A program made the position numbers and the translations under genes. This document shows positions 1 to 64,000 of a stretch of DNA of 64,000 nt, one piece after another. The stretch comes from a virus. The notes below the pieces were generated by a model, which saw nothing but the letters and a program-made list of their open reading frames with translations, was not told the origin of the DNA and ran no database searches. Within the stretch, counting starts at the first letter, position 1. Each line of letters opens with the position of its first letter. The stretch is from the IMG/VR virus record IMGVR_UViG_3300025012_000028, positions 150,554-214,553 of that record. One strand, written 5' to 3'.

Positions 1-274
1 GTATTTCCTGTTCTTTCTTGGGTTTGGTACAATTCCAAGGGATATACTTTCCCTTGCCCTTGTTGTCAATCTCAGGCAAACCATGATACAAACAATCATA
101 ATGCATACGATCATCCATTGGTTTGCTTAATTCACACGCAAGGAAAACCAATGACTGGTCGTTACTCATAATCTTACCCATCATCCATTGTGAATAACCT
201 GACAACTCTTCATTGGAAAGGTGCGGCTTCTTGGTAAAACACATCTTCATTACATCGAATGGTGAAAGTGACAT
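1..274 (-). CDS. 62: Clamp loader small subunit, gp62-like (3' end outside window)
   Basis: About 91 codons are present; the C-terminus runs off the left edge. The start ATG overlaps the stop of the gene above it (TAATG). The segment with YSQWMMGKIM, an aspartate-rich turn, HYDCLYHGLP and GKGKYIPW matches in spacing the part of T4 gp62 that ends in GKRYGKW. In T4, gp62 forms a 4:1 complex with gp44 and helps load the gp45 clamp. In T4 it follows gp44 directly; here two small genes and a plus-strand gene lie between. Assignment is by pattern and by proximity to gp44, and the C-terminus was not visible. Confidence 0.65.
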   Translation of the reverse strand, partial: MSLSPFDVMKMCFTKKPHLSNEELSGYSQWMMGKIMSNDQSLVFLACELSKPMDDRMHYDCLYHGLPEIDNKGKGKYIPWNCTKPKKEQEI

Positions 275-537
275 TATTCATCCCCAAATATGATGGTACT
301 GATTTGACTTCTAATAATGATTTGATTTTGGTTTTTTCTACCACTGTCCTCAAAACTTAATTTAAAAGTGGCGGGTCCAGTTGGATTGTAGAACCATTCA
401 AAAAACTTTTGAAATGATTCCTTATCAGGACTATTCCAATAATATCTCTTACCACCCACCATATCCACAATCAAATAGAAAGAAACCTTTTCTTCAACAG
501 GTTCGGTTTCTTTTGTCTCTTTTCTCCACCAATACAT
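274..537 (-). CDS. Hypothetical protein, 87 aa
   Basis: Not recognised. It begins with tryptophans and a charged stretch (KETKETEPVEEK), then a soluble alpha/beta-looking domain. GGAGG lies 5 nt before the ATG, which abuts the preceding stop. It is cotranscribed with gp62. Confidence 0.7.
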   Translation of the reverse strand: MYWWRKETKETEPVEEKVSFYLIVDMVGGKRYYWNSPDKESFQKFFEWFYNPTGPATFKLSFEDSGRKNQNQIIIRSQISTIIFGDE

Positions 538-822
538 TCAAGCCTCCAAATAATACAATTTATTTTTCAACCACCGATTTTCTTCTTCGTAGAATTTTAT
601 TTCTTTATGAGTATCGTCTATTTTTTGTTCTAAATCATAATTTTTATCGGTAAGGGTTCTTATGTCATATTCCGTCCATTTTAGTTCTTCTTCTACATCT
701 TCTTTATTTCCCAAACACCAATTTAAAAGCTGATGAATAATTTCGTATGGGTCTTCGTCCCGGTATCTCCCACAATTCCAACGGTGTTCAAACTCTATGA
801 TAGTGTTTCCTATAATTTCCAT
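538..822 (-). CDS. Hypothetical coiled-coil protein, 94 aa
   Basis: The last 55 residues are almost all charged or leucine/isoleucine and should form a coiled coil (EEELKWTEYDIRTL..., KEIKFYEEENRWLKNKL). The chosen ATG (MEIIGN) has GAGGAG 6 nt upstream; an in-frame ATG nine codons earlier has no ribosome site. First gene of a short operon leading to gp62. Function unknown. Confidence 0.7.
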   Translation of the reverse strand: MEIIGNTIIEFEHRWNCGRYRDEDPYEIIHQLLNWCLGNKEDVEEELKWTEYDIRTLTDKNYDLEQKIDDTHKEIKFYEEENRWLKNKLYYLEA

Positions 823-844
823 AATTTCTCCTCGACAATAATTC

Positions 845-873
845 ATCATACCGCAATTTTTGATGGTGGTCTA
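845..873 (-). promoter_or_regulatory. Early-type sigma70 promoter
   Basis: Minus strand TAGACC, 17 nt, TATGAT. It has the same -35 variant (TAGAC) and the same exact spacer as other promoters of this genome. It would drive the two small genes and gp62. Confidence 0.5.
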
Positions 874-883
874 TTTTTATTTT

Positions 884-891
884 TATAAATA
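884..891 (+). promoter_or_regulatory. T4-type late promoter TATAAATA
   Basis: Exact TATAAATA on the plus strand, about 48 nt before the start codon of the only plus-strand gene in this part. It lies just upstream of the divergent early promoter. Confidence 0.6.
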
Positions 892-939
892 AAGTTGATG
901 AATGACAATTCATCCCTATCCCACTCCCAAGAGGTCCAC

Positions 940-1431
940 ATGGAAAATGATGAATTGTTCCAAATTAAAACTGATATAGCAGACCTGAGAGCTAATGTGA
1001 ATACAATCAAATCTGACATTTCAGAGATGAAACATAGTGTTTCAGGTGCTATGGAAAAGATATCCGATTCGTCGGTTCGAATGGCAACAGTTTTGGAAAA
1101 GTTAAATCATAACATTGAAGAACATAAAATCATTCATAAACGCATCGATGATCAAAAAATTAATATAGAATATATTGAAGATGATGTAGAAACTCTCAAA
1201 ACTACATGTAAAATTTGTCAAGAAACCACAAAGATCAGATCACAGACTGAGCAAAATTCCCCTTGGACACTAGCAAAAAATAAAGCCATTGAGTATCTAA
1301 CCATCGGTATTGTTTTGTTAATTTTCTTTATTATGTATATTAATTTGGATCGCTTCGTTAAGAGTTATTTTCCGGTTGCTGATTTACCGGAACAGACAGA
1401 TGTGAATCAACACCACAAACCTAAAAGGTAA
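940..1431 (+). CDS. Coiled-coil protein with one C-terminal membrane helix, 163 aa
   Basis: Residues 1 to about 105 are a long heptad-rich coiled coil (ADLRANVNTIKSDISEMKH...). A CKIC pair follows, then one strongly hydrophobic helix (IGIVLLIFFIMYI) near residue 130 and a short basic tail ending KPKR. Start ATG 940 was chosen because AGAGG precedes it; upstream in-frame ATG/TTG codons sit at the promoter itself. The gene is plus-strand with its own late promoter and terminator, standing between the two clamp-loader subunit genes. The layout (long coiled coil, one TM) would fit a membrane-anchored lysis or entry protein, but no family is recognised. Confidence 0.75.
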   Translation: MENDELFQIKTDIADLRANVNTIKSDISEMKHSVSGAMEKISDSSVRMATVLEKLNHNIEEHKIIHKRIDDQKINIEYIEDDVETLKTTCKICQETTKIRSQTEQNSPWTLAKNKAIEYLTIGIVLLIFFIMYINLDRFVKSYFPVADLPEQTDVNQHHKPKR

Positions 1432-1432
1432 G

Positions 1433-1470
1433 AAAGCTGGTTAGAATTTTCTAACCAGCTTTTCTTTTTT
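1433..1470. terminator. Bidirectional rho-independent terminator
   Basis: Perfect 14-bp stem (AAAGCTGGTTAGAA) with a TT loop, followed by TTCTTTTTT on the plus strand and preceded by an A-rich tract that serves as a U-tail on the minus strand. It ends both the plus-strand coiled-coil gene and the gp44 transcript. Confidence 0.85.
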
Positions 1471-2434
1471 ATCTCCACTTCGCCTCTTTCATCAGAGTGA
1501 CGGCACAACATACACACGCCAATTCTTTATCATTACTCATTCCTGCTTTCCACTGCCAATCCCCGATGGTCAGAATAACGTCTGGTTTGGACTCATCTTT
1601 CAGATGTGGTTCTATCACATGATAAAGAACAGAAAAGAAGTTCATGAAATCCACTTCAGAAATAATCTTCCTGACACTATTGAACTTCTTGTTCTTCATC
1701 TCTTCAACTAGATCCTCTATCTTGGACGAATCGGAAGCGGAAAGAATCTTTTCGTCCACACACCCATTCATCTTGACCAACATCTGAAGCTTGTTCAGAG
1801 TTTTGCGGAAATCAGGATAGTGTTTCTGAACGAACTCAGCCAGTACCTTCTTTTCGTATGGTACTTTCTCGTTGTCCAGAATCCAACACAACCTTTTGAA
1901 GTAAGCTTTCATCATGCTTACAGATTCTTCTGTTGCGAAATTGAAATTGATATGTCTACCACAACGAGACTGTAAAGCTTCATTGATCCTAGAAACGTTA
2001 TTGGTAGTGAAGATAAACCGACAGTTCTTCTCCGCAACTTCAATCAGAGATTTCAGAGCGTTCTGAGCACCAGCACCATTGACATTATCAGTAAGACATT
2101 CGGCCTCATCTAAAATTACAACTTTCTTAGCTTGTTCCAAAGAAAAAGTTGTGGCAAACTGCTCAACCTGATTCCTAATAACTTCGATTTTATTATCTTT
2201 GGATGCGTTAATGTAAAGATATTCCGCCCCCACATCACTACACAGAGCGCGAGCTACAGATGTTTTACCCCTTCCCGCCGTACCGGAAAGTAGCATGTTA
2301 TCTATCTCACCGGACGCCACCATATCCAGAAAGTATTTCTTTTCCTTTTCGGGAAGAATCAGATCCTTTACAGTCATGGGCTGATATTTATATTCCCACA
2401 AAGAAGAAGTTCCAATTGATTGCATTTCACTCAT
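1469..2434 (-). CDS. 44: Sliding clamp loader large subunit gp44
   Basis: 321 aa, the same size as T4 gp44 (319). AAA+ ATPase of the RFC/DnaX family that opens the gp45 clamp and loads it on primer-template DNA. Visible motifs: Walker A GTAGRGKT near residue 52, Walker B with DEAE (LDEAECL) near 108, sensor 1 FTTNN, and the arginine-finger SRC motif (LQSRCGRH) near 158, then a helical collar domain. N-terminal WEYKYQPMTVKDLILP is typical of clamp loaders. It lies downstream of gp45 in one operon with two small genes between. Confidence 0.95.
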   Translation of the reverse strand: MSEMQSIGTSSLWEYKYQPMTVKDLILPEKEKKYFLDMVASGEIDNMLLSGTAGRGKTSVARALCSDVGAEYLYINASKDNKIEVIRNQVEQFATTFSLEQAKKVVILDEAECLTDNVNGAGAQNALKSLIEVAEKNCRFIFTTNNVSRINEALQSRCGRHINFNFATEESVSMMKAYFKRLCWILDNEKVPYEKKVLAEFVQKHYPDFRKTLNKLQMLVKMNGCVDEKILSASDSSKIEDLVEEMKNKKFNSVRKIISEVDFMNFFSVLYHVIEPHLKDESKPDVILTIGDWQWKAGMSNDKELACVCCAVTLMKEAKWR

Positions 2435-2631
2435 TATTCAGCACCCTCTTCCATAATTCTCTTCCTAGTCTCGGTCCACTCGACAATCTCGATGCCGTTG
2501 ACACAAACAATACTATTATCTGGACCCATCAGACCCAAACAGTATTCTCCCTCTTTCATATCGGTTCCGTAAAATTCCCAACCGGTAGGATATCCGTGTT
2601 TATCGAAGGTTCCAATTTTAGAAATTTTCAT
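2434..2631 (-). CDS. Hypothetical protein, 65 aa
   Basis: Small soluble protein with a beta-rich pattern (ISKIGTFDKHGYPTGWEFYG). Its stop overlaps the gp44 start and its start overlaps the previous stop, so it is translated in the gp45-gp44 operon. Not recognised. Confidence 0.7.
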   Translation of the reverse strand: MKISKIGTFDKHGYPTGWEFYGTDMKEGEYCLGLMGPDNSIVCVNGIEIVEWTETRKRIMEEGAE

Positions 2632-2879
2632 GAATTAATAATCTCCCTCACCTTTTTAAAAGTTGGTAAATCACACATTTTGTTCCACTCTTCAGGAGTA
2701 GTGCAACAAAGATACATTTCATATTCCCACTTCCTCAGATATTCCTTCTGCGCTTCCAAGGAAAGCATTTCAAATTCCCACGATGAAAGATATTCAAAGG
2801 ATGTGGGTTCGTCGGGGAAGTGAACGAATCTCACTTCCCCGCCAATTGATCTGACTTCTCTAAACACTTTGAGCACCAA
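2628..2879 (-). CDS. Hypothetical protein, about 83 aa, start uncertain
   Basis: The reading frame opens with TTG or GTG inside the last codons of gp45, and no convincing ribosome site is visible, so the true N-terminus may be a few residues shorter. The body has aromatic/acidic helices (FEYLSSWEFEMLSLEAQKEY). It overlaps both neighbours. Not recognised. Confidence 0.6.
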   Translation of the reverse strand: MVLKVFREVRSIGGEVRFVHFPDEPTSFEYLSSWEFEMLSLEAQKEYLRKWEYEMYLCCTTPEEWNKMCDLPTFKKVREIINS

Positions 2880-3594
2880 TGAAGTATTTCAGATCGACAT
2901 TAGCAGCTTCCCACTTGGTAATACCCTGAGAGCAAACCTGAACCCTGAAATCATCGTTAATCAGTTTGAGTTCTTCGACCTTAACCGCCATTACTTTGGG
3001 AAGTTCATTCTTGGTGATATCTTCCGATTTAATTTCCAGTTCCCAGTTGTTGGTGTTACCTTCAAGTTCATTGCCAGCAGTCACACGAATGGTATCGGGA
3101 GTAGTTTCGAAGAACACAAATTTAGCAGGAAGGATGTTTGCCATCTTCAGGAGCATAGCAAGCTTCTCAGCAGAGAAAACAAAATCAAGTTCGCTGGTAG
3201 CCTTGTCGAAATTGTTTTCAATGCGGTAACGACCACTGGCCTGATCGAAAGGATCGATGGTATTGCCTTTGACTACCTGAAAGTATTTCAGCATTTCAAT
3301 TGGGGAAAGGCCATACCTCACCTTAGAATTTCCTTCGCTGACAGTGAGGAATTTATCCTGAACTTCAATGAAGGGCGTCTTATAAGCTTTGTGGATGGAC
3401 AGGAGACTTGAGATTTCATAGATACCAAAACGTTCAAATTCGAAAGTTTCCTTGGGGCGATAGATCGCAACAAGAGAATCCGCATTAGACCTAACATAGA
3501 ATTTGTCTTTGTCGAGGATTACGTTCTGGTGAACTGTACTGAAATTCTGAAGAATGGACACGTCGGTACTGCTGAATTGAAATTTACTTCCCAT
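2860..3594 (-). CDS. 45: DNA polymerase sliding clamp gp45
   Basis: 244 aa against 228 in T4. Trimeric processivity clamp that encircles DNA and tethers polymerase; in T4 it is also the mobile activator of late transcription. Recognisable features are the N-terminal FSSTDVSILQNFSTVHQNV segment, the paired beta-alpha-beta clamp domains (GIYEISSLLSIHKAY; EKLAMLLKMANILPA) and the C-terminal VQVCSQGITKWEAANVDLKYFIG strand region. It heads the clamp/clamp-loader operon. Late promoters and a gp33-like gene in this window make the transcription role likely here too. Confidence 0.93.
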   Translation of the reverse strand: MGSKFQFSSTDVSILQNFSTVHQNVILDKDKFYVRSNADSLVAIYRPKETFEFERFGIYEISSLLSIHKAYKTPFIEVQDKFLTVSEGNSKVRYGLSPIEMLKYFQVVKGNTIDPFDQASGRYRIENNFDKATSELDFVFSAEKLAMLLKMANILPAKFVFFETTPDTIRVTAGNELEGNTNNWELEIKSEDITKNELPKVMAVKVEELKLINDDFRVQVCSQGITKWEAANVDLKYFIGAQSV

Positions 3595-3667
3595 TAATTA
3601 GTTCCTTCTTTCCTTAATTTAGTTTGTGAATTCATCCTACAAGGGAATTCTTTATTTGTCTAATAAT

Positions 3668-3817
3668 TTATTCACGCCGGAAAAACATTTTAAAATCTTT
3701 GTTGGCGGTTCGGATTTCTTCAACATCTTCCTCTTCATGTTCGTCACAATGAACCCACACCCATTTATATCCAATGAGAGTTTTCTCACAACCACAAGGC
3801 AAAACTTCAGTTTCCAT
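3668..3817 (-). CDS. Small hypothetical protein, 49 aa
   Basis: Read directly: METEVLPCGCEKTLIGY..., with a CGC motif, a VHCDEHEEED segment and a basic end (KMFFRRE). The Cys/His residues could bind a metal ion. The start overlaps the previous gene by 11 nt, and the stop leaves about 70 nt before the clamp gene. Confidence 0.55.
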   Translation of the reverse strand: METEVLPCGCEKTLIGYKWVWVHCDEHEEEDVEEIRTANKDFKMFFRRE

Positions 3818-4016
3818 TAATACCAAAACTCCTTTTTACTTGATCTTCGTTTTTATTGATGTACCTGAGATGATTTTTCATTTGCTCCATCACTTCATTC
3901 CTATCAGAATATTCAACATCTGAACGGCTCATTATCCACGGACCATACGAAACTCGAACAGTCCATAAAAGTTTACCATTTGCAGGTTCTACAAACCACG
4001 CACTGAAAGTCTTCAT
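3807..4016 (-). CDS. Hypothetical protein, 69 aa
   Basis: The start at MKTFSAWF was chosen because GAGAGGA lies 6 nt upstream and the ATG overlaps the previous stop (ATGA). Sequence: FVEPANGKLLWTVRVSYGPWIMS then a charged helix. Not recognised. Confidence 0.65.
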   Translation of the reverse strand: MKTFSAWFVEPANGKLLWTVRVSYGPWIMSRSDVEYSDRNEVMEQMKNHLRYINKNEDQVKRSFGINGN

Positions 4017-4177
4017 TCGTATTCCTCTCTTGTTAGTATTTGTTGACACTCACTGCAAAACCCCCAGATACGGAAAACATCTCTCTCGTTCTTATCCCTG
4101 AAATCTTCCACACGAATATCTTCCAGACATCTAGAGCAATATTCCTGTGTTCCAAAATCACTTTCTATTTCACTCAC
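4013..4177 (-). CDS. Small zinc-finger-like protein with GTG start, 54 aa
   Basis: GTG start just after GGGAG, with both ends overlapping neighbours by 4 nt (GTGA and ATGA). Two CxxC pairs (CSRC and CSEC) are 27 residues apart, a treble-clef or ribbon-like zinc site. It sits in a run of small cysteine-pair proteins. No family assigned. Confidence 0.6.
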   Translation of the reverse strand: MSEIESDFGTQEYCSRCLEDIRVEDFRDKNERDVFRIWGFCSECQQILTREEYE

Positions 4178-4365
4178 CGCTTTCTCCCAAAATAATAATT
4201 CAATTCTAATATCTGTTTACCCAAAGTATTAGGTGTCTTTCCTAATCCTTTACATGCCCAACACACTTCAGACACTTCCACCGATATACCGATCTTTGAA
4301 AGTAAGAAGCCTTCACCTTTACATTTCTCACATGTTTCTGTGATAAATTGATTTTCCATTTTCAT
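4174..4365 (-). CDS. DnaJ-type cysteine-rich zinc protein, 63 aa
   Basis: Two CxxCxGxG elements, CEKCKGEG and CWACKGLG, separated by 18 residues, as in one zinc centre of the DnaJ cysteine-rich domain. There is no J domain. Phages often carry stand-alone versions; their role is unknown. It overlaps both neighbours by 4 nt. Confidence 0.7.
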   Translation of the reverse strand: MKMENQFITETCEKCKGEGFLLSKIGISVEVSEVCWACKGLGKTPNTLGKQILELNYYFGRKR

Positions 4366-4652
4366 ATCATCTCACCGATCATATAATTTGGAATTATTTC
4401 TATATCCCTGACAAACCCACCAACATTAATTTCGGGTAATTGTTGACTATATTTGAATGCTTCGGATTTTGAATCTATTTTGAAAATAATATTATCTCTT
4501 GCCTGTTTTGTTTCTAAACTTTTAAATTCAAATCTCCCATCTATCTTACATAAAACAAACGTCTCATTTAACCACTTATACCCAAGAGCAAACCACTTAT
4601 CATAACGCAAATCTTTGATGAATGAGCCAACGGTTCTTCCACGTTTATGCAT
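4362..4652 (-). CDS. Hypothetical protein, 96 aa
   Basis: Basic N-terminus (MHKRGRTVGSFIKDLRYDKW) and a C-terminus with alternating hydrophobics. Not recognised. It is in the same operon as the zinc proteins. Confidence 0.65.
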   Translation of the reverse strand: MHKRGRTVGSFIKDLRYDKWFALGYKWLNETFVLCKIDGRFEFKSLETKQARDNIIFKIDSKSEAFKYSQQLPEINVGGFVRDIEIIPNYMIGEMI

Positions 4653-4664
4653 TGAATGACTCCA

Positions 4665-4889
4665 TTACATTTCAATTTTGGGTTGGTTTGCATTGCGCTG
4701 AACAGACTTATTATAAGCCTTGATAACCTTCCTGCTCCTTGCCTTGGCAATACGTATTGCCTTGCCCCTAGAACAGCTATTCTCGACCATCAGACGTGAT
4801 ATAATATCATCGAATCTGGTCTTTTGTTGATCCAAAAATTGCTGTTCATCATCATTTGAAATCATTGAATGTGCTGGTGCTTCCGTCAT
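4665..4889 (-). CDS. Hypothetical helical protein, 74 aa
   Basis: Acidic, glutamine-rich first half and a very basic second half (SRGKAIRIAKARSRKVIKAYNKS), which could bind nucleic acid. AAGGAGATGAT precedes the ATG. Not recognised. Confidence 0.65.
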   Translation of the reverse strand: MTEAPAHSMISNDDEQQFLDQQKTRFDDIISRLMVENSCSRGKAIRIAKARSRKVIKAYNKSVQRNANQPKIEM

Positions 4890-4899
4890 ATCATCTCCT

Positions 4900-5328
4900 T
4901 TATTTTCCGGTGTATTTTATTTCATGAACTTTCACACCACAATTCTTGGCACGTTTAACCATATCATTACTTCCCGGTGTACCAGTTTTACTCTTCCTGA
5001 TATCGTTGATGATAATGGCATGAGTCGATTTTTCTGCCATCACTTGGTTTCTATTGAAACCAGCAAGGCAATTATATTCTTTTCCATTGCGAGTTTTGAT
5101 CTTACAGATAGGAACAGTGAGGTCATTCCAATCGGCGGGGTTCTCATCGACTTTGAAATTATTTTCTATTGCCCAACGGAAAGCGATATCATCGACACCT
5201 TCCGGTGCCATTCCATCAACAATACATTCGATAAGATTTCTCTTGGGGAGGATTAACTTGTTGAGGGTTCTGTAAATAAAACCAACATCAGTAATCGACC
5301 TACTACCAGCAATCAACAGGCGAATCAT
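4900..5328 (-). CDS. SLOG-fold protein of the DUF2493 type
   Basis: 142 aa. The N-terminus MIRLLIAGSRSITD is the phosphate-binding GSR loop of the SLOG (YspA/DprA-like Rossmann) superfamily. VDGMAPEGVDDIAFRWA, then PADW, AGFNRNQVMAEKSTH and a final GTPGSNDMVKRAKNCG follow the usual DUF2493 motif order. These proteins are thought to sense or process nucleotides or nucleotide-derived ligands; the phage role is not known. Confidence 0.8.
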   Translation of the reverse strand: MIRLLIAGSRSITDVGFIYRTLNKLILPKRNLIECIVDGMAPEGVDDIAFRWAIENNFKVDENPADWNDLTVPICKIKTRNGKEYNCLAGFNRNQVMAEKSTHAIIINDIRKSKTGTPGSNDMVKRAKNCGVKVHEIKYTGK

Positions 5329-5354
5329 TGTAAATCCTCATAACTCAATTTATT

Positions 5355-5861
5355 TCAAATAAAAAACTTGTTGCTGATTTCTACCGTGACTTTCTTGGGT
5401 CTGCCACGTTTCTTCTTTTCACCCGGAATATCGGTGGTAGGTTTCACCACATTTTCTTCTGGTAGTTTTGCTTTCCTACCACGTTTTGATATTTCCTTTT
5501 TAATCATCCTAGCAGTCTTTTTGTCTTCGCGCAATTTCTTTTTTTCAGTTTTTAATAATTCTTTTTCTGCTTTCTTCTGATCCTTGATTTTCTTCTTATT
5601 AAGTTTCTCCAATTCCAAAACTTTCTTTTCAGTTTCGCGCTCTTTTTTAGAGAGTGCCTTTTGTTTGCGCACAATAGAATCAGGAAGTGGGAACAGAGGA
5701 ACCCCGTATTTCTCTAGATAAAAATCCGGAATGGGTTCTTCTTGAAGTCGTTCATAATTTTTGGTATAGGTCGAACATTTGATTTTATCACAGGTTGGAC
5801 AAGAGAAGATACACACCACATGCGGAACCCTCGCTGATTTCAAATCACAAAAAACGTACAT
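5355..5861 (-). CDS. Lysine-rich protein with AT-hook-like motifs and N-terminal cysteine pair
   Basis: 168 aa. Residues 1-35 contain CIFSCPTCDKIKC, a likely metal site. Residues 70-125 are a highly charged helix of lysine/glutamate heptads. The end carries KRGRKAK and KKRGRPKKVT, the second a near-perfect AT-hook core (RGRP), which binds the minor groove of AT-rich DNA. It may be a phage chromatin or nucleoid-interacting protein; this is inference from composition. Confidence 0.7.
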   Translation of the reverse strand: MYVFCDLKSARVPHVVCIFSCPTCDKIKCSTYTKNYERLQEEPIPDFYLEKYGVPLFPLPDSIVRKQKALSKKERETEKKVLELEKLNKKKIKDQKKAEKELLKTEKKKLREDKKTARMIKKEISKRGRKAKLPEENVVKPTTDIPGEKKKRGRPKKVTVEISNKFFI

Positions 5862-6131
5862 CTATTTCTCCTGAGTAATCTTCAAAGAATCACTGAACAT
5901 TCCAGTCAACTTATAAACATAATTCTTGCGTTTCCATCCGTTTGCGAATTCCCTGATGATTCTTCTATTTATTGTACAATCATCATCCCAAAAATAATCT
6001 TCCTTATATTCACCAGAACATACTGGACATTCCTTATGAATATAATCACTGAAGATGGTCAGTTTGTAAAGCTTACCCGTACCACCACAACATTTGCAGG
6101 ATGGTTTTAATTTCTTAAACCAGTTGAACAC
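5862..6131 (-). CDS. Zinc-ribbon-like protein, 89 aa
   Basis: CKCCGGTGKLYKL and CPVCSGEY form a DnaJ-like cysteine pair set near the N-terminus (residues 12-42). The remainder is basic and aromatic. Directly upstream of the AT-hook-like gene with no gap. Confidence 0.65.
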   Translation of the reverse strand: MFNWFKKLKPSCKCCGGTGKLYKLTIFSDYIHKECPVCSGEYKEDYFWDDDCTINRRIIREFANGWKRKNYVYKLTGMFSDSLKITQEK

Positions 6132-6139
6132 AATAACTC

Positions 6140-6367
6140 CTAACTTTTCGAAAAAGTATGAACAATCTTTGTAAATTTGATATTGCGTGATTCAATTATC
6201 CCATCGATATATTTAATAGCTGCTTCTTCTGTGCTAAAACAAACTTCGCCCAGACAATCCATACATACGCAGGTATACCAACTTTTCCAGAACAGAAACC
6301 ATTTATATTGAGGGACAAATGAAATCGTTTCCCCATTTCTCTTATGTTCTATAATTCTATATTTCAT
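6140..6367 (-). CDS. Hypothetical phage protein, 75 aa
   Basis: The pattern QYKWFLFWKSW, then CFSTEEAAIKYIDGI, resembles a widespread class of small phage proteins with a tryptophan-rich strand followed by a helix. Function unknown. It abuts the preceding gene. Confidence 0.65.
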   Translation of the reverse strand: MKYRIIEHKRNGETISFVPQYKWFLFWKSWYTCVCMDCLGEVCFSTEEAAIKYIDGIIESRNIKFTKIVHTFSKS

Positions 6368-6658
6368 TTACACAACCCCCAAATAATTTAATAAACGCTC
6401 TGCCACGTTATCAGCATCCATTTTATAAAGCTTTCTTATACCCATGCCACTCACAATAAAATTTCCACAACCCTCAAATGCGGTCATGGTACAGGCAATA
6501 CCTTCACCATCATCAATGGTCATTCGTGATCCATTGAATACCCGATGTTGTACTGTCACCACAAGTCCCTTATCCCGCAAGATTTCAGCAACCCGATCAA
6601 ATATAGGTTCGAAGGTCCAATATCGAATATGTGCTGGTCTGAGAGGCCAACGAGACAT
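6368..6658 (-). CDS. Hypothetical protein, 96 aa
   Basis: Aromatic start (RYWTFEPIFDRVAEIL), a beta-rich middle (GEGIACTMTAFEGCGNFIVSG) and a C-terminal helix. Not recognised; it is placed in the same short-gene operon. Confidence 0.6.
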   Translation of the reverse strand: MSRWPLRPAHIRYWTFEPIFDRVAEILRDKGLVVTVQHRVFNGSRMTIDDGEGIACTMTAFEGCGNFIVSGMGIRKLYKMDADNVAERLLNYLGVV

Positions 6659-6661
6659 ATA

Positions 6662-6952
6662 TTATCCTTCCACCACGAAGATTTTTCTTGCGGCACGAAT
6701 TTCTTTAACCCTATTTACATCGAAGGAACGATATTGTTTTTTACTCATTTCAAATACCGTCACAATGTTATCAGGAGATGCAGCTTTGTTCTTGGAAGGA
6801 TTTTGGACCAGATGTTTATAAACTCCCCTGCGGCAATTCATCTTGCGTTCCGAACCGTCCTTTTTCTCAAAATGTACAGAAAAAATAGCACTCTTGGGGA
6901 TCATACACAGGATCATCTCAACTTCTTCTTTCGAAATGGATATTTTTCTCAT
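6662..6952 (-). CDS. SH3-barrel-like small phage protein, 96 aa
   Basis: FSVHFEKKDGSERKMNCRRGVYKHL, later VTVFEMSKKQYRSFDVNRVKEI, is the pattern of a common phage family described as SH3 beta-barrel fold-containing. The ribosome site AGGAGGAA lies in the 3' arm of a 14-bp hairpin, so translation may depend on where the transcript starts. Confidence 0.7.
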   Translation of the reverse strand: MRKISISKEEVEMILCMIPKSAIFSVHFEKKDGSERKMNCRRGVYKHLVQNPSKNKAASPDNIVTVFEMSKKQYRSFDVNRVKEIRAARKIFVVEG

Positions 6953-6954
6953 AA

Positions 6955-7019
6955 AAATTCCTCCTAGAGTATGATTCGAAATCTAGGAGGAATTTACCAC
7001 GGAATTAATTATTTGTCAA
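6955..7019 (-). promoter_or_regulatory. Early promoter overlapping an SD-containing hairpin
   Basis: Minus strand TTGACA (7014-7019), 17 nt, TAAATT (6991-6996). A perfect 14-bp inverted repeat (6955-6968 and 6982-6995, loop 13) follows; its promoter-distal arm holds the AGGAGG of the next gene. A transcript started here would lack most of the first arm, leaving the SD free, whereas read-through RNA would pair it. Confidence 0.75.
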
Positions 7020-7035
7020 GAAATAATTTTCGAAA

Positions 7036-7043
7036 TATAAATA
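7036..7043 (+). promoter_or_regulatory. T4-type late promoter TATAAATA
   Basis: Exact TATAAATA on the plus strand, about 100 nt before the homing endonuclease start. It faces away from the early promoter at 6991-7019. Confidence 0.65.
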
Positions 7044-7057
7044 GAAGTGGCAAGTAA

Positions 7058-7083
7058 GATTTTTTAGCGGGAACTAAAAAATC
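7058..7083. repeat. 10-bp hairpin in endonuclease leader
   Basis: Perfect inverted repeat GATTTTTTAG / CTAAAAAATC with loop CGGGAA. It lies in the 5' leader of the late endonuclease transcript, well before its ribosome site. It might stabilise the RNA or be the remnant of the terminator of the opposing operon. Confidence 0.6.
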
Positions 7084-7141
7084 GGTCAACGGAGAGTGTG
7101 TTGATTGTCCTTGCTCATTCTATTTATCTTCAAGGAGAGTC

Positions 7142-8023
7142 ATGTCTAGAAAACTCACAAATGAAATCATCGATGAACGTCTACTAGGAAGAAAAATTAT
7201 CAGAATTGGTGACTATAAAACTGCATTAACCAAAATATCATGGAAATGTTTGAAGGATGGTTATGTTTGGAACGCAACACCACACGATATAAATTCAGGA
7301 TATGGATGTCCTGCTTGTGCCAATAAAATACCAATTACGAATGAAACAATAGACATCAAATTACAAAACAGATCTATTGTCCGAATTGGCGATTGTATTG
7401 GACAGAACAATAAAATTTTATTCTGTTGTCAAATATGTGATTATCAATGGGTCACAACACCGAAAAGTATTTTACATGGAAATGGTTGTCCTGAGTGTTC
7501 GGGTAAAGTACCATTAACAAATGAAAGAATCGATAATAAATTATCAAATAGACCAATAAAAAGAATTGGTAATTGTACCGAGGGCAATAAAATTAATATA
7601 GAATGGCAATGTCTTATAGAAACTTGTGGTTCTATATGGAAAGCTTCGCCGGGTAGTGTATTGAACAATTTCAGAGGATGTCCACATTGTAGGTACAAAA
7701 ATGAAAAACGTATATATGACTATTTAAGAGAACAGTATTCCCAATTAAATATTACTCCTCAATATAGAATACATATAAACAACAAACTTTTTGTGATAGA
7801 TTTCAACCTCAATGATATATTCATTGAATATCATGGCATTCAACATTACGAACCAGTTGAATATTTTGGTGGAAAGAAATCTTTTATCAAACAAATTAAA
7901 CGAGATTACTTACTGAGGGAATATTGTAGTGAAAATAAAATCAAACTTATAGAAATACCTCATTGGTTTACGAACGATGAACAATATGAATTGTTACAAT
8001 TTTCGTTAAAAACTTCGACATGA
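7142..8023 (+). CDS. Free-standing homing endonuclease, Vsr/EDxHD-like, with three zinc-finger repeats
   Basis: 293 aa. Three tandem units of about 58 residues start near residues 5, 66 and 126; each has a [IL]TNExID..L..R.I.RIG lead-in and CxxC pairs (CPAC, CCQIC, CPEC, CPHC), probable DNA-reading zinc modules. The C-terminal third has a PD-(D/E)XK/Vsr-like nuclease core: LFVIDFNLNDIFIEYHGIQHY, RDYLLREYC and KLIEIPHWF. AAGGAG precedes the ATG. Plus-strand, late-promoter driven, and its last 64 nt overlap the 3' end of the purA-like gene, suggesting insertion there. Confidence 0.85.
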   Translation: MSRKLTNEIIDERLLGRKIIRIGDYKTALTKISWKCLKDGYVWNATPHDINSGYGCPACANKIPITNETIDIKLQNRSIVRIGDCIGQNNKILFCCQICDYQWVTTPKSILHGNGCPECSGKVPLTNERIDNKLSNRPIKRIGNCTEGNKINIEWQCLIETCGSIWKASPGSVLNNFRGCPHCRYKNEKRIYDYLREQYSQLNITPQYRIHINNKLFVIDFNLNDIFIEYHGIQHYEPVEYFGGKKSFIKQIKRDYLLREYCSENKIKLIEIPHWFTNDEQYELLQFSLKTST

Positions 8024-9168
8024 TTCCTAGTAGGCCCATATGAAACCATAGCAATGTTTTTATTCTTGATAAATTCTCTCACATTTTGGGAAATAATTTG
8101 GCCTTCATCAATATATTTTATTGTTTCATCTTCCAATTGATCAACACAAGTCATACAAACTTTGTGGATTATACAAACACCTTTGTTGTTGTTTTCAAAT
8201 AAATCTTTTCTGATAGCTTTTCTAATCAAATCAAGGTTTAAAAAACTAAACCTTAAAGTTCCTTGCCATTGATTGGGAATGTTGGTGGCATCGATGATAT
8301 TGCAATAGGGTTTATCTACCAATTCCATTGGCAATGGTCCGTTACCGTGTCGAGTAGTATAAGTTCGCATAACATAGGTAACTTCAATTTCTTTTATATC
8401 CATTTCAACACTCAATTCTATTATATTATTCAACCCCGTCTTGGATCTTGTGACATACGGAAAGAATTCGTTATTTTCATCAAGAAGTAACCCTTGAGCA
8501 CCTTCGAAAATAACGTTTTTATATCTTTCACTTATATCTTTAGCAGACGATAAAATGATTATTCCTTTAAAGAATTCTAAATCTTTAATATACCGATTGA
8601 TCATATTTTCATTTTCCATCAGTGATTTATAATTATCTGGAATAGTTTGAATTTCCAACTTTTGGATTCGTTTATATGCATATTGTTTGATTTTTTTAAG
8701 TTCTTCATATTCGGAAGTTAAATTAAAAATTAGTCCATTTATGTCGTGTCGTTCGATAGTTTCCGAAATGCCCATTCCACAGGAACCATGACGATTACCG
8801 CCACGCATATCTTCCATCATTTGGTTGAGGATCATGTCATATGGAGTGGTCACTTTACAAGAAGGATCGACATACACAATGGGTTTAACCCCCTTGGAAA
8901 CAAGTTCCTCATACTCCTGTCGGAAAATGATGGGATTGACAATGAAATGTTTGGAAAGGAAAGTGGGCGAACCATTGAAGCTACCGCTTCCAAAATGGTG
9001 GAATACATGGCGAACTCCTTCAGGTGTCACTACGGTATGTCCTGCCTGTGCTCCACCGTTAAAACGTACCACCACGGCTTCCTCGTTGTACTTTGCAGAA
9101 AGGTAATCGACCTGTTTCCCTTTTGCACAATCCCCAAACCCCGAACCTATGACAGCAAATCCTTTCAT
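7960..9168 (-). CDS. purA: Adenylosuccinate synthetase-like protein (PurA/PurZ superfamily)
   Basis: 402 aa. PurA joins IMP and aspartate using GTP. With the ATG after GGAGGG, residue numbering matches E. coli: G12-D13-x-x-K16-G17-K18 (motif GDCAKGK for the usual GDEGKGK), so the catalytic Asp13 is kept. Other motifs: FNGGAQAGHT with the catalytic His, FEGAQGLLLDENNEFFPYVT, and YTTRHGNGPLP. The aspartate-binding TTTGRxRR loop is replaced by NQWQGTLRFS, as in phage homologues. Phage PurZ enzymes, used to make diaminopurine DNA, replace Asp13 with Ser, so this is not a typical PurZ. The last 15 residues or so lie opposite the inserted endonuclease. Confidence 0.85.
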   Translation of the reverse strand: MKGFAVIGSGFGDCAKGKQVDYLSAKYNEEAVVVRFNGGAQAGHTVVTPEGVRHVFHHFGSGSFNGSPTFLSKHFIVNPIIFRQEYEELVSKGVKPIVYVDPSCKVTTPYDMILNQMMEDMRGGNRHGSCGMGISETIERHDINGLIFNLTSEYEELKKIKQYAYKRIQKLEIQTIPDNYKSLMENENMINRYIKDLEFFKGIIILSSAKDISERYKNVIFEGAQGLLLDENNEFFPYVTRSKTGLNNIIELSVEMDIKEIEVTYVMRTYTTRHGNGPLPMELVDKPYCNIIDATNIPNQWQGTLRFSFLNLDLIRKAIRKDLFENNNKGVCIIHKVCMTCVDQLEDETIKYIDEGQIISQNVREFIKNKNIAMVSYGPTRNHVEVFNENCNNSYCSSFVNQ

Positions 9169-9170
9169 AC

Positions 9171-9413
9171 TCAACCCTCCATTGTTTTTAATAGATTTTC
9201 AATATTCCACGAATGTCTGTGTGAACCCTGTTTTAGTGTAGCGCGGATCATCACCCTCTTTAACGATGATCCTTTCCTAATTTTTGTGGCACGAAACCGC
9301 ATCCACTTCCACAGATAAAAACGAATTATCCCAACTTTAAATGGAGTGCCGATACCTCCAAAATAATCGAATACTCGACCACCACTGCGATGAAGGTAAT
9401 AATCGTATTTCAT
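9171..9413 (-). CDS. Hypothetical basic protein, 80 aa
   Basis: Rich in arginine, lysine and aromatics (RFYLWKWMRFRATKIRKG), so it may bind nucleic acid or membranes. Its stop leaves 2 nt to the purA start, and its ATG overlaps the previous stop. Not recognised. Confidence 0.6.
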   Translation of the reverse strand: MKYDYYLHRSGGRVFDYFGGIGTPFKVGIIRFYLWKWMRFRATKIRKGSSLKRVMIRATLKQGSHRHSWNIENLLKTMEG

Positions 9414-9571
9414 TATTTCAACCTATTCATAAATGCCTGAAGTGCTGTCTTCAAATTAGCAGTTTCAAAAGAAACATCGGGCGCTTCGATTAAGAAAATT
9501 TCTTCTGTGATACTGTTTTTATTTTCTCTTTTATGAACGGCAGTTATACTAACCCTATATGTTTCTTCCAT
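9413..9571 (-). CDS. Small hypothetical protein, 52 aa
   Basis: Read directly: METYRVSI-type start (MEETYRVSITAVHKRENK), then IEAPDVSFETANLKTALQAF. Its stop overlaps the next ATG (TAATG). Beta strand then helix; not recognised. Confidence 0.6.
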   Translation of the reverse strand: MEETYRVSITAVHKRENKNSITEEIFLIEAPDVSFETANLKTALQAFMNRLK

Positions 9572-9573
9572 CT

Positions 9574-9900
9574 TTATTCCTCCATTAAAAATTTAGATTT
9601 TTCTAACCATTTGTTAATTTGATGCTCGGTGAACGCTATTGGGAGTTTACCTTTCCTATAATATTTTTTAAGATGATCTGGAACAACCCAACCTTTATTA
9701 TCTTCTCTTGCTGGAACCCAATACTCGGTTCTGTGATCGGGTAATGGTTTACAAGAAAAACCCATAAAATAAACCCTTGGGTGGTACTTCACGGCCCATT
9801 TACAATAGGCATCCACACCACCTTTCTTGTGGTCTATCACACCTATCAGGCGATAGACAACATCACCATAATAATCTGAATGGTGGATTTCTGTTTTCAT
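9574..9900 (-). CDS. Hypothetical protein, 108 aa
   Basis: Start at MKTEIHHSDYYG, preceded by GGAGGGATAATAAA. Middle GGVDAYCKWAVKYHPRVYFMGF; a C-terminal helix. Not recognised; part of the purA operon. Confidence 0.65.
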   Translation of the reverse strand: MKTEIHHSDYYGDVVYRLIGVIDHKKGGVDAYCKWAVKYHPRVYFMGFSCKPLPDHRTEYWVPAREDNKGWVVPDHLKKYYRKGKLPIAFTEHQINKWLEKSKFLMEE

Positions 9901-9904
9901 TTTA

Positions 9905-10084
9905 TTATCCCTCCGCAATTCGTTCAAAGTTCATCATATCAAATTTCATTTTGCGTCTACCCATTCTACCCAGACGTTTCAGATCTTTTTTGGGAGGAGC
10001 ACAACAGGAACATTTCCACCCACCAATCCCAATACAAAGATATTTCTCCCTCATACGTCTGGTGATCAAGATTGGTGATTTCAT
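9905..10084 (-). CDS. Small basic protein with CxCC motif, 59 aa
   Basis: First gene after the operon promoter, with a strong GAGGAGG site. MKSPILITRRMREKYLC, then WKCSCCAPPKKDLKRLGRMGRRKMKF. Four cysteines in a basic context suggest a zinc-stabilised nucleic-acid binder. Not recognised. Confidence 0.65.
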   Translation of the reverse strand: MKSPILITRRMREKYLCIGIGGWKCSCCAPPKKDLKRLGRMGRRKMKFDMMNFERIAEG

Positions 10085-10104
10085 AATTCCTCCTCAGATA
10101 AATT

Positions 10105-10148
10105 AAAAGCCTGAATAAACTTATATCATTTATTCAGGCTTTTGTCAA
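10105..10148 (-). promoter_or_regulatory. Combined terminator hairpin and early promoter (PeSL-like)
   Basis: 15-bp perfect stem (AAAAGCCTGAATAAA) with loop CTTATATCA ends the vWA transcript. On the same strand TTGACA (10143-10148), 17 nt, TATAAG (10120-10125) places the -10 inside the loop and the -35 just outside the stem, so the same element starts the purA operon. Confidence 0.85.
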
Positions 10149-10166
10149 GATTTATTTCTTATTAAT

Positions 10167-11090
10167 TTAGAACGTCACGATACCACCAGCAACGGTTCCA
10201 TTTGCCGCAAGGTCTTTGATCGCCTTGGAAACTACCACACCAGTCGTTCCATCCCACGAAGCAACCACGTCTGCAACATCGGCGCCCTCGGTTGCCTGAA
10301 TGATGGACACGATAACCTCAGACATCTTGCTTGCATCAGCAAGAGGAATTGCGTTCTGACCGAGAATTTTGCTCCACGAATCACGAACCCTGACACCATG
10401 ACTCATCATGTAGTTGCCCTGTTCCACCATCAGATGGAACACATGATACTTCCTCGATACCATCATCAACAGTTCTTCAGCAGAGAAAGCATCTTTTTCG
10501 GGTCGATACCCAAGATATTTCTCAATCAATCCTGCTTTAATGGGAGGAGGTACACATTCATCACCGGCAGTGAAGAGATAACCTTTTTTTCCACGCTTTT
10601 CAAAGCAGTCGATGGAAGTGTGCATTGCTGCGAAGTACCAAGGAAAAGTGTACGATTCCGATGAGTTACCACCGCCCCGACCTTCCAGATAAATCTTTTG
10701 AAGCTGTTCAGCAATGCGAATGTCTGCTTCAAACTGAGTCACAGACAGCGGAGCGACTTCGTACATCTCTGCATCACCGATTCCCATGAACATGATGTGC
10801 GGATCGGAAATTGGTTTGCGGTCATAAATTTCCGTTGCCAGAGTATTACAACCTTCACGGATCATCATACGCGCAAGAGAACCCATTGAACCGGTCTGAT
10901 CGATGCCAACAATCAGTGCCGTACTGTTGGGGTTATCTGCGCTATCCCTCGATTCCCTAACTGTGACACCCTTGGGATCGAGTTCATTTACCAGAGTTTT
11001 TGTTGTAAAAAGTCCGGCATCCGAAACACCTTTAACATTTGTGGAACTATAGGAGTCCCAACTGCTCCTGCTCCATGCACCAGATCCCAT
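10167..11090 (-). CDS. von Willebrand factor A domain protein
   Basis: 307 aa. vWA fold with MIDAS motif DQTGSMGS at residues 64-71 (DxTGS) preceded by the strand TALIVGI, and later GRGGGNSSESY supplying the second MIDAS loop. The C-terminus has a GGIVTF end. vWA proteins bind metal and partner proteins; similar T4-type phage proteins have no settled role. Its ribosome site AAAGGAG lies within the coding sequence of the overlapping endonuclease. An acidic 29-residue peptide gene sits upstream of that endonuclease. Confidence 0.8.
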   Translation of the reverse strand: MGSGAWSRSSWDSYSSTNVKGVSDAGLFTTKTLVNELDPKGVTVRESRDSADNPNSTALIVGIDQTGSMGSLARMMIREGCNTLATEIYDRKPISDPHIMFMGIGDAEMYEVAPLSVTQFEADIRIAEQLQKIYLEGRGGGNSSESYTFPWYFAAMHTSIDCFEKRGKKGYLFTAGDECVPPPIKAGLIEKYLGYRPEKDAFSAEELLMMVSRKYHVFHLMVEQGNYMMSHGVRVRDSWSKILGQNAIPLADASKMSEVIVSIIQATEGADVADVVASWDGTTGVVVSKAIKDLAANGTVAGGIVTF

Positions 11091-11745
11091 TTTCTTTCTC
11101 CTTTTTAGTTAATAGTTCATAGTAAACTTCATGAATTTTTGTTGCTACTTTATCAACATCACTCAATTCTCTATTGGAGAAACGCATTACAAACCACCCC
11201 AAAGATAATAAATATTCATCTCTAATTTTATCCAACTCAATATTATGAGATAAATTACCACTCCCATAATGATCAAGTTCAATATTTAATTTTACATCGG
11301 GGAAATAAAAATCCAAAATATAATACTTACGGCCATAATAAATCCGTTTGCTCCATTTTGGATTCATCATTTGAAAGATGCGATTTTGCCACAAAACTTC
11401 TTCATAATACGTTCTGCCATTATGTGTTTTTCGGTGGTCATTTATTTCTTTTAAATTATTGATGGCATGTGTCGAATATTTTTCTTTATTTTCTGGTTTA
11501 GCATTCGATATATCTCTAGCAATATCTCGTTTGATTACCAATTCTGGATCGTTATTGACCCTTGTGATATTTCGAATTGAATATTCAATTTGTTTCTGTG
11601 ATTTATTTCTTAACAATAATCGTTCTTTGGATAATTGTTTAATTAGTGAATTGTTTTTATTCCTCCAAATAGCCGCACATGATGTGCTACAATATTTTCT
11701 ATTTGGAGGAATAGATTTACCACAACCATTTTCACAAAACTTCAT
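11047..11745 (-). CDS. Free-standing homing endonuclease, Vsr/DUF559-like
   Basis: 232 aa. N-terminal treble-clef-like zinc site (CENGCGKSIPPNRKYCSTSC). The C-terminal nuclease core is YYILDFYFPDVKLNIELDHYG, then KIRDEYLLSLGWFVMRFSNREL, the D...E-x-D pattern of Vsr/DUF559 PD-(D/E)XK enzymes. Its last 44 nt overlap the vWA gene start out of frame, and its first codon abuts a 29-codon gene. It is inserted on the same strand as its hosts. Confidence 0.8.
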   Translation of the reverse strand: MKFCENGCGKSIPPNRKYCSTSCAAIWRNKNNSLIKQLSKERLLLRNKSQKQIEYSIRNITRVNNDPELVIKRDIARDISNAKPENKEKYSTHAINNLKEINDHRKTHNGRTYYEEVLWQNRIFQMMNPKWSKRIYYGRKYYILDFYFPDVKLNIELDHYGSGNLSHNIELDKIRDEYLLSLGWFVMRFSNRELSDVDKVATKIHEVYYELLTKKEKENGIWCMEQEQLGLL

Positions 11746-11835
11746 TTACGCTACTTCTTCGGTTTTTTCGGTTGCTTCGACTTCAACAACTTCTTCGGCA
11801 ACATACTCTTCGATTTTCAGTGCGGGTGCGCCCAT
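11746..11835 (-). CDS. Acidic 29-residue peptide
   Basis: Read directly: MGAPALKIEEYVAEEVVEVE followed by TEKTEEVA. Strong AAAGGAGAAACG site. The stop directly abuts the endonuclease start. Before endonuclease insertion it would have been next to the vWA gene, so the two may work together. No family known. Confidence 0.55.
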   Translation of the reverse strand: MGAPALKIEEYVAEEVVEVEATEKTEEVA

Positions 11836-11851
11836 GTCGTTTCTCCTTTCG

Positions 11852-12235
11852 TTAGAGTGAGTTAAGATGAATTGCTACAGACGGTAATGAAATGAAACTG
11901 TTACCACCATTATTCTGAACCATCTTTGCTACTTTGGTCATAGCTTTGAATTTATGAGAACCAATTTCAAACCCCAAGAAACAGAAAATAGTTTTTTCAG
12001 GACGTTTGTTGCTATCATCAACAACTTCCGCCACGGAATAGATATTATCTTCTTCCGAAGTGATTACATAAAGGCAATAATCACATTCTTTGCGCTGCTT
12101 AAGTTCTTCCTCGTAAGCAGCGTCATTCCACGTTCCTTCAGGAAGTTGTGGGTTGAAATAATCAATACACAACATCTGAATTAATTCGTCCCGCCATATG
12201 GATTTGCCACACGTCCCACCCAGAAAAACTTTCAT
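11852..12235 (-). CDS. Nucleoside 2-deoxyribosyltransferase-like protein
   Basis: 127 aa. FLGGTCGKSIWRDELIQML, YFNPQLPEGTW, then ECDYCLYVIT and IFCFLGFEIG follow the Nuc_deoxyrib_tr2 pattern: a Rossmann-like fold with a GG loop, the NP segment and a late strand. Such proteins cleave or exchange bases on deoxynucleosides, but many family members are uncharacterised. Catalytic glutamate not assigned with confidence. Confidence 0.65.
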   Translation of the reverse strand: MKVFLGGTCGKSIWRDELIQMLCIDYFNPQLPEGTWNDAAYEEELKQRKECDYCLYVITSEEDNIYSVAEVVDDSNKRPEKTIFCFLGFEIGSHKFKAMTKVAKMVQNNGGNSFISLPSVAIHLNSL

Positions 12236-12352
12236 TGGTTTCTCTCCCGTTCATAATTTCTTTCCAATATTTCCATACGTGCTAAATGATACAGTTCTGC
12301 TCTTATTTTGTCAATATCTTTATCAAGTTTATTGATTAATTGTTTTTTAAAC
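12232..12352 (-). other. Open -1 frame after a slippery run; possible frameshift extension
   Basis: After TTTAAAAAAC (minus strand, 12351 to 12342) the -1 frame stays open for about 39 codons with coiled-coil character (KQLINKLDKDIDKIRAELYH...) and ends in a TGA that overlaps the next ATG as in real operon genes. The frame has no ATG, GTG or TTG near its beginning. The run contains both T TTA AAA and A AAA AAC in the zero frame of the preceding gene. Programmed frameshift, indel or decay are all possible. Confidence 0.4.
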
Positions 12353-12569
12353 TTCTCACATAGAGCCGCAAACTTCTTGCAGCATTAGACATTGATAAAC
12401 ATCCACCACTAACTTCTTCTACAAAAAGAGTGGAATTAACCACAAACCTTTTACCTCTCCAATTGAATCGGATGCTACTCGGATATAATTTAAGATCGCT
12501 GATAGTATTAGATTCGGGTAACTTGCTGTACACCGTTTCAATAATTTCTGCTAATGTTTTCTCACTCAT
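12336..12569 (-). CDS. Hypothetical protein, 77 aa, ending in a slippery sequence
   Basis: Start MSEKTLAEIIETVYSKL after GGAGG with 6 nt spacing; an ATG two codons earlier is less well placed. Soluble alpha/beta pattern. The last codons (AGT TTA AAA AAC AAT TAA) include a heptamer suited to -1 slippage into a downstream open frame. Overlaps the J-domain gene by 8 nt. Confidence 0.65.
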   Translation of the reverse strand: MSEKTLAEIIETVYSKLPESNTISDLKLYPSSIRFNWRGKRFVVNSTLFVEEVSGGCLSMSNAARSLRLYVRSLKNN

Positions 12570-13578
12570 ACACATCCTCCCATTTCAAATCAAGATGGAT
12601 AAATTTTCTCTCACCATAACTCTCTTTTAGAATTTTGGTGTGCCAAGTTTCATATTCCTTGAACGGATCATCCCCCGCACCATATTCCAACCAGTTTTGG
12701 AAAGCTTTGGGAGCCTTGGCCTTCTCCAACAGTTTGCGCCCAAGTGCCTTAACAAATTCACCATCGGTGGTGCAGCTTGCCAGCTTGGATGCCCTGACAG
12801 TAGGAGGAACCGAATTATAAAGGTGTGATGGAACAGCAATCATCTTCTCACCGATATTGGTGGTGAACCACCACCCACCTAGAATTGCGACAGAGTGATA
12901 TTCGGGAGAAATGAAAATTGTTTCCAGAGAAATACTGTTATTAACTATACCATTAAATTTGAAATAACACAACAGATTATTTAATCTACTTTGCATCCAC
13001 GCCACGTGTTTGTCCCACGCCACTGGATAACCTTTGGAATTGTAATGATCATATACATCCTTTAATAGAAGTTGATCGGGTGTTTTGCTCACCACGATAA
13101 CGAACCTGCTATCTTTACATTTGAAGTTTTTCTTAATGGTGGGAAGGTATCTGCTGAACTCCTTTTTCATATCTTCGTTTGCATACTTAAAGGATTTCAC
13201 ATTTCGTAAGTAATTCTCATAGAACTTAATATGATCCTTATCCAGAACATATGCTATGACAGTTTTGGAAATGTACATCTCCCCCAATTCGAATTTATGT
13301 TTCTTCCTGAAACCAATTCGATAGGTGGTATTGTGTTCATCGGTGACGTAGACCACAAAAGGAATTTCCCATTTCCCCTGTTCGATCAGTTCAACCGACT
13401 TGGTGTACATGTCCTTAATGTGAACAAAAACATCGTTGGCATTGGATTCTTTATAACGATCAGGATGAAATTTCATGCTGAGAGTTTTGAATTCACTTTT
13501 AGCCACATCAATATCATTGCTGAAAATCTCACAGGGATTGACAATTTTTAATAGTTCGTTGGCTGTGAAATCTTTCAT
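12562..13578 (-). CDS. J-domain protein with kinase-like (pseudokinase) region
   Basis: 338 aa. Residues 5-65 are a J domain: helix II KSEFKTLSMKF followed by the diagnostic HPD at 38-40. Residues about 75-340 look like a protein-kinase fold: an N-lobe-like beta sheet, then at 212-235 a catalytic-loop-like IVNNSISLETIFISP and ILGGWW where active kinases have HxDxxxxN and DFG. The catalytic aspartates are missing, suggesting a pseudokinase. J domains recruit and stimulate Hsp70/DnaK; the kinase-like part may present a client. Same operon as the deoxyribosyltransferase-like gene. Confidence 0.7.
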   Translation of the reverse strand: MKDFTANELLKIVNPCEIFSNDIDVAKSEFKTLSMKFHPDRYKESNANDVFVHIKDMYTKSVELIEQGKWEIPFVVYVTDEHNTTYRIGFRKKHKFELGEMYISKTVIAYVLDKDHIKFYENYLRNVKSFKYANEDMKKEFSRYLPTIKKNFKCKDSRFVIVVSKTPDQLLLKDVYDHYNSKGYPVAWDKHVAWMQSRLNNLLCYFKFNGIVNNSISLETIFISPEYHSVAILGGWWFTTNIGEKMIAVPSHLYNSVPPTVRASKLASCTTDGEFVKALGRKLLEKAKAPKAFQNWLEYGAGDDPFKEYETWHTKILKESYGERKFIHLDLKWEDVYE

Positions 13579-13797
13579 TTAACTTGTCCTATATTGGATT
13601 TGGTTTTCTTCAAACACTTTAATCGCAGCTTCGAAATAATATTCCTGATCGAAGAGAAATATGAATTCTGAATATCCTATGTCCACCACATTCCTGATTA
13701 ATGGTTCGATCTTCCAGAAAACTTCAGCAGTCTCTTCCCACGAATCGTTCACATAAACAAGCTGAATGATCCATGTTTTAAAAACAGGCCATTCCAT
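13579..13797 (-). CDS. Hypothetical protein, 72 aa
   Basis: MEWPVFKTWIIQLVYVND, acidic and aromatic throughout, with two predicted helices. It overlaps the preceding stop by 1 nt and abuts the J-domain gene. Not recognised. Confidence 0.65.
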   Translation of the reverse strand: MEWPVFKTWIIQLVYVNDSWEETAEVFWKIEPLIRNVVDIGYSEFIFLFDQEYYFEAAIKVFEENQIQYRTS

Positions 13798-14258
13798 TAG
13801 GCAAGCCTCTTGGATTTGATTAAATCAATGAGTTTATATTCTGGAGACTCGGGTGGAAAATAGTATTGGGAATGAATATTACTATTTTCATCTATTTCTG
13901 AAATATTAAAGTAGTACCCATCATCAAATTTAACTGCATTAAAATATCTTTCTGGAACAATCACCCCACAACAAGTAATAATCCCACCAAGAGAATCTTC
14001 ATCTTCGTGGAACTTATCAAAGGGTAGATCCATAGAAGGGCATATTTCCCAAAGAAGATTAAATATATCCTCAATATCTTTTCGATTGCCCCCATTGAGG
14101 ATGATGATAGTTTTATCATGTCCTGCCCAACGATTATATCTTTTGCTTCTCGCACATTTCTGAGATAGATCACCCACAAGATGTGCCGTTTGTAGGCCAT
14201 GTTGAAGCGGCGAAAGATAAAAAATTACAAATGAATAAAGCCTGAGTTCTTCTTCCAT
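13797..14258 (-). CDS. Hypothetical protein, 153 aa, weakly PTH2-like
   Basis: VIFYLSPLQHGLQTAHLVGDL, then YNRWAGHDKTIIILNGGN, is the order of a recurrent T4-type phage family; the strand-helix-strand pattern with QTAH and KTIIILNG is reminiscent of peptidyl-tRNA hydrolase 2, though this is only a resemblance. First gene of the operon after a promoter hairpin. Confidence 0.6.
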   Translation of the reverse strand: MEEELRLYSFVIFYLSPLQHGLQTAHLVGDLSQKCARSKRYNRWAGHDKTIIILNGGNRKDIEDIFNLLWEICPSMDLPFDKFHEDEDSLGGIITCCGVIVPERYFNAVKFDDGYYFNISEIDENSNIHSQYYFPPESPEYKLIDLIKSKRLA

Positions 14259-14277
14259 TTAATTTTCCTCCCAAAAT

Positions 14278-14321
14278 AAAAAACGTATCCGAACTTTACA
14301 TCCGAATACGTTTTTTGTCAA
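14278..14321 (-). promoter_or_regulatory. Combined terminator hairpin and early promoter (PeSL-like)
   Basis: Arms 14278-14293 and 14301-14316. On the minus-strand RNA all pairs form, two as G-U, so it terminates leftward transcription specifically. TTGACA (14316-14321), 17 nt, TAAAGT (14293-14298) overlies it, starting the operon of the J-domain protein. Confidence 0.8.
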
Positions 14322-14339
14322 TATATTTTTAGATTAATT

Positions 14340-16073
14340 TTAATTAACCATATACCCAAATCCAGATTCATCTTTTAAAAAGTTCCTTGCGTCCAATTGT
14401 TCCCAACCGTCGAACCCGTAGTACGGCTGACTCGTTTTTATTTCAAATCCAATTCCATTTTCCAATTCAAAATCGGAATCAGTTAATAACAACATCACAG
14501 TTTTGAAATTCGTATATACTTTCATTGGTGCCTGATTCCATTTATTATCTACATCATTAATAAATGCCTCATCTTCTAGGTCGTTATATGTTTCCCCTCC
14601 AATTGTTATATCAAAACTTTTCAGCCCACCGTCTAAAGCAGACATCATTTCGTTATATCTGCCACCTTCAATACCTCTCTCCGCTGCCCATCTACATTGA
14701 GTATAAAGATCATCTCCCTCATCTTCCAAAAACTGGAACATATCATCTTCCCAATTTTCTTCATCCTCGTCCGGATATTCTTTTCTAATATACTCTTCAA
14801 CTTTCTTTTCGTCCAACATTTCATAACATTCTCTTATAGTATCATCACTCACTTCTATATCTGGGTCCGAATCTTGGTCTACTATCCATTTGGTTGTATC
14901 GTCACCATAATTTTCAACTAGGTCTTCTAAATCTCTGGCTTCATATATGACTGCAAATTCTTTCTTTTCATCCCACTCTAAAGAATGAAGATCTTTCGAA
15001 ATCCAGAGTTCATTCATTCTCTGCATAAATGAATCGGTTTTTCCTACTTTCTTATAATAATCCATCAAACCCATCAACTCGGGTCGTTGTTCAAATAAAT
15101 CTTCTTTAAATTCATCTGACAAATCTTCGGTACTAAAATCCGAATCTTGTCCATAAGAGGAACGTTCTATCCCTTTGATATAATAACTTTCGGTTCCCTT
15201 GGTTGATGTTACTTCTTTATGGAGCAGCAAATCCAGAATGTACTTGTGGTACTTCTCAACGGGTTTGGTATTTTGTTTGCCCTTCATTTGATATAAGATA
15301 TGATCATCACTACCCATCTCAAAAGTCAGATGGGGTTCCCATAACCACGTAGACGGTTCAGATTTGCGTTTGTTGAGGTATCGGAGGGAAAGTAAGGTAC
15401 TACCATGACTTCCAGTTCCGCAGTGTCCCATTGCCCTACTCTCGTTGCTACAGTAGTTGGTGTTGAGGTCTACCCAATACCAACCGTTCCCATACTCGAT
15501 TATAGGAAAACATCTTTTGTCTGGATAACCTTCTTCATGATCCAATGGTTGTTTGATATACTGAACTGTTCCATCTAACTCTGATGCCCATTCCTTTTCA
15601 ATCTTTTCCATATCGGCAAACACTTCTTCGGGGAATTTACCGGTAGGATTATAATCATCAATCTCTTTTAAGTGAAGATCCAGAAAGTGTTTATATTGAG
15701 TCAATGTTTTTCTAGGTAGAAAATCATTTTGCATTTTACTATCTAATATGTCGGGTCTATCCGCCAGATTAAATTTTTTACATTCGCTTTGTAAAAGTTT
15801 TTTGTAATATTGTTTTATGTTCTGTTCAGCAACTTTATCATCTAGAGTTAAATTGTCTAGTGTCCATGCCATATATATCTGCATTAATTTATTATACCAA
15901 ATAATTCTAAAATTCTTTTTTAAATACTCTGGCGATTGAAGAACATAAGATCTATAATATGTGTCGATTACCGGAGTAACTTTACCCAATTCCAAAACTT
16001 TGGTAAACATCTGCGAATAATCATATGCCTCAAGCAGCAGAGGAGCATGTAAAAAGGTTTTAAAAGAAATCAT
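14340..16073 (-). CDS. PcfJ-like protein with capsid-targeting-like N-terminus
   Basis: 577 aa. The N-terminus MISFKTFLHAPLLLEA resembles T4 capsid-targeting sequences, with a possible gp21-type cleavage after LLLE. The centre has YCSNESRAMGHCGTG, SLRYLNKR, a PHLTFEMG strand and YQMKGKQNTKPVEKYHKYI, the element order of PcfJ-like proteins (function unknown). The second half is very acidic (DEDEENWEDD...). The second of two adjacent ATGs was chosen for spacing to GAGGT. Predicted to be packaged in the head and possibly injected. Confidence 0.6.
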   Translation of the reverse strand: MISFKTFLHAPLLLEAYDYSQMFTKVLELGKVTPVIDTYYRSYVLQSPEYLKKNFRIIWYNKLMQIYMAWTLDNLTLDDKVAEQNIKQYYKKLLQSECKKFNLADRPDILDSKMQNDFLPRKTLTQYKHFLDLHLKEIDDYNPTGKFPEEVFADMEKIEKEWASELDGTVQYIKQPLDHEEGYPDKRCFPIIEYGNGWYWVDLNTNYCSNESRAMGHCGTGSHGSTLLSLRYLNKRKSEPSTWLWEPHLTFEMGSDDHILYQMKGKQNTKPVEKYHKYILDLLLHKEVTSTKGTESYYIKGIERSSYGQDSDFSTEDLSDEFKEDLFEQRPELMGLMDYYKKVGKTDSFMQRMNELWISKDLHSLEWDEKKEFAVIYEARDLEDLVENYGDDTTKWIVDQDSDPDIEVSDDTIRECYEMLDEKKVEEYIRKEYPDEDEENWEDDMFQFLEDEGDDLYTQCRWAAERGIEGGRYNEMMSALDGGLKSFDITIGGETYNDLEDEAFINDVDNKWNQAPMKVYTNFKTVMLLLTDSDFELENGIGFEIKTSQPYYGFDGWEQLDARNFLKDESGFGYMVN

Positions 16074-16076
16074 CAT

Positions 16077-16457
16077 TTACCTCAACGTCCCAAGTTTAAT
16101 AAAATCACCCGAATCTAACAGTTCGTGTACTCCGGTTCCATATTTCATCCCAGAATGTTTAACTGCATATTGACTTCCAGATTCCTCTTCACCTATAGTT
16201 TTTGTAAGATACATAGGGGAATCAAATTTAATATTCCAACTATAACCAGTCACCTGATAAACTTTACCAGTCTTATTTGATTTGAATCTATCACCCACTC
16301 CCAAGCGCCATCCTTGGTATGCCTCAATCTTTTCCATCATGTCTTTCACACCAAGCTTAATATCATCCCTCAATTTCTTATGAAACTCCCTTTCGGGTCT
16401 GGTGATAAGAGGAATGGGTTCTTTATCTTCGGTGATAAATTCTTTGAATGAAATCAT
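16077..16457 (-). CDS. Predicted internal head protein, 126 aa
   Basis: MISFKEFITEDKEP closely resembles the T4 internal-protein leader MKTYQEFIAE, with a prohead-protease-like site ITE at residues 8-10. The mature part contains a KOW/SH3-like stretch (GVGDRFKSNKTGKVYQVTGY). Not otherwise recognised. It is followed 3 nt later by another protein with the same leader. Confidence 0.6.
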   Translation of the reverse strand: MISFKEFITEDKEPIPLITRPEREFHKKLRDDIKLGVKDMMEKIEAYQGWRLGVGDRFKSNKTGKVYQVTGYSWNIKFDSPMYLTKTIGEEESGSQYAVKHSGMKYGTGVHELLDSGDFIKLGTLR

Positions 16458-16483
16458 GGAGTTATCCTATATGAATTTTTTAT

Positions 16484-16512
16484 TTGACAATTACGGATTT
16501 CGGAGTTAAAAT
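16484..16512 (+). promoter_or_regulatory. Promoter-like TTGACA-17-TAAAAT on plus strand
   Basis: Near-consensus sigma70 match in the 114-bp non-coding gap between two head-protein genes, but pointing against all neighbouring genes. Downstream are short GGACA/TGTCC repeats that could fold. It may make an antisense or small RNA, or be chance. No gene seen in the gap. Confidence 0.35.
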
Positions 16513-16571
16513 AATCTTGTCCGTTAGGACATAGACATCTACTGCCTTTTATTATAGGACAATGGACAATC

Positions 16572-17003
16572 CTAGAAATCATCATCTTCATCGGGAGGAA
16601 TGACTTCTACAACATCATATTTCTCACCAATATATTTATTTGAATATAAAAAGTCCTTCATATCTTCTACATCGACCCAACCTAATTTAAGATTGGTGGA
16701 AGTCAGAGTTATAATGCAGCTATACTTTTTAAATTTCTTCATTTCTCCAACAAAGTTAATTTCCAAACACAGAGGTTTTTCTAATTCAAATTTCCGCGCA
16801 ACATCTGTATGTAGAATGGTATCCCCGAAACCATAAACAATTTCACCATCCACAACAACTACTCTCATGATATCCCAACTCTTAACAACCTCTATGGATT
16901 TGATTTCATCAAAGGTGGGATTTTCGAATATAAGTTGTTCCTCACGCTTATACATGTAGGAATCTTTATAATTTTCGGATAAAAATTTTTTGAATGATAT
17001 CAA
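16572..17003 (-). CDS. Predicted internal head protein with TTG start, 143 aa
   Basis: Starts at TTG with GAGGAA 8 nt upstream, giving (M)ISFKKFLSENYKDS, the same leader as its two neighbours; this conservation is the main argument for the TTG start. Possible cleavage after LSE. The mature part is a mixed alpha/beta domain ending in a very acidic tail (PPDEDDDF). Function unknown. Confidence 0.6.
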   Translation of the reverse strand: MISFKKFLSENYKDSYMYKREEQLIFENPTFDEIKSIEVVKSWDIMRVVVVDGEIVYGFGDTILHTDVARKFELEKPLCLEINFVGEMKKFKKYSCIITLTSTNLKLGWVDVEDMKDFLYSNKYIGEKYDVVEVIPPDEDDDF

Positions 17004-17006
17004 TGG

Positions 17007-17162
17007 TTAGTTCCTCGAATGGTTATGTTTACCGTTAGAATGATAATCATTATTAAGGAGTCGTCTCAGTGCAAGATCAAAACGTCTAGCAAGTAAAAAA
17101 TCACACTCAGATATCGACTTGGCCTTTTCTCTTCTCAATCCTTCGATGATTAGTTGTTTCAT
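17007..17162 (-). CDS. Small basic protein, 51 aa
   Basis: Read directly: MKQLIIEGLRREKAKSIS, then LLARRFDLALRRLLNN and a His/Asn-rich tail. Mostly helical and basic. Ends 3 nt before the TTG of the head-protein gene. About 55 nt separate it from the tailspike gene; that gap holds no gene. Confidence 0.55.
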   Translation of the reverse strand: MKQLIIEGLRREKAKSISECDFLLARRFDLALRRLLNNDYHSNGKHNHSRN

Positions 17163-17216
17163 AACACAATAACCTAAGATGGTAATAACAAAATTATCAT
17201 GTCAGTGGTGCTACTT

Positions 17217-20200
17217 TTATACTAGTGTTAATGTGGTACTCCGCACTGTGCCGTCCGAACCCTTGACTTTTACCGTCAAGGTAGTGTTGTCGGTCAACTC
17301 GAAAGTCATTTCCCCGTTTACTGTTGGTGTTGCCGACGTGAGGGGAAAAGCTGAAACGTAATCCGTTGTAGGGGTGTAGGCTGCTGTACCAAGGTTTGAT
17401 GATTTCACCAGCCCGTTTATTATAAACGTCGAATAAACCCCACCGTCATTAGTGAGTAGATAACCATCGCCGGTCCCTTGATCTTGTTCATACTGGTTAA
17501 TGATAGTTGCCATCATGATGATGCCATCATGAACTGAGACCAAGGAGCCAGAGCCGAACACTGTGGACCCACTTAGACCCGCCCCCGGTGTGGCTTCTCG
17601 TGCCTGAAAGATTGTGCCGACTGCATTGGACGTAGAAACATACCCGACTTGAAGCGGCGTAAAATCAGCATCGGTGTTATTTAGTATCTTATACCACCCT
17701 CCGACCTCAATATTCGTCAAGTTCGTATAAGAAATCGGCGTGCTGGCGAAAATGGCCCTCGATTGCCGTCCAATTCCCTGTTTTGATCTCAGATCGTCAC
17801 CATTGACCCTGAGATTAAGCATATAATAGTTACCAAGAACCACACCGTAACGAACTGCTGGTGTGCCGGAAACATACCCCCCATTGCCATCTACTGTCAT
17901 ATCGAGAGTGCTGGCATACATTCCATAACTAGAGTTGCCCAACCGGAATCCGTGTGAACCGTTCTCTTGTGCTTCTATTGTACCTTGGTGGTTCGCTCCG
18001 GTGAGAATTACCGCACCTTCAAAGTCATTAGCAGCAGTACCGAAATATGGAACAATATCGACAGATGAACCTGTGGTGGAGATGTTGAGCCGTCTAGAAA
18101 GAAAAACTTTGATGTCGGAATACTGAATATTCTTGTTTGCGAATCTCGCCGCCAAACCCCAGTGCATTGCACCGCCAATCTGGATTTTCGACAATTTGCT
18201 ATCGTTGGCCTTGCCGAGGTCCAGCCCCGAACCATCGACCCGCTGAACAATCAGCCCCTCAATTACTAGGTTGCTAGCGTACCCTTCATCGTTACTAACA
18301 ACCACGCCGTGACCACCACTCAACAGATGCGCTCCAGTGCCGGAATCGCGGATATCGTCGGCTGCGAACTCCTCGCGTAGGCCGTACACGCCTCCAGCGG
18401 CCCCCGATCTGTGTCCCGCGAAGAATTCAACTCTGGTGTCGGAAAGCGTCCGGGAATAAGTGTTGTCCACACCTTGGGCAATGTATATGCCGCTCCCCAC
18501 CGAGAACAACCCCCCACCAGCCTGACCATCGACCGTAAGCCCATGGATAGACCCGTACGCGCCGGTCCAGCGAATGACATAAAGCAAGGCGTCAGCGGCG
18601 TCATCTCCGGAAGGTTTGAATCGTATCTTACTGGACGCTGAACCATCCCCGATGAGATGCACTTTTGATTTCAACTCAACATCACGCCACCACGTAACCC
18701 CGCGCGGGACAAAAACGGAGCCGCCGTTTAGCGCGGCTTGCACATCAATCGCGGCTTGCGCGGCTGCCGAATCGTCCGAGCCGTCATATTTCGCGCCGAA
18801 CCATTTAACGTTGACCGCCCCGGTGTAATCCCTCAGCCATGCAGCCGAACCGTCGCCGCCTGTCGGCACAATGACGGTGCCGTTGTTGTCGGTGTAGGTG
18901 CCCGGTGAAGCACCTGAAACCCAACGGAAATGACCTCCCCCACCATCTCCTGCCGAAGTGTGATTCTCAAGGTATATAGATGGCACAGTGCCGTTCGTGA
19001 TGCCTCGTAACGCCGTGAGGTTTGTCACGACCAAGCCATCCATAGCATCTTGCACCGCCTTGACCGCTGCCGAGTTCGCCGCCGTGGTTGTGGAGTTAGA
19101 AGTAGTGGAGGATGAAAGCTCCGATGTTGATACAATATCCCCGAACTTTAAACCACCCACAACTTTCGATGGGTCGAAATTGTGTGGACCCACAAGTACC
19201 GGTTCTAGTGCTGCCGCCACATCAACTTCAGTAGTAGGAGGATATGTCTCTGAGTTAATTTTTCGGAAGGATAAGATTGTAGTTCGTGAAGCATTACCAT
19301 CTATCAAAAGATGTTGTGCATCGGGCGCTGCCGCAGCACCTATGGTGTCCTGTCTTGACATTCCCGAAATAATACTGTTACCTTCCCCACCTGAAATACG
19401 GTAGCTCCTGCCGGGAAACTCAGCAGACCTGTTAATGTTGGCTTCCACACCGGACCCACTCAGAGTTACGGCGTTAGCACCGTCCAACCAAAAACCTAGT
19501 CCGGCCTGTTCGATATATGTGCCGTTTATATTGACTGTAGTTGGACCATATAGATAGACCCCAAGGATAATATCTCGTACACTAGAACTAATAAAAGTAT
19601 GACCGTCACCACCATCTATAAATATTCCGGCATAACCACCTTGAAAAATTTTGACCTGATCATAGGTACAAAATGCACCAGTACCCACATAAAGTGATAT
19701 ATCATTGAGGTAACGTAGATGAACATTACGTACAGTCAAATTAGTAAGTATTTCTTGGGAGCTAACATGAATATCAATACCTTTATTCCCCGTGCCGACC
19801 CATTGACCCGGACCATCTATCCCAAAATTGGATAGATATACCCAATCTGTATCGACACCTAACAATGCTGGACCATCAAAGTCAGCCTTGATAAGTCCTG
19901 AGTCCAATGGTGACACACCGAAAATACGATGTCCGTCGCGCAGTGTAAGGGGTGCTGATATTTTACACCATGCCGGAAGTAGTATACTAGTTTCTGAGTC
20001 AAGTACAGCCTGTATTGCAGCTCTATCATCCGTTATACCGTCACATACAGCGCCTCTTGTTTTAACATTGACCGCATGTGTGTCTATCTGATCCTGCACC
20101 GCCTTGGTTAAAGAGTTAATTGAAGTTTTAACCGAATTACCATTTTGAACAATAGGTACTTTTTCTAAACCAGATAGTGGTATCGTAGCTTCATTAAATT

Positions 20201-20219
20201 CAGATATTTTCTTTGCCAT
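17217..20219 (-). CDS. Tailspike with two beta-helix domains, 1000 aa
   Basis: The N-terminal anchor MAKKISEFNEATIPLSGLEKVPIVQNG is shared with the spike at 24.5-26.8 kb. Residues about 55-330 form a pectate-lyase-like right-handed beta-helix (TRGAVCDGITDDRAAIQAVLD, then repeated G/N turns). A second such start, VKWFGAKYDGSDDSAAAQAAID, is near residue 470 and leads a second helix. The C-terminus is beta-sandwich-like. Likely a host-glycan depolymerase. The part encoded between about 17.5 and 19.1 kb is much more GC-rich than the first 350 codons, indicating mosaic origin. Confidence 0.8.
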   Translation of the reverse strand: MAKKISEFNEATIPLSGLEKVPIVQNGNSVKTSINSLTKAVQDQIDTHAVNVKTRGAVCDGITDDRAAIQAVLDSETSILLPAWCKISAPLTLRDGHRIFGVSPLDSGLIKADFDGPALLGVDTDWVYLSNFGIDGPGQWVGTGNKGIDIHVSSQEILTNLTVRNVHLRYLNDISLYVGTGAFCTYDQVKIFQGGYAGIFIDGGDGHTFISSSVRDIILGVYLYGPTTVNINGTYIEQAGLGFWLDGANAVTLSGSGVEANINRSAEFPGRSYRISGGEGNSIISGMSRQDTIGAAAAPDAQHLLIDGNASRTTILSFRKINSETYPPTTEVDVAAALEPVLVGPHNFDPSKVVGGLKFGDIVSTSELSSSTTSNSTTTAANSAAVKAVQDAMDGLVVTNLTALRGITNGTVPSIYLENHTSAGDGGGGHFRWVSGASPGTYTDNNGTVIVPTGGDGSAAWLRDYTGAVNVKWFGAKYDGSDDSAAAQAAIDVQAALNGGSVFVPRGVTWWRDVELKSKVHLIGDGSASSKIRFKPSGDDAADALLYVIRWTGAYGSIHGLTVDGQAGGGLFSVGSGIYIAQGVDNTYSRTLSDTRVEFFAGHRSGAAGGVYGLREEFAADDIRDSGTGAHLLSGGHGVVVSNDEGYASNLVIEGLIVQRVDGSGLDLGKANDSKLSKIQIGGAMHWGLAARFANKNIQYSDIKVFLSRRLNISTTGSSVDIVPYFGTAANDFEGAVILTGANHQGTIEAQENGSHGFRLGNSSYGMYASTLDMTVDGNGGYVSGTPAVRYGVVLGNYYMLNLRVNGDDLRSKQGIGRQSRAIFASTPISYTNLTNIEVGGWYKILNNTDADFTPLQVGYVSTSNAVGTIFQAREATPGAGLSGSTVFGSGSLVSVHDGIIMMATIINQYEQDQGTGDGYLLTNDGGVYSTFIINGLVKSSNLGTAAYTPTTDYVSAFPLTSATPTVNGEMTFELTDNTTLTVKVKGSDGTVRSTTLTLV

Positions 20220-20819
20220 TTAGATAAACCCCTTTGAAGCAATAAAATATGCGTCCGTCAAATCCCATCTACCACTACTCATAGAGTATTTAGAAAATTC
20301 ATTTTGAATGTTTTCAGGAAGCTTACAAAAAGTTCTAAATTTTATGTTGGTAGATAAGATCAAATCAATATTATCTTTAGAAAATTGTAGTTTATCTTTT
20401 CTAGTCATTTCTTTATAACCGGCCTTTTCTTTGAGAGAAAGCAATTCTTTTTTTGTAAGACCTAACTCTTTATTCTCTACCTTGGAAAATAGTGGTGACC
20501 GCCATTCCATCACTTTAAAAACCTTCAAAGGTATAGTGGGAAAATCTTGTTTAATTTTGATACGCAAATACCAGTTCTGCCCCGCAATAAGATCCTTTTC
20601 GCCGGAAGGAGAATCATATGATAAATCTTCTAACGTCAACATATCCGGTTTGCAAAATGAAATGAAACTACAAATTTCATTTATATTATGAATTAATAGT
20701 GCTTCATCATTCAAATCTTTAGATGATGATTGAATGAGTTTATAATCAAACAAATTTTTATCTTCTAATAAACAAAGTCCAGAAGATCGTAATGACAAAT
20801 CTATACCTAAAATCCTCAT
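20220..20819 (-). CDS. RuvC-like Holliday junction resolvase
   Basis: 199 aa, about RuvC length. RNase H-fold nuclease that cuts four-way junctions. Acidic residues are in RuvC order: D7 in ILGIDLSLRSSGLCLL, E64 in LTLEDLSYDSPSGEKDLIAG, and D186/D189 in RWDLTDAYFIA. Resolvase activity would trim branched DNA before packaging; T4 uses endonuclease VII instead. Unusually, it sits between a tailspike and a tail-fibre chaperone gene, overlapping the latter by 4 nt. Confidence 0.75.
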   Translation of the reverse strand: MRILGIDLSLRSSGLCLLEDKNLFDYKLIQSSSKDLNDEALLIHNINEICSFISFCKPDMLTLEDLSYDSPSGEKDLIAGQNWYLRIKIKQDFPTIPLKVFKVMEWRSPLFSKVENKELGLTKKELLSLKEKAGYKEMTRKDKLQFSKDNIDLILSTNIKFRTFCKLPENIQNEFSKYSMSSGRWDLTDAYFIASKGFI

Positions 20820-21373
20820 ACTCTTATGTCTACCATATTAAGTTTTATTTCCGTATCTACTTCTTCTGATAATACTTGATCAATCATATTGCATCTTACT
20901 GCCCATTTACTTTGTACATATGAGAAAATTGATCCGATCATTTCTTTAAATTCAACAAAAGATAGTTGTTGTGTATTATTATCTGCATCACGTATACTCA
21001 TAATTTGATCTGGATTTAATTGCCAAACCATCAAAAGTTTTACCCAATCTATTTGTGCTTCATTTGTAATATCTATATTAAATGTTTTGTTTGTAGATAA
21101 TTCAATTTGTAACTTATAAAGTAATGAATCGATATAATTGGTTTTAATGTTGACCACTTTTTTATTTTTTAAAATATTTAAAGGAACCGGACTGGGGATA
21201 AATGGTTCTTTAACTCCGTTCTTAAATATCCATTTACCTTGTTCAGAAATAAATGATCCCCAATCTTCATCAGATATATTTATTGCTTCTATTGGAATGT
21301 TCGTTGGATCATGTGTATCATCTGAAAAAAAAGCTTGTGGATGACCATCTTCATCAAAAATACCAAATTTCAT
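20816..21373 (-). CDS. Tail fibre assembly-type protein with DUF4376-like domain
   Basis: 185 aa. MKFGIFDEDGHPQAFFSDDTHD is a typical fibre-associated N-terminus. Residues 125-175 (LNPDQIMSIRDADNNTQQLS, FKEMIGSIFSYVQSKWAVR) match the pattern of DUF4376 proteins, which accompany tail fibres. Likely a chaperone or cap for the 381-aa fibre just upstream. Confidence 0.65.
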   Translation of the reverse strand: MKFGIFDEDGHPQAFFSDDTHDPTNIPIEAINISDEDWGSFISEQGKWIFKNGVKEPFIPSPVPLNILKNKKVVNIKTNYIDSLLYKLQIELSTNKTFNIDITNEAQIDWVKLLMVWQLNPDQIMSIRDADNNTQQLSFVEFKEMIGSIFSYVQSKWAVRCNMIDQVLSEEVDTEIKLNMVDIRV

Positions 21374-21382
21374 AAAAACTCC

Positions 21383-22528
21383 TTAATACCCTATCGCAAA
21401 TATTGTTGCCCATGAATTTACTGTATCATTACCAGCAATTGATTGTCTTGTCACAACCACAGAACTTGTTGTGGGGGTTCCAATTATCTGGAATACAACG
21501 TCTCCACCTACTGTATATGAAGCTATCGAAGTTCCTACTATTGCAGTCAGACAAGCATTAGGAAAGGCAATAGGAAATGTGATTGTCTGTGCTGCCGATT
21601 CGCCCCCAGGTGTTACCTCCGCTGAAACACACCACTGTAATATAACACCGCTTGGAAGTTTCTGGTAACCAAAATTACCCACAACATCTTTCTGAAAATC
21701 TGTCAAATCGAGTGCATCAGATACCATTTGAAAATCTGAGATTGGTTTGCCATTAAAAAAATTAGCATCCAATCCAGATCCCACACCATCAACACTTTTA
21801 ATTTTTGTCAATAATGATGTTGGTGTATCAGCCAAAGCAATAGGAACCCAACTTGAACCATCACCAGTTATTTTCCACGAATATATGCCGATAGGATCAT
21901 AAAATGAATCATGAGAATACTTGACATTCTCTAAAAAGAAATGTTTATCCAATATATCAAATAATTCTAAACTTCCTTTTGATAACGAAAGTTTTTTGAT
22001 TGTAATTTCATTATCACCACTATAATTATTTTTAATCTTAAATGAAATATTGGAAAAGACTTCTGAGGTTTTAAATAAGAAATAATTATCGTATGATGTA
22101 ATTAAATCAGTGGGTGTAAAAGAAGTAGATAGAATACTGTTGTTAGATAAATTTATAAACCCAGAAGAGTTGGTAAGTTCAAATCCACAATTTTGTGATG
22201 CTTCTATACTTACAACAAGAAGATAAGTTGTAGATGGTTCTAACTTGTCTGTAATATCCTGTGAAATATATTGGTTTGTTGTTCCTGAAATAAAATTTAC
22301 CACAGAATAATATCCATCGATGTCAATATCAACAGAACCTGTGTCCGCTGCCACACTCCACCCAAAAGGTAGTGTATTACCATTTAAAAAGAATTTAAGT
22401 TTAGAGTTGATTAATAAATTTTGTAAAGAAGTTTTAGCCAAACCAGTAACTATTTGATTTAGATTATTTTTCAATCCAATTAATGATGTGGTCTGTGTGG
22501 ATAAATAATTCTCATTTATTTTTGACAT
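21383..22528 (-). CDS. Tail fibre with gp53-like C-terminal tip
   Basis: 381 aa. Helical N-terminus (LSTQTTSLIGLKNNLNQIV), a carbohydrate-binding-like beta domain (residues 45-190) and a C-terminal receptor-tip domain: FGYQKLPSGVILQW, TITFPIAFPNACL, VNSWATIFAIGY, the signature of gp53-like fibre tips. It probably contacts the host surface. Followed by its chaperone-like gene. Confidence 0.75.
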   Translation of the reverse strand: MSKINENYLSTQTTSLIGLKNNLNQIVTGLAKTSLQNLLINSKLKFFLNGNTLPFGWSVAADTGSVDIDIDGYYSVVNFISGTTNQYISQDITDKLEPSTTYLLVVSIEASQNCGFELTNSSGFINLSNNSILSTSFTPTDLITSYDNYFLFKTSEVFSNISFKIKNNYSGDNEITIKKLSLSKGSLELFDILDKHFFLENVKYSHDSFYDPIGIYSWKITGDGSSWVPIALADTPTSLLTKIKSVDGVGSGLDANFFNGKPISDFQMVSDALDLTDFQKDVVGNFGYQKLPSGVILQWCVSAEVTPGGESAAQTITFPIAFPNACLTAIVGTSIASYTVGGDVVFQIIGTPTTSSVVVTRQSIAGNDTVNSWATIFAIGY

Positions 22529-22538
22529 ATAATCCCCA

Positions 22539-24428
22539 TTAAATTATTAATGTAAATGATTCAACTGATGTAATGAATTTACGGTATAATGGTTGTTTGT
22601 TGGATAAATAAACAACTGTACCCAAATCCCATTGATGTGTAATAGGATTAAACAATCTATGTTCTATATCTTCTACATATGATATATCAGTACAGGTGAT
22701 TACTTCATTATCTATATTTAGATATTTAGGTTCGTGACATATTGCTATCTGTCTATATATCCCATCATAAATATCAAACAATTCGGAACTTTTGCCAAGT
22801 TGTACATCAACCATTATAGAAGTCATATCAAATTTTAAGGCATCTTCATAAGAAGAACAAAGAGCAAATTCGATTGATATATTGGTTGTTGATGGTTCAT
22901 GTAACATCACTTGTGGGTTAATTCTTGTGTCTGTGGTGGAAGGTATAATATCTATAGTTCCTAATGGTTTATCGACTCCAATATACATATTATTGTAGTC
23001 GATGGATGTGATTGTAAAGTAAGAAGATAAAGGGTAATATGTATTACTGGTTGTTTGTTTTCTAAACCTAATTTTATCTCCCACAATAAAATCGACAGAC
23101 CATAAATATAGACGCTTATCAGTGGAAAGATAAGGCGCACCATTTGGTTTTGGTCGGATATTGCCATACCTAATAATTCCTGAAGAGTTGAGAATATCGA
23201 TGGTGTGAATCTTTTTGGATGTGGTAGTAAAACCATAATCTTCAATATACTTTCGTTTTTCTTCTGAACTTCTTATCTCCCTCACAAACGAGAAGTTAGT
23301 ATATAAACTTCCATCTGTTGATGGATACTCTTTCTGTAACCGAATTAAGTTTTTTATATCGAAAAGACTAGCTTCAATATTACCATGTCTCAAATATGAA
23401 TTGGATAGGGATGGTGGAACAGCATCAGATACCGACGAAAAGTCATGAATTTTTTCATTGAAAATGGCTAAAGTATTATTGGGCGACTCGTAAGTTATTT
23501 TTAATGTAGCTTCTTGTGCCACAAAATCTTTGAAAGTGAAAATAATATATCTGATACCTTTCGAATCCACATTAAAGATATTATTGTTTATGTGTTTTAA
23601 ATATAAATTAGGTGAAATTTGTAAGTTGTTGGAATCGGCCAAATAAAAATAAAACCCAGAAGAGCTATTAGAAATATTAACATATTCCAAATATTCATTA
23701 TTAATCTTAGTAGTATTGATTGTCTCATCCAAACCAACTGTTCCAAATCCATTGTCAGACAATCCTTTGATCACCACTTCTCCCAATAAAGAAGTATACT
23801 TCACCAAATTTAAAACCTTCAAAGTATCAAACCTAGAAGAATGATTTGAGTCTGGGGGCGAACTCAATACTAACTTTACATTTTCTGTATATGAAATATA
23901 ATCTTCAGGTATTTCTTTAATCTTCACCATATTAGAAATTATGGGGTGAAGAGGATAAGTATCATTCTGATCCACAAAAATATAATATTTATTTCCATTT
24001 TCATTATTCAAAAACTCTGAATGGTTATATGGTAAACCTTTTATCGAACACCAACTATTATTCATATGAATTAGTGTTAGATTGACATCCTCTAATTCTT
24101 CAATAGAAGAATAATTATTCATATTTGAATTAAAATCGGATGTGGTAGATATTGTTTTATATATTCGGATCTTCGTAAATGATTGGGATATATCATAACC
24201 ACTACAATTCTTATCTACAAATAACCCATCAGTTTCGATTCCTGAAGCTAAAATGTCTGTGATGCTATCGACATTGGGTGGTAAAGAAATATTAATCAAA
24301 GCACAACTACCCCAAGCTTCTTCTGAACGTAGAAACGCAAGATAAAAATTTTCCTTTTCGAATTCTTTGAAAAGTAACTTAGTATTAGAATTTATATGCG
24401 ATCCAGAAATTTGATTATAGTTATTCAT
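22539..24428 (-). CDS. 8: Baseplate wedge protein gp8-like, enlarged
   Basis: 629 aa versus 334 in T4. Two gp8-type signatures: the N-terminal FYLAFLRSEEAWGS (T4: FITFGRSEPWSS) and the C-terminal IYRQIAICHEP ... GTVVYLSNKQPLYRKFITSVESF (T4: FRQISIITNP ... GEMIYMENRPPI...). The order gp25, gp6, ..., gp8 agrees with a baseplate block. The middle is extended by about 300 residues. A late promoter lies just upstream. Confidence 0.6.
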   Translation of the reverse strand: MNNYNQISGSHINSNTKLLFKEFEKENFYLAFLRSEEAWGSCALINISLPPNVDSITDILASGIETDGLFVDKNCSGYDISQSFTKIRIYKTISTTSDFNSNMNNYSSIEELEDVNLTLIHMNNSWCSIKGLPYNHSEFLNNENGNKYYIFVDQNDTYPLHPIISNMVKIKEIPEDYISYTENVKLVLSSPPDSNHSSRFDTLKVLNLVKYTSLLGEVVIKGLSDNGFGTVGLDETINTTKINNEYLEYVNISNSSSGFYFYLADSNNLQISPNLYLKHINNNIFNVDSKGIRYIIFTFKDFVAQEATLKITYESPNNTLAIFNEKIHDFSSVSDAVPPSLSNSYLRHGNIEASLFDIKNLIRLQKEYPSTDGSLYTNFSFVREIRSSEEKRKYIEDYGFTTTSKKIHTIDILNSSGIIRYGNIRPKPNGAPYLSTDKRLYLWSVDFIVGDKIRFRKQTTSNTYYPLSSYFTITSIDYNNMYIGVDKPLGTIDIIPSTTDTRINPQVMLHEPSTTNISIEFALCSSYEDALKFDMTSIMVDVQLGKSSELFDIYDGIYRQIAICHEPKYLNIDNEVITCTDISYVEDIEHRLFNPITHQWDLGTVVYLSNKQPLYRKFITSVESFTLII

Positions 24429-24458
24429 TTAAACCTCAATATAAATATACTTTATTGT

Positions 24459-24466
24459 TATTTATA
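24459..24466 (-). promoter_or_regulatory. T4-type late promoter TATAAATA
   Basis: Exact TATAAATA on the minus strand, next to the terminator of the spike gene and about 31 nt before the gp8-like start. Confidence 0.75.
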
Positions 24467-24469
24467 ACA

Positions 24470-24501
24470 AAAAAACCTCCCATATCAATGGGAGGTTTTT
24501 T
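24470..24501 (-). terminator. Rho-independent terminator
   Basis: 14-bp perfect stem AAAAAACCTCCCAT / ATGGGAGGTTTTTT with a 4-nt loop. It ends the spike transcript coming from the right, immediately before a late promoter. Confidence 0.9.
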
Positions 24502-24521
24502 GAATTGTGGGGTTTTACAAA

Positions 24522-26849
24522 TTAAACCAATGTACCTTCTGATGTAAAAACAGGAGCTACATAGGACACGACACCACCAATAACGGTGTTGGTTGCGGTA
24601 GTATCTACAGTCACATTAGTTCCGGATATAGAGACTACTTTTTTTGATGTGGTTCCTCCAATCCCCGCTACAGTGATGAAGTTTCCAACAACAATACCGG
24701 ATGTACTATCTACCACGATCACATTGCTTCCTGCTGTGGTATTTCCTGTGGTATTTCCTGAGTTCAATGTTCCGGCAGTTCCAGCAGCAGTACATGTCCA
24801 TGCGCGTATTTGCCCCACTAAGGCGGGAGTTCGTACCACTCTATCATTAATTTTCCATGTGCCAGTAGTAGGAATTGCTGATTGATAAACTGTCCGATAT
24901 GCATTGGTAACTATAGTCGCATGACTTCCGCTGATAGATGATGCGATATTATTCAGTATGTAACTCTTACCAATACAATATATCACATCACTATAATTGC
25001 CTTTTAGAACATTATTGGTGATGATTGCGGTGGCATTAACGTCACCGCCCACTAACATAGAATATGAGTCATATGAATTGTTGGTGATTGTGTTACCATC
25101 AAATATTGACGTACCCGTCAAAGATGGGTTCAATACTACGGCACTATTGCCCCCATCAAAATGCGCCCCCATCACAGAACTATGCTCTGCATAAGCAATA
25201 TATAGAGTACGCTCGGTGTTTTTGAAGATACCACCTTGGATCTTGATATATGCGTTGGCCGATAATGATCTAAATCCGTTTCGCACTGTTGAGTTTAGAC
25301 CTACCTGTAAATTATGGAACTCCAACTTTTTATAGGTAGAATCGCTTTCTATCAACACCCCATATTCTGCATTATCCACTCTGACATTTGATATTATCAC
25401 GTTCTGTGTGGGGTAACCAACAAAGTAGAGTCCCTCTGTTCCTTTACCGACATAGACAGTCGGGGGGTCGGGTGGTACTGATGCGGGTGGAATAATTACT
25501 GTGGTGTCTGTGTAACCACTCCCACCATCATCGACAATGTAATTAACCACTTTATCACTTTCATCGCCCGTACCAAGCACAGCATGTATCTGTGCGATTC
25601 TTCCACCCGCTCCGTAAATGCGAACATTCGGCGCGGTAACATAACCCTCTCCTAACGTTACGGGCGTCACGGCAGTGACAGCATCACCTATTACCGTGGC
25701 AATTGCTGTAGCACCCGATCCACCACCATCATTTGCTAGGTAGCCAGAAATCCGCACGTTGTCGATAAAACCAACCACATTACCCGAAAACCGAATACCA
25801 TGTGTCGAGGTTGCTAACGTGTTTCGCATCCAACAATTGTTGATATTAAAGGTAGTTGTTTGGTAAGTGGTTGGGTCCATACCACCCACACTCATACAAT
25901 CCCTATAATGAGATCCATCAAATTTACATTCACTGATATTACAGTTTCTTGATTCCCACAAATAAATATTGGATCTAGGAGTACGTCCGAAATAACAGCG
26001 AGAAACATAAACATCGTTAGACATTGATGTAATGAACCCATACCCAACTCCAATGTCACCGGGAAGGTCTTTGATGATCATATCTACCATTTTAAATCCA
26101 TCTACTTTGTAGATATGAACTCCGGTCGTACCATTTGTTGTGGTAACTTCGGATATATTACCATCAATTGTTATTCCATATATGGCAATATTTTTGGTGA
26201 ACGACGATGGATCAGTATTTTCGTCCCAACTAATTGTGGTATCATTTCCTAAGAAGTACCTAGTAGTAGTATAACTCCCCGCCTCAAGTTTGAGTGTTGC
26301 ACCATAACCCATGATGGTGGTATTATCATATATGCGCAACAGATCACCACTGACAGTATAGGTTTTTCCTGATGTAAACTCCACTGTCTGTCCTGCTCCT
26401 GCCTTTAGTGCCTGAATTATTGCGGGGGCATCGTTAGTACCCTCACCTTTGGCACCAAACCACCCAACTTTAACTGTACCTTTTAATCCAGTTATATACC
26501 CTGTACCATCAAATTTTTGTTCGTCAGTCCATTTTGATGTACTGCCACCATAAAAAATGCTATGTGATCCATGAATTATCTTTGCTCCATTGAATGGAAG
26601 TAACTCGATGTTAGATTCAATTGATAGAGGAGCAGTAATTGGTAAATCTGTTTCATATACCAATGCAACTTTGGTTGTAGTTCCTATAGCACTGACTGCT
26701 GCGACTAAAGAACCATATTGAGCAACATTTACCCAAGGGTGAAGATCCTTCAATTTGGTATGGACGTTATCACCATCTTGAACTAACGGCAAAAGTTCTT
26801 CGCCAGTTAAGGAGGTCACGTTAGTAGTTTCTGAAATCTTCTTAGACAT
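24522..26849 (-). CDS. Tailspike with beta-helix domain, 775 aa
   Basis: ATG chosen after AGAGGGA. The anchor MSKKISETTNVTSLTGEELLPLVQDG is alike in position and residues to the 1000-aa spike (KKISE...LxGxE..P.VQ.G). Beta-helix start: VGWFGAKGEGTNDAPAIIQALKAG near residue 128, then many short turns. A glycine-rich insert near 390-460 has two GxGY-type repeats (LGEGYVTAPNVRIYGAG; DGGSGYTDTTVIIPPA). The C-terminus is a small beta domain with NTTGNTTAG. Probable receptor-binding depolymerase. Confidence 0.78.
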   Translation of the reverse strand: MSKKISETTNVTSLTGEELLPLVQDGDNVHTKLKDLHPWVNVAQYGSLVAAVSAIGTTTKVALVYETDLPITAPLSIESNIELLPFNGAKIIHGSHSIFYGGSTSKWTDEQKFDGTGYITGLKGTVKVGWFGAKGEGTNDAPAIIQALKAGAGQTVEFTSGKTYTVSGDLLRIYDNTTIMGYGATLKLEAGSYTTTRYFLGNDTTISWDENTDPSSFTKNIAIYGITIDGNISEVTTTNGTTGVHIYKVDGFKMVDMIIKDLPGDIGVGYGFITSMSNDVYVSRCYFGRTPRSNIYLWESRNCNISECKFDGSHYRDCMSVGGMDPTTYQTTTFNINNCWMRNTLATSTHGIRFSGNVVGFIDNVRISGYLANDGGGSGATAIATVIGDAVTAVTPVTLGEGYVTAPNVRIYGAGGRIAQIHAVLGTGDESDKVVNYIVDDGGSGYTDTTVIIPPASVPPDPPTVYVGKGTEGLYFVGYPTQNVIISNVRVDNAEYGVLIESDSTYKKLEFHNLQVGLNSTVRNGFRSLSANAYIKIQGGIFKNTERTLYIAYAEHSSVMGAHFDGGNSAVVLNPSLTGTSIFDGNTITNNSYDSYSMLVGGDVNATAIITNNVLKGNYSDVIYCIGKSYILNNIASSISGSHATIVTNAYRTVYQSAIPTTGTWKINDRVVRTPALVGQIRAWTCTAAGTAGTLNSGNTTGNTTAGSNVIVVDSTSGIVVGNFITVAGIGGTTSKKVVSISGTNVTVDTTATNTVIGGVVSYVAPVFTSEGTLV

Positions 26850-26873
26850 TATCAATCCCTCTTAAAATATACT

Positions 26874-28625
26874 TTAGGTTTCATCTTCTAATATTATTTC
26901 GCCTGATTCTGTTGTCATCACATCACCATCTTCGGTTAAACATACACTTTGGAGAAAGGAGAAATCAGTTTCCAACATTAATTCTTCACCACTTATTTCA
27001 AAAATAAACGATCCATCATTTTCAGTTAACAAATAATTTTCAGACACAAACTCTTTTTGTATTGTATGAACAAAATCATTATTTATCAATGTGACCGAAA
27101 GAATGAACTCACCGGACAATAAAGATAAAGGAACTTCTGAGAAAAAGAGTGGATCGTTAGTCTGAAGTTCTTGAAACACATTTCCCGTATTTTTATTTAT
27201 GATCTTAAATAAATATTGTAATGCTACACCAGTCAGTAAATATTCCATACTGATATAATACATGTTTTCATTTTTGTTCATTATTTGAACTTTAAATTTA
27301 CTAGGTATATCTAGCAAAGATAATAGTTCAATATCATTATAATCATATTCAGTACTATAAATAGAAGGTTTGAAATTGATTCTATTATGTGTTTCAAAAT
27401 CCCCCACAGCAGCACCTTCATAATAATAAGGAACTGCTGTGGTTGTGCTAAGATTCTTATCCAGATATGAAACTGGATATTCTATCAATTGACCGATATT
27501 AGATTTGATGATGCTTTGTTCGTGTATCAGACCCATGATATTAATGTTGGGTAATATGGTAGAGGTATCAATGAAAATATATTCATCTCTCCACGAAACT
27601 GGATGGACAATATGCTTTATGTATTTTGTCCAATAAAACTTTGGTAGGTTGGATGTGATTCGGTATGTGAAATTCTTTTCACCTTCTTCCACTAAATAAA
27701 AATATCCACCCATTGCTTCACAAAACAGCCCGAATAAATTTTGTATGCCTACCAATACACCTTGTATAGAAGAGTGAAGCAGTTTGTGGTTATTAAATAA
27801 AAGTTTTTTTATTTCAATCACCAAATCTTGATTTGATGCTTGTTCTTCTAAAACAGTTATATAATTCTGATATCCATCCAAATATTGAGATATATATAAA
27901 GTCTCAAATTGTTTTGTAATATTTTCTTGGATTAATATTGGAGGTTCTATTTTTCCTTGGTGGTTGAGAGTGGGAGAAAATTGATAATTAAATTTATTTC
28001 CATTGAATATATCAGAAAAATTTTTCCGTTTGAATATGGGATTGATTGGGGCATTTGGAAAATTTATAACGAGTGACGTTTGATTTTCAGTGACAAAATC
28101 AAACGTCACTATATTTCGTTCATCGGACCACCCAAACATAATGTTAAAGTCGATATGAACCGAATAAATGGTTTGGTATTCGAAAATTGTTTTGGAGGAA
28201 ACCCCACCCTTTGGCCCACTCAATAAAGAAATATTTACAACACCACCCTCTATTTCGTTACATTGAAAAAGTAATTGAGTAGAATCTTTAATATTCTGTG
28301 GTATAAGTGTTTCTGTTTTTTTTCTATAAAGTTGAACTGCTAAATTTTCATTTTCACCTTCATATGAATAGAGAGTCTTATTTTTATTATTGGTTAAAAT
28401 AAACTGACTTAAAATGTCAGTTATGTTTGTAAATGTAGATAATATATAATTAACATCACCATATTGAGCTTCAAAGTATTGTGATTCTGCATCGTTCAAA
28501 AAAATGGAGAAAGAAAAATAATCTTCAACCAACAAATCTTTCGACAAGTCATTGTTAATTATTATTGTAAATTCTCTAAGGTTGTTTAAACTATCATATA
28601 AAGTAATCGGTACAGATATTGACAT
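26874..28625 (-). CDS. Predicted baseplate protein, 583 aa (position of gp7)
   Basis: No confident family. It lies between gp6-like and gp8-like genes, where T4 has gp7. Residues 265-350 (KLLFNNHKLLHSSIQGVLVG, then an aromatic run ending HPVSWRDEYIF) are reminiscent of tail protein I-type domains at the baseplate periphery. The C-terminus holds two short similar beta turns (LTEDGDVMTTESGEIILE). The assignment is by position. Confidence 0.5.
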   Translation of the reverse strand: MSISVPITLYDSLNNLREFTIIINNDLSKDLLVEDYFSFSIFLNDAESQYFEAQYGDVNYILSTFTNITDILSQFILTNNKNKTLYSYEGENENLAVQLYRKKTETLIPQNIKDSTQLLFQCNEIEGGVVNISLLSGPKGGVSSKTIFEYQTIYSVHIDFNIMFGWSDERNIVTFDFVTENQTSLVINFPNAPINPIFKRKNFSDIFNGNKFNYQFSPTLNHQGKIEPPILIQENITKQFETLYISQYLDGYQNYITVLEEQASNQDLVIEIKKLLFNNHKLLHSSIQGVLVGIQNLFGLFCEAMGGYFYLVEEGEKNFTYRITSNLPKFYWTKYIKHIVHPVSWRDEYIFIDTSTILPNINIMGLIHEQSIIKSNIGQLIEYPVSYLDKNLSTTTAVPYYYEGAAVGDFETHNRINFKPSIYSTEYDYNDIELLSLLDIPSKFKVQIMNKNENMYYISMEYLLTGVALQYLFKIINKNTGNVFQELQTNDPLFFSEVPLSLLSGEFILSVTLINNDFVHTIQKEFVSENYLLTENDGSFIFEISGEELMLETDFSFLQSVCLTEDGDVMTTESGEIILEDET

Positions 28626-28633
28626 AATTACCT

Positions 28634-29401
28634 TTAAATATCAGATTCCAGCATCTCAAGAAATGTTTTAGTTAGGTTGGGCATAAAATTATATTCTTCA
28701 AAATATTTTGGTTTGAACATATTCTTGTAAAATAAAGATGGATAATAATGATTGTCATTTAATAATATCGTTGTGGATGACTCTACTATCATATTATTTA
28801 TGATGAAAGGAAACTCAGAAGTTACGATACAATCACGCATTTCAACTTTAACTCCACTAATGACCACATCGAATAAAGGTGTCTCTTCATCATATAAAAA
28901 AATCTGTGACAAATTAAAATATGACCCACCATTGAGAAATTTATATAGTATTTCATACTCTTCTTGAGAAACCACGATTGGTATATTGTTCTGTGTATAA
29001 AAAGAAAATATTTGGTTATTATAATAATCGATCTTTATAATTTTCCCTTCCATCTTTTCTATTATTATTTGATCTGCCTCCTCCAAACCACTTTCATCTA
29101 ATGAAATTGATGAGAATTTATAATAATTAAATTTGCGCCATGTTATATTATCCAAGGAATAATAAAATGATACATCACCTACAAAATTGGACGAATACTC
29201 TAAATCAACAAACCGAATGGTTGAGGGTGCAGAAAGAAATAAAGTTAGATCGATATTTCTTACAACGGGTTCCGTGATAATTAGTTCTATTTCATCACGG
29301 AACCCATATTCACCTTCAATATTATCAACTTCGGTCATGTCCGCTGAGTATGTGGTGCAGTTTAATTTATTCTTTTGATTATAAACTAAATTAAGGATCA
29401 T
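28634..29401 (-). CDS. Predicted baseplate-associated protein, 255 aa
   Basis: Beta-rich; YSLDNITWRKFNYYK resembles a carbohydrate-binding-like strand set. Overlaps the gp6-like stop by 1 nt, so it is translated with it. Not recognised. Confidence 0.6.
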   Translation of the reverse strand: MILNLVYNQKNKLNCTTYSADMTEVDNIEGEYGFRDEIELIITEPVVRNIDLTLFLSAPSTIRFVDLEYSSNFVGDVSFYYSLDNITWRKFNYYKFSSISLDESGLEEADQIIIEKMEGKIIKIDYYNNQIFSFYTQNNIPIVVSQEEYEILYKFLNGGSYFNLSQIFLYDEETPLFDVVISGVKVEMRDCIVTSEFPFIINNMIVESSTTILLNDNHYYPSLFYKNMFKPKYFEEYNFMPNLTKTFLEMLESDI

Positions 29402-32400
29402 TATATTGTTTCCACTTCTCTAACATTGGTGATGATAAATTGATTGAATTTAGTATCGAACTCTGTTTTGTCTGTTTTAAACCGTATAATATCCATTTGT
29501 ATATCGCTTGAGTTGTAATTCTCATATTTGAAAATATCACTCAATGGTGTGATGCCTCTACTCTCTGTGATATCATCCAATCTCTCATTGATCTTGGGAA
29601 ATAAATTCAACACTCCATTGTAGTAGTCTAATTCACCTATAGAAACATTGTGATGTACATCTTCCACATATATCACCATCACGTTATCTGTTTTTTGATC
29701 TACCTTTAGGTCTGCATTAAAACCTTCATTATTGATTTCTATTTTATTTAGTTGATAAACATTTGCTGGTTTTGCTTTGACCCAATTGGTTCCAGTATAA
29801 ATTAAGAGGTCTTTATGTTTGAAAAGTTTATTACCATTATATAATGGTACAGATAACCTAGAATCGTTATTGAAGTTTCCCGAATCAACCACTTCAACCA
29901 TATCTCCAACGTTTGCCGTCTGTGCATCAGCAATTGGTGTTAAACCCAATACTGAGAATTTTTTCCATAAATCATCACCACCGATATATATAATTTGTTC
30001 ACCCGAATTATATTGTGTGGTATTTGTTTGTCCATTGAAGTTTTTGTTTGGTGCTACATCGGATGATATTATTTCAAATACATCACCCATCTCAATATTA
30101 ATAGGAAATTCTGAATTAGAATTTACAACATCAATGTTATTCTCATATATATCATCATCGAAAATTTTCCATTTGTCAGATCCAATATAAATTATATAGT
30201 CTCCACCATTGAGAAGGTTGTCTGATGGTGGATTAACAAACTTCGAAAGTTGATCTGTGATATCAATATCTGCGACGATTTTGAAAATTTGATAATAGTA
30301 TGGTGTTTCGGGTAATGATTCAATGTCTGAAGTTGGTTCGGCATGAACATAAACACGATCATAATTGAAGTATTCTTGGACCGATCCGACCTTGAATGAT
30401 GCACCAGTACCAGTACCAACATAAGCCTCTATTTCTAATTCTTGATTTGATAAAAACCCATATGCCGAATATAAAACCAACACGGAACTCACTTTACCAG
30501 TAGTTTCCAATGAGTTTACATTGAATGATGCACCAGTACCAGCACCAATATAGGATTGGACAGTCAACAATTCGTTAGTCGAAAATCCATAATCGGAAGT
30601 AGAAATTGCAATTGAATTGATACCGGCATTTCCAACAGAACCTACTTTAAAAGTTGCACCAGTACCAGTACCACCATATGTCTCCACAGTTAAAACTTCA
30701 TTTATTAAGAAATTATAATCGGAAGAAGATATTGAGATGCTAGCAATTCCAAAACCCCCGTTCACTGTTATATTTCCAGATATCAAATCACCATTCAAGT
30801 TTTTAAGAACAATATTTTCTCCATTAATATACCCCTCACCATCTGTCATCAATGTGATTGATGTACACTTATATGTGACGTTAATGGTTCCAGCTACCAC
30901 ATCATTGTCCGTATTCTTTAATATAATAGATTCGTTTGCAACATATCCACTACCTTTGAGATTGATGTTGATTCCATTACATTTGTATGATGCTGTAATG
31001 AGTCCAGATGTCAAATTCCCCGAAGCATTTTTAAACTCAATATTTTCGCCCGAAATATAACCAGTTCCACCAGTCACCACTTCTATTTCGGAACATTTAA
31101 TTCCTATTAAATCGTTAATATTTTCAACCAGATACCAACCAACTCCAACTAACTTGTTCTCATCGTTGTTATAGATCATCAGGTCGCCATTAAAAACTTT
31201 CTTGCTTGTGATCGATTCCCAAGTCAGATCATTCTTTATGCGATATAAATTATCGATTTTGTTGGTTTCTAATGATGGATAAGTCACCGAAACACCTTCA
31301 ACATCATGTATTTGATCGACTATCACCTTCACCAACATATCATTTTCTAATTTTTTTGGTAGAAGTTGGCTAGAGTCTACAGTTTTAGCGACAAAATTGA
31401 CTGTCGTGGTGTCCATAATTTCTTCATTATATACAACATAATCCGAACCACTAGTAAATATATCACCCTGCTCAAAGTTGGTATTGAGTAGATTAAGATT
31501 TAAACAAGATACAGTTCTTTTTATTTGACATTTGGTCAACCCATCTTCCCCAACAAACCCAAAATCATTTGGAAAATAATTGATACCATGAACTCTATCA
31601 TATACGAAATCGGTAAATAAGTAATAATCGCCCTCTTCATTCTGTGAAAAATCTATATTATTAAAATTGGAAGAGTCAATATACCCCCTGAACTTTTCAA
31701 TAGAATTTATTTCTAAAACTGCCACAATTTTATTATTCAGTTTGATGTTGGAATAAATCGCATTTACATTTTCAAAAGACCAATTTGTAATCTTTGAACT
31801 CATATTTACAACATCATAATTTCCCGATGTGATTGAGACATTAAACAAATCATTCCTACTATCAATCAAGAGTTGTGATGTATATGTGTTAGTTAACAAC
31901 TCCAACGAATAACTATTTACAGAATTGGTGATAATTTTAAAAGGACTTTTATCGTTTTCATTACCATAAAATTGGTATTTGGTTTCATCTATACCGAAAT
32001 AAAATAAAAGATCTTCCTTCTGTATCGAAGTAATAGTGGGTGAACCATCAACAACTTTTAAGGTCGCCACTTCTTTATCTATAATTATACCACCAATTTC
32101 ATATGAAAAAACTATTTTTCTATTGATCACTGAACCTTCAGCAACTTCGACCACTTTGACCACAACATTTCTTTTGAAAGAATCTTGATAATTATAAGTT
32201 TTAAAATAAAGAGAGTCGGAAACCAAAACCAAATCTATGATTTTAACATTTTTTATATCCCTATTATAAATATTTCTATGTAAAGAAGGGTTTATAAGGC
32301 CACCCGACCCCGAAAATAAAGAACAGTCAGAAGGTGCGATATTCGTTTGAAGATAATTCAACAAAACCAGTTTTGAAATGTACTGATCAATAAAAATTTC

Positions 32401-34128
32401 TGATAAGGAATCGGTGGTTTTATTTAAAATATTCCAATCTTCTGTGGGGAGTAGTTCAGTTTTAATAATGTCTATATTAGTTTTGATAAAATTGGTCGAT
32501 TCGACAAAATTCCCTGTAGTGTCCCTCACATCAACAACCGGAAGATATAAAGCATTAGTAGTGTTTGTAATTCCCGAAACTGTATTATTGTTGATGATGA
32601 ATGAATGAACAAACTTAAGCTTATAAGATTTGATTGATTCTAAATCGTTGATATCGGAAATTGTAGATTCTCTGAAAGGAATCTGTAAAGCATTATATTT
32701 GCCGTCGTAATAATCTTTTAATAATTTCTTAACTTGTATTTTTATTTTATTTTTGGTTGTAGTTGTTAAGTCCTTATCAATCTCAATGGTTGGAATAACA
32801 TCAACCATGAGATAATTAGGATTCCAAAAGTGACGTTTGGTGGCTGTTACAACTCTCGATTTGATTTTGGCAATTATCTCATTCTTTATATTGGATGATA
32901 TATAAATATTATTATCATTCAAGAATTCAGATATATTGAATGTTGGAGTTAGACAGAAATATATATTACCTAACTTAGAGTCATCTGGAAATAGTTCATC
33001 CCCACCGATGACAGAATAAGAACCAACACCATCCGTATTGGAAAGTTCAAATAGATAATCATAAGTTTTAGTTATACTTCCACCAGACGCATATACTTTC
33101 GGTGCGCTGAATTTAATGCTATCTAAGGATTCAACATCAGATCCTCCTGAAGATTTGTTATATATATTTTGATATAAAGTAGTTTCGAAGTTATTAATAT
33201 TGAAGTTGTTTCCTATTGACAACTTACTCACATCATAATAAACGTAAGTATTCGGTAAACCATCTTTGGTTAAAGATGGTGGAAGTGATGTTAAGTTCTC
33301 ATTGTTTGCAGCATAACCTTTCGTTTCGAAGTATTCACATATAATGACGTCTGTATCTGAGGGTACAGTCGCATTCACATTGGAATTACCAAATACAATC
33401 CTTGGAAAACCTTCTAAGGTAATATCTTCCTCAAGATAAAAAATCTTTGAAGAAAATATTTCATTGAAGTTTTTAATTAAAGACCATTTATAATCCAACA
33501 ATTCGTTGATGCGATAAGGCTGTTCTAATAAGTTATATTCTGCCAGTTTTGACATCGGTACTACGAAGAGAGAGAAATTTTCCTCATCCACATTTTTATT
33601 GTTAATGAGGAATGAAAAATTAGATTCTCCTGTTGGATAAGTAATATTATACTGAAATGATCCTTGGGATAGAAGGTATTCACCCTCCAACTCCGTAGGA
33701 TTACCATTGTACTTAAGTTCAATGGGTTGCATATTGAAGTATATGTTTCCAAAACTACCTTGGAAGGGCGAACGAGAATAGATGATCAACTTACTATTCT
33801 CGTTGAAGTTACTTCCATTGTAGACCAGTTTCCCGCTGAATTTTGCAGAGTAAGGACGTTTGGGTGTATAGTTAAGTTCCTTAGCCTTGGAAACCCCATT
33901 CTTTCGAATCTCCGTCGAATCCAGAAAGATGTTATTCGCCAAAAGAGAAGTATTAAACCCCTCGATCATGGCGATATACGACATACTATCAATAAAATAA
34001 CTTAGGTTACTAGAACTAAAATCGAATTGACCACCATTTAGCGTGGAGTCGGACGATTTCTGGTTAAAGTATTCGATTGTCTGTTTTTTAATGTCCTGAA
34101 ATTTTAAAAGATTGAGCGCCAATTTCAT
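29401..34128 (-). CDS. 6: Baseplate wedge protein gp6-like, 1575 aa
   Basis: N-terminus FQDIKKQTIEYFNQKS, FSSSNLSYFIDSMSYIAMI, then AKELNYTPKRPYSAKFSGKL corresponds to T4 gp6 (EIKQNLIEWLN, SRLNVLCDLLAYN, AQDNGYLPTSKSAAQ). gp6 dimers link the wedges into the baseplate ring and carry a Mu gp47/J-type core. T4 gp6 has 660 residues; this one has about 900 more. Added regions include two families of tandem repeats near residues 1016-1250. The C-terminus ends in TNVREVETI. Late promoter immediately upstream. Confidence 0.75.
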   Translation of the reverse strand: MKLALNLLKFQDIKKQTIEYFNQKSSDSTLNGGQFDFSSSNLSYFIDSMSYIAMIEGFNTSLLANNIFLDSTEIRKNGVSKAKELNYTPKRPYSAKFSGKLVYNGSNFNENSKLIIYSRSPFQGSFGNIYFNMQPIELKYNGNPTELEGEYLLSQGSFQYNITYPTGESNFSFLINNKNVDEENFSLFVVPMSKLAEYNLLEQPYRINELLDYKWSLIKNFNEIFSSKIFYLEEDITLEGFPRIVFGNSNVNATVPSDTDVIICEYFETKGYAANNENLTSLPPSLTKDGLPNTYVYYDVSKLSIGNNFNINNFETTLYQNIYNKSSGGSDVESLDSIKFSAPKVYASGGSITKTYDYLFELSNTDGVGSYSVIGGDELFPDDSKLGNIYFCLTPTFNISEFLNDNNIYISSNIKNEIIAKIKSRVVTATKRHFWNPNYLMVDVIPTIEIDKDLTTTTKNKIKIQVKKLLKDYYDGKYNALQIPFRESTISDINDLESIKSYKLKFVHSFIINNNTVSGITNTTNALYLPVVDVRDTTGNFVESTNFIKTNIDIIKTELLPTEDWNILNKTTDSLSEIFIDQYISKLVLLNYLQTNIAPSDCSLFSGSGGLINPSLHRNIYNRDIKNVKIIDLVLVSDSLYFKTYNYQDSFKRNVVVKVVEVAEGSVINRKIVFSYEIGGIIIDKEVATLKVVDGSPTITSIQKEDLLFYFGIDETKYQFYGNENDKSPFKIITNSVNSYSLELLTNTYTSQLLIDSRNDLFNVSITSGNYDVVNMSSKITNWSFENVNAIYSNIKLNNKIVAVLEINSIEKFRGYIDSSNFNNIDFSQNEEGDYYLFTDFVYDRVHGINYFPNDFGFVGEDGLTKCQIKRTVSCLNLNLLNTNFEQGDIFTSGSDYVVYNEEIMDTTTVNFVAKTVDSSQLLPKKLENDMLVKVIVDQIHDVEGVSVTYPSLETNKIDNLYRIKNDLTWESITSKKVFNGDLMIYNNDENKLVGVGWYLVENINDLIGIKCSEIEVVTGGTGYISGENIEFKNASGNLTSGLITASYKCNGININLKGSGYVANESIILKNTDNDVVAGTINVTYKCTSITLMTDGEGYINGENIVLKNLNGDLISGNITVNGGFGIASISISSSDYNFLINEVLTVETYGGTGTGATFKVGSVGNAGINSIAISTSDYGFSTNELLTVQSYIGAGTGASFNVNSLETTGKVSSVLVLYSAYGFLSNQELEIEAYVGTGTGASFKVGSVQEYFNYDRVYVHAEPTSDIESLPETPYYYQIFKIVADIDITDQLSKFVNPPSDNLLNGGDYIIYIGSDKWKIFDDDIYENNIDVVNSNSEFPINIEMGDVFEIISSDVAPNKNFNGQTNTTQYNSGEQIIYIGGDDLWKKFSVLGLTPIADAQTANVGDMVEVVDSGNFNNDSRLSVPLYNGNKLFKHKDLLIYTGTNWVKAKPANVYQLNKIEINNEGFNADLKVDQKTDNVMVIYVEDVHHNVSIGELDYYNGVLNLFPKINERLDDITESRGITPLSDIFKYENYNSSDIQMDIIRFKTDKTEFDTKFNQFIITNVREVETI
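30380..31080 (-). repeat. Two families of tandem protein repeats inside gp6-like gene
   Basis: Family A, three units of about 34 residues: GxGYxxGExIxLKN...G.I...YKC. Family B, three units of about 36 residues: GIxSISISxSDYGFxxNExLTV then YxGTGTGAxFKVGSV. The DNA repeats are visible as recurring GCACCAGTACCAG strings on the plus strand. Confidence 0.8.
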
Positions 34129-34160
34129 GTGGAGGTTACCTTATTTTGGTTGTTTGTATT

Positions 34161-34168
34161 TATTTATA
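34161..34168 (-). promoter_or_regulatory. T4-type late promoter TATAAATA
   Basis: Exact TATAAATA on the minus strand, about 33 nt before the gp6-like start, overlapping the stop of the upstream spike gene. Confidence 0.75.
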
Positions 34169-36266
34169 CTGTAGTTCCTGATCCATCTTTCCAGACTGTA
34201 CCATTCCATACTATGAGTTTATTTAATGTAGTATCAAAATGTTGTTGAAATGATGTTGGGTATATTGGTCGGTAATTTGTGGACGATGCGGGCAATATCA
34301 TTTGGTTGTAACCAATTAAGGTTGTGTCGGACACAAGTTTAATTCGTCCATGACTTTCATTTATAAGACTGTTATTTACGCCATCAACATCCCTAATATG
34401 AATTTCATATGCTCCACCAACAATTTTATATGAATTATCTTTAAATATACTACCCACAGCTTTTTCGGTATCTATGACCCTAGTTACATTTTTTACATCA
34501 AAAATATTATTGGTCACTTTCATATTAATTACTGTCAAGTGATTGGGGTGTGATCCGGTGATTGAAATACCTCTAGCATATATGAGATTGTCAGTAGTAT
34601 ATTCGTTCAAAATGCAGCTAAAAATATTATTGGATATAATTGTATTGATGCCATTATAATTTAAAATTCCGCCCAGTCGAAACACATTATTGGAAATGAT
34701 TGTATTTTTTGCACTATATATCTGAATACAATACTGTTCAGTATTTGAGACCGGATCAGAATTTGGTGTTGGTTCATTACTAAAATAGAGTATATTATTT
34801 GAGATGGTTGTATTATGTTCTATTGTGTTTTCATCCAATCCAGTAGCATCCCATTCTGCTTGTGTTGGTACATATTTCCAACTTCCATAACTAAATGAAC
34901 TGTATGATGTAGAATCAATACCAGTAAGGGAAAAATTATTGGAATCAATAACTAATATCACCGCACTTGCCCCATTAATTTGTGTCATACCCCAATTTGC
35001 GCTTGTGGTAATTTTTACGGTCTGACCAGTGGTGCGCCCATGACCCGTACTGTTTACGACCGCAGGGTTGGCGTTGGTAATGTTTTGAATGGTTGCGGTT
35101 GGTTGAAGTGGTTCGTCCCACAATTTATTGACAAATATATTAGCCACTTTATTATCGTAAATAATATTATTTGAAATTGTAACATGACCTACCATATCAT
35201 TTGGATAATCGTAAGACTCGCCAGCATTAATACCATAGTAATTGTCATGTATATGAGCACCAGTTATAGATAAGTTAAGTGCTCCTTGATGTACCCCAAT
35301 ACCAGAGTCGTGTATATTGTGGTGCCAGTGACCACCAATTATAGTAATTCCTATAACTTTACCTGAGTGCAATCCTTTCTTGCCGTTATGGTGTGAGTGA
35401 ACATTTATAAAAGAACAACCATCAGCACCAATAGGAACACCACACCCATTTCCAGTTATATTACGACACTCAACATTTTCGAGAGTACCGTTATCTGCAA
35501 GAAAGGAGACGCCATAATTGGCGTTGGCATTCCACAGCCAACTGCTATTGGTTCCGCCTGTTTCGGTCCAGTTACCATCAGCAGTCAGGCCGGATACTGT
35601 TGAACCTACCGCAGTTACAGAAATGACAGTAAAAGCAGAAGATGTAGCATCAAAAGGTAAACCTGTTATCGTACTAGTACCAGTTTTGATTGGTGCATAG
35701 TCCATAATTTTGATTATTGTATTTCCTGCACCAACTCCTTTTAAATTGACCCCCTCTTTATTGAGTGACACTTCATCCGAAATAATGTAAGTTTTACCCC
35801 TCAAAAGGACTTCACCCCGAACTACAGATTGAATTGCTTTATTAATCTCTATTTGGTCCGATACACCATCTATTCCCCACCACTCAGGTCGTGCCTCACT
35901 CAAATTCTGAATCAAACCCAATCCTTTGAAACAATCATCAGAACCCTTAAATAATCCATTAATAGTCACATCGTTACTATTATTTAAAGCCCCACCAGCC
36001 ATATATATATCTGCGTTTAATGTGGTCGGCACAACTGTCCATTCTTTATAGATAAAGAGAGTTTTATTTGAGGCTAGAGCAACGCTATCTGCCTCACTTA
36101 ACGTTTCAAATTCTAAATCACTTATCCACCCTACTCGACCATCCAACAGTACAATTTTATCATATAAATATAAAAAGTTTTCATCCATCTCATCCATCGT
36201 CAGCGGAATTAATGATTTAGTTATATCATCTTCTATTCTGTCGGTTGATCTAGTTCTTAATGTCAT
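34164..36266 (-). CDS. Tailspike with beta-helix domain, 700 aa
   Basis: The N-terminus (TRSTDRIEDDITKSLIPLTMDEMDENFLYLYDKI) is a baseplate/fibre attachment type different from the other two spikes. Residues 120-560 form a right-handed beta-helix: DQIEINKAIQSVVRGEVLLRGKTY, then repeated I/V-x-N-N-x-I-x turns with several TISNNIIY/TISNNVFR motifs. The end (SFQQHFDTTLNKLIVWNGTVWKDG) is a typical phage spike cap. Lies between gp25 and gp6 genes. Confidence 0.75.
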   Translation of the reverse strand: MTLRTRSTDRIEDDITKSLIPLTMDEMDENFLYLYDKIVLLDGRVGWISDLEFETLSEADSVALASNKTLFIYKEWTVVPTTLNADIYMAGGALNNSNDVTINGLFKGSDDCFKGLGLIQNLSEARPEWWGIDGVSDQIEINKAIQSVVRGEVLLRGKTYIISDEVSLNKEGVNLKGVGAGNTIIKIMDYAPIKTGTSTITGLPFDATSSAFTVISVTAVGSTVSGLTADGNWTETGGTNSSWLWNANANYGVSFLADNGTLENVECRNITGNGCGVPIGADGCSFINVHSHHNGKKGLHSGKVIGITIIGGHWHHNIHDSGIGVHQGALNLSITGAHIHDNYYGINAGESYDYPNDMVGHVTISNNIIYDNKVANIFVNKLWDEPLQPTATIQNITNANPAVVNSTGHGRTTGQTVKITTSANWGMTQINGASAVILVIDSNNFSLTGIDSTSYSSFSYGSWKYVPTQAEWDATGLDENTIEHNTTISNNILYFSNEPTPNSDPVSNTEQYCIQIYSAKNTIISNNVFRLGGILNYNGINTIISNNIFSCILNEYTTDNLIYARGISITGSHPNHLTVINMKVTNNIFDVKNVTRVIDTEKAVGSIFKDNSYKIVGGAYEIHIRDVDGVNNSLINESHGRIKLVSDTTLIGYNQMILPASSTNYRPIYPTSFQQHFDTTLNKLIVWNGTVWKDGSGTTV

Positions 36267-36275
36267 TTTTTACTC

Positions 36276-36659
36276 CTATCTAATACTTTTAAAATCTATA
36301 ACCATTTCTTGATTAGAGTTTGTAAAATTAATTTCAAAATTCAAATAAATGATATATGTTTGTAGATCTTCATCACCAATTACTTGAACTTGTATATTAT
36401 TTATTCTGGGTTCATATCTTTTTAGTCCCATTTCGATATCTATCTTCATCATTGCTGCACTCAAATCATCAATAGGATCAAATAGATAACGATCCAAATC
36501 CAAACCTATTTCTGGGTTCATGGGAACTGTGAATGGTTGGGTTTGAAAAAGATTCATGATAGATTCTTTTACTGTTTGTTCGTTAGTGAGCATGGGAATA
36601 TCTTTAGTTCCCAATAAATCTCTACCCTTCTTAGAAATGTCATAGTAATAAATTGTCAT
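36276..36659 (-). CDS. 25: Baseplate wedge subunit gp25
   Basis: 127 aa versus 132 in T4. gp25 is the sheath initiator and belongs to the gpW/gp25 family. Pattern: KGRDLLGTKDIPMLTNEQTVKESIMNLF then FDPIDDLSAAMMKIDIEMGLKRYEPRI, where the EPR motif is the family hallmark, followed by a two-strand end. A late promoter lies directly upstream. Confidence 0.88.
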   Translation of the reverse strand: MTIYYYDISKKGRDLLGTKDIPMLTNEQTVKESIMNLFQTQPFTVPMNPEIGLDLDRYLFDPIDDLSAAMMKIDIEMGLKRYEPRINNIQVQVIGDEDLQTYIIYLNFEINFTNSNQEMVIDFKSIR

Positions 36660-36683
36660 ATCGAACCTTATTTTAGTTTCTCT

Positions 36684-36691
36684 TATTTATA
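36684..36691 (-). promoter_or_regulatory. T4-type late promoter TATAAATA
   Basis: Exact TATAAATA on the minus strand immediately after the U-tail of the gp32 terminator and about 25 nt before the gp25 start. Confidence 0.75.
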
Positions 36692-36700
36692 AAAAGAAAA

Positions 36701-36723
36701 GCCCCCAAGATTTTCTTGGGGGC
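36701..36723 (-). terminator. Terminator of gene 32
   Basis: 10-bp GC-rich stem GCCCCCAAGA / TCTTGGGGGC with a 3-nt loop and a TTTTCTTTTT tail on the minus strand. Confidence 0.9.
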
Positions 36724-36752
36724 CAATTGCATTGCAAGGAGGTTCGGATTTG

Positions 36753-37733
36753 TTATTTGATTGCGTGTTTGAAGAATTCATCATCTTCATCTTCGGCTGA
36801 AGATGAAGTGCTGGTTGAAGTTTCAGGAGCAGCTTCAGAAGAAGTAGCCGTAGAATCAGAACCAAAATCAGGAATCTGATCATCTTCGCCGGAACCGAAG
36901 AAGTTATCAAGTCCCTCTCCGGTTTCGGGTTCTTCAGGTTCGCCACCACCCTCTTCTTCACGTTCTTCAATGGACATACCAAACACATGACCAACGAGAG
37001 CAATCACTTCATCGTTGGTAGGATATTTGGTTGGATCGATAAATTCATCCAGCAGAACTGATTTATCCATGACCGCATCAATTTTAGCTTCATCACCACC
37101 CATAAACGCTTTCTGGGGCATGAATCTAGATTCTGCATAGGAAGGGATAGACGTACCATTATCGAACTTTCCATTCTCCTTAGACGTAAGGAAGAAGTCT
37201 GCACCATCAAACAGATCGCAAGGAACGAATTCGATGAAATCCGGTGCTTCTTTATCCTTGTCGGTGGGGAACATTTTCTGTTTGTACTTGGCGATTACAG
37301 GTGCCATATCATAAAGAAAAGTTTTACCTTCATCATCGGGACGATCAGAATGTTTGATTACGTGAAGGTTGCAAACAAAATGCTCTTTCCTGCAAAGCTT
37401 CTTACCTTCTTTTTTGTCGGACTCAAAAGCGGATTCGTGATATTCCCAAGACTTCTTGCAGATCGGACATTCCTTTTCATACCCAAAGGTGTTGATGCAT
37501 TTTTTCCAATACTTCTTCTTCTCTTTTTTATCATTGGTGTAATCGAAAGAGTGATCCAGATACTTCACGAAAGGAGTACCATCGGGAGCCGGAAGGAAAC
37601 GGATCAGAGCGGAACAAACACCATCTTTGAAAACTGGACGCCAAAACCTTTCATCTTTGGTAAACCCTTTCTTTTCATCATCCTTCTTCAGCTTCTCTTT
37701 CACTTCGGTAAAATCGAATCGATATTTACTCAT
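36753..37733 (-). CDS. 32: Single-stranded DNA binding protein gp32
   Basis: 326 aa (T4: 301). Basic N-terminal region for cooperativity (EKLKKDDEKKGF); core OB fold with FWRPVFKDGVCSALIRFLPAPDGTPFVKY; zinc site KCINTFGYEKECPICKKSW with an upstream histidine in YLDHSF, as in T4 gp32. Acidic C-terminal tail of about 70 residues (EEREEEGGGEPEEPETGEG..., ending EDDEFFKHAIK) recruits replication partners. Strong AAAGGAG site. The leader has two small hairpins that may serve autogenous control, as known in T4. Confidence 0.95.
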   Translation of the reverse strand: MSKYRFDFTEVKEKLKKDDEKKGFTKDERFWRPVFKDGVCSALIRFLPAPDGTPFVKYLDHSFDYTNDKKEKKKYWKKCINTFGYEKECPICKKSWEYHESAFESDKKEGKKLCRKEHFVCNLHVIKHSDRPDDEGKTFLYDMAPVIAKYKQKMFPTDKDKEAPDFIEFVPCDLFDGADFFLTSKENGKFDNGTSIPSYAESRFMPQKAFMGGDEAKIDAVMDKSVLLDEFIDPTKYPTNDEVIALVGHVFGMSIEEREEEGGGEPEEPETGEGLDNFFGSGEDDQIPDFGSDSTATSSEAAPETSTSTSSSAEDEDDEFFKHAIK

Positions 37734-37752
37734 CTTTACTTCTCCTTTTGTT

Positions 37753-37792
37753 ACTGCACATTGGCAGTTTAAATTACTAGCGAAAGGCTAGT
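37753..37792 (-). promoter_or_regulatory. Gene 32 leader with two stem-loops
   Basis: Between the HNH gene and gp32: ACTAGC/GCTAGT with a 5-nt loop (37776-37792), then ACTGC/GCAGT with a 6-nt loop (37753-37768), about 15-20 nt before the SD. T4 gene 32 mRNA has a leader pseudoknot where gp32 nucleates to block its own translation; this is a candidate counterpart. Confidence 0.4.
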
Positions 37793-37800
37793 TTATAAAT

Positions 37801-38334
37801 TTAATTAGATGGAAAATTTAACCAAGCAAACTCACCATATTCTTTTAATACCGCATCATCATAAGCTTTTGCTGCTTCAAGTTCGGTCGCATAATGACCA
37901 ACATGTTTACCTTTACTTTTTATTTTTCCAGCTTCATCTACAAAAGTTATACTAATTCTGACTTTATATTTGTTGGGAGTTTTGTGGTGCTTGTAATAAC
38001 TCACTCCTTTATATTTAGATGTACAATCTTTTCCACTATACATTTTTTGTTTTCTTGTATTATATTGATTTTGTCTATCAGTAACCAATCTTAAATTAGA
38101 CTTTGTGTTATCTAACAAATTGTTATTAATGTGGTCTATTTCATTAACTGAATCATAAAAATTTAAAATAAACCTATGTAAATACACCTGTGGGGTGTTG
38201 CGCTCAATTGTGGCTCTAACATATCCTCTAGTGCTTACATACCATTTATGTCGATTAACTCTGTCGTAATCTTCATCGGAAACCAGTGTTACTTTACCTT
38301 TTCCATGTTTACCATTGAGTTTAATTTCTTTCAT
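37801..38334 (-). CDS. HNH homing endonuclease with AP2 DNA-binding domain
   Basis: 177 aa. Residues about 50-95 have the HNH motif (VYLHRFILNF, VNEIDHINNNLLDNTKSNLRLVT, QNQYNT). Residues 108-165 resemble an AP2 domain (SKYKGVSYYKHHKTPNKYKVRISI ... HYATELEAAKAYDDAVLKEYGEFAWLNF). Inserted between the gp59/33-like region and gene 32. The start codon lies in a perfect 8-bp palindrome (38329-38346) that may hide it in RNA. Confidence 0.85.
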   Translation of the reverse strand: MKEIKLNGKHGKGKVTLVSDEDYDRVNRHKWYVSTRGYVRATIERNTPQVYLHRFILNFYDSVNEIDHINNNLLDNTKSNLRLVTDRQNQYNTRKQKMYSGKDCTSKYKGVSYYKHHKTPNKYKVRISITFVDEAGKIKSKGKHVGHYATELEAAKAYDDAVLKEYGEFAWLNFPSN

Positions 38335-38560
38335 ATAAATATGAAATCACTTCCTTCCTTTTTTCAAAATTGTTTTGAGATAAATCTATTTTGGTATATA
38401 AAACCACCATTTCTACCCACATCTCTTCGAGCGAATCAATGAAGGATTCTACCAAAGATATTGGAAACGACACGAAAGGAACTAAGATAATATATGTGAA
38501 GATTCCATAACAGACCCACAAATAATAATTCCAGAAAAGAAATTTAACAATATATTTCAT
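38321..38560 (-). CDS. Small membrane protein, 79 aa
   Basis: ATG at MKYIVKFLFWNYYLWVC chosen for AAAGGAAAG upstream. One long hydrophobic segment of about 30 residues (WVCYGIFTYIILVPFV), then a charged C-terminal helix. Occupies the position of T4 gene 59 but has no likeness to it. Overlaps the HNH start by 14 nt. Confidence 0.65.
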   Translation of the reverse strand: MKYIVKFLFWNYYLWVCYGIFTYIILVPFVSFPISLVESFIDSLEEMWVEMVVLYTKIDLSQNNFEKRKEVISYLYERN

Positions 38561-38655
38561 TTTACTTTCCTTTGTTTCCAAAGTCTAATAATTTTTCTTA
38601 TGCGCGAAAAGAAAACACCATCAACTCTATCTGTTCCAAACCAGAATTCTTTCAT
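38557..38655 (-). CDS. Basic microprotein, 32 aa
   Basis: Read directly: MKEFWFGTDRVDGVFFSRIR, then KIIRLWKQRKVK. ATGA overlaps at both ends link it to its neighbours; the ribosome site is weak, so translation is likely coupled. Amphipathic and basic. Not recognised. Confidence 0.5.
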   Translation of the reverse strand: MKEFWFGTDRVDGVFFSRIRKIIRLWKQRKVK

Positions 38656-38876
38656 TCAAAGAAATCTTTTAGAGAGTTTTCAATTTTATCTCTGGATAAA
38701 AATTTCTTAGCTTTGAATTCTGTTTTTACCTTTTCCAGTAAGATTGGATGAAGAAGTTCAACAACATCTTCGAAGTCGTAGATTCCCTTTTCTTCACATA
38801 GATTAATGATTGCTTCTATGTAGCCACCATCACGTAATGCTCTGGCTTCTATATCCATATTAAAATTATCAATCAT
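38652..38876 (-). CDS. 33: Late transcription coactivator gp33-like, 74 aa
   Basis: ATG (MIDNFNMDIEARAL) has AGGAGAAG upstream. GYIEAIINLCEEKGIYDFED, LHPILLEKVKTEFKAKKFL parallels T4 gp33 (SYLEATTAFLEENSI, IPSGIIEKIQSEAIDENLL). It ends SLKDFFE, like the clamp-binding tails of T4 gp33 (TLDFLL) and polymerase (SLDFLF). Gene order 32, (59), 33, dsbA, rnh in T4 supports it. gp33 bridges RNA polymerase and the gp45 clamp at late promoters. Shorter than T4 gp33 (112 aa). Confidence 0.65.
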   Translation of the reverse strand: MIDNFNMDIEARALRDGGYIEAIINLCEEKGIYDFEDVVELLHPILLEKVKTEFKAKKFLSRDKIENSLKDFFE

Positions 38877-39126
38877 TCTGCTTCTCCTGCTGATCCATAT
38901 ACCAATCGTGTTGCTGTGCAACAGACTCCATTTCATCGAAATAAATTAAAGCACAATGCAAACGACAAATAAGATCTTTGACTTCTTCGGGAGAAAGATC
39001 ATAACCACTGACATATTGGTCATCGTTGGTTTTGATCATCAGACCAATCTTACCAATTTCCCACATGTTTTGAGCATCAATAAAACCTTCTATTTTTTTC
39101 CCTTCTTCATCTCTTTTTATAAACAT
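38869..39126 (-). CDS. Hypothetical protein, 85 aa
   Basis: MFIKRDEEGKKIEGFIDAQN, then DLSPEEVKDLICRLHCALIYFDEME. In the dsbA position but without visible likeness to DsbA. Overlaps both neighbours. Confidence 0.6.
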   Translation of the reverse strand: MFIKRDEEGKKIEGFIDAQNMWEIGKIGLMIKTNDDQYVSGYDLSPEEVKDLICRLHCALIYFDEMESVAQQHDWYMDQQEKQND

Positions 39127-39422
39127 TCTTTCCCCGCTTCGTTAGTTCCACACATTTCAGGATAACCACAACATTCATCTATCGCTTGATCTTTATCATA
39201 ATACAAACAACATATAAATGTATCGGAACAGAATGGATGATCGTAAATTTTCCCATCATGTAACCACACAGAATTCTTCTTCCACTTAAATCCATTCCAA
39301 CATTTCTGTGAATCAAATTTGGGAATAGGAGTTGCGTTATCTACATGACCATCTTCGATATGATTGTGTTCATATTCCTTCCGGTCTGCGTTGTACTTAT
39401 ACCATATTGTGATAGGTTTCAT
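39117..39422 (-). CDS. Cysteine-rich hypothetical protein, 101 aa
   Basis: Eight cysteines, most in the second half (FCSDTFICCLYY, ECCGYPEMCGTNEAGKEC), suggesting a metal site. N-terminus ITIWYKYNADRKEYEHNHIED. Adjacent to rnh; not recognised. Confidence 0.6.
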   Translation of the reverse strand: MKPITIWYKYNADRKEYEHNHIEDGHVDNATPIPKFDSQKCWNGFKWKKNSVWLHDGKIYDHPFCSDTFICCLYYDKDQAIDECCGYPEMCGTNEAGKECL

Positions 39423-40382
39423 TTAGAAAAAGTCCTCTAATGTTTTGTCTTGCCATTCCTTCAATTCATTTTTAGTTTGGTGGTGCATATTGAGTGAAGT
39501 ATTTTTCATTTGTTCGGATAATTTAAAAGCCATCACTCGTTCACCAATAGCATTTAAACTATATTTCCTAAACAGTTTAATCAGATTCATTGCGTTATAG
39601 GTATATTTACCATCGTGGTTAGTCCATTCGGTTAAAATACTATCTACAATATAATCTGGAATTTCGTCAAAGTCTATTAATTTTTTATTGAATTCAAACC
39701 TTGCTTTCATTTCAGGATTGATTTGTAATTCTTCATCAAGTCTGGGAAGAAGTTTCAGAACAGTTTTTTCTCCGAGTCCACGTTTGACATTCTTAATATT
39801 ATCATCACCAGCAAGTAGAAAGTGAAGGGTTTTATATTCTTCCACGTTGGTCTGAGGAACAAAAATATTCTTGATAGGATTAAAAATATCAACCACATCA
39901 CATTGACATTGAACAAAGTCACCATCAGTCGAAATGATTCTACATGGTTTTTTCTCTGCTGCACATTTCTTAGCGAGGATAGCAATTATATCGTCTGCCT
40001 CACAATTAGGAACTTTCATTACATGGAAGTCGGAATTGTGTTTAAGACAGTCAACAATCTCATCGTTGATTTCGTTGATGGTATCCCAAGGAATGGTTTC
40101 GTCCTTGACCCTATCCCCTTTATAGGTCTGGAACCCTTGACCGTCCTTAGAGGCATATTCGGGGAAACCGGTACAGTTCTCTGAATAAAAGGCATGTCTC
40201 CAAGTAGGTTTGGAGTCGCAACACAATACCATAGGATTGTGCCTAGATGCCCCAAAACGCTCACTTAGATTCAGGATCATAGTAAGGGTTACGTGTGAAA
40301 GATAGTCGGGGTTTTCGATGATCTTAGCTTTGTTGGGGAAGATTCCCCGATTGAGGAGGTTATGCCAGTCCACCAGATTCAT
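39423..40382 (-). CDS. rnh: RNase H / 5'-3' exonuclease of FEN-1 family
   Basis: 319 aa (T4 Rnh: 305). Removes lagging-strand RNA primers. Motifs: D5 in MNLVDWHNLLNRG, the EADDIIAIL acidic pair, STDGDFVQC and LAGDDNIKNVKRGLGEKT with the helix-hairpin/H3TH DNA-binding loop. It ends KTLEDFF, very like the SLKDFFE tail of the gp33-like protein and probably a gp45-binding peptide. Same relative place as in T4 (near 33 and 32). Confidence 0.9.
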   Translation of the reverse strand: MNLVDWHNLLNRGIFPNKAKIIENPDYLSHVTLTMILNLSERFGASRHNPMVLCCDSKPTWRHAFYSENCTGFPEYASKDGQGFQTYKGDRVKDETIPWDTINEINDEIVDCLKHNSDFHVMKVPNCEADDIIAILAKKCAAEKKPCRIISTDGDFVQCQCDVVDIFNPIKNIFVPQTNVEEYKTLHFLLAGDDNIKNVKRGLGEKTVLKLLPRLDEELQINPEMKARFEFNKKLIDFDEIPDYIVDSILTEWTNHDGKYTYNAMNLIKLFRKYSLNAIGERVMAFKLSEQMKNTSLNMHHQTKNELKEWQDKTLEDFF

Positions 40383-40564
40383 TTATTAGTTCCTTTATAA
40401 TAATCGTTATGCCACTCAGGACAGTTTTGGTTCCTCCCATACCCATAATATTGGGATATCGAGACAACTTCTAACCATTTGGTTATACCTTTCAATCTCA
40501 GAGGAAAAAATAAAAACTTAGTAACAGTTCTAATTTCTCCAATTGATGGGTGGGTAAATGTCAT
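40379..40564 (-). CDS. Hypothetical protein, 61 aa
   Basis: Basic and aromatic (TVTKFLFFPLRLKGITKWLEV, QYYGYGRNQN). 4-nt overlap with the rnh start and 35-nt overlap with the previous gene. Not recognised. Confidence 0.5.
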   Translation of the reverse strand: MTFTHPSIGEIRTVTKFLFFPLRLKGITKWLEVVSISQYYGYGRNQNCPEWHNDYYKGTNK

Positions 40565-40784
40565 TTGTTAGTTCCTTTAATTCATTCTTGAATTTATCTT
40601 CATTTCTTTTTTCTTGGTTGGTTTTTTGTTTGAAATATTTACGTGGATTACCACACATAAAACAAGAACACGGAGTAGGAGTTTCAACAACCATTCCCAA
40701 TTCTTCTTTCGATAATACACGGTTCCAATGAGTCCGTCTATTATTTTTTAATCTTTCTATGTGGTGTCTGCGAATAGCTCTCAT
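40530..40784 (-). CDS. Conserved small phage protein with RRHH and CxxCGNPRK, 84 aa
   Basis: MRAIRRHHIERLKNNRRTHW ... ETPTPCSCFMCGNPRKYF is a family met in very many tailed phages, with an arginine/histidine start and a CxCxxC-GNPR knuckle. Role unknown; probably a zinc-bound nucleic-acid protein. Confidence 0.75.
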   Translation of the reverse strand: MRAIRRHHIERLKNNRRTHWNRVLSKEELGMVVETPTPCSCFMCGNPRKYFKQKTNQEKRNEDKFKNELKELTNDIYPPINWRN

Positions 40785-40788
40785 AAAC

Positions 40789-40953
40789 TCACTTAATTAC
40801 AATTGGTTTAGTTTTGCTCGCCTCAACAAAAACCTTTTTCTTATCCTTGGTGTAGAACATAACCCCATTCTTATTGGTGGGGGATAACAGTCTCAATAAT
40901 TCAATTGATGTTAGATCAATAGCAACTGCTTCGATATTTGGAAGTTTGTTCAT
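40789..40953 (-). CDS. Small hypothetical protein, 54 aa
   Basis: Read directly: MNKLPNIEAVAIDLTSIELL ... FYTKDKKKVFVEASKTKPIV. Strong CAAGGAGAAC site. Beta-rich. Not recognised; downstream of the helicase gene. Confidence 0.6.
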   Translation of the reverse strand: MNKLPNIEAVAIDLTSIELLRLLSPTNKNGVMFYTKDKKKVFVEASKTKPIVIK

Positions 40954-40990
40954 ATAGTTCTCCTTGGGGAAATTGTACTACTTATATTTA

Positions 40991-42370
40991 TCAATCCCCA
41001 AAATCAAATAACGCAATTGCTTCTTCACTGGCATCTCTTTTTTGTTGTTGTGCTTTCATTTGATCTTTGATGTGTAAAGGAATCTCTTGTTGATCGGCTG
41101 AAAGGTTGTGCATACGCATTTTATCATAATCAATTCCGATGGTATAAATCTTACCCTTGTTCTTTCCAAAACGAGTTTTCATGTTCTTGACAAGATACTT
41201 GCCTTGTTCTCTCAATTCGTCCGTCTGTATCAGCGCCCCTGCCCAATCCCCCGTCTGACTGATAGCATAAGCTTCACCAACATCTTCAAGGTCTGCTGCT
41301 TCTTTCTTTGCTTTAGCACCACGATTGAACTGTGCATTAGACAGCAGAGCATAGTTCATTTCCATTGCCAACGCTCTTTGTTCTTCTGCCACGTTCTTCA
41401 CATAGATCGGTGATCCTGCCTGAGAAGGGGGAAGTTTACTGGAAGCGAAGTTGTTGATACCATCAAGGATCACAACCACCGGAACAAAGTTCTGTTTCAG
41501 TTTCAGTTCCATCAACAGGTTTTTAACGTGAAGCGCACTGGCAGCACCAGTCGGAAATTCTTTGACCTTCAGCCGTCCATGTGCCTTGGAACAAAGTTCT
41601 TTAAATCTAGAATTGAAAAGGTTCTTATCCAAAGTTTTATTCAGACTATCCATTCCAATGTCCAACAGGTTTGCATCATTCTTTTTTAAAATCTCTTCTT
41701 CACTTTCCTCACCAGTAACATAAAGAACATCAATACCCAACCTTACTAAAGCAGATGCACAATGACAAAGAATAATAGTCTTACCCACATTGGTTGATGC
41801 CATAAATAGAAACATTGCTTTCCTGACAAGACCACCACCCATAGCAACATTGAGCAGTTCTATATCAAGAGGAATTTTATCATGTTCATTGAAATAATTG
41901 TCCCTGCGCTTTTCAGCATCATCAAAATAGTCATGACCAATTTCGACCACAAACTGAATTGCCATTGCTTCTTTGATCTTTTCTATCTTGGTTGCCTTAT
42001 CTGGCTTACCTTTCTCTAATGATTCGATGAAATCATAGGTTGCAATTTCAATTGCCCTGTTGCGAACCCATTCTTCAGTTTCATCTATTAGCAGTTGTTC
42101 ATCATCAATCAGGTCTGTTTTCCTGAGACTATTAAGTTTATCTTTGATGATCTGTGTATCTTCCACCGAAATATCTGTATCGGTATCAATGGTCAATTTT
42201 AAATTTGGGTATGTGGGAATCTTATTATATTTGTCTTGGTAATCTTTAATCTTTTTGAAAAGAAACTGATCCTCTTTGGCGGTGAAATAATCTCTCTTAA
42301 GGTGTGGGAAAACGATGCGATAAAAGTTGGAGGATTTAATCAAGTAAACAAAAATATTATCAATCAGCAT
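40991..42370 (-). CDS. 41: Replicative helicase gp41 (DnaB family)
   Basis: 459 aa (T4: 475). RecA-fold hexameric 5'-3' helicase. Walker A MASTNVGKT near residue 205, Walker B VVVILDGINNF, and LSNAQFNRGAKA for the DnaB-like sensor; the N-terminal helical domain precedes. The start was set at the ATG 6 nt after GGAG rather than the adjacent TTG. C-terminus ALFDFGD. Primase gp61 is not in this window. Confidence 0.92.
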   Translation of the reverse strand: MLIDNIFVYLIKSSNFYRIVFPHLKRDYFTAKEDQFLFKKIKDYQDKYNKIPTYPNLKLTIDTDTDISVEDTQIIKDKLNSLRKTDLIDDEQLLIDETEEWVRNRAIEIATYDFIESLEKGKPDKATKIEKIKEAMAIQFVVEIGHDYFDDAEKRRDNYFNEHDKIPLDIELLNVAMGGGLVRKAMFLFMASTNVGKTIILCHCASALVRLGIDVLYVTGEESEEEILKKNDANLLDIGMDSLNKTLDKNLFNSRFKELCSKAHGRLKVKEFPTGAASALHVKNLLMELKLKQNFVPVVVILDGINNFASSKLPPSQAGSPIYVKNVAEEQRALAMEMNYALLSNAQFNRGAKAKKEAADLEDVGEAYAISQTGDWAGALIQTDELREQGKYLVKNMKTRFGKNKGKIYTIGIDYDKMRMHNLSADQQEIPLHIKDQMKAQQQKRDASEEAIALFDFGD

Positions 42371-42437
42371 CAATTACTCCATAAACTAATAAAGTACCAA
42401 ATTCTATTAACGGTTCAATATTGTCTTTAGAAATCAT
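42360..42437 (-). CDS. Possible 25-aa peptide
   Basis: MISKDNIEPLIEFGTLLVYG then VIDAD. AGGAGAG lies 5 nt before the ATG, inside the previous gene; the stop overlaps the gp41 start region, so it may couple translation. Short; could be incidental. Confidence 0.4.
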   Translation of the reverse strand: MISKDNIEPLIEFGTLLVYGVIDAD

Positions 42438-42816
42438 GGAATCTCTCCTGTGCTATATCCACGACCAGCGCAACCGCAATCTCTTTAGAGACTTCCGACA
42501 CTATCTGTTTATATATTTCAAATTTATCGACATTCCCCGATAAACGGTCCACCTTTATCTGACCCTTTATTTCTTTTCCATTCAGGTTTACAATGTATCT
42601 ACAATTCCTTTTGAACGAAATATAATCATCATAAATATAACCACAAACGTTCAGAATGTTATTATTGATTTGAAATGAATCTAGAATGGAATTATAAGCT
42701 TTCTCTTTCATCTCTTCATAGAGTTTAATACTTTCATCCGTGGGAGCACGGTTGATTGTAACACTCTTTTCATATGGTATATAATCTGTTCTTGAGTTGT
42801 AATGTTTATCGAACAT
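42427..42816 (-). CDS. Hypothetical protein, 129 aa
   Basis: Helical first half (TDESIKLYEEMKEKAYNSIL) and a beta-rich middle (FKRNCRYIVNLNGKEIKGQIKV). Resembles a common T4-type small protein of unknown role. Abuts the QueC-like gene. Confidence 0.6.
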   Translation of the reverse strand: MFDKHYNSRTDYIPYEKSVTINRAPTDESIKLYEEMKEKAYNSILDSFQINNNILNVCGYIYDDYISFKRNCRYIVNLNGKEIKGQIKVDRLSGNVDKFEIYKQIVSEVSKEIAVALVVDIAQERFHDF

Positions 42817-43440
42817 TTAGAAATGCTCCTCTTCTTCATTGGTAAAAGCTTCAACTGCCCTCGCCAGTTCGGGAGGATTGATAATATCTTCCATTCTCTT
42901 ACAAGAAGGGCAATTATCTTTATTGGGTTCTCCGTGATGGTTTTCACACCATGTCACATAACAACGAATTTCTTCAGGTATCCCATTCCAAATTTCATGC
43001 TTTTTAATTTGTGTAATCGGGAATATGAGCTTGGGCAATTCGGATCGACATAGCCCTTGCATTGAATTGTAGATGGTTTTAATTTCATCCAGAAACGAAA
43101 TTGCATCATCATTCATTACATAACCAATCGCAACCTCATCAACATCTTGAGGGATGATATAAGGCAACATTAAGAACAGAGGGGGATAAGACAGACACCA
43201 ATTATTATTACTGCACCTGACTGAGAAATCGATTGGTTCACCGATATATTCAAAGTTCCACTTCTCAAAAAACGGTCGTATTTTGGAGATTGCTTCTAGT
43301 TCTCGTTTGGTCTGTTCACCATTACCAACCAGATTTATATAACCCGCCTTGACTTTATGCCCTTCTTTTAAAAGACGCCAAATCAAATAGGTACTATCAA
43401 CACCACCACTCCAAAGAACAAATTTAGTTTTTTCTTTCAT
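42817..43440 (-). CDS. queC: QueC-like PP-loop enzyme (7-cyano-7-deazaguanine synthase family)
   Basis: 207 aa. N-terminal PP-loop WSGGVDSTYL (residues 10-19) for ATP; central EVAIGYVMNDD; C-terminal zinc cysteines in RCYVTWCENHH and NCPSCKRM, matching the QueC Cys set. QueC converts carboxy-deazaguanine to preQ0. Phage versions serve 7-deazaguanine DNA modification or queuosine. Other pathway genes (folE, queD, queE, dpdA) are not in this window, so the role is inferred. Confidence 0.75.
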   Translation of the reverse strand: MKEKTKFVLWSGGVDSTYLIWRLLKEGHKVKAGYINLVGNGEQTKRELEAISKIRPFFEKWNFEYIGEPIDFSVRCSNNNWCLSYPPLFLMLPYIIPQDVDEVAIGYVMNDDAISFLDEIKTIYNSMQGLCRSELPKLIFPITQIKKHEIWNGIPEEIRCYVTWCENHHGEPNKDNCPSCKRMEDIINPPELARAVEAFTNEEEEHF

Positions 43441-43616
43441 TTTGATTGTCTTGCCTCTCTATATTGTTCTATGTATTTTTGATAATCTTCAAGGTTCTTA
43501 TTGTTGAGTTCAAATAACATATGAAAAGCATTACCCACTCTCAAAGGAGGACCAAGAGGAGGTTTTGAAATATCGATAATATTTTCTCCTTTAGGATCAA
43601 ATATTCTCAATTTCAT
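43437..43616 (-). CDS. Small hypothetical protein, 59 aa
   Basis: Read directly: MKLRIFDPKGENIIDISKPP ... NAFHMLFELNNKNLEDYQKY. ATGA overlaps on both sides. A strand-turn start and a C-terminal helix. Not recognised; same operon as queC. Confidence 0.6.
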   Translation of the reverse strand: MKLRIFDPKGENIIDISKPPLGPPLRVGNAFHMLFELNNKNLEDYQKYIEQYREARQSK

Positions 43617-43786
43617 TTCATCTTCCTTACTTCTTTACGTTTAACATCTCGTTTTTCTTTGGTATCATATAGACACGGTTTACCATCTTCCATTACATGG
43701 TGCCACGCTCCATCAACTAATACATCCAAACCATAACTAACTGTCATTGTGGTTGTATTCAACCAATCGTTCGTTTTTGTTCTCAT
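43613..43786 (-). CDS. Small hypothetical protein, 57 aa
   Basis: Read directly: MRTKTNDWLNTTTMTVSYGL ... DGAWHHVMEDGKPCLYDTKE and a lysine-rich end. Strong AAGGAGAAAAT. First gene of the queC operon, after a promoter hairpin. Confidence 0.6.
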   Translation of the reverse strand: MRTKTNDWLNTTTMTVSYGLDVLVDGAWHHVMEDGKPCLYDTKEKRDVKRKEVRKMK

Positions 43787-43804
43787 ATTTTCTCCTTAAA
43801 AATA

Positions 43805-43856
43805 AATAAGAGCTATCAATATGTTTCATGATAGCTCTTATTATTTCGGAAGTCTA
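43805..43856 (-). promoter_or_regulatory. Combined terminator hairpin and early promoter (PeSL-like)
   Basis: 14-bp perfect stem (43805-43818, 43829-43842; loop 10) with a TTATTTATTTTT tail on the minus strand. Promoter TAGACT (43851-43856), 17 nt, TATCAT (43828-43833). It ends the head-protein pair and starts the queC-gp41 operon. Confidence 0.75.
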
Positions 43857-43873
43857 TTAATTTTTATGTGAGT

Positions 43874-44143
43874 TTACGCTAATCTGTCCAGAAGATATTT
43901 AGTTTTAATTTTCCCATATTTTTGGTATTCACCAATCATCTGTTTCATCAAATCCAACTTTTCCTGTTCTTCGGGAGTCATAGAATCGAACTTCACAATT
44001 GCCTTGGAAATCTTTTTGAACACGTCTGATATTACTCCTTCTGTTAGAGTTTTGTCGGATGTGATTCTTTTAATTTCTTTAAGGTAGAAATTTAAATCTT
44101 CAGTTTCAGTTAATAGATGTAAAGTCTTCTGGAAATTGTTCAT
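43874..44143 (-). CDS. Predicted internal head protein, 89 aa
   Basis: MNNFQKTLHLLTETEDLNFY: an amphipathic leader ending LLTE, like a capsid-targeting and prohead-protease site. The mature part is helical and basic/acidic (SDVFKKISKAIVKFDSM, EEQEKLDLMKQMI). Directly follows a sister gene of the same type from one late promoter. Confidence 0.5.
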   Translation of the reverse strand: MNNFQKTLHLLTETEDLNFYLKEIKRITSDKTLTEGVISDVFKKISKAIVKFDSMTPEEQEKLDLMKQMIGEYQKYGKIKTKYLLDRLA

Positions 44144-44485
44144 CTATTTTTCTTCCTTGGGAACTTTACCAACCTCAAAAATCCCCTCGTTGTCAGTTGC
44201 CGTGCTCAACTTGAAAGCTTTGATGATGTCAGCAGCTTTACACCCCTTCAGTGGTTTGCACATAGCTGCAAGCTTCTTGAGGGTACCATAACCGGCAGTT
44301 GGATTTTCTTTAATATAAGCCTTTTGAACATTTCTATATTGGTCGGCAGTAGCCCTTTCCTTGAACTTGAGAATGGTTTTACCATCGGGAAGCACAACCC
44401 CATTCTCTTCTCTTGATTCTACAATCACTTCTGTTTCTTTCGCTTCAGTAAGCGTCTTCAGAATTCGGTTAAAATTGTTTTCCAT
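44144..44485 (-). CDS. Predicted internal head protein, 113 aa
   Basis: MENNFNRILKTLTEAKETE: leader with LTE|A cleavage-like site. The mature part VVLPDGKTILKFKERATADQ then a lysine-rich helix; ends VGKVPKEEK. A late promoter 27 nt upstream supports a virion role. Confidence 0.55.
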   Translation of the reverse strand: MENNFNRILKTLTEAKETEVIVESREENGVVLPDGKTILKFKERATADQYRNVQKAYIKENPTAGYGTLKKLAAMCKPLKGCKAADIIKAFKLSTATDNEGIFEVGKVPKEEK

Positions 44486-44510
44486 TTATGTTTCTCCTTG
44501 AAAGTTTATT

Positions 44511-44690
44511 TTATTTATAATACCAACTAATCTTTACTAATGATCCATCAACTTTATCTACAAAACTACCCAAGTAATCATCTTGTTGAAGCGTTCCAGA
44601 ACGTATGATAGGTTTGATGGAAATTGAATCTGGAGGTCGCACATTGACACAACCAGAAAGAAAAATACATATTAAAATCATTTTAAACAT
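44511..44690 (-). CDS. Small lipoprotein, 59 aa
   Basis: Read directly: MFKMILICIFLSGCVNVRPP, a short signal peptide with lipobox LSGC (Cys14 would be lipidated), then about 45 residues (DSISIKPIIRSGTLQQDDYL...). Probably an outer-membrane-directed lipoprotein; size and topology would suit an o-spanin or an exclusion lipoprotein. The SD GAGGGA is in the 3' arm of a hairpin that also holds a late promoter. Confidence 0.65.
   Translation of the reverse strand: MFKMILICIFLSGCVNVRPPDSISIKPIIRSGTLQQDDYLGSFVDKVDGSLVKISWYYK
44512..44519 (-). promoter_or_regulatory. T4-type late promoter TATAAATA
   Basis: Exact TATAAATA on the minus strand, overlapping the lipoprotein's last codons and 27 nt before the head-protein gene start. 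Confidence 0.75.
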
Positions 44691-44691
44691 A

Positions 44692-44729
44692 GAAATCCCT
44701 CATTACGTTTATTTATAATGAGGGATTTC
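44692..44729 (-). promoter_or_regulatory. Hairpin with embedded late promoter; terminator of uvsX
   Basis: 14-bp perfect inverted repeat (44692-44705, 44716-44729) with a 10-nt loop carrying the late promoter TATAAATA (44710-44717). uvsX read-through RNA would pair the lipoprotein SD (GAGGGAT) with the upstream arm. RNA begun at the late promoter (near 44704) lacks that arm. This is the arrangement known for T4 gene e. Confidence 0.8.
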
Positions 44730-44734
44730 TTTTC

Positions 44735-45940
44735 CTATTCTGTTACTTCTTCTACTTCAAGATCATCGGCAATCCCTTCGGAAGCTGAACAATAATTAAA
44801 CTTGGCTCTCATATAATCGGCCAATCCATGTTTCAAAAACTCTTCCCAAAATGCGGGAGTCATTTTCGCCTTGGTCATAAGATCATCTTTCTTATGAGCT
44901 AAGGAAGGTATTTTTTCAGGATTGATCTTATAGGAACTCTTTTCCTTCAGAAAGATTCCTTCTTCCTCATAACAGAATTCGAACAGACCGGAATAAGGTG
45001 TAAGCCCTTCTTCAAAATCAATATTGAACTTGATTTTAGTTTTCTCTTTTGCGGTCCTACATTTGACATTGGTGCTTGTGATCCTCGCCCCAATTACTTC
45101 ATCTTCTTTATCATTCTTAACCTGTGCTTTTGAGAAATCACTAATGATGGAGGAATTGTAAAGCGAACCTTCACCACCCGATATCACCTTACCACCATAC
45201 CCACCAATCTGAGAATATACATGGTTGATGGGAACGATAGGAACATTTTTGATACCAGCTTTGAGTGTTACTGTCCTGAACAATGCGCGGAGTGCCTGTT
45301 GCTTTGTCATATCCCTTGAATCAGTTCCAGTGGTTTTATCCGCAAGTTCTTTCTTCGAACTGATATTACCAATGGAGTCGATACCAATAAAAACTTTATC
45401 ATCGGGATCGAGTTCATCGATTATGTTGATCAGTTGTGTATTAAGTTCTTCAATGGTAGGAACCGGAATGAACAGCATGTTCTCAGTATCAATTCCACGT
45501 TTCTTCAGATCTTCTTTGGAGTTGTTGGACATCTCAGTTTCAAATAGAACGAAGAAGTATCCAAGGTCGCGCTGTGCGTGTTTAGCAGTCTCTAACATGA
45601 GATAAGTCTTACCGACCGAGTTCAGACCCGCCAATTGCCACACCCTACCAGACGGCATACCCTTATACGGATCGCCACTAATTTGAGCATTGAAAAGATA
45701 ATTACCAGTATTAATCCAGTCACGGATGGGATACTTATCTATTTCGTTGTCGCCCATTAACTGCGCGTACTCAGAACCAGACACATGTTTCAGACGTTCA
45801 CCAAAAGACATTGCTTTCTTTTTAGCTTTTTCTTCGGCAGAATTGTCTTTGAGAATTTTCTTCTCTTCTTTTGAGAGTTTGATGTTGTTTTCTAATTTGA
45901 TTTTAAGTTCTTTCAACACGTCTTCTGAAACAATAGCCAT
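44735..45940 (-). CDS. uvsX: Recombinase UvsX (RecA-like)
   Basis: 401 aa (T4: 391). Strand-exchange ATPase. GRVWQLAGLNSVGKTYLML holds a fuller Walker A (GLNSVGKT) than T4 UvsX; FFVLFETEMSNNSKEDLKKRGI, then VFIGIDSIGNISSKKE with Walker B, and PINHVYSQIGGYGGKVISGG for the L2/DNA-binding region. The C-terminus is acidic. Ends at a hairpin that carries a late promoter. Confidence 0.92.
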   Translation of the reverse strand: MAIVSEDVLKELKIKLENNIKLSKEEKKILKDNSAEEKAKKKAMSFGERLKHVSGSEYAQLMGDNEIDKYPIRDWINTGNYLFNAQISGDPYKGMPSGRVWQLAGLNSVGKTYLMLETAKHAQRDLGYFFVLFETEMSNNSKEDLKKRGIDTENMLFIPVPTIEELNTQLINIIDELDPDDKVFIGIDSIGNISSKKELADKTTGTDSRDMTKQQALRALFRTVTLKAGIKNVPIVPINHVYSQIGGYGGKVISGGEGSLYNSSIISDFSKAQVKNDKEDEVIGARITSTNVKCRTAKEKTKIKFNIDFEEGLTPYSGLFEFCYEEEGIFLKEKSSYKINPEKIPSLAHKKDDLMTKAKMTPAFWEEFLKHGLADYMRAKFNYCSASEGIADDLEVEEVTE

Positions 45941-46162
45941 TCACACTTCTCCTTTAGTATTTCTCGTCAAGTAAAAAACCACACCGGTTGGTGCTGATAA
46001 TGGTTCTATTCCAACCAATTCTTTCGCATTTAAACTAGGATAAACTCTTTTGCCTAATAAAGTGAAGAATCGTTCTACAAATTTCTTATGGTACTTTTTC
46101 CTTATTCGTTTCTTTTTATGAGTGATGAATTTGAAATAATTTATGTGGCGGTTTCTTTTCAT
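45941..46162 (-). CDS. Conserved small phage protein with PTG motif, 73 aa
   Basis: Very basic N-terminus (MKRNRHINYFKFITHKKKRI), then a C-terminal LVGIEPLSAPTGVVFYLTR, which is like the GVQPM..PTGLIF strand motif found in T4-type capsid and other structural proteins. A family of such small proteins occurs in T4-like phages; role unknown. Confidence 0.65.
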   Translation of the reverse strand: MKRNRHINYFKFITHKKKRIRKKYHKKFVERFFTLLGKRVYPSLNAKELVGIEPLSAPTGVVFYLTRNTKGEV

Positions 46163-46362
46163 TCGTCACAAACTCCCTTCCATGCATCATAAAGTTCATA
46201 CCAATCTTCTTTCAACTCATAATATCTAGGCGCAGTTTCCCCACCAAATTTTTCATTCAGGAACTTGACTATATGTTCCCCATAGAACTTTCCCACATTT
46301 TCAACAACCAGTTCATCACTGACAGAATCTCTATCGAAATTATCCTTTCCCACAATTTTCAT
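46159..46362 (-). CDS. Hypothetical protein, 67 aa
   Basis: MKIVGKDNFDRDSVSDELVV, EHIVKFLNEKFGGE, ending DAWKGVCDE. Typical helical small phage protein. 4-nt overlap with its neighbour. Confidence 0.65.
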   Translation of the reverse strand: MKIVGKDNFDRDSVSDELVVENVGKFYGEHIVKFLNEKFGGETAPRYYELKEDWYELYDAWKGVCDE

Positions 46363-46595
46363 TATTTCATTACTCCTTTGGTAAATGGAAAGATGAATTC
46401 TGAATGATATTCATCACTCAACTTTGTGGGTTTCTTGCCTATTTCTATATCAAACACTTGTGGAAGATGTCTAAATGAATCCCACATATCTGTTATAGAT
46501 AACAGAAATTGTTGAACCTCTTCGGTATTATTGAAAATTCTAATGGAGGTTTGATGAATTGTTCCTAAATGTCCAAATGGTGTGAGCATTAACAT
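46362..46595 (-). CDS. Hypothetical protein, 77 aa
   Basis: Two nearby ATGs; the start is uncertain by two codons. Beta-rich with RIFNNTEEVQQFLLSITDMW. 1-nt overlaps on both sides. Not recognised. Confidence 0.6.
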   Translation of the reverse strand: MLMLTPFGHLGTIHQTSIRIFNNTEEVQQFLLSITDMWDSFRHLPQVFDIEIGKKPTKLSDEYHSEFIFPFTKGVMK

Positions 46596-46795
46596 TATTT
46601 GTAATTCTCCAAATTATCTTTCATTTCCTGATGAAATATACTTCCACTCGCAATGTAAGTGGATTTGTTTGTGTCCAGATATTTATCCATCTCTCTGATC
46701 AGTTTTATTGCAGCATGTAGTCTTAATTGTGAATCTGTTGTGGTCATGGGAATGTATGGTGCATAAACATATCCCGGTTCAAAATCTGTTTTCAT
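46595..46795 (-). CDS. Hypothetical protein, 66 aa
   Basis: MKTDFEPGYVYAPYIPMTTT, then a helix RLHAAIKLIREMDKYL. Resembles a small family common in T4-type phages. Role unknown. Confidence 0.6.
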   Translation of the reverse strand: MKTDFEPGYVYAPYIPMTTTDSQLRLHAAIKLIREMDKYLDTNKSTYIASGSIFHQEMKDNLENYK

Positions 46796-47140
46796 TTAAA
46801 GATCCTCTTTTTCAAACATAAAAGTTTTGAATGGAGTTACCACGCTGCACCTTTCCTGTTCCAAGTTCTTCATCAGAATTTTGGCGAGTGTATATGCCTT
46901 TTCGTTGATGTTGTTGGCGGTATCTGGGAACCGAGGATAGTTGATTAGACCCACAATAATTCCCGGTTCATCACCTTCCACATAAACAAAATTGGTAAGA
47001 GTAATTGTAAGACCAAGTTTGACCTTATCACAATAATCCTTACACATTTTAAATGCCATTTCAAATGGCATCACCTTTTCCGAATAACCAGAACGCAGAC
47101 CCATATAAATTTTTACTTCATGTGTATTACATTTTTGCAT
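46796..47140 (-). CDS. Hypothetical protein, 114 aa
   Basis: Mixed alpha/beta: VKIYMGLRSGYSEKVMPFEM, KLGLTITLTNFVYVEGDEPG, KAYTLAKILMKNLEQER. Reminiscent of small phage ferredoxin-like folds; no assignment. Confidence 0.6.
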   Translation of the reverse strand: MQKCNTHEVKIYMGLRSGYSEKVMPFEMAFKMCKDYCDKVKLGLTITLTNFVYVEGDEPGIIVGLINYPRFPDTANNINEKAYTLAKILMKNLEQERCSVVTPFKTFMFEKEDL

Positions 47141-47402
47141 TATCAGTTCCTTTATAGATTAGATTTAGAACTATATGATCAATGTGTTTACTAAGTGTGA
47201 TGATATCTTGAGCAAGTTTTTCTTCTTCGAATATATTACATTCTCTCCACAATACACATTTTTCTTTACCATCATAACCACAAAATCCACACCACTCATT
47301 GGTATCGTTGAGACATTCTTTTGAGGGCGGCATATGCCCAAAACATCGTTTAGGATATATACCGTTGGTAAGATTTTGAATGTCCTCTAAAGAATAGTTC
47401 AT
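47127..47402 (-). CDS. Cysteine-rich hypothetical protein, 91 aa
   Basis: Six cysteines (CFGHMPPSKEC, WCGFCGYDGKEKC, EC) in residues 20-55 make a probable metal site; a C-terminal helix follows. Overlaps the next gene by 14 nt. Confidence 0.6.
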   Translation of the reverse strand: MNYSLEDIQNLTNGIYPKRCFGHMPPSKECLNDTNEWCGFCGYDGKEKCVLWRECNIFEEEKLAQDIITLSKHIDHIVLNLIYKGTDNAKM

Positions 47403-47539
47403 TACATATTCTCCATAAGAGTTTCACTTACACTTTCCTTATAAGATGCCATTACTTCATTCCTACCCCATCCAGTTTTAACTTGAAGCTTTTGAGCAAA
47501 CACTTCCTCAATTCGTTTAAGCAATTCTTTAGTGTTCAT
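47402..47539 (-). CDS. Conserved small phage protein with KTGWGRNE, 45 aa
   Basis: Read directly: MNTKELLKRIEEVFAQKLQV then KTGWGRNEVMASYKESVSE. The KTGWGRNE core with flanking helices is a frequent small protein in T4-type phages. GGAGATA precedes the ATG. Role unknown. Confidence 0.7.
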   Translation of the reverse strand: MNTKELLKRIEEVFAQKLQVKTGWGRNEVMASYKESVSETLMENM

Positions 47540-47572
47540 AAAAAATATCTCCTATAAATGTTAAATATCATA

Positions 47573-48859
47573 TCACGGAAAAACAGGATCGATTTTCGAT
47601 AAAATAGATTTAATTTGGTCAACTTCTTCTACACCATAATCGTGGTATTGTTCCATAAGATCGAATATGACACCACAAGATTGAAACGCCCATTTTCTAG
47701 AAAATGGGTATCCTTTCCCGTCGTTGTCGGAATCTACATATCTCCACACTTCCTGTAAAAAGGTTTTAAAATCCGTCTTAGAAGCGTTTCGTAAAATGCT
47801 TCGGTGATCGCCAATAAAAGTTAGTGTTGAGTTATGAGATGGTGGTACTAATCCAGTTCTCAAAAAGTTTAAAATTCTAGACATGTCAGATTTATCTCTG
47901 AATAACAATTCATTTATTTCGTCTAATGATCTGACAGCTTTAGTGAGATAGTCTTTATTGTTGAGTTTATCTATAACAGTAAAGGCATCTTTGGAAAGAA
48001 AGAACGCTTGCATAGGTTCGGATGGATGGATATAACCACGTCCCGATTTATCTGCAAAACCAGTATAGCCACAGGTTCTCAACACCCAATTCCACTTGGA
48101 TGAAACCACATTACCATATGACGCAGTAGCCACAAACATCGCCACAAAGCGCGACATCTGCCAAAAGGCCATGATAGGATTTTCTTCTTTCCTAGTCTCC
48201 AAACACACAGCAACCAAAACCATCCAACATTCAGAAACGAATTTATCGATCAATTTTGGATTTATAATATATTCATAATTTTCTGAAATGAAAAATTTAC
48301 TTTTGAAATTGTCCCTAAAATCCCTGTATATCTCATTGCTCGGATATTCATTGATCGTGAATAATCTCTGCAACAAACCATGCATGTCCATAAAACGATT
48401 TCCAGCTTCAAATTCTTTGGCGCGTTTCATGAAGATGTTTCTGAGAGTTCTGTAATCCGCATCATAATTATTACTGGTGTAGTTGGAATACATATCATTC
48501 ACAAACCCATCGGAGTCTTTCGCTTTCAGAACCCACATAAAAGGTCTATCAGCAGCGAAAGGAAGACCCCTTAAAGACTTCGTTCTGTCTACCTCATATT
48601 TCTCCCACGCCTCTACAAGTGGATAACAGTAAATGCCCAATGGTGTGTTGTAATTCGATCTAGGATTTATACCTATCTTTGTCTGACCTCTGTTCTTCTG
48701 TTTTAAATTTGATCGTTGATGATTAACCAAATCATCCGTAAACCCAATGTAAATGGTCGGATCGTTCTTATACTTCTTCAGATATTCGTATGCGGAAATC
48801 TTGGGATTAGAATCGGGGTGGGATCTTGCTTCAGCTATAAATTCCTTGAATCGTATCAT
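47573..48859 (-). CDS. Predicted internal head protein, 428 aa
   Basis: Start MIRFKEFIAEARSHPDS after AGGAAGG; the leader is nearly identical to T4 IPI-III (MKTYQEFIAE), with cleavage expected after IAE. The body has a phage-wide motif set: TPLGIYCYPL, LPFAADRPFMWVLK, and CGYTGFADKSGRGYIHPSEPMQAFF, seen in large phage proteins thought to enter the host. Function unknown. A late promoter lies about 90 nt upstream inside the small gene before it. Confidence 0.65.
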   Translation of the reverse strand: MIRFKEFIAEARSHPDSNPKISAYEYLKKYKNDPTIYIGFTDDLVNHQRSNLKQKNRGQTKIGINPRSNYNTPLGIYCYPLVEAWEKYEVDRTKSLRGLPFAADRPFMWVLKAKDSDGFVNDMYSNYTSNNYDADYRTLRNIFMKRAKEFEAGNRFMDMHGLLQRLFTINEYPSNEIYRDFRDNFKSKFFISENYEYIINPKLIDKFVSECWMVLVAVCLETRKEENPIMAFWQMSRFVAMFVATASYGNVVSSKWNWVLRTCGYTGFADKSGRGYIHPSEPMQAFFLSKDAFTVIDKLNNKDYLTKAVRSLDEINELLFRDKSDMSRILNFLRTGLVPPSHNSTLTFIGDHRSILRNASKTDFKTFLQEVWRYVDSDNDGKGYPFSRKWAFQSCGVIFDLMEQYHDYGVEEVDQIKSILSKIDPVFP

Positions 48860-48969
48860 CACAATCCTTCCTGAAAACATTCATCACATTGTTCGTCTTC
48901 GATATGATCATGTTTGAAATATTCTCTACCACACACTTTACAGATGTATTTATATATGTGTTTTTTCAT
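48859..48969 (-). CDS. Zinc-finger microprotein, 36 aa
   Basis: Read directly: MKKHIYKYICKVCGREYFKH then CDECF: CxxC-x15-CxxC with basic flanks. Its stop overlaps the next start (TGATG), and its start overlaps the previous stop. Confidence 0.6.
   Translation of the reverse strand: MKKHIYKYICKVCGREYFKHDHIEDEQCDECFQEGL
48947..48954 (-). promoter_or_regulatory. T4-type late promoter TATAAATA
   Basis: Exact TATAAATA on the minus strand inside the 36-aa gene, about 90 nt before the 428-aa head-protein start. It would not include the microprotein start. Confidence 0.5.
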
Positions 48970-49229
48970 TCCTCTTTGAGTTTAGAAACTTTAATGTTCC
49001 TGATATTGAAAGCACCATCCCCATCGATTCCAAAGGATTTCTTTTGATCGACATCCCCATCAGGATCTACGATAACCTCAAAAGAATGTCCACCATCACT
49101 ATTGCTCTTGATGTGCTCCAACATCCTCTGCAACGAGTTTTCACTATCACTTACCTGAATGGTGATGATGGTATCACCCTCCGATTTATACTCATTCAGA
49201 ATGTTCAAAATGTCTTGATACTTCTTCAT
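48966..49229 (-). CDS. Predicted internal head protein, 87 aa
   Basis: MKKYQDILNILNEYKSEGD: a leader of capsid-targeting type with LNE site. The mature part TIITIQVSDSENSLQRMLEH ... GHSFEVIVDPDGDVDQKKSF is a small alpha/beta domain. Late promoter 26 nt upstream and GGAGGAAG before the ATG. Confidence 0.55.
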   Translation of the reverse strand: MKKYQDILNILNEYKSEGDTIITIQVSDSENSLQRMLEHIKSNSDGGHSFEVIVDPDGDVDQKKSFGIDGDGAFNIRNIKVSKLKEE

Positions 49230-49254
49230 TATCTTCCTCCAACCATTTTAAATC

Positions 49255-49262
49255 TATTTATA
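49255..49262 (-). promoter_or_regulatory. T4-type late promoter TATAAATA
   Basis: Exact TATAAATA on the minus strand, just upstream of the 87-aa head-protein gene. Confidence 0.75.
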
Positions 49263-49265
49263 AAC

Positions 49266-49754
49266 TTAATGGAATGTGCTGTTAGGAAGATCGATACCAC
49301 AGATTTTGCAATATCCTGTTTGTTCATCGATGATTGATCGTGGAACATACCGCTCACAAACGGGGCATTTAACAAACCCTCGATCAGTATGAATTTGTTC
49401 TTCAAATTTGGTATAAGCAGTCGGCCCGAAATAGAACTTTTTGTTCTTTTCATCTATGTAATTGTCTTCATGAATTGAAAGTTGGGATTGGAAATATAAA
49501 GAGAGGATGTGAGTGTACCACGCGACATCTTGGATGTTGTAGTTATTGACAGTAAAACTCAAAAGATACTGAACATCTGTCTGTTCATCTTTGGGGGGAA
49601 CTGCGAGGAGGATAAATCTTTTGGTGAAGTAGCATTGGTACTCTGCACCATTAAACTTGATTGGAACTATCTTGCCCTGTAAATCCTCCTTGCCCCGTTC
49701 AACCACTTCACAAATGTTCATCGCCTCTTTCAAATTCTCTTTGATAAATTCCAC
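49266..49754 (-). CDS. Hypothetical protein with C-terminal zinc ribbon, 162 aa
   Basis: Helical N-terminus, beta-rich middle (VPIKFNGAEYQCYFTKRFIL), then CPVCERYVPRS ... GYCKICGIDLP near residues 132-157, a clear two-CxxC zinc ribbon. Last gene before the ligase-side operon's promoter hairpin. Not recognised. Confidence 0.65.
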   Translation of the reverse strand: MEFIKENLKEAMNICEVVERGKEDLQGKIVPIKFNGAEYQCYFTKRFILLAVPPKDEQTDVQYLLSFTVNNYNIQDVAWYTHILSLYFQSQLSIHEDNYIDEKNKKFYFGPTAYTKFEEQIHTDRGFVKCPVCERYVPRSIIDEQTGYCKICGIDLPNSTFH

Positions 49755-49782
49755 GATATCTCCATTAAAAATAAAATAACAA

Positions 49783-49823
49783 AAAAGCTACACCACAATA
49801 TCATGAATGTAGCTTTTCGCCAA
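49783..49823 (-). promoter_or_regulatory. Combined terminator hairpin and early promoter (PeSL-like)
   Basis: Stem AAAAGCTACA / TGTAGCTTTT (49783-49792, 49808-49817) with a 15-nt loop and a T-rich tail. Promoter TTGGCG (49818-49823), 17 nt, TATTGT (49795-49800) inside the loop. Confidence 0.65.
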
Positions 49824-49834
49824 AGGTTTTTTTG

Positions 49835-50074
49835 TTAAATGTTTTTTAAAAACACCGGGGTCTTTTCACCGGAACAATAAGTATATTCAGTTAAGAATTT
49901 ATCAATCTCCCTATCCACGATACTTTTCAGTTCCAATGATCCATCTTCCCTGAGTTCAAAAAAGTAAAGGGCAATATCACCCACCCGATATTCTCCATAG
50001 ATAGACTTACCCTTGAATTTAGAAAGGTCTATGATCGGAATGAACTGCTCAAGCTGTTCTTTGAAATAATTCAT
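49835..50074 (-). CDS. Hypothetical protein, 79 aa
   Basis: MNYFKEQLEQFIPIIDLSKF then a beta-rich body (YRVGDIALYFFELREDGSLE). 4-nt overlap with its neighbour. Not recognised. Confidence 0.6.
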   Translation of the reverse strand: MNYFKEQLEQFIPIIDLSKFKGKSIYGEYRVGDIALYFFELREDGSLELKSIVDREIDKFLTEYTYCSGEKTPVFLKNI

Positions 50075-50349
50075 TTGTCTCTAAACTCCCTCGGTGCCAA
50101 CGGAAAGAAAGCCCAATGTGTTATTTTATCTGCCCAATATGTGTGGGGTGTTCCGCCAATATAACGCCATTCACCATTAGAACAATATTCCGCAAACCCC
50201 ACATTGGAAATTTCATTTGGTTCGGTATAGTCGGAAAAGTGTACCAACACATCTATAATGATATTAAATTGTCCTTGATTAGTATACTCTTCCAACGGAA
50301 GACAATCTTTGATACTGAACCATTCTATCTCTACTTTATCAGGTTCCAC
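50071..50349 (-). CDS. DUF551-like protein, 92 aa
   Basis: IEWFSIKDCLPLEEY, IDVLVHFSDY, then GTPHTYWADKITHWAFFPLAP: the DUF551 pattern (W.s..d.LP, vlv, VtHW.pLP). Common in phages and prophages; function unknown. Confidence 0.7.
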   Translation of the reverse strand: MEPDKVEIEWFSIKDCLPLEEYTNQGQFNIIIDVLVHFSDYTEPNEISNVGFAEYCSNGEWRYIGGTPHTYWADKITHWAFFPLAPREFRDK

Positions 50350-52154
50350 ATCTGCTCCTCTGTTTTAATTTCCACACCAAGTTTCTGTGCTTTAGTATAT
50401 TTATTACTCTTGTCCCACGAATCTTCCGCACAGAAAAGAATGTCCAAATTCTTATTCACAGAGTCCACAATGGTAGCTCCCAATTCCACACACCTAGCTT
50501 CCAGCTTTGCTTTCTTCTGGGAGAAGCTACCAGTGAAGAGAACTTTCTTACCGGACAAGATACCATCTACAATAACAACTTCTTCTTTGGGTTCCGGTTT
50601 CTTGTAACGGACACTATTGATGATCCTTTCCTTTATGCCCCAATTGACATCAAAAGAAAGTTTAGCTTTCTCCAATGTACGCACACCAATCCCAGACGGA
50701 AGGGAAGTAGTATTGGGATTTTCAAATGTAATTTTCATACTCTCAAGACTACCTACATGGTTCAGTAGACTATCGAAAAGTGTGGTTCCCAAACCGTTGT
50801 ATGGCAGATGTCTCATGATGTTTTCAGCAGTTGTCTCATAGACTTTTTCCTGTAAAGCCACATGGAAGTCGTTTTGAGATTTGTAAGATACATCAGGACA
50901 CCACGAAAGTAAAGCGTCAAATGACGTGACATTCCAATTCAAGAGGGACGATTCAGACACGTTTTCAATCCCAATCGACTTAATGAACGATTCCACACGT
51001 TTGACCTCACCACACTCAAGGTTGGGGCATTGAAGATCAACACCGTCCCACCCAAGAACCTCACCACATTCAGGACACTTGTTAGGTAAGGCGACGGCAG
51101 AGGTTTCGATGATTTCGATAATTTTGGGGATCACACATCCACTTTTGATAATTCCAACCCTAGCCCCGATCCCAAGACCTCTATCTAAAATCCACTGCGC
51201 ATTGTTACCAGTGCAACGTGAAATCGTGCTGCCATCGATATCCACAGGATTCACAAGAGCGACCGGTTTCAGTTTCCTCTCTTTGCTCAAGTTCCATTCA
51301 TAACCCAAGATGGTAGTTTCTGTGAAATCCGAATTAACCTTGAAAGCACTTTTCCTTTCAGGAAGGAATTTATCATTTTCATTCTTCCACTCGGAATCAC
51401 TTATAACCAAACCATCAATGTCGTATTGTGCTTCGTCCTTTGAATTAAGATAATATGCCTCCATGCGATCAATGAGGCTTTCTCCAACACTAAATATACA
51501 ATGTTCAGGAGTTTGAAATCCCTGTACCTTGAGGAAATTGAACTGTTCAACCACATTCAGATTATCTGACAGAACTTGATAAGCAAATGCCTCGACCATA
51601 TGAATATTTTCGGAAACCACATCCCTATTCATAAGGCCAACGGTTCCGTTGCGGCGATTCTTGAAAGAAAGGTGTTCGTGACTGTTATCAGTAAGGGTGA
51701 ATTCACCACGGACATCAGTAGGCTCAAGATATGAAATGGTTTTTGGAATGGAAGGGATTTTCATTGCTTTGTCCGTCCAATCGACACCAGACTCCCCATC
51801 ACCACGACTCGTAACTTTCTTAAGATTGCCGTTACGGTATTCCGCATACCAACTACACCCATCAATTTTCAGAGAAGCAAAAAGGTTTTTAATGTTATTC
51901 TTTTTGATCCATTTCCAAAATTTATCAGGTTCGTCTGATTTGAGTTTTTCTAATGAACCGATAACATAATCAAATTTTACATCTCCTGATGTTTCAGTTA
52001 GAGATTCCTTAAACTCAATAAACTCGTCCCACTTAAGTTCTTTCTGAATCTCTTCCAGAAGAAGGTCATAGGCCGCATCCGAAACCAGTTCGTCGCCGTT
52101 CCGATACGCCTTGTTATATTTTACAGCCAGTTCCATTTTTTCTGCTATGTTCAT
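50331..52154 (-). CDS. ligA: NAD-dependent DNA ligase (LigA type)
   Basis: 607 aa. Seals nicks using NAD+. Domain Ia start; catalytic lysine K96 in SLKIDGCSWYAEY, RGDGESG, ADP-binding strands (DVRGEFTL; KNRRNGTVGLMNRD; DGLVISDSEW); OB fold (ERKLKPVALVNPVDIDG); zinc finger with CPECGEV and CPNLEC; helix-hairpin-helix region; C-terminal BRCT (LSGKKVLFTGSFSQKKAKLE). T4 uses an ATP-dependent ligase instead. Strong GAGGAGAAG site; first gene after a promoter hairpin and a 57-aa gene. Confidence 0.93.
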   Translation of the reverse strand: MNIAEKMELAVKYNKAYRNGDELVSDAAYDLLLEEIQKELKWDEFIEFKESLTETSGDVKFDYVIGSLEKLKSDEPDKFWKWIKKNNIKNLFASLKIDGCSWYAEYRNGNLKKVTSRGDGESGVDWTDKAMKIPSIPKTISYLEPTDVRGEFTLTDNSHEHLSFKNRRNGTVGLMNRDVVSENIHMVEAFAYQVLSDNLNVVEQFNFLKVQGFQTPEHCIFSVGESLIDRMEAYYLNSKDEAQYDIDGLVISDSEWKNENDKFLPERKSAFKVNSDFTETTILGYEWNLSKERKLKPVALVNPVDIDGSTISRCTGNNAQWILDRGLGIGARVGIIKSGCVIPKIIEIIETSAVALPNKCPECGEVLGWDGVDLQCPNLECGEVKRVESFIKSIGIENVSESSLLNWNVTSFDALLSWCPDVSYKSQNDFHVALQEKVYETTAENIMRHLPYNGLGTTLFDSLLNHVGSLESMKITFENPNTTSLPSGIGVRTLEKAKLSFDVNWGIKERIINSVRYKKPEPKEEVVIVDGILSGKKVLFTGSFSQKKAKLEARCVELGATIVDSVNKNLDILFCAEDSWDKSNKYTKAQKLGVEIKTEEQMWNLIK

Positions 52155-52176
52155 ATCTTCTCCTCACTTCAAAATA

Positions 52177-52219
52177 AAAACTCATGATTACTTATACCAC
52201 ATAATCATGAGTTTTGCAA
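52177..52219 (-). promoter_or_regulatory. Combined terminator hairpin and early promoter (PeSL-like)
   Basis: 14-bp perfect stem AAAACTCATGATTA (52177-52190) / (52202-52215). Promoter TTGCAA (52214-52219), 17 nt, TATAAG (52191-52196) in the loop. It ends the gp46 operon tail and starts the ligase operon. Confidence 0.75.
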
Positions 52220-52239
52220 ATCATTTTTTTTTATTTTCG

Positions 52240-52413
52240 TTAAATCAAATCATCACCACTTTCATCCCAATACGGAACCTCGTAATCATCGGGAAAATGG
52301 ATGGATTCGACTTCGATCAATTCTCTGAGCATACTAATTGAAATGTGTCTCAGTTGATCCTCGTCCAGATCGTTAATCCACTCTTCTATTTTCCGTGATG
52401 TAAACATTTTCAT
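52240..52413 (-). CDS. Small acidic protein, 57 aa
   Basis: Read directly: MKMFTSRKIEEWINDLDEDQ ... ESIHFPDDYEVPYWDESGDD. GGAGGAAG upstream. Its stop lies 25 nt before the terminator stem. Not recognised. Confidence 0.6.
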   Translation of the reverse strand: MKMFTSRKIEEWINDLDEDQLRHISISMLRELIEVESIHFPDDYEVPYWDESGDDLI

Positions 52414-52770
52414 TTAATCTTCCTCCACGTCTATTGTCGATAAAAAGTAAAATGGTCGTTCGTATTCATTGCTAAAGCCAGTACCATCGATGGTAACAAT
52501 CTCTGCTAGTTTTTCTTCATATAGTTTGTTACACTCCATATCCACACGTTCGTAATCTTCATCACTACTATTATTATCTAGCCCCACATACCTGTTGATG
52601 CTTTTATCTCTAAATTCATCAATAATAAAATCCCCAAATCTTTTGGATTCTTCCTGACATTGTGTTAAACATTCGTTGGCGCGTTCTTCATTGAAGAAAG
52701 CTTTGGTAACATACTCATATCTATCTTCATAATCACCCAATACACCCATAATACAATAAACAGTTTTCAA
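52414..52770 (-). CDS. Hypothetical protein, 118 aa
   Basis: MKTVYCIMGVLGDYEDRYEY, a helical NEERANECLTQCQEESKRF, then acidic residues and a YERPFYFLST strand. Belongs to a type of small phage proteins with a beta-alpha-beta order. Role unknown. Confidence 0.65.
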   Translation of the reverse strand: MKTVYCIMGVLGDYEDRYEYVTKAFFNEERANECLTQCQEESKRFGDFIIDEFRDKSINRYVGLDNNSSDEDYERVDMECNKLYEEKLAEIVTIDGTGFSNEYERPFYFLSTIDVEED

Positions 52771-52771
52771 T

Positions 52772-53194
52772 TTAGTTGTTCTCCTTAATCATAAAATCAA
52801 ACCTTCGGATGGCATAATTATTAGTGACCATCGAACCACTTAAACTAGACATTGCCACAACAGAACTTCGTACCAGTTTATGTTCAATCAATGAAGCTAA
52901 CAATTTACCTTTTGGTGTTGGTAAAATTTGAAACTTACCAAAATATTTTTCTTTGTCTTTATGGATGTTGATTAACACATGGGAAACATTTATCAGATGA
53001 AGATCGAATTTTATTTCCTCTGGTGTATTGTATGCAGTTCCTAAACTTCTATTATTAGGAATGCAGTTCACCATATATTGATCTACCGCTTTATTTAATA
53101 TGTCTTCTGGATATATATTTCCATTTGGATCAGTATATTGTTTATGTTCCTCATTATATATGAACGTTGGAAATAACTGAAAGGTTTCAAACAT
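52772..53194 (-). CDS. Degenerate gp21-like (prohead protease fold) protein, 140 aa
   Basis: NGNIYPEDILNKAVDQY, then RSLGTAYNTPEE, then YFGKFQILPTPKGKLLASLI and VRSSVVAMSSLSGS correspond in order and spacing to T4 gp21 (NKRLYPKRILEKAVKDY; QALGELNHPP; YGRARI...KLAALI; VSSRGLGSL). The gp21 catalytic His (NHPP) is Asn56-Thr-Pro here, and the SSRG motif is SSVV, so the protein is probably inactive. It may interact with prohead components or regulate the true protease. Abuts gp46. Confidence 0.6.
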   Translation of the reverse strand: MFETFQLFPTFIYNEEHKQYTDPNGNIYPEDILNKAVDQYMVNCIPNNRSLGTAYNTPEEIKFDLHLINVSHVLINIHKDKEKYFGKFQILPTPKGKLLASLIEHKLVRSSVVAMSSLSGSMVTNNYAIRRFDFMIKENN

Positions 53195-54931
53195 CTATAT
53201 CTCCTCAATAGTGCTGAACCCACCCACTCTTTTTACAGAGTAATGGTTATCGATATACTTCACCGGAACATCGTTATGACTCATGATCATAGTACATTTT
53301 TTATTCTCGGCTGTAAATTCTTTTAGAATTTCGTAGAAAGTATTTTGCAGATTCTTGTCCAGACCTGTTCCCACTTCATCCAGAATCAACAAGTTGGAAG
53401 CACTCTGACTGTATTTTAAATTGCAGAAAGAGATGAACGCAAAGATGATTGCCAAATCGGAAATTCTTTTCTGACCTTCCGAAAGACTTTCATATTTGAA
53501 ATTCTCTTTGTGTCTGGTTAAGAATTCCTCATTCCATTCTTCATCAAACCGGAACAGAACATCTGCTCCAAATTTCTGAAGGTAAAGACTCAGGAACTTA
53601 TTGATACTAGGAAGATATTTCTTAACCACAAACGCTTTGATCTTATCGTCTGTCAGAAGTGTTCTACCATAGGCATAATGTTTTTTATCATATGCCTTAT
53701 CGTTATAATCTTTCTCAAGCTGTTTCTTTTGTTCGATATAACCTTTCAGCTTTGAATCATCAATCTTAATCTCTTGATCTTTCTCAACTTGAATTTGTTT
53801 CTTGAGATTTGCAATCTGTCTTGTGCCACTTGTTATGGCTTCCTGAAACCCTCGCTCCATATTGATATACTCTTGACACTTATCAATCTTGGGTTGGAAG
53901 GATCTTATCTCAGTTTCTTTTTGGGCCAGTTGTTCTTTGAGGATGGTTTGTTCTTTGAGAATGATAGTGTTATCAGCCGGTCTGTTCATCTCTTCTTCAA
54001 ACGCTTTTATCTTAGAACAAGTCCCACACGTCTTCTGAAGGAACTGAATCTTCTTTCCCTGATTTGCTCTTTCTGTTTCTTGTGCAGCAAGTGTGACATC
54101 GATGTTCTTTAATTTCTGTTCTATCTCACGATATTGATTCTTTAAAGTCTGTACTTCGTTGGATAATTCTGTTTTCTTGGTTTTATACTTTTGAATCTTC
54201 TCAACAGCCAATGTTTTTTTGTCAATTCCTTCTTGCAATTCAACTATTTGGGAATTGATTTCATCTATTTTTGCCGATGTTATTGCCGTTCTTTCATCCT
54301 TAAGCTGTTTCAGTCTTAGAAGGTGATCCTTCTCCTGAGTGATAAGAACATCGGTATAGTTCATATCTTTATTCAAGGAAGCAATCTCTTTGTCGAGAGC
54401 ATCAACTTTGAGTTTGGCAAGCTTGTTCATTGAGGTATACAGTTGAATGTTCAACATCGGCTCAACAACTTCACGCTTCTTGTCTTTGGTAAGTGTCAAG
54501 AAAGATGAATTCTTTGTCAGAGATTTGTAACTAACCTGCTCAAAAATGTTGGGAGTTGTTTTGAGATGATCCTGTTCAATAATTTCTTGATAAGATCGTG
54601 AAGATGATGGGACCGGAACTATCACATCATTTTTATACATACGAAGATAGTTCGGCTTAAGACCACGTTCAATCCTATAAGGAACAGAATTGATGTTGAA
54701 AAAATAATGGACCTCTGTTTCTTTTTTGTTGATGGAATTTATAAGATCTGGTAAATTGAATTTGCGGTATGGTTTACCAAAACACGCAAAATAAACCGCT
54801 TCAGTGATAGAACTTTTGCCCTCACCCGTTTCACCAGATAGTTTGTTCACACCCTGTTTAAAGTTAAACTCGGTCCAGTTGTTGCCATAACTTTGGAAGT
54901 TCCTGATCCTGATCTTTTCAGCTTCAATCAT
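53195..54931 (-). CDS. 46: Recombination endonuclease subunit gp46 (SbcC/Rad50-like)
   Basis: 578 aa (T4: 560). ABC-type ATPase with a long coiled coil. N-terminal IRIRNFQSYGNNWTEF, Walker A SGETGEGKSSI; hook CGTCSKIKAF at the coiled-coil apex (zinc hook CxxC); signature SEGQKRISDLAIIF; Walker B NLLILDEVGTGLDKNL; H-loop IMSHND. With gp47 it resects DNA ends. The start at MIEAEK was chosen because GGAG is 9 nt upstream. Confidence 0.93.
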   Translation of the reverse strand: MIEAEKIRIRNFQSYGNNWTEFNFKQGVNKLSGETGEGKSSITEAVYFACFGKPYRKFNLPDLINSINKKETEVHYFFNINSVPYRIERGLKPNYLRMYKNDVIVPVPSSSRSYQEIIEQDHLKTTPNIFEQVSYKSLTKNSSFLTLTKDKKREVVEPMLNIQLYTSMNKLAKLKVDALDKEIASLNKDMNYTDVLITQEKDHLLRLKQLKDERTAITSAKIDEINSQIVELQEGIDKKTLAVEKIQKYKTKKTELSNEVQTLKNQYREIEQKLKNIDVTLAAQETERANQGKKIQFLQKTCGTCSKIKAFEEEMNRPADNTIILKEQTILKEQLAQKETEIRSFQPKIDKCQEYINMERGFQEAITSGTRQIANLKKQIQVEKDQEIKIDDSKLKGYIEQKKQLEKDYNDKAYDKKHYAYGRTLLTDDKIKAFVVKKYLPSINKFLSLYLQKFGADVLFRFDEEWNEEFLTRHKENFKYESLSEGQKRISDLAIIFAFISFCNLKYSQSASNLLILDEVGTGLDKNLQNTFYEILKEFTAENKKCTMIMSHNDVPVKYIDNHYSVKRVGGFSTIEEI

Positions 54932-54955
54932 CAACATTCTCCATGTACAAAAATA

Positions 54956-54996
54956 AAAGGATAAATCAATCTACCACGATTTATCCTTTCAGTCTA
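54956..54996 (-). promoter_or_regulatory. Combined terminator hairpin and early promoter (PeSL-like)
   Basis: 12-bp perfect stem AAAGGATAAATC / GATTTATCCTTT (54956-54967, 54978-54989) with a TTTTATTTTT tail. Promoter TAGACT (54991-54996), 17 nt, TAGATT (54968-54973) in the loop; weaker match but the same geometry. Confidence 0.6.
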
Positions 54997-55018
54997 TTAA
55001 TTGATCAATTATTATTTT

Positions 55019-55201
55019 CTAATCGATTCCCAATTCTTTTCTGGCCCATGCTATATCTTCTTCATTTGGTTCTTCAAATCCACTTGTCGCTGTCACAAAG
55101 AACACATAAGCACTTATGGCTTTCTCTTTGTCAGAGATACCAAAATACCTGAACAACATATCCTCAAACGCTTTTAATTGATATTCGACATCTTCATTCA
55201 T
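55019..55201 (-). CDS. Hypothetical protein, 60 aa
   Basis: MNEDVEYQLKAFEDMLFRYF, KAISAYVFFVTATSGFEEPN. Helical, acidic. Overlaps its upstream neighbour by 4 nt. Not recognised. Confidence 0.6.
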   Translation of the reverse strand: MNEDVEYQLKAFEDMLFRYFGISDKEKAISAYVFFVTATSGFEEPNEEDIAWARKELGID

Positions 55202-55461
55202 AATTCATCCTCATTATCACACTCATGATAACCCACAATTTCACAAATCTGTTCTAAGAAATCGGGAGTATTTAAAAGAATTTCATCTACCTGCCAAATA
55301 GATTCGGAGCAAGAAATGTGGTGGTCTTTGATATAAGCTTGACAAATAACCCAAAGAGTTTCATATCTTCTAAGTAAATCGTTCAGTTCTTTTTCTTGAA
55401 GTCTTAATCTAGTAATTCGATTAGCCAAACTTAAACAGATGGGTTCATTACACTGATTCAT
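55198..55461 (-). CDS. Hypothetical protein, 87 aa
   Basis: Heptad-like helix ANRITRLRLQEKELNDLLRRY, then CQAYIKDHHISCSE and an acidic end. Not recognised. Confidence 0.6.
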   Translation of the reverse strand: MNQCNEPICLSLANRITRLRLQEKELNDLLRRYETLWVICQAYIKDHHISCSESIWQVDEILLNTPDFLEQICEIVGYHECDNEDEL

Positions 55462-55812
55462 TTAAACTCCTTCCTTTTCCAGAAGCAAAGCTTCCTTATA
55501 TAGAATGTCAAAACACTCTTTCAGTTTATCAGGATCGATATCGGTTCCCATATCCAGTTCGTTGGTGTAAGCCGCAACCACTTCGATGGGAGAACTTTCT
55601 TGATTTACACTCTCTTCCATCTTATTCAGGTCAACAGATTCAAGGATTTCACATGCCTCAATGACCTCGACCTTATAATTGTTCTTAGATGAAGATAGCA
55701 TTGATTCAAGGAACTTGTCAAATTTTTTCTGTGATTTGCAATCCTTGATAATTATTTTTATGTAGTTATTTTTTACTAATTCAAGAGCTTCCTTCTCTGT
55801 AATTTTTCTCAT
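55462..55812 (-). CDS. Hypothetical protein, 116 aa
   Basis: Acidic, helical: EKEALELVKNNYIKIIIKD, then ESVDLNKMEESVNQESS. 4-nt overlap with the gene upstream. Not recognised. Confidence 0.6.
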   Translation of the reverse strand: MRKITEKEALELVKNNYIKIIIKDCKSQKKFDKFLESMLSSSKNNYKVEVIEACEILESVDLNKMEESVNQESSPIEVVAAYTNELDMGTDIDPDKLKECFDILYKEALLLEKEGV

Positions 55813-56039
55813 TTATTAAAGAACCTCTCTATTGTCTGCATTTCATTTTTAGCAGCATCCCACATATCCATCTTATCACAAAGCCAATTCTGCATTTTGA
55901 TAATTGAATCTCTAAGCTGATAAGGTACAATCAATGTATAATCAGAGTTATCTTCACTCCAATTACCACATATCATAGTTTTATTACTTTCGTGGGCATA
56001 CCATTTCGAATATAAGATACCTCTAAGATCATCAAACAT
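55809..56039 (-). CDS. Hypothetical protein, 76 aa
   Basis: MFDDLRGILYSKWYAHESNK, a beta-rich middle and a final helix. Starts right after the gp47 stop. Not recognised. Confidence 0.6.
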   Translation of the reverse strand: MFDDLRGILYSKWYAHESNKTMICGNWSEDNSDYTLIVPYQLRDSIIKMQNWLCDKMDMWDAAKNEMQTIERFFNK

Positions 56040-56792
56040 TTATTCCCCCAGAACTGATAAACCGTCTTTTTCGCTGTAGAATATTTTCAAAAATTTGGGA
56101 CTAATTGTATTTGGTTGAAATTCTAAATCAAAGTTCTCACCGAGCGTAAAAAAACCCTTGGGTTCTAGAAAATCTCCGAAGTCCTTTTGATAGGGATTAC
56201 CGATATTAATTACATTTTTGTATTGGCTTTGGATATGCATATGACCATTCAAAACGTAGTGGTACTGTGCAAACGAATTTATTTCAAACCCGTCCTTACA
56301 ATCGATCCCTTTAGTGAATCTCATCCCCTTCATATCAGAATGTGTAAGACAAATATCTGCCGGTTTTAAGTCAACATCAGACAAATTTCCTGTGACCCAA
56401 GGAATTGCATAGAATGTATACTTACCAATCTCAAAAATGGTTGGTGTGTCGATATAAGTACAATATTTATACTCATTAAAATTTTCCACAAAGAAGTTAT
56501 GGCTAGTAGTATTCTTGTGGTAACAGGAGTGATTGCCCAACAGATATTTAATATTAACTTGATTCTGTTCAAACCAACCAAACATTCTCTGTTTTAGTTC
56601 TTGAAGAATATAAAGATCGATGTGATCGCGTTTGTCTGTAATATCTCCTAAAGATATTACATATTTGATGTTGTTTTTTAAAATAAATGGAAAGAGTTGT
56701 TTTTCGTAGAACTCCATTTGTGTTTCAAACACCAATTTATTACCATTATTACAACCCATATGTTCGTCTGTTAAAAATAAAATGTCGCCCAT
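56040..56792 (-). CDS. 47: Recombination endonuclease subunit gp47 (SbcD/Mre11-like)
   Basis: 250 aa (T4: 339, so shorter at the C-terminal capping part). Calcineurin-type phosphoesterase motifs: LFLTDEHMG (for DxH), ISLGDITDKRD, LLGNHSCYH, CLTHSD, LNGHMHIQ. Works with gp46. The start at MGDILF was chosen (GGAGAAGG upstream); an upstream in-frame ATG lies inside the inverted repeat of the leader. Confidence 0.88.
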   Translation of the reverse strand: MGDILFLTDEHMGCNNGNKLVFETQMEFYEKQLFPFILKNNIKYVISLGDITDKRDHIDLYILQELKQRMFGWFEQNQVNIKYLLGNHSCYHKNTTSHNFFVENFNEYKYCTYIDTPTIFEIGKYTFYAIPWVTGNLSDVDLKPADICLTHSDMKGMRFTKGIDCKDGFEINSFAQYHYVLNGHMHIQSQYKNVINIGNPYQKDFGDFLEPKGFFTLGENFDLEFQPNTISPKFLKIFYSEKDGLSVLGE

Positions 56793-56797
56793 TCCTT

Positions 56798-56854
56798 CTC
56801 CTTTATATTTATTTATACAAACAAATCTCCTAAACATAAATAAATATAAAGGAG
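56798..56854. repeat. 19-bp perfect inverted repeat between divergent genes, with a late promoter
   Basis: CTCCTTTATATTTATTTAT (56798-56816) is exactly reverse-repeated at 56836-56854. Each arm is the SD-plus-AT leader of the gene on its side (AAAGGAG). TATAAATA on the minus strand (56810-56817) precedes gp47. Possible duplication of a leader during insertion of the plus-strand endonuclease. Confidence 0.8.
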
Positions 56855-56861
56855 ATTAAAA

Positions 56862-57647
56862 ATGATAATTTTGAAACCATATCCTTGTGAAACCTGTGGC
56901 AAAGAACGAAATTTTAAATTTAACACAAAAACTGAAAAAGTTTATATGTATAAATCTACTTGTCAGACATGCACTCTTATCGAACGAAATAAAAAACAAA
57001 ATTTTTCTCCACGAAAACATCCCATTGTAGATTATTTTGAATCTATAGATACCCAAGAGAAAGCATATATTTTTGGGTTTCTGTGGGCAGATGGGTGTAT
57101 GAGAGATGCCACACGTAAAAAGGGTGTAAATATTAAAAGTTTAATGTTAGGTATACACCCAAAAGACAAAGAAATTTTAGATTTCATCGTAGCTCATTTT
57201 GGTGGATCGTATAAAGACATCACCTTTCTTGATAAACGGTCTAATAAACGTTACAACAGATCACAGTGGCATTTAAACTCTAAGGAAGTTTATATGAATT
57301 TCATTGGCCTCAATTTCAGAAAAAATTCATTATCAGTTCCAAATCATCTATTCAATCATTTCCTTCGTGGACTTATAGATGGAGATGGATGTTTTCATGT
57401 TAGAAAAAATAAAACAAATTCGATAGAAATTAAGATTACATCAAATTATGACCAAGATTGGTCGTTCATTACTGATAGAATTGATTTCCCACACACAATT
57501 GCCAGATCTGAATATAATTCAGAAAAACGATCTAACTTACATATTTTGGGTGATAAAGTTCAATTTTTAACCTACCTATATAATGATGCTTCATTTTACT
57601 TAAAACGAAAATATAGATTGGCTGAAAAATTCATTATTCGTCCTTAA
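56862..57647 (+). CDS. LAGLIDADG homing endonuclease
   Basis: 261 aa. N-terminal zinc site (CETCGKERNF ... STCQTC). Two LAGLIDADG helices: YIFGFLWADGCM near residue 65 and FLRGLIDGDGCF near residue 170, each with a central acidic residue. A C-terminal KRKYRLAEKF. Single chain with both motifs. Plus-strand gene inserted between gp47 and a small gene it overlaps by 14 nt. Confidence 0.85.
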   Translation: MIILKPYPCETCGKERNFKFNTKTEKVYMYKSTCQTCTLIERNKKQNFSPRKHPIVDYFESIDTQEKAYIFGFLWADGCMRDATRKKGVNIKSLMLGIHPKDKEILDFIVAHFGGSYKDITFLDKRSNKRYNRSQWHLNSKEVYMNFIGLNFRKNSLSVPNHLFNHFLRGLIDGDGCFHVRKNKTNSIEIKITSNYDQDWSFITDRIDFPHTIARSEYNSEKRSNLHILGDKVQFLTYLYNDASFYLKRKYRLAEKFIIRP

Positions 57648-57834
57648 GATCTATCTCTAGTTGTTCAACATAAGAACGTTTTGTGACAATCCAATCCTTT
57701 TCGGAATGTACCGAGCGGTATCCTTTTGCGCCATCTTCTAGTAACCGTTCATACCACTGTACTTCTTTTTGAAGTCGAGCTATTTCATTCCTCATATCCT
57801 GACGGGTGGGAAATTTCAATTCATTATAATCCAT
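57634..57834 (-). CDS. Hypothetical helical protein, 66 aa
   Basis: RQDMRNEIARLQKEVQWYER then VTKRSYVEQLEIDLKDE: a two-part coiled coil. Its 3' end overlaps the convergent endonuclease. Not recognised. Confidence 0.6.
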   Translation of the reverse strand: MDYNELKFPTRQDMRNEIARLQKEVQWYERLLEDGAKGYRSVHSEKDWIVTKRSYVEQLEIDLKDE

Positions 57835-58001
57835 TAATCTTCCTCTTCTCTCAGATGTTCCAGTAGCAATTGTGCCGGAAGACCTCTAGCAAAGGAACCA
57901 TCATCATGAGAAATTTCTAAAGGATGGATGGTACACATCGTCCATCCATGTCTCTCAAGAAGTTCTTCGTCCATTTTTATCAATCGATCAATAAATGTCA
58001 T
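57834..58001 (-). CDS. Small hypothetical protein, 55 aa
   Basis: Read directly: MTFIDRLIKMDEELLERHGW, TMCTIHPLEISHDDGSFARG. Overlaps the sigma stop (ATGA) and the next start (TTAATGG). Cotranscribed with the sigma factor; not recognised. Confidence 0.6.
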   Translation of the reverse strand: MTFIDRLIKMDEELLERHGWTMCTIHPLEISHDDGSFARGLPAQLLLEHLREEED

Positions 58002-58759
58002 TCCAATTCCTTCCTAAGTTTCTTCAGGATGTTCCGCTCTATTTCCATCACCCTTTGTTGAGAAATATTGAAATGATCTGCCAGTTCTCGCATGGTCATT
58101 TTATTCTCAGCAATAATTCGATTATAAACGATATACTGTTCTCTGTCATTTAAAATCGACAATGCTTTATTAATTTTTTCTTTTAAATTATTTTCTTCCT
58201 GATAAGCAATCAACATATCTTCTTGGTTGTCGCGTTCATCGGGAATGATATCTTTAAACGAATCCCCATCACCATCTATAATATCCTCTAATGAATGTTC
58301 ACCCTTCAGTCTTTCGGCCATTTCCTGAACCTTATCTTCTGCGACATCAGTATGTGAATCAGTATTGAAGAACAATTTCTTCTGAAGTTGGGTCGTTCCA
58401 ATCTTAACCAGACTCCATGAATGCATTATATAATCTTGGATGTGCGCTCTGATCCAAAATACCGCATATGAAATGAGACGAACACCTTTATGTGGATTGA
58501 ATTTCCTGACAGCTTTCATCAAACCAATATTGCCCTCTTGGATTAAATCGAGTATATTAAGGCCATATTCTTTATACTCAAGGGCAACCTTAAGGACGAA
58601 CCTCAAATTGGATTCTATGAGTATCCTTGCGGCTTCTAGGTTGTTATTTTCATATAAATCTATCGCAAGTCGTTTTTCCTCTTCATGTGTCAGAAGAGGG
58701 AACTTTCTAATTTCTTGTGTGTAAAGTTCAAAATTATCTATGGTGGTTATGTTGTTCAA
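57998..58759 (-). CDS. RpoH-like sigma factor, in the position of gp55
   Basis: 253 aa from TTG, preceded by AAAGGAGG. Region 1.2-2: NLRFVLKVALEYKEYGLNIL, DLIQEGNIGLMKAVRKFNPHKG, RLISYAVFWIRAHIQDYI, strongly RpoH-like; then TQLQKKLFFN, equivalent to the RpoH box. Region 4 HTH: MTMRELADHFNISQQRVMEIERN then KKLRKELE. T4 gp55 is a small sigma without region 4; this one is complete. Located upstream of gp47, as gp55 is in T4, so it probably directs late transcription. Confidence 0.8.
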   Translation of the reverse strand: MNNITTIDNFELYTQEIRKFPLLTHEEEKRLAIDLYENNNLEAARILIESNLRFVLKVALEYKEYGLNILDLIQEGNIGLMKAVRKFNPHKGVRLISYAVFWIRAHIQDYIMHSWSLVKIGTTQLQKKLFFNTDSHTDVAEDKVQEMAERLKGEHSLEDIIDGDGDSFKDIIPDERDNQEDMLIAYQEENNLKEKINKALSILNDREQYIVYNRIIAENKMTMRELADHFNISQQRVMEIERNILKKLRKELE

Positions 58760-58782
58760 AAGTTACCTCCTTTAAATAAGGT

Positions 58783-58811
58783 TGTGCCAGAACATTCAAT
58801 GTTCTGGCACA
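58783..58811. terminator. Perfect 14-bp hairpin, probable terminator or PeSL variant
   Basis: TGTGCCAGAACATT, one base, then its exact inverse. No good U-tail. TTGTAA (58818-58823) stands 18 nt from TTGAAT, giving only a weak promoter match with the same layout as the clearer cassettes. Confidence 0.5.
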
Positions 58812-58827
58812 TGGGGTTTACAATCTC

Positions 58828-59445
58828 TTACATTTTCCTGCGTACCAGATGAACCATAAATTCATCGAATACACTACCAGCACTATGTTCTAGAACTCTC
58901 CATTCGTATTTTGAAACATCATAGATTTCATCACCCTCAACACATACTTCACCATCGTTGAGAAGACGGTAAACTGGTGTTTCAATTTTTCTACGAATTT
59001 GACAAGACCAATATTCTGGATAAGTTATATCCCAATAACATTCATCTAACGTTACCCATTCATCACGAATACTAAAATATTCATCTCCCTCTTTCAACAT
59101 TTCACCGATAGAAAGAAACCTGTACCCTTTTTCACATAAAAATTTAACAGGTTCTTCATCGCAGATAGTTTTGGGTTCGAAATATTTTTCCAGGATCTCC
59201 ATTAGAACTTCATCGATTGTAATGTTCATTTCATCTGCTTTTTCATAAAGGGCATCCATCAGTTTGTATGGAACTTCGCATGGGATTTCCACGCTCTCTT
59301 CGATCTTCAGACAGTCTTTGAAATAATACTTTTTGATGACACCGTAAGTGTCACCCACTTCGATGGTTAAGTTTAGTCCAACTTCCATAAAGTTGTTTAC
59401 CATTTTACCAACTTCAATCCACTCCCTCTTTTCACGAAAATCCAT
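58828..59445 (-). CDS. Hypothetical protein, 205 aa
   Basis: ATG at MDFREKREW after AAGGAGAAATGA; the 17 upstream codons lack support. Beta-rich C-terminal half with CEKGYRFLSIGEMLKEGDEY and EHSAGSVFDEFMVHLVRRK. Such C-terminal patterns occur in phage proteins of unknown role. Confidence 0.6.
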   Translation of the reverse strand: MDFREKREWIEVGKMVNNFMEVGLNLTIEVGDTYGVIKKYYFKDCLKIEESVEIPCEVPYKLMDALYEKADEMNITIDEVLMEILEKYFEPKTICDEEPVKFLCEKGYRFLSIGEMLKEGDEYFSIRDEWVTLDECYWDITYPEYWSCQIRRKIETPVYRLLNDGEVCVEGDEIYDVSKYEWRVLEHSAGSVFDEFMVHLVRRKM

Positions 59446-59456
59446 TTCATTTCTCC

Positions 59457-60422
59457 TTAATTTAATTTTTCGATAACTCCACGGCCACCACAACATTCAC
59501 ATTCTACCAGTTCTTTATTGATCATGTCAATTAATTCTTCCAGATAAACCTTAATATTATTTCGAAGATCTTCATAATTCTTACCTTCAAATTCCTTGGT
59601 TCTAGTATATCCTTTGTAAACTCCTTCCCTGCCCCCTCTATCGGGTGCAGTTTCAAAAACTTGAACATCCCTGTTGTGACGATACCGCACTTCGAATTTA
59701 GGTTTCTTGGGGCGCTTGCTGAAGAAATCCAAATTAACATCCACTTCATATACTTCTGGAACTGCCAATGGAATCATCTTCTGAACAACTAAACAAAACT
59801 CATAATCACTGGAAAGCCTTGCGACCTTTCTATCAATATTCTCCTGAAGATATTGACGAATGATCTTAAAACTTTCCGCCGAAGAAAGCTTACAGGGTTT
59901 GGTTGTCAGAAGAACCGGATGAGTGTTGAGTTGATCCAACAGATTATATTGCAGTTCAAATTTCTGATCTACAATCTTGAACTGATCCAGTTCTTCAATG
60001 ATGTTAAGTTCAAATGGAACATCTTCTAACGTCTCTTCGGTTGTGTCATACTGACATTCATAGAGGGATTGAAACGGACTTATATTGGGTGGAAAGAAGA
60101 ATGTAGTATATTCATCCTCACCATACTTTTTATATTCAATTATTGCAGGCAATACATTGGTTGGTGTAATTTCTTGATTCAATACCCATCTTCTATTAAT
60201 CATCTGAGGAGGAATTACTTTCTCAATCTTAGTTGGAAGCTTTGCAATTTCAAACCACTGAGATTTAAAGGTGGATAATGGTTGTTTTCCATCAAACAAA
60301 AGATCAGAAATGTTTGGGTAATTGACCCAAGATTTATTGCTAAGGTCAGCGGAAATATATACACAGGTCTTGGTTTTGATTGCAATCAATTGTAAGACTG
60401 AATTGGGTGTGAATTCTTTCAT
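59457..60422 (-). CDS. Hypothetical protein with C-terminal CECCGGRG, 321 aa
   Basis: Residues 1-130 mixed alpha/beta, then a helical part and a C-terminal beta segment (VYEVDVNLDFFSKRP, EVRYRHNRDVQVF). Ends ELVECECCGGRGVIEKLN with a cysteine pair that may bind metal. Not recognised. Confidence 0.6.
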   Translation of the reverse strand: MKEFTPNSVLQLIAIKTKTCVYISADLSNKSWVNYPNISDLLFDGKQPLSTFKSQWFEIAKLPTKIEKVIPPQMINRRWVLNQEITPTNVLPAIIEYKKYGEDEYTTFFFPPNISPFQSLYECQYDTTEETLEDVPFELNIIEELDQFKIVDQKFELQYNLLDQLNTHPVLLTTKPCKLSSAESFKIIRQYLQENIDRKVARLSSDYEFCLVVQKMIPLAVPEVYEVDVNLDFFSKRPKKPKFEVRYRHNRDVQVFETAPDRGGREGVYKGYTRTKEFEGKNYEDLRNNIKVYLEELIDMINKELVECECCGGRGVIEKLN

Positions 60423-60435
60423 CTTCTCTCCTTCA

Positions 60436-60479
60436 AAAACGTGGAACCGAAACCCTTCTAAGATTTCAGTTCCACGTTT
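60436..60479 (-). terminator. Terminator hairpin, possibly a PeSL-type cassette
   Basis: Long stem (AAACGTGGAACTGAAA with TTTCGGTTCCACGTTT on the minus strand, one G-U pair) and TTTTT after it. TTGCCC (60481-60486), 17 nt, TCTTAG in the loop keeps the cassette geometry, but the -10 is poor. Confidence 0.7.
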
Positions 60480-60486
60480 CGGGCAA

Positions 60487-61059
60487 TTAACGCTTCGGTT
60501 TCAGTTCCATAGCATCATCGACACCAGTCGTGAACGTTTCTTGCGTCTTGCTAGACATTACCATTTTCAGAGTGTCGAGATTGAATCTAGGGAACCCAAG
60601 CGAACTAAGAACCCAACCTTTAGGAAAATTATCGGGGTCGGTGTTGGTCTTGTAACCCGCAGTCATATCGAGAAGAACTTTCTGGTTCTGTTCGAAATCT
60701 TTACGTCCTGCCTCAACCCTGTTTACCACTTTGGTGAATGCAGTCTGATCATATGCCACGTTGTTTTCTTTAAGCCACTGGAACATTGCCTGTGATCCAT
60801 TCTTACCATACCTGCCCTGCATCGTTGCCCCAACAACTTCTTTGACAGAATCTTTCTGGATATCTGCCACCTGAAGCATTTCGACAATGCTATTGGTGAA
60901 GTTGCTATAGTTGTTCTGGTTCTGTTTGTACTGAGCCTGAAGTGCATTCTCAGTTTTTACTGCGTACTGTTTATATGAAACTACAGTACATCCACCAAAA
61001 CCCGCAACCACTACCAGACTTGCCATAATCACCGATACAATTACTTGCCATCTTTTCAT
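60487..61059 (-). CDS. LemA-like membrane protein
   Basis: 190 aa. N-terminal membrane helix (VIVSVIMASLVVVAGF) ending GGC, near-lipobox, then the LemA coiled region: KTENALQAQYKQNQNNYSNF, SIVEMLQVADIQKDSVKEVV, QGRYG. LemA proteins are widespread in bacteria and in several T4-type phages; function unknown. Paired with a TPM-like membrane protein in one operon. Confidence 0.75.
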   Translation of the reverse strand: MKRWQVIVSVIMASLVVVAGFGGCTVVSYKQYAVKTENALQAQYKQNQNNYSNFTNSIVEMLQVADIQKDSVKEVVGATMQGRYGKNGSQAMFQWLKENNVAYDQTAFTKVVNRVEAGRKDFEQNQKVLLDMTAGYKTNTDPDNFPKGWVLSSLGFPRFNLDTLKMVMSSKTQETFTTGVDDAMELKPKR

Positions 61060-62190
61060 TTACCATCTCCTTTTAGAATTGAATTTATTGTACCTAACAC
61101 GCCGCTTTAGAAAATCCCAATCATTGATAATTGCCGTACTACCAACACACATCAACAAACTTATGATCGAAGCAAATACTATCACCCAGATTGGCATATT
61201 GATCTGAGCCTTGAGGTATTCAAAATCTTTCATCGACTTGCGTTTAAAATTTTGCATCACATTCGAACTAACCAGTTCTATAAATTTATCGCTGGTGGTA
61301 ATCGTTTTCATGTCCATCAGTTCTTGTTCTAGCTGGACTTGAAATAGATTGTTATTGCAAAGAGCGAATACCTTTACCCAAGAAATTTCAGGATAATTCG
61401 GCGTACCAACAACAACCACTATATCATTTTTCTTGGCACCATTCCATTTCTTTCTTGCTGCATACGCATATTCTTTATCGGTATTTTTAGTAAAGAGAAG
61501 AATAATATTCGCTTCCCTTTGTGTACCCAACAACCTAAGAGCATTGGACAGATCCAGATTCCATTTGTTAATGTCCGTTAAAGGAACTCCGTTAGATATC
61601 ACCCTAACAATATAATGATAATCGTAAATGTTGCCGGGATAATCAGGAATACTGCTCATAAACTTTTCATAATCACCCTTAGAAACATTGAACAGTGATT
61701 CAGGAACCGCCTTGATGTAATTGGTATAAACATGTTGTGTCGCCATTGGATCATCTATTTTGGCCTTAGTCCATCGGGGAGGTTCAACAATCCCCTGCCT
61801 ATCCACACGATCAATGGTGATGGCATTATCAATCGAATCTTCCAATACCCAAATAAAATCTTCGGAGTGTTCATAACAAGTATCACAGACTGTAGTTGTG
61901 GTTTGATCCTTACCGGAACCAGATGTTACAGTTCTACAGTTGCAAGTATAAGAATGTTCACATGGTACGGACTTTTTATATTTTTTGACGATTCTACTAT
62001 TCCAAATCTCAAAATCCGATGTCTGAGAACGAAATGCCCAATACTGCAAACTACAACCAATGATGATGGTAATGACTGCTATAACACCGGCAATTCTATA
62101 ATCAATTTCTTGTTTAAACCACAAATGAGAGACGGAATACCAGACGATAGGAATGAGCAACAGCAGAAGAACCCAAGGATTAAAATGCAT
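61060..62190 (-). CDS. Membrane protein with TPM-like domain, 376 aa
   Basis: Two N-terminal TM helices (WVLLLLLIPIVWYSV; IAGVIAVITIIIGCSL), an extracytoplasmic cysteine-rich loop (CEHSYTCNC, CDTCYEHSE), a domain near 200-310 like TPM (DLSNALRLLGTQREANIILLF, KNTDKEYAYAARKKWNGAKK, DIVVVVG) and a TM helix near 345 (IWVIVFASIISLLM) before a basic tail. LemA and TPM genes often pair in bacteria. Confidence 0.65.
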   Translation of the reverse strand: MHFNPWVLLLLLIPIVWYSVSHLWFKQEIDYRIAGVIAVITIIIGCSLQYWAFRSQTSDFEIWNSRIVKKYKKSVPCEHSYTCNCRTVTSGSGKDQTTTTVCDTCYEHSEDFIWVLEDSIDNAITIDRVDRQGIVEPPRWTKAKIDDPMATQHVYTNYIKAVPESLFNVSKGDYEKFMSSIPDYPGNIYDYHYIVRVISNGVPLTDINKWNLDLSNALRLLGTQREANIILLFTKNTDKEYAYAARKKWNGAKKNDIVVVVGTPNYPEISWVKVFALCNNNLFQVQLEQELMDMKTITTSDKFIELVSSNVMQNFKRKSMKDFEYLKAQINMPIWVIVFASIISLLMCVGSTAIINDWDFLKRRVRYNKFNSKRRW

Positions 62191-62203
62191 TTATTTCCTC
62201 CAA

Positions 62204-62452
62204 TTAAAGTTTAATTCCGTTTTCGCGCCAAATAAAATCGCCAAATTTAGATTCAAATCTACATTTAAGACCCATCGAAGCACCCACGATACCAAACATA
62301 TTACAGGGGTTCTTTATATCTGAATAGGTATGTATTTCTCTATTTGCCAAAGATAAATAACGCTCCACAATCTTCTTATCTTCTATCGAAGAAGTATCGA
62401 TCAGACGTTTCATTTTCTGAAATGGAGTCATTGCGTCTTCGTAATTTATCAT
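62204..62452 (-). CDS. Hypothetical protein, 82 aa
   Basis: Helical N-terminus (DAMTPFQKMKRLIDTSSIED), then CNMFGIVGASMGLKCRFESK, whose cysteines could form a pair. Not recognised. Confidence 0.6.
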   Translation of the reverse strand: MINYEDAMTPFQKMKRLIDTSSIEDKKIVERYLSLANREIHTYSDIKNPCNMFGIVGASMGLKCRFESKFGDFIWRENGIKL

Positions 62453-62613
62453 TTCTGCACACAGAATGCTTTGATCTGTCTTGAGTGATTCATCAATATG
62501 TGTGCCGCGCTTTTACAACGGTCTATATCAAAGAACTCCTGTGTGGTTACTGGATAAAAATTTCCCGATGATGTGCCGGTGATGATCAAAATATAAATTA
62601 TGGCTGAAGACAT
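62449..62613 (-). CDS. Small protein with hydrophobic start, 54 aa
   Basis: Read directly: MSSAIIYILIITGTSSGNFY, then DIDRCKSAAHIL and KAFCVQK. The first 14 residues may be a short signal sequence; the two cysteines could then form a disulphide in the periplasm. ATGA overlap with the next gene. Confidence 0.55.
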   Translation of the reverse strand: MSSAIIYILIITGTSSGNFYPVTTQEFFDIDRCKSAAHILMNHSRQIKAFCVQK

Positions 62614-62626
62614 TATTGTTCTCCTT

Positions 62627-62965
62627 TTAAGTTAAATAAACATTAATTTCATAACGACCAGTAGATTGTTTGTACCAATAAAGGGAAACCAAAACCTTGG
62701 GAACGTTTCCTTCTTCGTTGGCGATTTGAAGATAACAGGAACCTTCCACGCCACAGAAAACCCCCTCCCACGGTGTGCCATCTTCCTGAATCAAATGGTA
62801 GCCAATTTCATTGACGATTGCCTCAATATCGGCAATGGGAATGTGAGGATGATATACTTTGGAAAGAAGGTAGAAACCAGCACCAACTTTCTTTCTCTGA
62901 GCCTGTGTAATTTTAGGAACGATGGGAGTCGAATAGAGTCCTGTAATTTCTTTGATATAATTCAT
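62627..62965 (-). CDS. Hypothetical protein, 112 aa
   Basis: Beta-rich second half (GVFCGVEGSCYLQIA, KVLVSLYWYKQSTGRYEINV), helical first half. Resembles a frequent T4-type small protein with unknown function. Confidence 0.6.
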   Translation of the reverse strand: MNYIKEITGLYSTPIVPKITQAQRKKVGAGFYLLSKVYHPHIPIADIEAIVNEIGYHLIQEDGTPWEGVFCGVEGSCYLQIANEEGNVPKVLVSLYWYKQSTGRYEINVYLT

Positions 62966-63234
62966 ATCTTAACTCCTTTCCGTTTATTTGAAATCCTTCT
63001 CTGTCTATCTTTACCTTTGTGGATTTCAGAACCCCTCATTCCTTCCAGAAATGAATAACGTTTTTCTTCCCATCCTTTTGAGTGGGGAAAACTTTCATCC
63101 CACAAATCCATAGCGCGATGTCCGTCAAATGATTCTAGGAGTTGGATAATTTCGGCTTGGAGTTTCTTGTGTGCATTCTTCAACTCTTTATACCGTTTCT
63201 TTAAATCTTCGTGTTGAAGTTCTAATGAAATCAT
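62962..63234 (-). CDS. Coiled-coil hypothetical protein, 90 aa
   Basis: LELQHEDLKKRYKELKNAHK is a heptad helix; then FDGHRAMDLWDESFPHSKGW and a basic end. First gene after a strong promoter hairpin. Not recognised. Confidence 0.6.
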   Translation of the reverse strand: MISLELQHEDLKKRYKELKNAHKKLQAEIIQLLESFDGHRAMDLWDESFPHSKGWEEKRYSFLEGMRGSEIHKGKDRQRRISNKRKGVKI

Positions 63235-63258
63235 AACTATCCTCCTTTAAATAAAAAA

Positions 63259-63306
63259 TTCCCCAAACCGTAGATAGAATATATCAGGGTTTGGGGAAAT
63301 TGTCAA
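63259..63306 (-). promoter_or_regulatory. Combined terminator hairpin and early promoter (PeSL-like)
   Basis: Stem TTCCCCAAACC / GGTTTGGGGAA with a TTTTTTATTT tail. Promoter TTGACA (63301-63306), 17 nt, TATATT (63278-63283) in the loop: the best match in the window. Confidence 0.85.
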
Positions 63307-63323
63307 GATAATTTACAATTTAA

Positions 63324-63710
63324 TTATTTTTCGAATTTAGCCTTCAATTCTTCAAAAATTCTTAACTCATTTGCCTGTGCTTCTTCTATCTTCTTGCGCT
63401 CCCTTTCCAATCCATCTTCCAAAGCTTTGCGCTTTTCTTCTAAAATCTCAGAAGTAATTTTGGAACGGCATTCATCGGAATATATGAACTCGGTGGGCAT
63501 AGAACCATGATGTCGTTCATGACCACCATAACGCCAATATTCATCACCTTCAAAACATATTTCCGATACTCCTATATGAGTAATTTCACTAAAAAACTGA
63601 AACGAATATTCTTCTTTCACTTCAAAATATTCTTTAGCATAATCCCAAATGGCAGATTCAAGATCGGATTTAAGAGACAAATAGGTTTTTAGCTTTTTCT
63701 CATTATTCAT
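63324..63710 (-). CDS. Hypothetical protein, 128 aa
   Basis: ATG at MNNEKKLKTYLSLKSDLESA after AAGGAGG; the 20 upstream codons are not supported. Centre with YSFQFFSEITHIGVSEICFE and YWRYGGHERHHG; C-terminal long charged helix. Not recognised. Confidence 0.65.
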   Translation of the reverse strand: MNNEKKLKTYLSLKSDLESAIWDYAKEYFEVKEEYSFQFFSEITHIGVSEICFEGDEYWRYGGHERHHGSMPTEFIYSDECRSKITSEILEEKRKALEDGLERERKKIEEAQANELRIFEELKAKFEK

Positions 63711-63720
63711 TTGAGCCTCC

Positions 63721-64000
63721 TTAAGCTGCTTCAAATTCTTCGGTGTACTCGCCCTCTGCCTCTTCAGCATCTACAAACCCCATATCTTTTACAAGCCCCT
63801 CTAGGCACTTAAAGAGGAACCCCTTGTTTTTCTTGATCTTCACCTTCCCATCCAGACCTTCAATGCGAACACATACACCTTCCTTCGGATGTGAAGGATC
63901 GATAGGGTCGTGGTTTTCATCTTCAGTTAGACTTTCGATGCGCTCTTTCAGGAACGCGACCTGAGATACATCAGTAATAAGGTGACGTTCAAACTCCACA
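63721..64000 (-). CDS. C-terminus of a nucleotidyltransferase, RNA-ligase-like (5' part outside window)
   Basis: About 93 codons in frame to the right edge. KEGVCVRIEGLDGKVKIKKNKGFLFKCLEG has motif IV (EGVxVRxE) and motif V (KIKKNKG) of the covalent nucleotidyltransferase superfamily in RNA-ligase spacing. The catalytic KxDG lysine would be upstream. Acidic tail (DAEEAEGEYTEEFEAA). Confidence 0.6.
   Translation of the reverse strand, partial: VEFERHLITDVSQVAFLKERIESLTEDENHDPIDPSHPKEGVCVRIEGLDGKVKIKKNKGFLFKCLEGLVKDMGFVDAEEAEGEYTEEFEAA

Follow-up and report, generated by a model that had tools for sequence, protein, structure and literature searches.

A recurrent T4-like N-terminal leader on unrelated proteins of an uncultured phage suggests an enzyme arsenal loaded into the head for injection

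Results

Leader-bearing genes in the window

The window, by which we mean the whole 64,000-nt stretch analysed here, spans positions 150,554-214,553 of IMG/VR record IMGVR_UViG_3300025012_000028, the 214,553-bp genome of an uncultured phage. Four genes on its minus strand encode proteins that begin with forms of a ten-residue leader, consensus M-I-S-F-K-x-[FY]-[LI]-x-E, which we term class A. The genes at 16077..16457 (126 aa) and 16572..17003 (143 aa, initiated at TTG) open with MISFKEFITE|D (16428..16457) and (M)ISFKKFLSE|N (16974..17003), where the bar marks the predicted cut. The 428-residue product of 47573..48859 opens with MIRFKEFIAE|A (48830..48859), its start being the internal ATG at 48859 and not 48880. 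The fourth protein, of 577 residues with an MGHC motif (14340..16073, start corrected to 16073), bears a variant leader, MISFKTFLHAPLLLE|A (16029..16073), which has no Glu at position 10 and places its L-x-E at residues 13-15.

Three smaller minus-strand genes encode N-termini with longer spacing (class B; MNNF, MENNF or MKKY). These lie at 43874..44143 (89 aa), with MNNFQKTLHLLTE|T at 44105..44143 (spacing +3; compare MNNFIKTLNLLQE at C1:107680); at 44144..44485 (113 aa), with MENNFNRILKTLTE|A at 44444..44485; and at 48966..49229 (87 aa), with MKKYQDILNILNE|Y at 49191..49229. The 4-7-8-10 spacing of T4 is broken in these proteins, whose Glu comes three to four residues later, at position 13 or 14.

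The original prediction, of a T4-like leader on seven proteins, located all seven N-termini correctly, each behind a Shine-Dalgarno-like sequence, with three gene starts corrected or specified (14340, 47573 and the TTG of 16572). The T4-like designation holds for the four class A proteins, that of 14340 as a variant, and is moderately supported for the other three. Seven also proved an undercount, since the whole genome holds about 20 class A leaders and, at C1:110832-114303, four further leaders of the form MxILxxILxE. The predicted mature lengths are about 74 to 562 residues; the size range first proposed was 79 to more than 560.

Late promoters

T4-type late promoters (TATAAATA, minus strand) lie at 44512..44519, 34 nt upstream of the 44144 gene, and at 49255..49262, 33 nt upstream of the 48966 gene. 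Three gene groups had been proposed to have a late promoter directly upstream. A further site (48947..48954, minus strand) is 95 nt upstream of the corrected 47573 start, and the 14340-17003 group has no late promoter of its own directly upstream. The window contains 19 TATAAATA sites, with 6.7 expected. When leader genes of every class are pooled, 6 of 11 gene heads have such a site 20-60 nt upstream, compared with 14 of the 70 remaining heads (p 0.023).

For class B, these promoters make a related role plausible. The three class B proteins might instead be unremarkable small proteins of the phage, with amphipathic N-terminal helices that look like leaders by chance, a possibility that would not concern the MISFK class. 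Their spacing breaks T4 positions 7, 8 and 10, and because the class B spacing rule, which finds six proteins genome-wide against 0.66 expected, was drawn post hoc from three of those same proteins, the class is only moderately supported. Against coincidence, two of the gene heads have a late promoter 33-34 nt upstream, the sibling MNNFIKTLNLLQE lies in the structural region with a late promoter of its own, and the leader of T4 Alt is also of another length (ITE-6; PMC5694885). We take chance resemblance seriously here, while leaning slightly against it.

The leader across the genome

Mutagenesis of T4 IPIII assigned residues 4 and 7 to targeting and residues 8 and 10 to processing (PMC9026906), and from this work we derived a strict rule: aromatic residues at 4 and 7, Leu or Ile at 8, and Glu at 10. 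Across the genome, 15 proteins match, whereas shuffled sequences gave a mean of 0.09 (maximum 1 in 200 shuffles) and none of 867 internal Met positions did; a strand scan found 16 leaders on the coding strand and none in controls. Class A leaders comprise about ten residues at the extreme N-terminus with hydrophobic or aromatic residues at 4 and 7, as in capsid targeting; in the 15 strict cases position 8 is L/I and position 10 is E, the residues of gp21 processing. The residue after the predicted cut (P1') varies. A single cluster just left of the window holds ten class A proteins. An origin by chance in AT-rich sequence is ruled out by the shuffles, the internal-Met and strand controls, and the codon-order control described below.

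Between leaders, identity is 82-84% at codon positions 1 and 2 and only 52% at position 3. Because the third position has diverged while the first two are kept, the peptide itself is under selection, and recent copying of one leader from another does not account for them. The shared N-terminus might instead reflect common descent, with one family duplicated repeatedly and then diverged, and some leader genes are tandem paralogs (82935/83858 here, 14 in contig G034 and three in L042). However, identity ends near residue 10, codons 12-20 being at background; the mature parts are mutually unrelated (ART, GNAT, kinase, HEAT repeats and folds without assignment); and homologs with other leaders exist. 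We therefore regard common descent as highly improbable, and shared ancestry of the whole proteins is ruled out by the unrelated mature parts together with the diverged third codon positions.

Cargo

The proposal of unrelated folds is supported: the cargoes are unrelated and variable, and include enzyme types associated with host takeover. Those of C1:138168 and C1:141690 are ART-PolyVal domains (Pfam PF18760; 70.5 and 33.2 bits against a curated cut-off of 31.2), and the repertoire also includes GNAT, one ART-PolyVal being fused to a GNAT domain; by eye, the ORF at C1:59011-59424 is also GNAT-like. The product of C1:146233, a gene with both leader and late promoter, is a predicted kinase that matches the T7 gp0.7-like family phrog_15752 (E 4e-6) and retains glycine-loop and H-x-x-N / I-D-P-like motifs.

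Pfam and PHROG searches with the products of all seven window genes (14340, 16077, 16572, 43874, 44144, 47573 and 48966) returned no convincing family. The 14340 protein had no match among PDB sequences, and a homolog search of viral contigs with it and the 138168 ART found nothing. The 47573..48859 protein, whose relatives in other phages carry different N-terminal tags, is a possible divergent ART, suggested only by motifs in an ART-like order and by a weak match between profiles (23 columns, with an hhalign probability of 45); its low-confidence predicted structure (mean pLDDT 64) matched no PDB fold.

Head machinery

The genome encodes T4-type gp20, gp21, gp22 and gp23. The gp21-type protease (phrog_207, 1e-48) retains the catalytic His and Ser motifs when aligned with T4 gp21, and the gp22-type core protein matches phrog_237 (6e-23). 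In the major capsid protein (YLME|D) and a vertex-like protein (FLKE|S), an L-x-E site stands just before the mature part, and these sites are conserved in relatives. A 7.3-kb structural stretch has no DNA-level similarity to known phages. The presence of a T4-type protease, scaffold, portal and major capsid protein, and of leader columns matching those of IPIII, supports the earlier suggestion that these proteins would be packaged, cleaved and probably injected.

The leader in other viruses

Viral contigs contain at least 120 copies of the leader, almost all of them at the start of a gene, whereas a control with reversed codon order gave 17 matches in the same collection, mostly in non-genes. 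Among the matches listed, ORFs of at least 50 aa made up 108 of 112 complete leader ORFs and 3 of 16 control ORFs, and the metagenomic matches comprised about 88 distinct leader-bearing sequences, 82 of these 88 having L or I at column 8, where the pattern had also permitted F and M. Of the 19 leader contigs that are 79 kb or longer, 16 encode gp21 (the control set comprised only six contigs), and the search gave no match in leader contigs G013, G014, G019, G020 and G024, which are possibly fragments. A phrog_207 match in G045 was discounted as a protease because it sits in a Zn-ribbon-like ORF.

The same kind of pattern recovered ipII and ipIII from T4. Among ten isolate records the leader appeared only in T4 (ipII, ipIII, 61.1) and in one gene of P-SSM2, and the strict pattern had no match in S-PM2, KVP40, HTVC008M or Vibrio D490; since several isolates tested lack a match, the leader is not universal among T4-like phages. 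The leader strings had no match in the phage literature searched.

Comparison of leaders across related phages had been proposed as a check, and it showed that phage lineages differ in the leader up to the predicted cut, where one has been exchanged for another. The relative G002 shares core genes at 40-55% identity, but has a clear ortholog of only one leader gene. Salicola phage SCTP-2 carries homologs of three leader proteins in one cluster under a different tag: its gp31, the homolog of the 14340 protein, carries the leader MRLNNLFE|S, and similarity between C1:139217 and its SCTP-2 homolog begins at the predicted cut, E|S.

Other lineages attach Glu-free N-terminal tags to related cargo (MRKVVIA in G045, MQILISLS in Dickeya phage JA13). 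Such tags may do without a gp21-type cut, and would suit a leader that stays uncut and serves to sort proteins within the cell or to assemble complexes, perhaps at a phage factory or on one host protein, with no packaging into heads. We consider that explanation improbable, since the conserved leader positions are those of T4 targeting and processing, gp21 is usual in large leader-bearing contigs, the cargo swap falls at E|S, and late promoters stand at leader genes.

Discussion

On the strength of the leader, its recurrence, selection on its peptide, the accompanying head machinery and the swap at the cut site, all directly observed, we consider it very probable that the class A N-terminus is a modular, T4-type, cleavable capsid-targeting propeptide on injected effectors. 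A shared tag on about 20 proteins suggests, as far as sequence can indicate, that this phage loads an enzyme arsenal into its head for injection with the DNA. The steps that we infer are packaging, cutting, injection and effects on the host. Leader proteins would be synthesized late in infection; residues 4 and 7 would draw each into the prohead core, probably by binding a gp22-type scaffold; a gp21-type protease would cleave after Glu10, freeing the mature enzyme inside the head; and the enzyme, injected along with the phage DNA, would reach its targets in the new host ahead of phage gene expression. Because the cargo turns over fast while the leader stays, the leader appears to be a plug-in address for a changing set of ADP-ribosyltransferases, acetyltransferases, kinases and other folds.

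The closest parallel is with T4 IPI, IPII and IPIII, whose capsid-targeting sequence MKTYQEFIAE shares with class A its length of ten N-terminal residues, an F/Y in position 4, the F in position 7, an L/I in position 8 and the E in position 10; both genomes also encode a protease of the gp21 type and a scaffold of the gp22 type, and in both the cargo varies among relatives. However, there are about 20 leaders here and few in T4, the consensus is MISFK rather than MKTYQ, and many of the cargoes are enzymes whereas those of T4 are small basic proteins. To our knowledge, the T4 head takes in a handful of these proteins, most of them without an assigned function.

T4 Alt, a packaged and injected ADP-ribosyltransferase, shares with this system an ART cargo, a T4-type head and an N-terminal propeptide ending in L/I-x-E, but the several different ARTs here are ART-PolyVal (one a GNAT fusion) and not of the Alt family, and their leader is IPIII-like rather than Alt-like. 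Comparative genomics of polyvalent proteins also predicted ARTs to be head-packaged and injected, arguing from head-protein fusions and gene neighbourhood (PMC9503650), whereas ours starts from a distinct, short and apparently cleavable leader carried by proteins that are not fused to others of the head. In phiKZ and SPN3US, inner-body and ejection proteins are likewise cleaved after Glu in the head by a gp21-related protease and ejected, but several of their propeptides exceed 100 residues (PMC5694885). The gp0.7 kinase, which acts in host shut-off, is an early gene product in T7, whereas its counterpart here bears the head leader and is preceded by a late promoter, so that it would arrive pre-made. 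The prediction is that ADP-ribosyltransferases, acetyltransferases and a T7-type kinase would be present, pre-made, at infection time zero.

Because the leader can be recognised in sequence, it points to about 20 candidates for injected effectors in this phage and to some 88 distinct ones among the listed viral-metagenome matches, most without an assigned fold, so that what a phage injects besides DNA becomes testable genome by genome. Large phages in general may deliver a shared, fast-exchanged pool of effectors into the next host, each lineage using its own short N-terminal head code, a broader reading on which we are evenly divided. On that reading the codes would be MISFKxFLxE here, MKxxHITQYLFE in SCTP-2 and two without Glu: M[RK]KVVIA[KS] for G045 and, for JA13, M-x-[IV]-x-[VI]-S-[LI]-S. 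The two Glu-free codes would be read by a different packaging or processing system. If this were so, reading the tag would reveal from sequence alone which proteins a phage injects. The leader also comes in natural variants with which protein loading into phage heads can be studied.

Leaders in the genome

The seven N-termini that the original prediction placed between positions 14340 and 49229 of the window are real, with three gene starts calling for correction or remark: the gene at window 14340 starts at 16073, that at 47573 starts at the internal ATG 48859, preceded by a ribosome-binding site of its own, and that at 16572 starts with TTG. The prediction was right about the kind of sequence but too low in its number, since about 20 leaders occur genome-wide. 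The source record is a virus of 214,553 bases, of which the window covers 150,554-214,553, and we also read the remaining genome (coordinates prefixed C1) and traced the leader, M-I-S-F-K-x-[FY]-[LI]-x-E, outside the window. Across the whole genome, a DNA pattern tolerating one mismatch found 16 sites, all 16 on the coding strand, and its control found 0; four variants (C1:139217, 145059, 145649 and window 14340) raise the total to about 20. Ten genes with a MISFK-type leader form a single cluster (C1:138168-146913), in which many genes overlap head-to-tail by four bases.

A rule derived experimentally in T4, which asks for aromatic residues at positions 4 and 7, L/I/M at 8 and E at 10, matches 15 proteins in the genome versus 0.09 in shuffled sequences, and 0 of 867 internal methionines. 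A second group, at C1:110832-114303 (MSILESILNE, MNIFDSILKE, MKILNKILSE, MSILHKILEE), has hydrophobic residues at the matching positions 4, 7 and 8, and E at 10. The remaining three leaders originally named, MNNFQKTLHLLTE, MENNFNRILKTLTE and MKKYQDILNILNE (window 43874, 44144 and 48966), are three or four residues longer; they show only moderate enrichment (6 versus 0.66, under a rule drawn up after the fact) and are a probable, if unproven, extension of the leader class.

Head proteins and processing

The best explanation of these leaders is that they are T4-type capsid-targeting propeptides, cleaved by the head protease, on an injected arsenal. The genome encodes a T4-type portal (PF07230, 2e-108), major capsid protein (MCP; phrog_138, 5e-93), scaffold (phrog_237, 6e-23) and head protease (phrog_207, 1e-48), and, as another capsid-type gene product, a vertex-like protein (phrog_138, 3e-40). 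Both the His and the Ser motif of T4 gp21, a protease that cleaves after L/I-x-E (PMC9026906), are conserved in the protease of this genome (GECGHP, GTSTRG). L-x-E immediately precedes the mature domain in both capsid-type precursors (YLME/D and FLKE/S, the slash marking the predicted cut after Glu), and likewise in those of relatives (YLNE/N, FLKE/S, HLME/T). In T4 IPIII, packaging needs no more than the first ten residues, of which 4 and 7 are important for targeting and 8 and 10 for processing (PMC9026906); these four positions are the columns conserved in the leaders of this genome. The capsid-targeting sequence is established in T4, and a review proposes it as a general protein-loading route for T4-like phages (PMC9026906).

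As a positive control, a similar DNA pattern run over T4 recovered ipII, ipIII and gene 61.1 only. Gene 61.1 (NC_000866, 18966-19130), which adjoins 61.2, encodes 54 aa with the perfect capsid-targeting pattern MKTFKEFIKE, and its product is possibly an additional internal protein of T4. In the present genome, a 79-aa ORF at C1:104326-104565 carries a copy of the MCP cleavage region (EDMEGSTSLGDVSQFTPIL versus LMEDGSTSLNDFTQYTPIL) followed by a very basic tail; it may have arisen from the capsid gene and encode an internal peptide that is cut.

When leaders of this genome are compared, agreement is 82-84% at codon positions 1 and 2 and 52% at position 3. Codons for an identical amino acid agree at 57% in leaders, a value close to that of 48% downstream, and from codon 12 onward every codon position is at background level. 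The leaders are therefore old and maintained as peptide, ending near the predicted cut.

Late promoters

The T4 late promoter, TATAAATA, lies 20-60 nt upstream of the MCP, protease, portal, sheath and tube genes. It precedes 6 of 11 leader gene heads at this distance, versus 14 of 70 other heads (p 0.023); the leader gene heads with the promoter include window 44144 (34 nt), 48966 (33 nt) and the first gene of the large cluster (35 nt). A sigma-factor-like gene at window 57998-58759, similar to the sigma-32-like factor of Salicola phage SCTP-2 (E 2e-42), is a candidate late sigma factor for these promoters. Between uvsX and the leader genes, a 59-aa protein (window 44511-44690) has a lipoprotein-like signal (LSGC) and its own TATAAATA immediately ahead; it is perhaps a spanin-type lysis protein.

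Cargo of the leaders

The sequence analysis shows the anatomy of the leaders, selection on them, the head machinery and modular exchange, and we infer that the leader proteins are packaged, cut, injected and active. They include an ART-PolyVal fused to a GNAT acetyltransferase (C1:138168; PF18760, 70.5 bits), a second ART-PolyVal (C1:141690), a T7 gp0.7-family kinase (C1:146233; phrog_15752, 4e-6) with glycine-loop and catalytic-loop motifs and, by motif, a GNAT-like protein (C1:59011-59424) and ART-like proteins with YHxT (C1:140489, 86165 and 58479; the leader of 58479 is less clear). Several leader proteins of this genome gave no match. Relatives carry the leader on ART-PolyVal, zeta-toxin-like (below cut-off) and HEAT-repeat proteins. 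Core genes of one related contig, G002, are 40-55% identical to those of this genome, and the ART is the only clear ortholog among leader genes; the address is constant and the cargo variable, a pattern familiar from the internal proteins of T-even phages.

Packaged ARTs in phages were proposed earlier from gene context (PMC9503650). New, as far as the consulted literature shows, are the number of leaders in a single phage, a leader consensus shared by environmental viruses, the kinds of enzyme that bear the leader, including a T7-type kinase, and the swap of tags by lineage at the cleavage point.

A 170-aa leader ORF at C1:143578-144090 (L009) looks similar to the 47573 family by eye and overlaps the following ORF, C1:142505-143641, in a different frame; the two are possibly one frameshifted gene or two genes. 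Another leader-bearing family (C1:139217, C1:112171, L216:29525-42463), with several tandem copies in SCTP-2, shares a GxGTKWC-like motif whose Cys could be catalytic.

Leaders and tags in other viruses

Among 2.9 million viral contigs, the leader pattern occurs in at least 120 stretches, and a control with reversed codon order in 17. Complete ORFs reach 50 or more residues in 108 of 112 leader cases among the matches listed, versus 3 of 16 for the control, and about 88 of the listed leader proteins are mutually distinct beyond the leader. In 41 contigs we counted 95 leaders versus 0 reverse-pattern controls. A gp21-type protease is encoded by 16 of 19 leader contigs of at least 79 kb, versus 1 of 6 in a small control set. 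The first 23 kb of contig G034 (L170-L171) hold a tandem array of about 14 paralogs; they are 440-630 aa long, with sizes varying between copies, and all have the leader MI[RSTK]FKxFLLE, then YLTDEQRKRF and HEAT/LRV-type repeats.

In SCTP-2, for which gp20, gp21 and gp23 homologs are annotated, homologs of C1:139217, C1:145649 and window 14340 are grouped in one 16-kb cluster and begin with MKVKHITQYLFE/S, MKVKQITEAISS and MRLNNLFE/S; siblings begin with MKIRHLYE/N and VKITELFE/S. When C1:139217 is aligned with four SCTP-2 homologs, the leaders show little likeness and similarity begins at LVE/SFADA and LFE/SFKDA. The homolog of window 47573-48859 in contig G046 (gp21 match, 1.5e-40) lies beside terminase and starts MNRFRKIYLRE, and those in the 295-kb contig G045 start with the Glu-free MKVKEVVLA, MKITNVEIS and MRIHWVEVS. 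In the stretches of G045 read, a Glu-free tag occurs in 14 of 114 ORFs versus 0.39 expected, under a rule made after seeing the tags. These swapped N-termini indicate that the leader behaves as an exchangeable module, with the predicted cut as its border.

The shared tag of G045 (294,944 bp; L182, L194-L197) is M[RK]-x-[VI]-[VI]-[IL]-[AS], as in MRKVVLAK, MRKVIIAG and MKITNVEISA, and among the proteins that bear it are three paralogs of window 47573-48859 and one protein that resembles ARTs. In Dickeya phage JA13 (MH460460, 140001-190000; L217), ten or so gene starts read M-x-[IV]-x-[VI]-S-[LI]-S (MQILVSLSN, MELLISLSK, MEIEVSLSA, MKTVVSISA), another lineage-specific tag; most of the tagged genes are annotated hypothetical, and one encodes an ART homologous to C1:138168.

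Follow-up and report, generated by a model that had tools for sequence, protein, structure and literature searches.

A late promoter motif inside a hairpin that also holds the ribosome-binding site of the next gene raises the question of whether the two together set the time at which that gene is expressed. Such an arrangement was found in an uncultivated T4-like phage (virus record of 214,553 bases, G000), within the 64,000-nt stretch analysed here (the window), which encodes uvsX, a DnaB-type helicase and gp32-, gp25-, gp46- and gp47-type proteins. All features at the locus are on the minus strand. The uvsX gene for a RecA-like recombinase (bp 44735–45940; Pfam RecA, E 2.5e-13; tblastn match to cyanophage uvsX) lies directly upstream of a 59-aa ORF (bp 44511–44690) on the same strand, with no terminator-like tail between them, and the uvsX transcript would run into the hairpin. 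By analogy with T4, uvsX is taken to be an early or middle gene. Part of a 73-aa ORF just upstream of uvsX (bp 45941–46162, minus strand) was noticed to be similar to gp23, the major capsid protein; the E value was 7.1e-5 for Pfam Gp23, a match below that family's cut-off, and 4.7e-4 for the major head protein in PHROGs.

The 59-aa ORF is predicted to encode a small lipoprotein (MFKMILICIFLSGC...) with a mature part of 46 residues. Judged from its sequence it is a plausible gene, because a lipobox (LSGC) follows a hydrophobic stretch and the codon usage favours frame 1 (z 2.8), the other two frames being near or below the shuffled mean. It was the sole ORF in the window to pass a filter for a lipobox plus a Shine-Dalgarno (SD) sequence.

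The hairpin sits between the uvsX stop codon (TAG, bp 44735), which ends 4 nt before arm 1, and the lipoprotein ATG at bp 44690. Its inverted repeat, consisting of arm 1 (AGAAATCCCTCATTA, bp 44730–44716) and arm 2 (TAATGAGGGATTTCT, bp 44705–44691) with 10 nt between them, is perfect over 15 bp; an initial annotation of this DNA had rightly called it perfect and had given its length as 14 bp. RNA folding added a G-U pair, resulting in 16 pairs and an 8-nt loop, with a minimum free energy of -23 kcal/mol versus -7.6 kcal/mol on average for shuffles (sd 2.3; z -6.6), and 0 of 200 shuffles were as low. Arm 2 abuts the ATG and, as the initial annotation had it, contains the SD (GAGGG, bp 44701–44697), 6 nt before the ATG, while arm 1 carries the anti-SD CCCTC. 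A T4-type late promoter octamer, TATAAATA (bp 44717–44710), assigned by its layout relative to T4 e and I-TevII, runs from arm 1 into the loop; six of its bases are indeed in the loop, where the whole octamer had been placed, and the first two form the end of arm 1. Late transcription presumably starts near A44704, the 6th nt after the octamer, a consensus position that we take from T4 late-promoter spacing and that gives a 14-nt leader. Since this predicted +1 falls within arm 2, the late RNA would be without arm 1, in line with the start near bp 44704 proposed earlier.

One may also read the hairpin as mainly a transcription terminator for uvsX, the octamer being incidental or merely the next promoter. 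The hairpin is just behind the uvsX stop codon, this phage often puts a terminator right before a late octamer (e.g., before bp 24428 and bp 36659), and in the relatives of uvsX a hairpin follows uvsX either directly or after one further gene. We nevertheless regard this reading as unlikely. An intrinsic terminator was rejected for lack of a U-rich tract after the stem, the U-tract score being 1.4 for the full stem and 2.1 for the peeled stem versus 3.4–5.3 for the majority of the window's terminator-like hairpins, and the hairpin was not reported by the terminator scan, which limits loops to 8 nt. Moreover, pairing in the stem covers the entire leader as far as the ATG, and the distances between octamer, SD and ATG fit those of a functional late leader.

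The two predicted RNAs differ in their computed folding. In the long RNA the SD had an unpaired probability of 0.00, and opening the SD-AUG region was predicted to cost 22.6 kcal/mol in the read-through RNA versus 6.4 kcal/mol in the late RNA, which supports the earlier proposal that an early read-through RNA would have its SD paired. In 500 shuffles of the bases preceding the octamer, the computed opening gain of 16.1 kcal/mol was not reached once. Some weak structure (-6 kcal/mol) that extends into the coding region persists in the late RNA, although shuffled sequence folds at least as well, and the SD of the late RNA may be largely, though not fully, free. It is likely that the locus is a two-transcript timing switch of the T4 gene e type. 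RNA that begins upstream in the early or middle phase and reads through uvsX would carry both arms, and the 15-bp hairpin would hide the SD, resulting in little lipoprotein. Later, a complex of the late sigma factor and the gp33-type co-activator would act at TATAAATA and start RNA near bp 44704 within the hairpin; this RNA, having a 14-nt leader and no arm 1, would expose the SD and allow the lipoprotein to be translated. The activity of the octamer, the existence of the read-through RNA and repression by the hairpin are what we infer from this layout.

Comparison with known T4 systems is in agreement with the timing switch. T4 gene e likewise has its SD in arm 2, TATAAATA in the structure and a late RNA without arm 1 (PMC3014915), and an upstream stop codon stands right before its hairpin; the likeness to gene e claimed in the initial annotation thus extends to a stop codon a few nt before the hairpin. 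Gene e differs in having two late promoters, a lysozyme product and mapped 5′ ends. At the present locus there is a single octamer, the perfect stem is longer (15 bp), and the predicted product, a small lipoprotein, is unrelated. The closest look-alike is I-TevII (CCTCG-TATAAATA-...-CGAGG, with the SD GAGG in arm 2; PMC2988022), in which the octamer in the loop is at -26 versus -27 at the lipoprotein gene. The hairpins of T4 I-TevI, I-TevII, I-TevIII and segB and of Aeh1 mobE belong to homing endonucleases, several in introns (PMC2988022), whereas the predicted lipoprotein gene stands by itself after uvsX. In T4, soc and gene 49 are also late genes on long early messages in which the start region is paired (PMC3014915), but their structures are weaker or differently placed, the gain for soc being 2.1 kcal/mol versus 16.1 kcal/mol here. 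By the same calculation, the opening costs in the read-through and late RNAs were 15.5 and 2.0 kcal/mol for T4 e, 13.2 and 0.4 kcal/mol for I-TevII, and 9.4 and 7.2 kcal/mol for soc.

The position of the uvsX stop codon only 4 nt before arm 1 also allows for translational coupling, in which ribosomes ending uvsX would open the hairpin and lipoprotein would be made in proportion to UvsX, the late promoter only adding to it. Masking of 12–15 nt past the stop codon reduced the predicted opening cost from 20.3 to 9.2–6.9 kcal/mol. However, T4 e has the same geometry (15.0 to 6.1–4.7 kcal/mol under the same masking) and yet its long RNA is repressed 100-fold (PMC3014915), and the masking by ribosomes would be transient, the hairpin reforming afterwards. 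Coupling is therefore improbable as the main mode of control; still, ribosomes that terminate at the end of uvsX could unfold the hairpin in part, which makes the "strictly late expression" predicted at first too strong a wording.

The proposed switch needs late transcription, and components consistent with it were found in the phage. A gene for a gp33-type late-transcription co-activator (bp 38652–38936, minus strand) matched Pfam Trans_coact PF16805 above the cut-off (E 3.3e-10), and a phage sigma factor with regions 1.2, 2 and 4 (bp 57998–58759, minus strand) may be the late sigma factor, though it is not clearly gp55. The hairpin, octamer, SD and spacing are thus accompanied in the same DNA by genes for a co-activator and a sigma factor. 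A search for the sliding clamp (PF02916), which lacked a positive control, gave no match. In the window, TATAAATA occurred 19 times versus 6.7 expected, a number reached in 0 of 100 shuffles, and in the whole record it occurred 69 times (29 forward and 40 reverse) versus 55 (29 + 26) for the reversed octamer. With such mild enrichment over the whole record, an octamer by itself says little, and what counts is where it lies. An SD and an ORF at suitable spacing accompanied 39 of the 69, and when short stretches around each octamer of the record were folded, the lipoprotein leader had the largest opening gain among these 39. The next late octamer (bp 44512–44519, minus strand), which overlaps the end of the lipoprotein ORF and lies 34 nt before a 113-aa ORF (bp 44485–44144), had no SD hairpin.

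It was also noticed that a junction consisting of a terminator hairpin, a late octamer and a gene, in that order, recurs in this phage, at bp 24459–24501 and bp 36684–36724 of the window and at positions 27655, 106132 and 146948 of the record. At another octamer (G000:48929, plus strand; L284, G000:C1:48660–49200), a terminator-like hairpin follows at once (agggagataag...cttatctccctttcattttt); late RNA would start there within arm 1, and the terminator might be effective on read-through RNA only. A further octamer (G000:35147, plus strand; L279, G000:C1:34490–35420) directly follows a tRNA-Leu-like fragment and is itself followed by a small ORF that may encode a helix-turn-helix; the computed opening gain there was large (13.4 kcal/mol).

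A second instance of the SD hairpin was identified in the window, where an imperfect hairpin (bp 49219–49305, minus strand; -20.4 kcal/mol, z -2.8) precedes an 87-aa ORF at bp 49229. Its octamer (bp 49262–49255) is near the apex and its SD (GGAGG) is in arm 2; the opening costs were 14.4 and 1.0 kcal/mol, a gain reached by 1 of 500 upstream shuffles. At bp 56782–56880, a 21-bp palindromic hairpin (z -4.5) is common to the gp47 gene (start bp 56792, minus strand) and to an HNH endonuclease gene that diverges from it (start bp 56862, plus strand). Within this hairpin lie the SD of each gene, AAAGGAGA, and late octamers, exact or nearly so. Despite this strong palindrome, gp47 was rejected as a third instance, since its gain was only 2.4 kcal/mol and was matched by shuffles.

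No relative of the lipoprotein was detected in IMG/VR, in phage records (tblastn, E 1), in a one-genome-per-species set, in two contigs carrying uvsX relatives, or in Pfam or PHROGs. Similarly, IMG/VR held no relative of the hairpin, phage records held no DNA-level relative of bp 43500–47500, and Rfam had no family for the 64-kb window, the lipoprotein hairpin or eight neck loci. The two nearest relatives of uvsX, L004 (77% identical) and L003 (58% identical), lacked both the lipoprotein gene and the hairpin, which suggests that this instance is young or mobile and means that no covariation is to be had for the hairpin. The lack of relatives in these searches, and of the gene in the nearest uvsX relatives, is what would be expected if the 59-aa ORF were no gene and the hairpin had no regulatory role, but a hairpin with z -6.6, the lipobox, SD and codon usage, and the coincidence of the exact octamer, SD and ATG spacing within one hairpin make chance highly improbable.

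As to the product, the initial annotation had predicted a toxic or lysis-related lipoprotein, for which we obtained no support, as there is no detectable relative, no adjoining spanin partner and no further (C-terminal) membrane segment in the 59-aa ORF. The neighbours are uvsX and the 113-aa ORF, which is without a family match, and an o-spanin (Rz1-like lysis lipoprotein) was rejected, for although a lipobox is present, neither neighbour was recognised as an i-spanin gene. The SD-hairpin device does not imply toxicity either, because in T4 it also controls soc and homing endonucleases (PMC3014915, PMC2988022). The lipoprotein would act late at the cell envelope, and we speculate, with low confidence, that it is a late envelope protein involved in, e.g., receptor masking or exclusion.

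Searching viral contigs for CTCC-TATAAATA-GGAG gave at least 123 distinct matches, at least 22 of which combined a stem of 9 bp or more with an ORF at ribosome-binding-site spacing; among the matches listed, this was 22 of 123 versus 2 of 86 for the reversed-octamer control (Fisher p 3e-4). Among the products encoded behind these matches are neck or head-tail adaptors, homing endonucleases, gp5-type hub lysozyme, tail tube and head protease. Neck genes were then gathered by protein similarity alone, with a query from six hairpin-bearing necks, and the set is therefore not fully independent. Of its 79 neck leaders, 23 had the exact octamer, and the gain was at least 6 kcal/mol in 21 of these 23. 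Among the octamer-bearing neck leaders tested by shuffling, all distinct, 19 of 22 reached 6 kcal/mol versus 170 of 1,320 shuffles (13%), with relatedness uncorrected; the two counts differ because of two leaders at or around 6.0 kcal/mol and one duplicate octamer-bearing leader. In other groups, leaders carried CATAAATA or ATACATA in similar hairpins; for those with CATAAATA the opening gain was scored. The present phage's own neck gene (start about G000:97027) had neither octamer nor hairpin.

Ahead of the neck gene at three further loci (L353, L357 and L365), ATACATA, a different putative promoter, occupies an SD-hairpin loop as judged by eye, which suggests that the layout is kept there with a late-promoter consensus of another kind.

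The device itself is already known, and how common the switch is might be the new part. Neck protein is absent among the known cases in PMC3014915 and PMC2988022, and the device seems to be much more frequent than its handful of textbook examples would suggest. Rather likely, the switch is widespread and repeatedly re-invented in uncultivated T4-like phages instead of being confined to T4 e, soc and homing endonucleases, being kept before the neck gene with differing stems and occurring elsewhere on other genes, e.g., the lipoprotein gene. With the lipoprotein locus, a classic timing device of T4 would reach a distant T4-like phage and a new type of gene, and the survey suggests that the device guards structural genes, notably that for the neck protein. 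As a sequence rule, the presence of an octamer within an SD hairpin can be used to spot genes of late timing among phages that resist culture.
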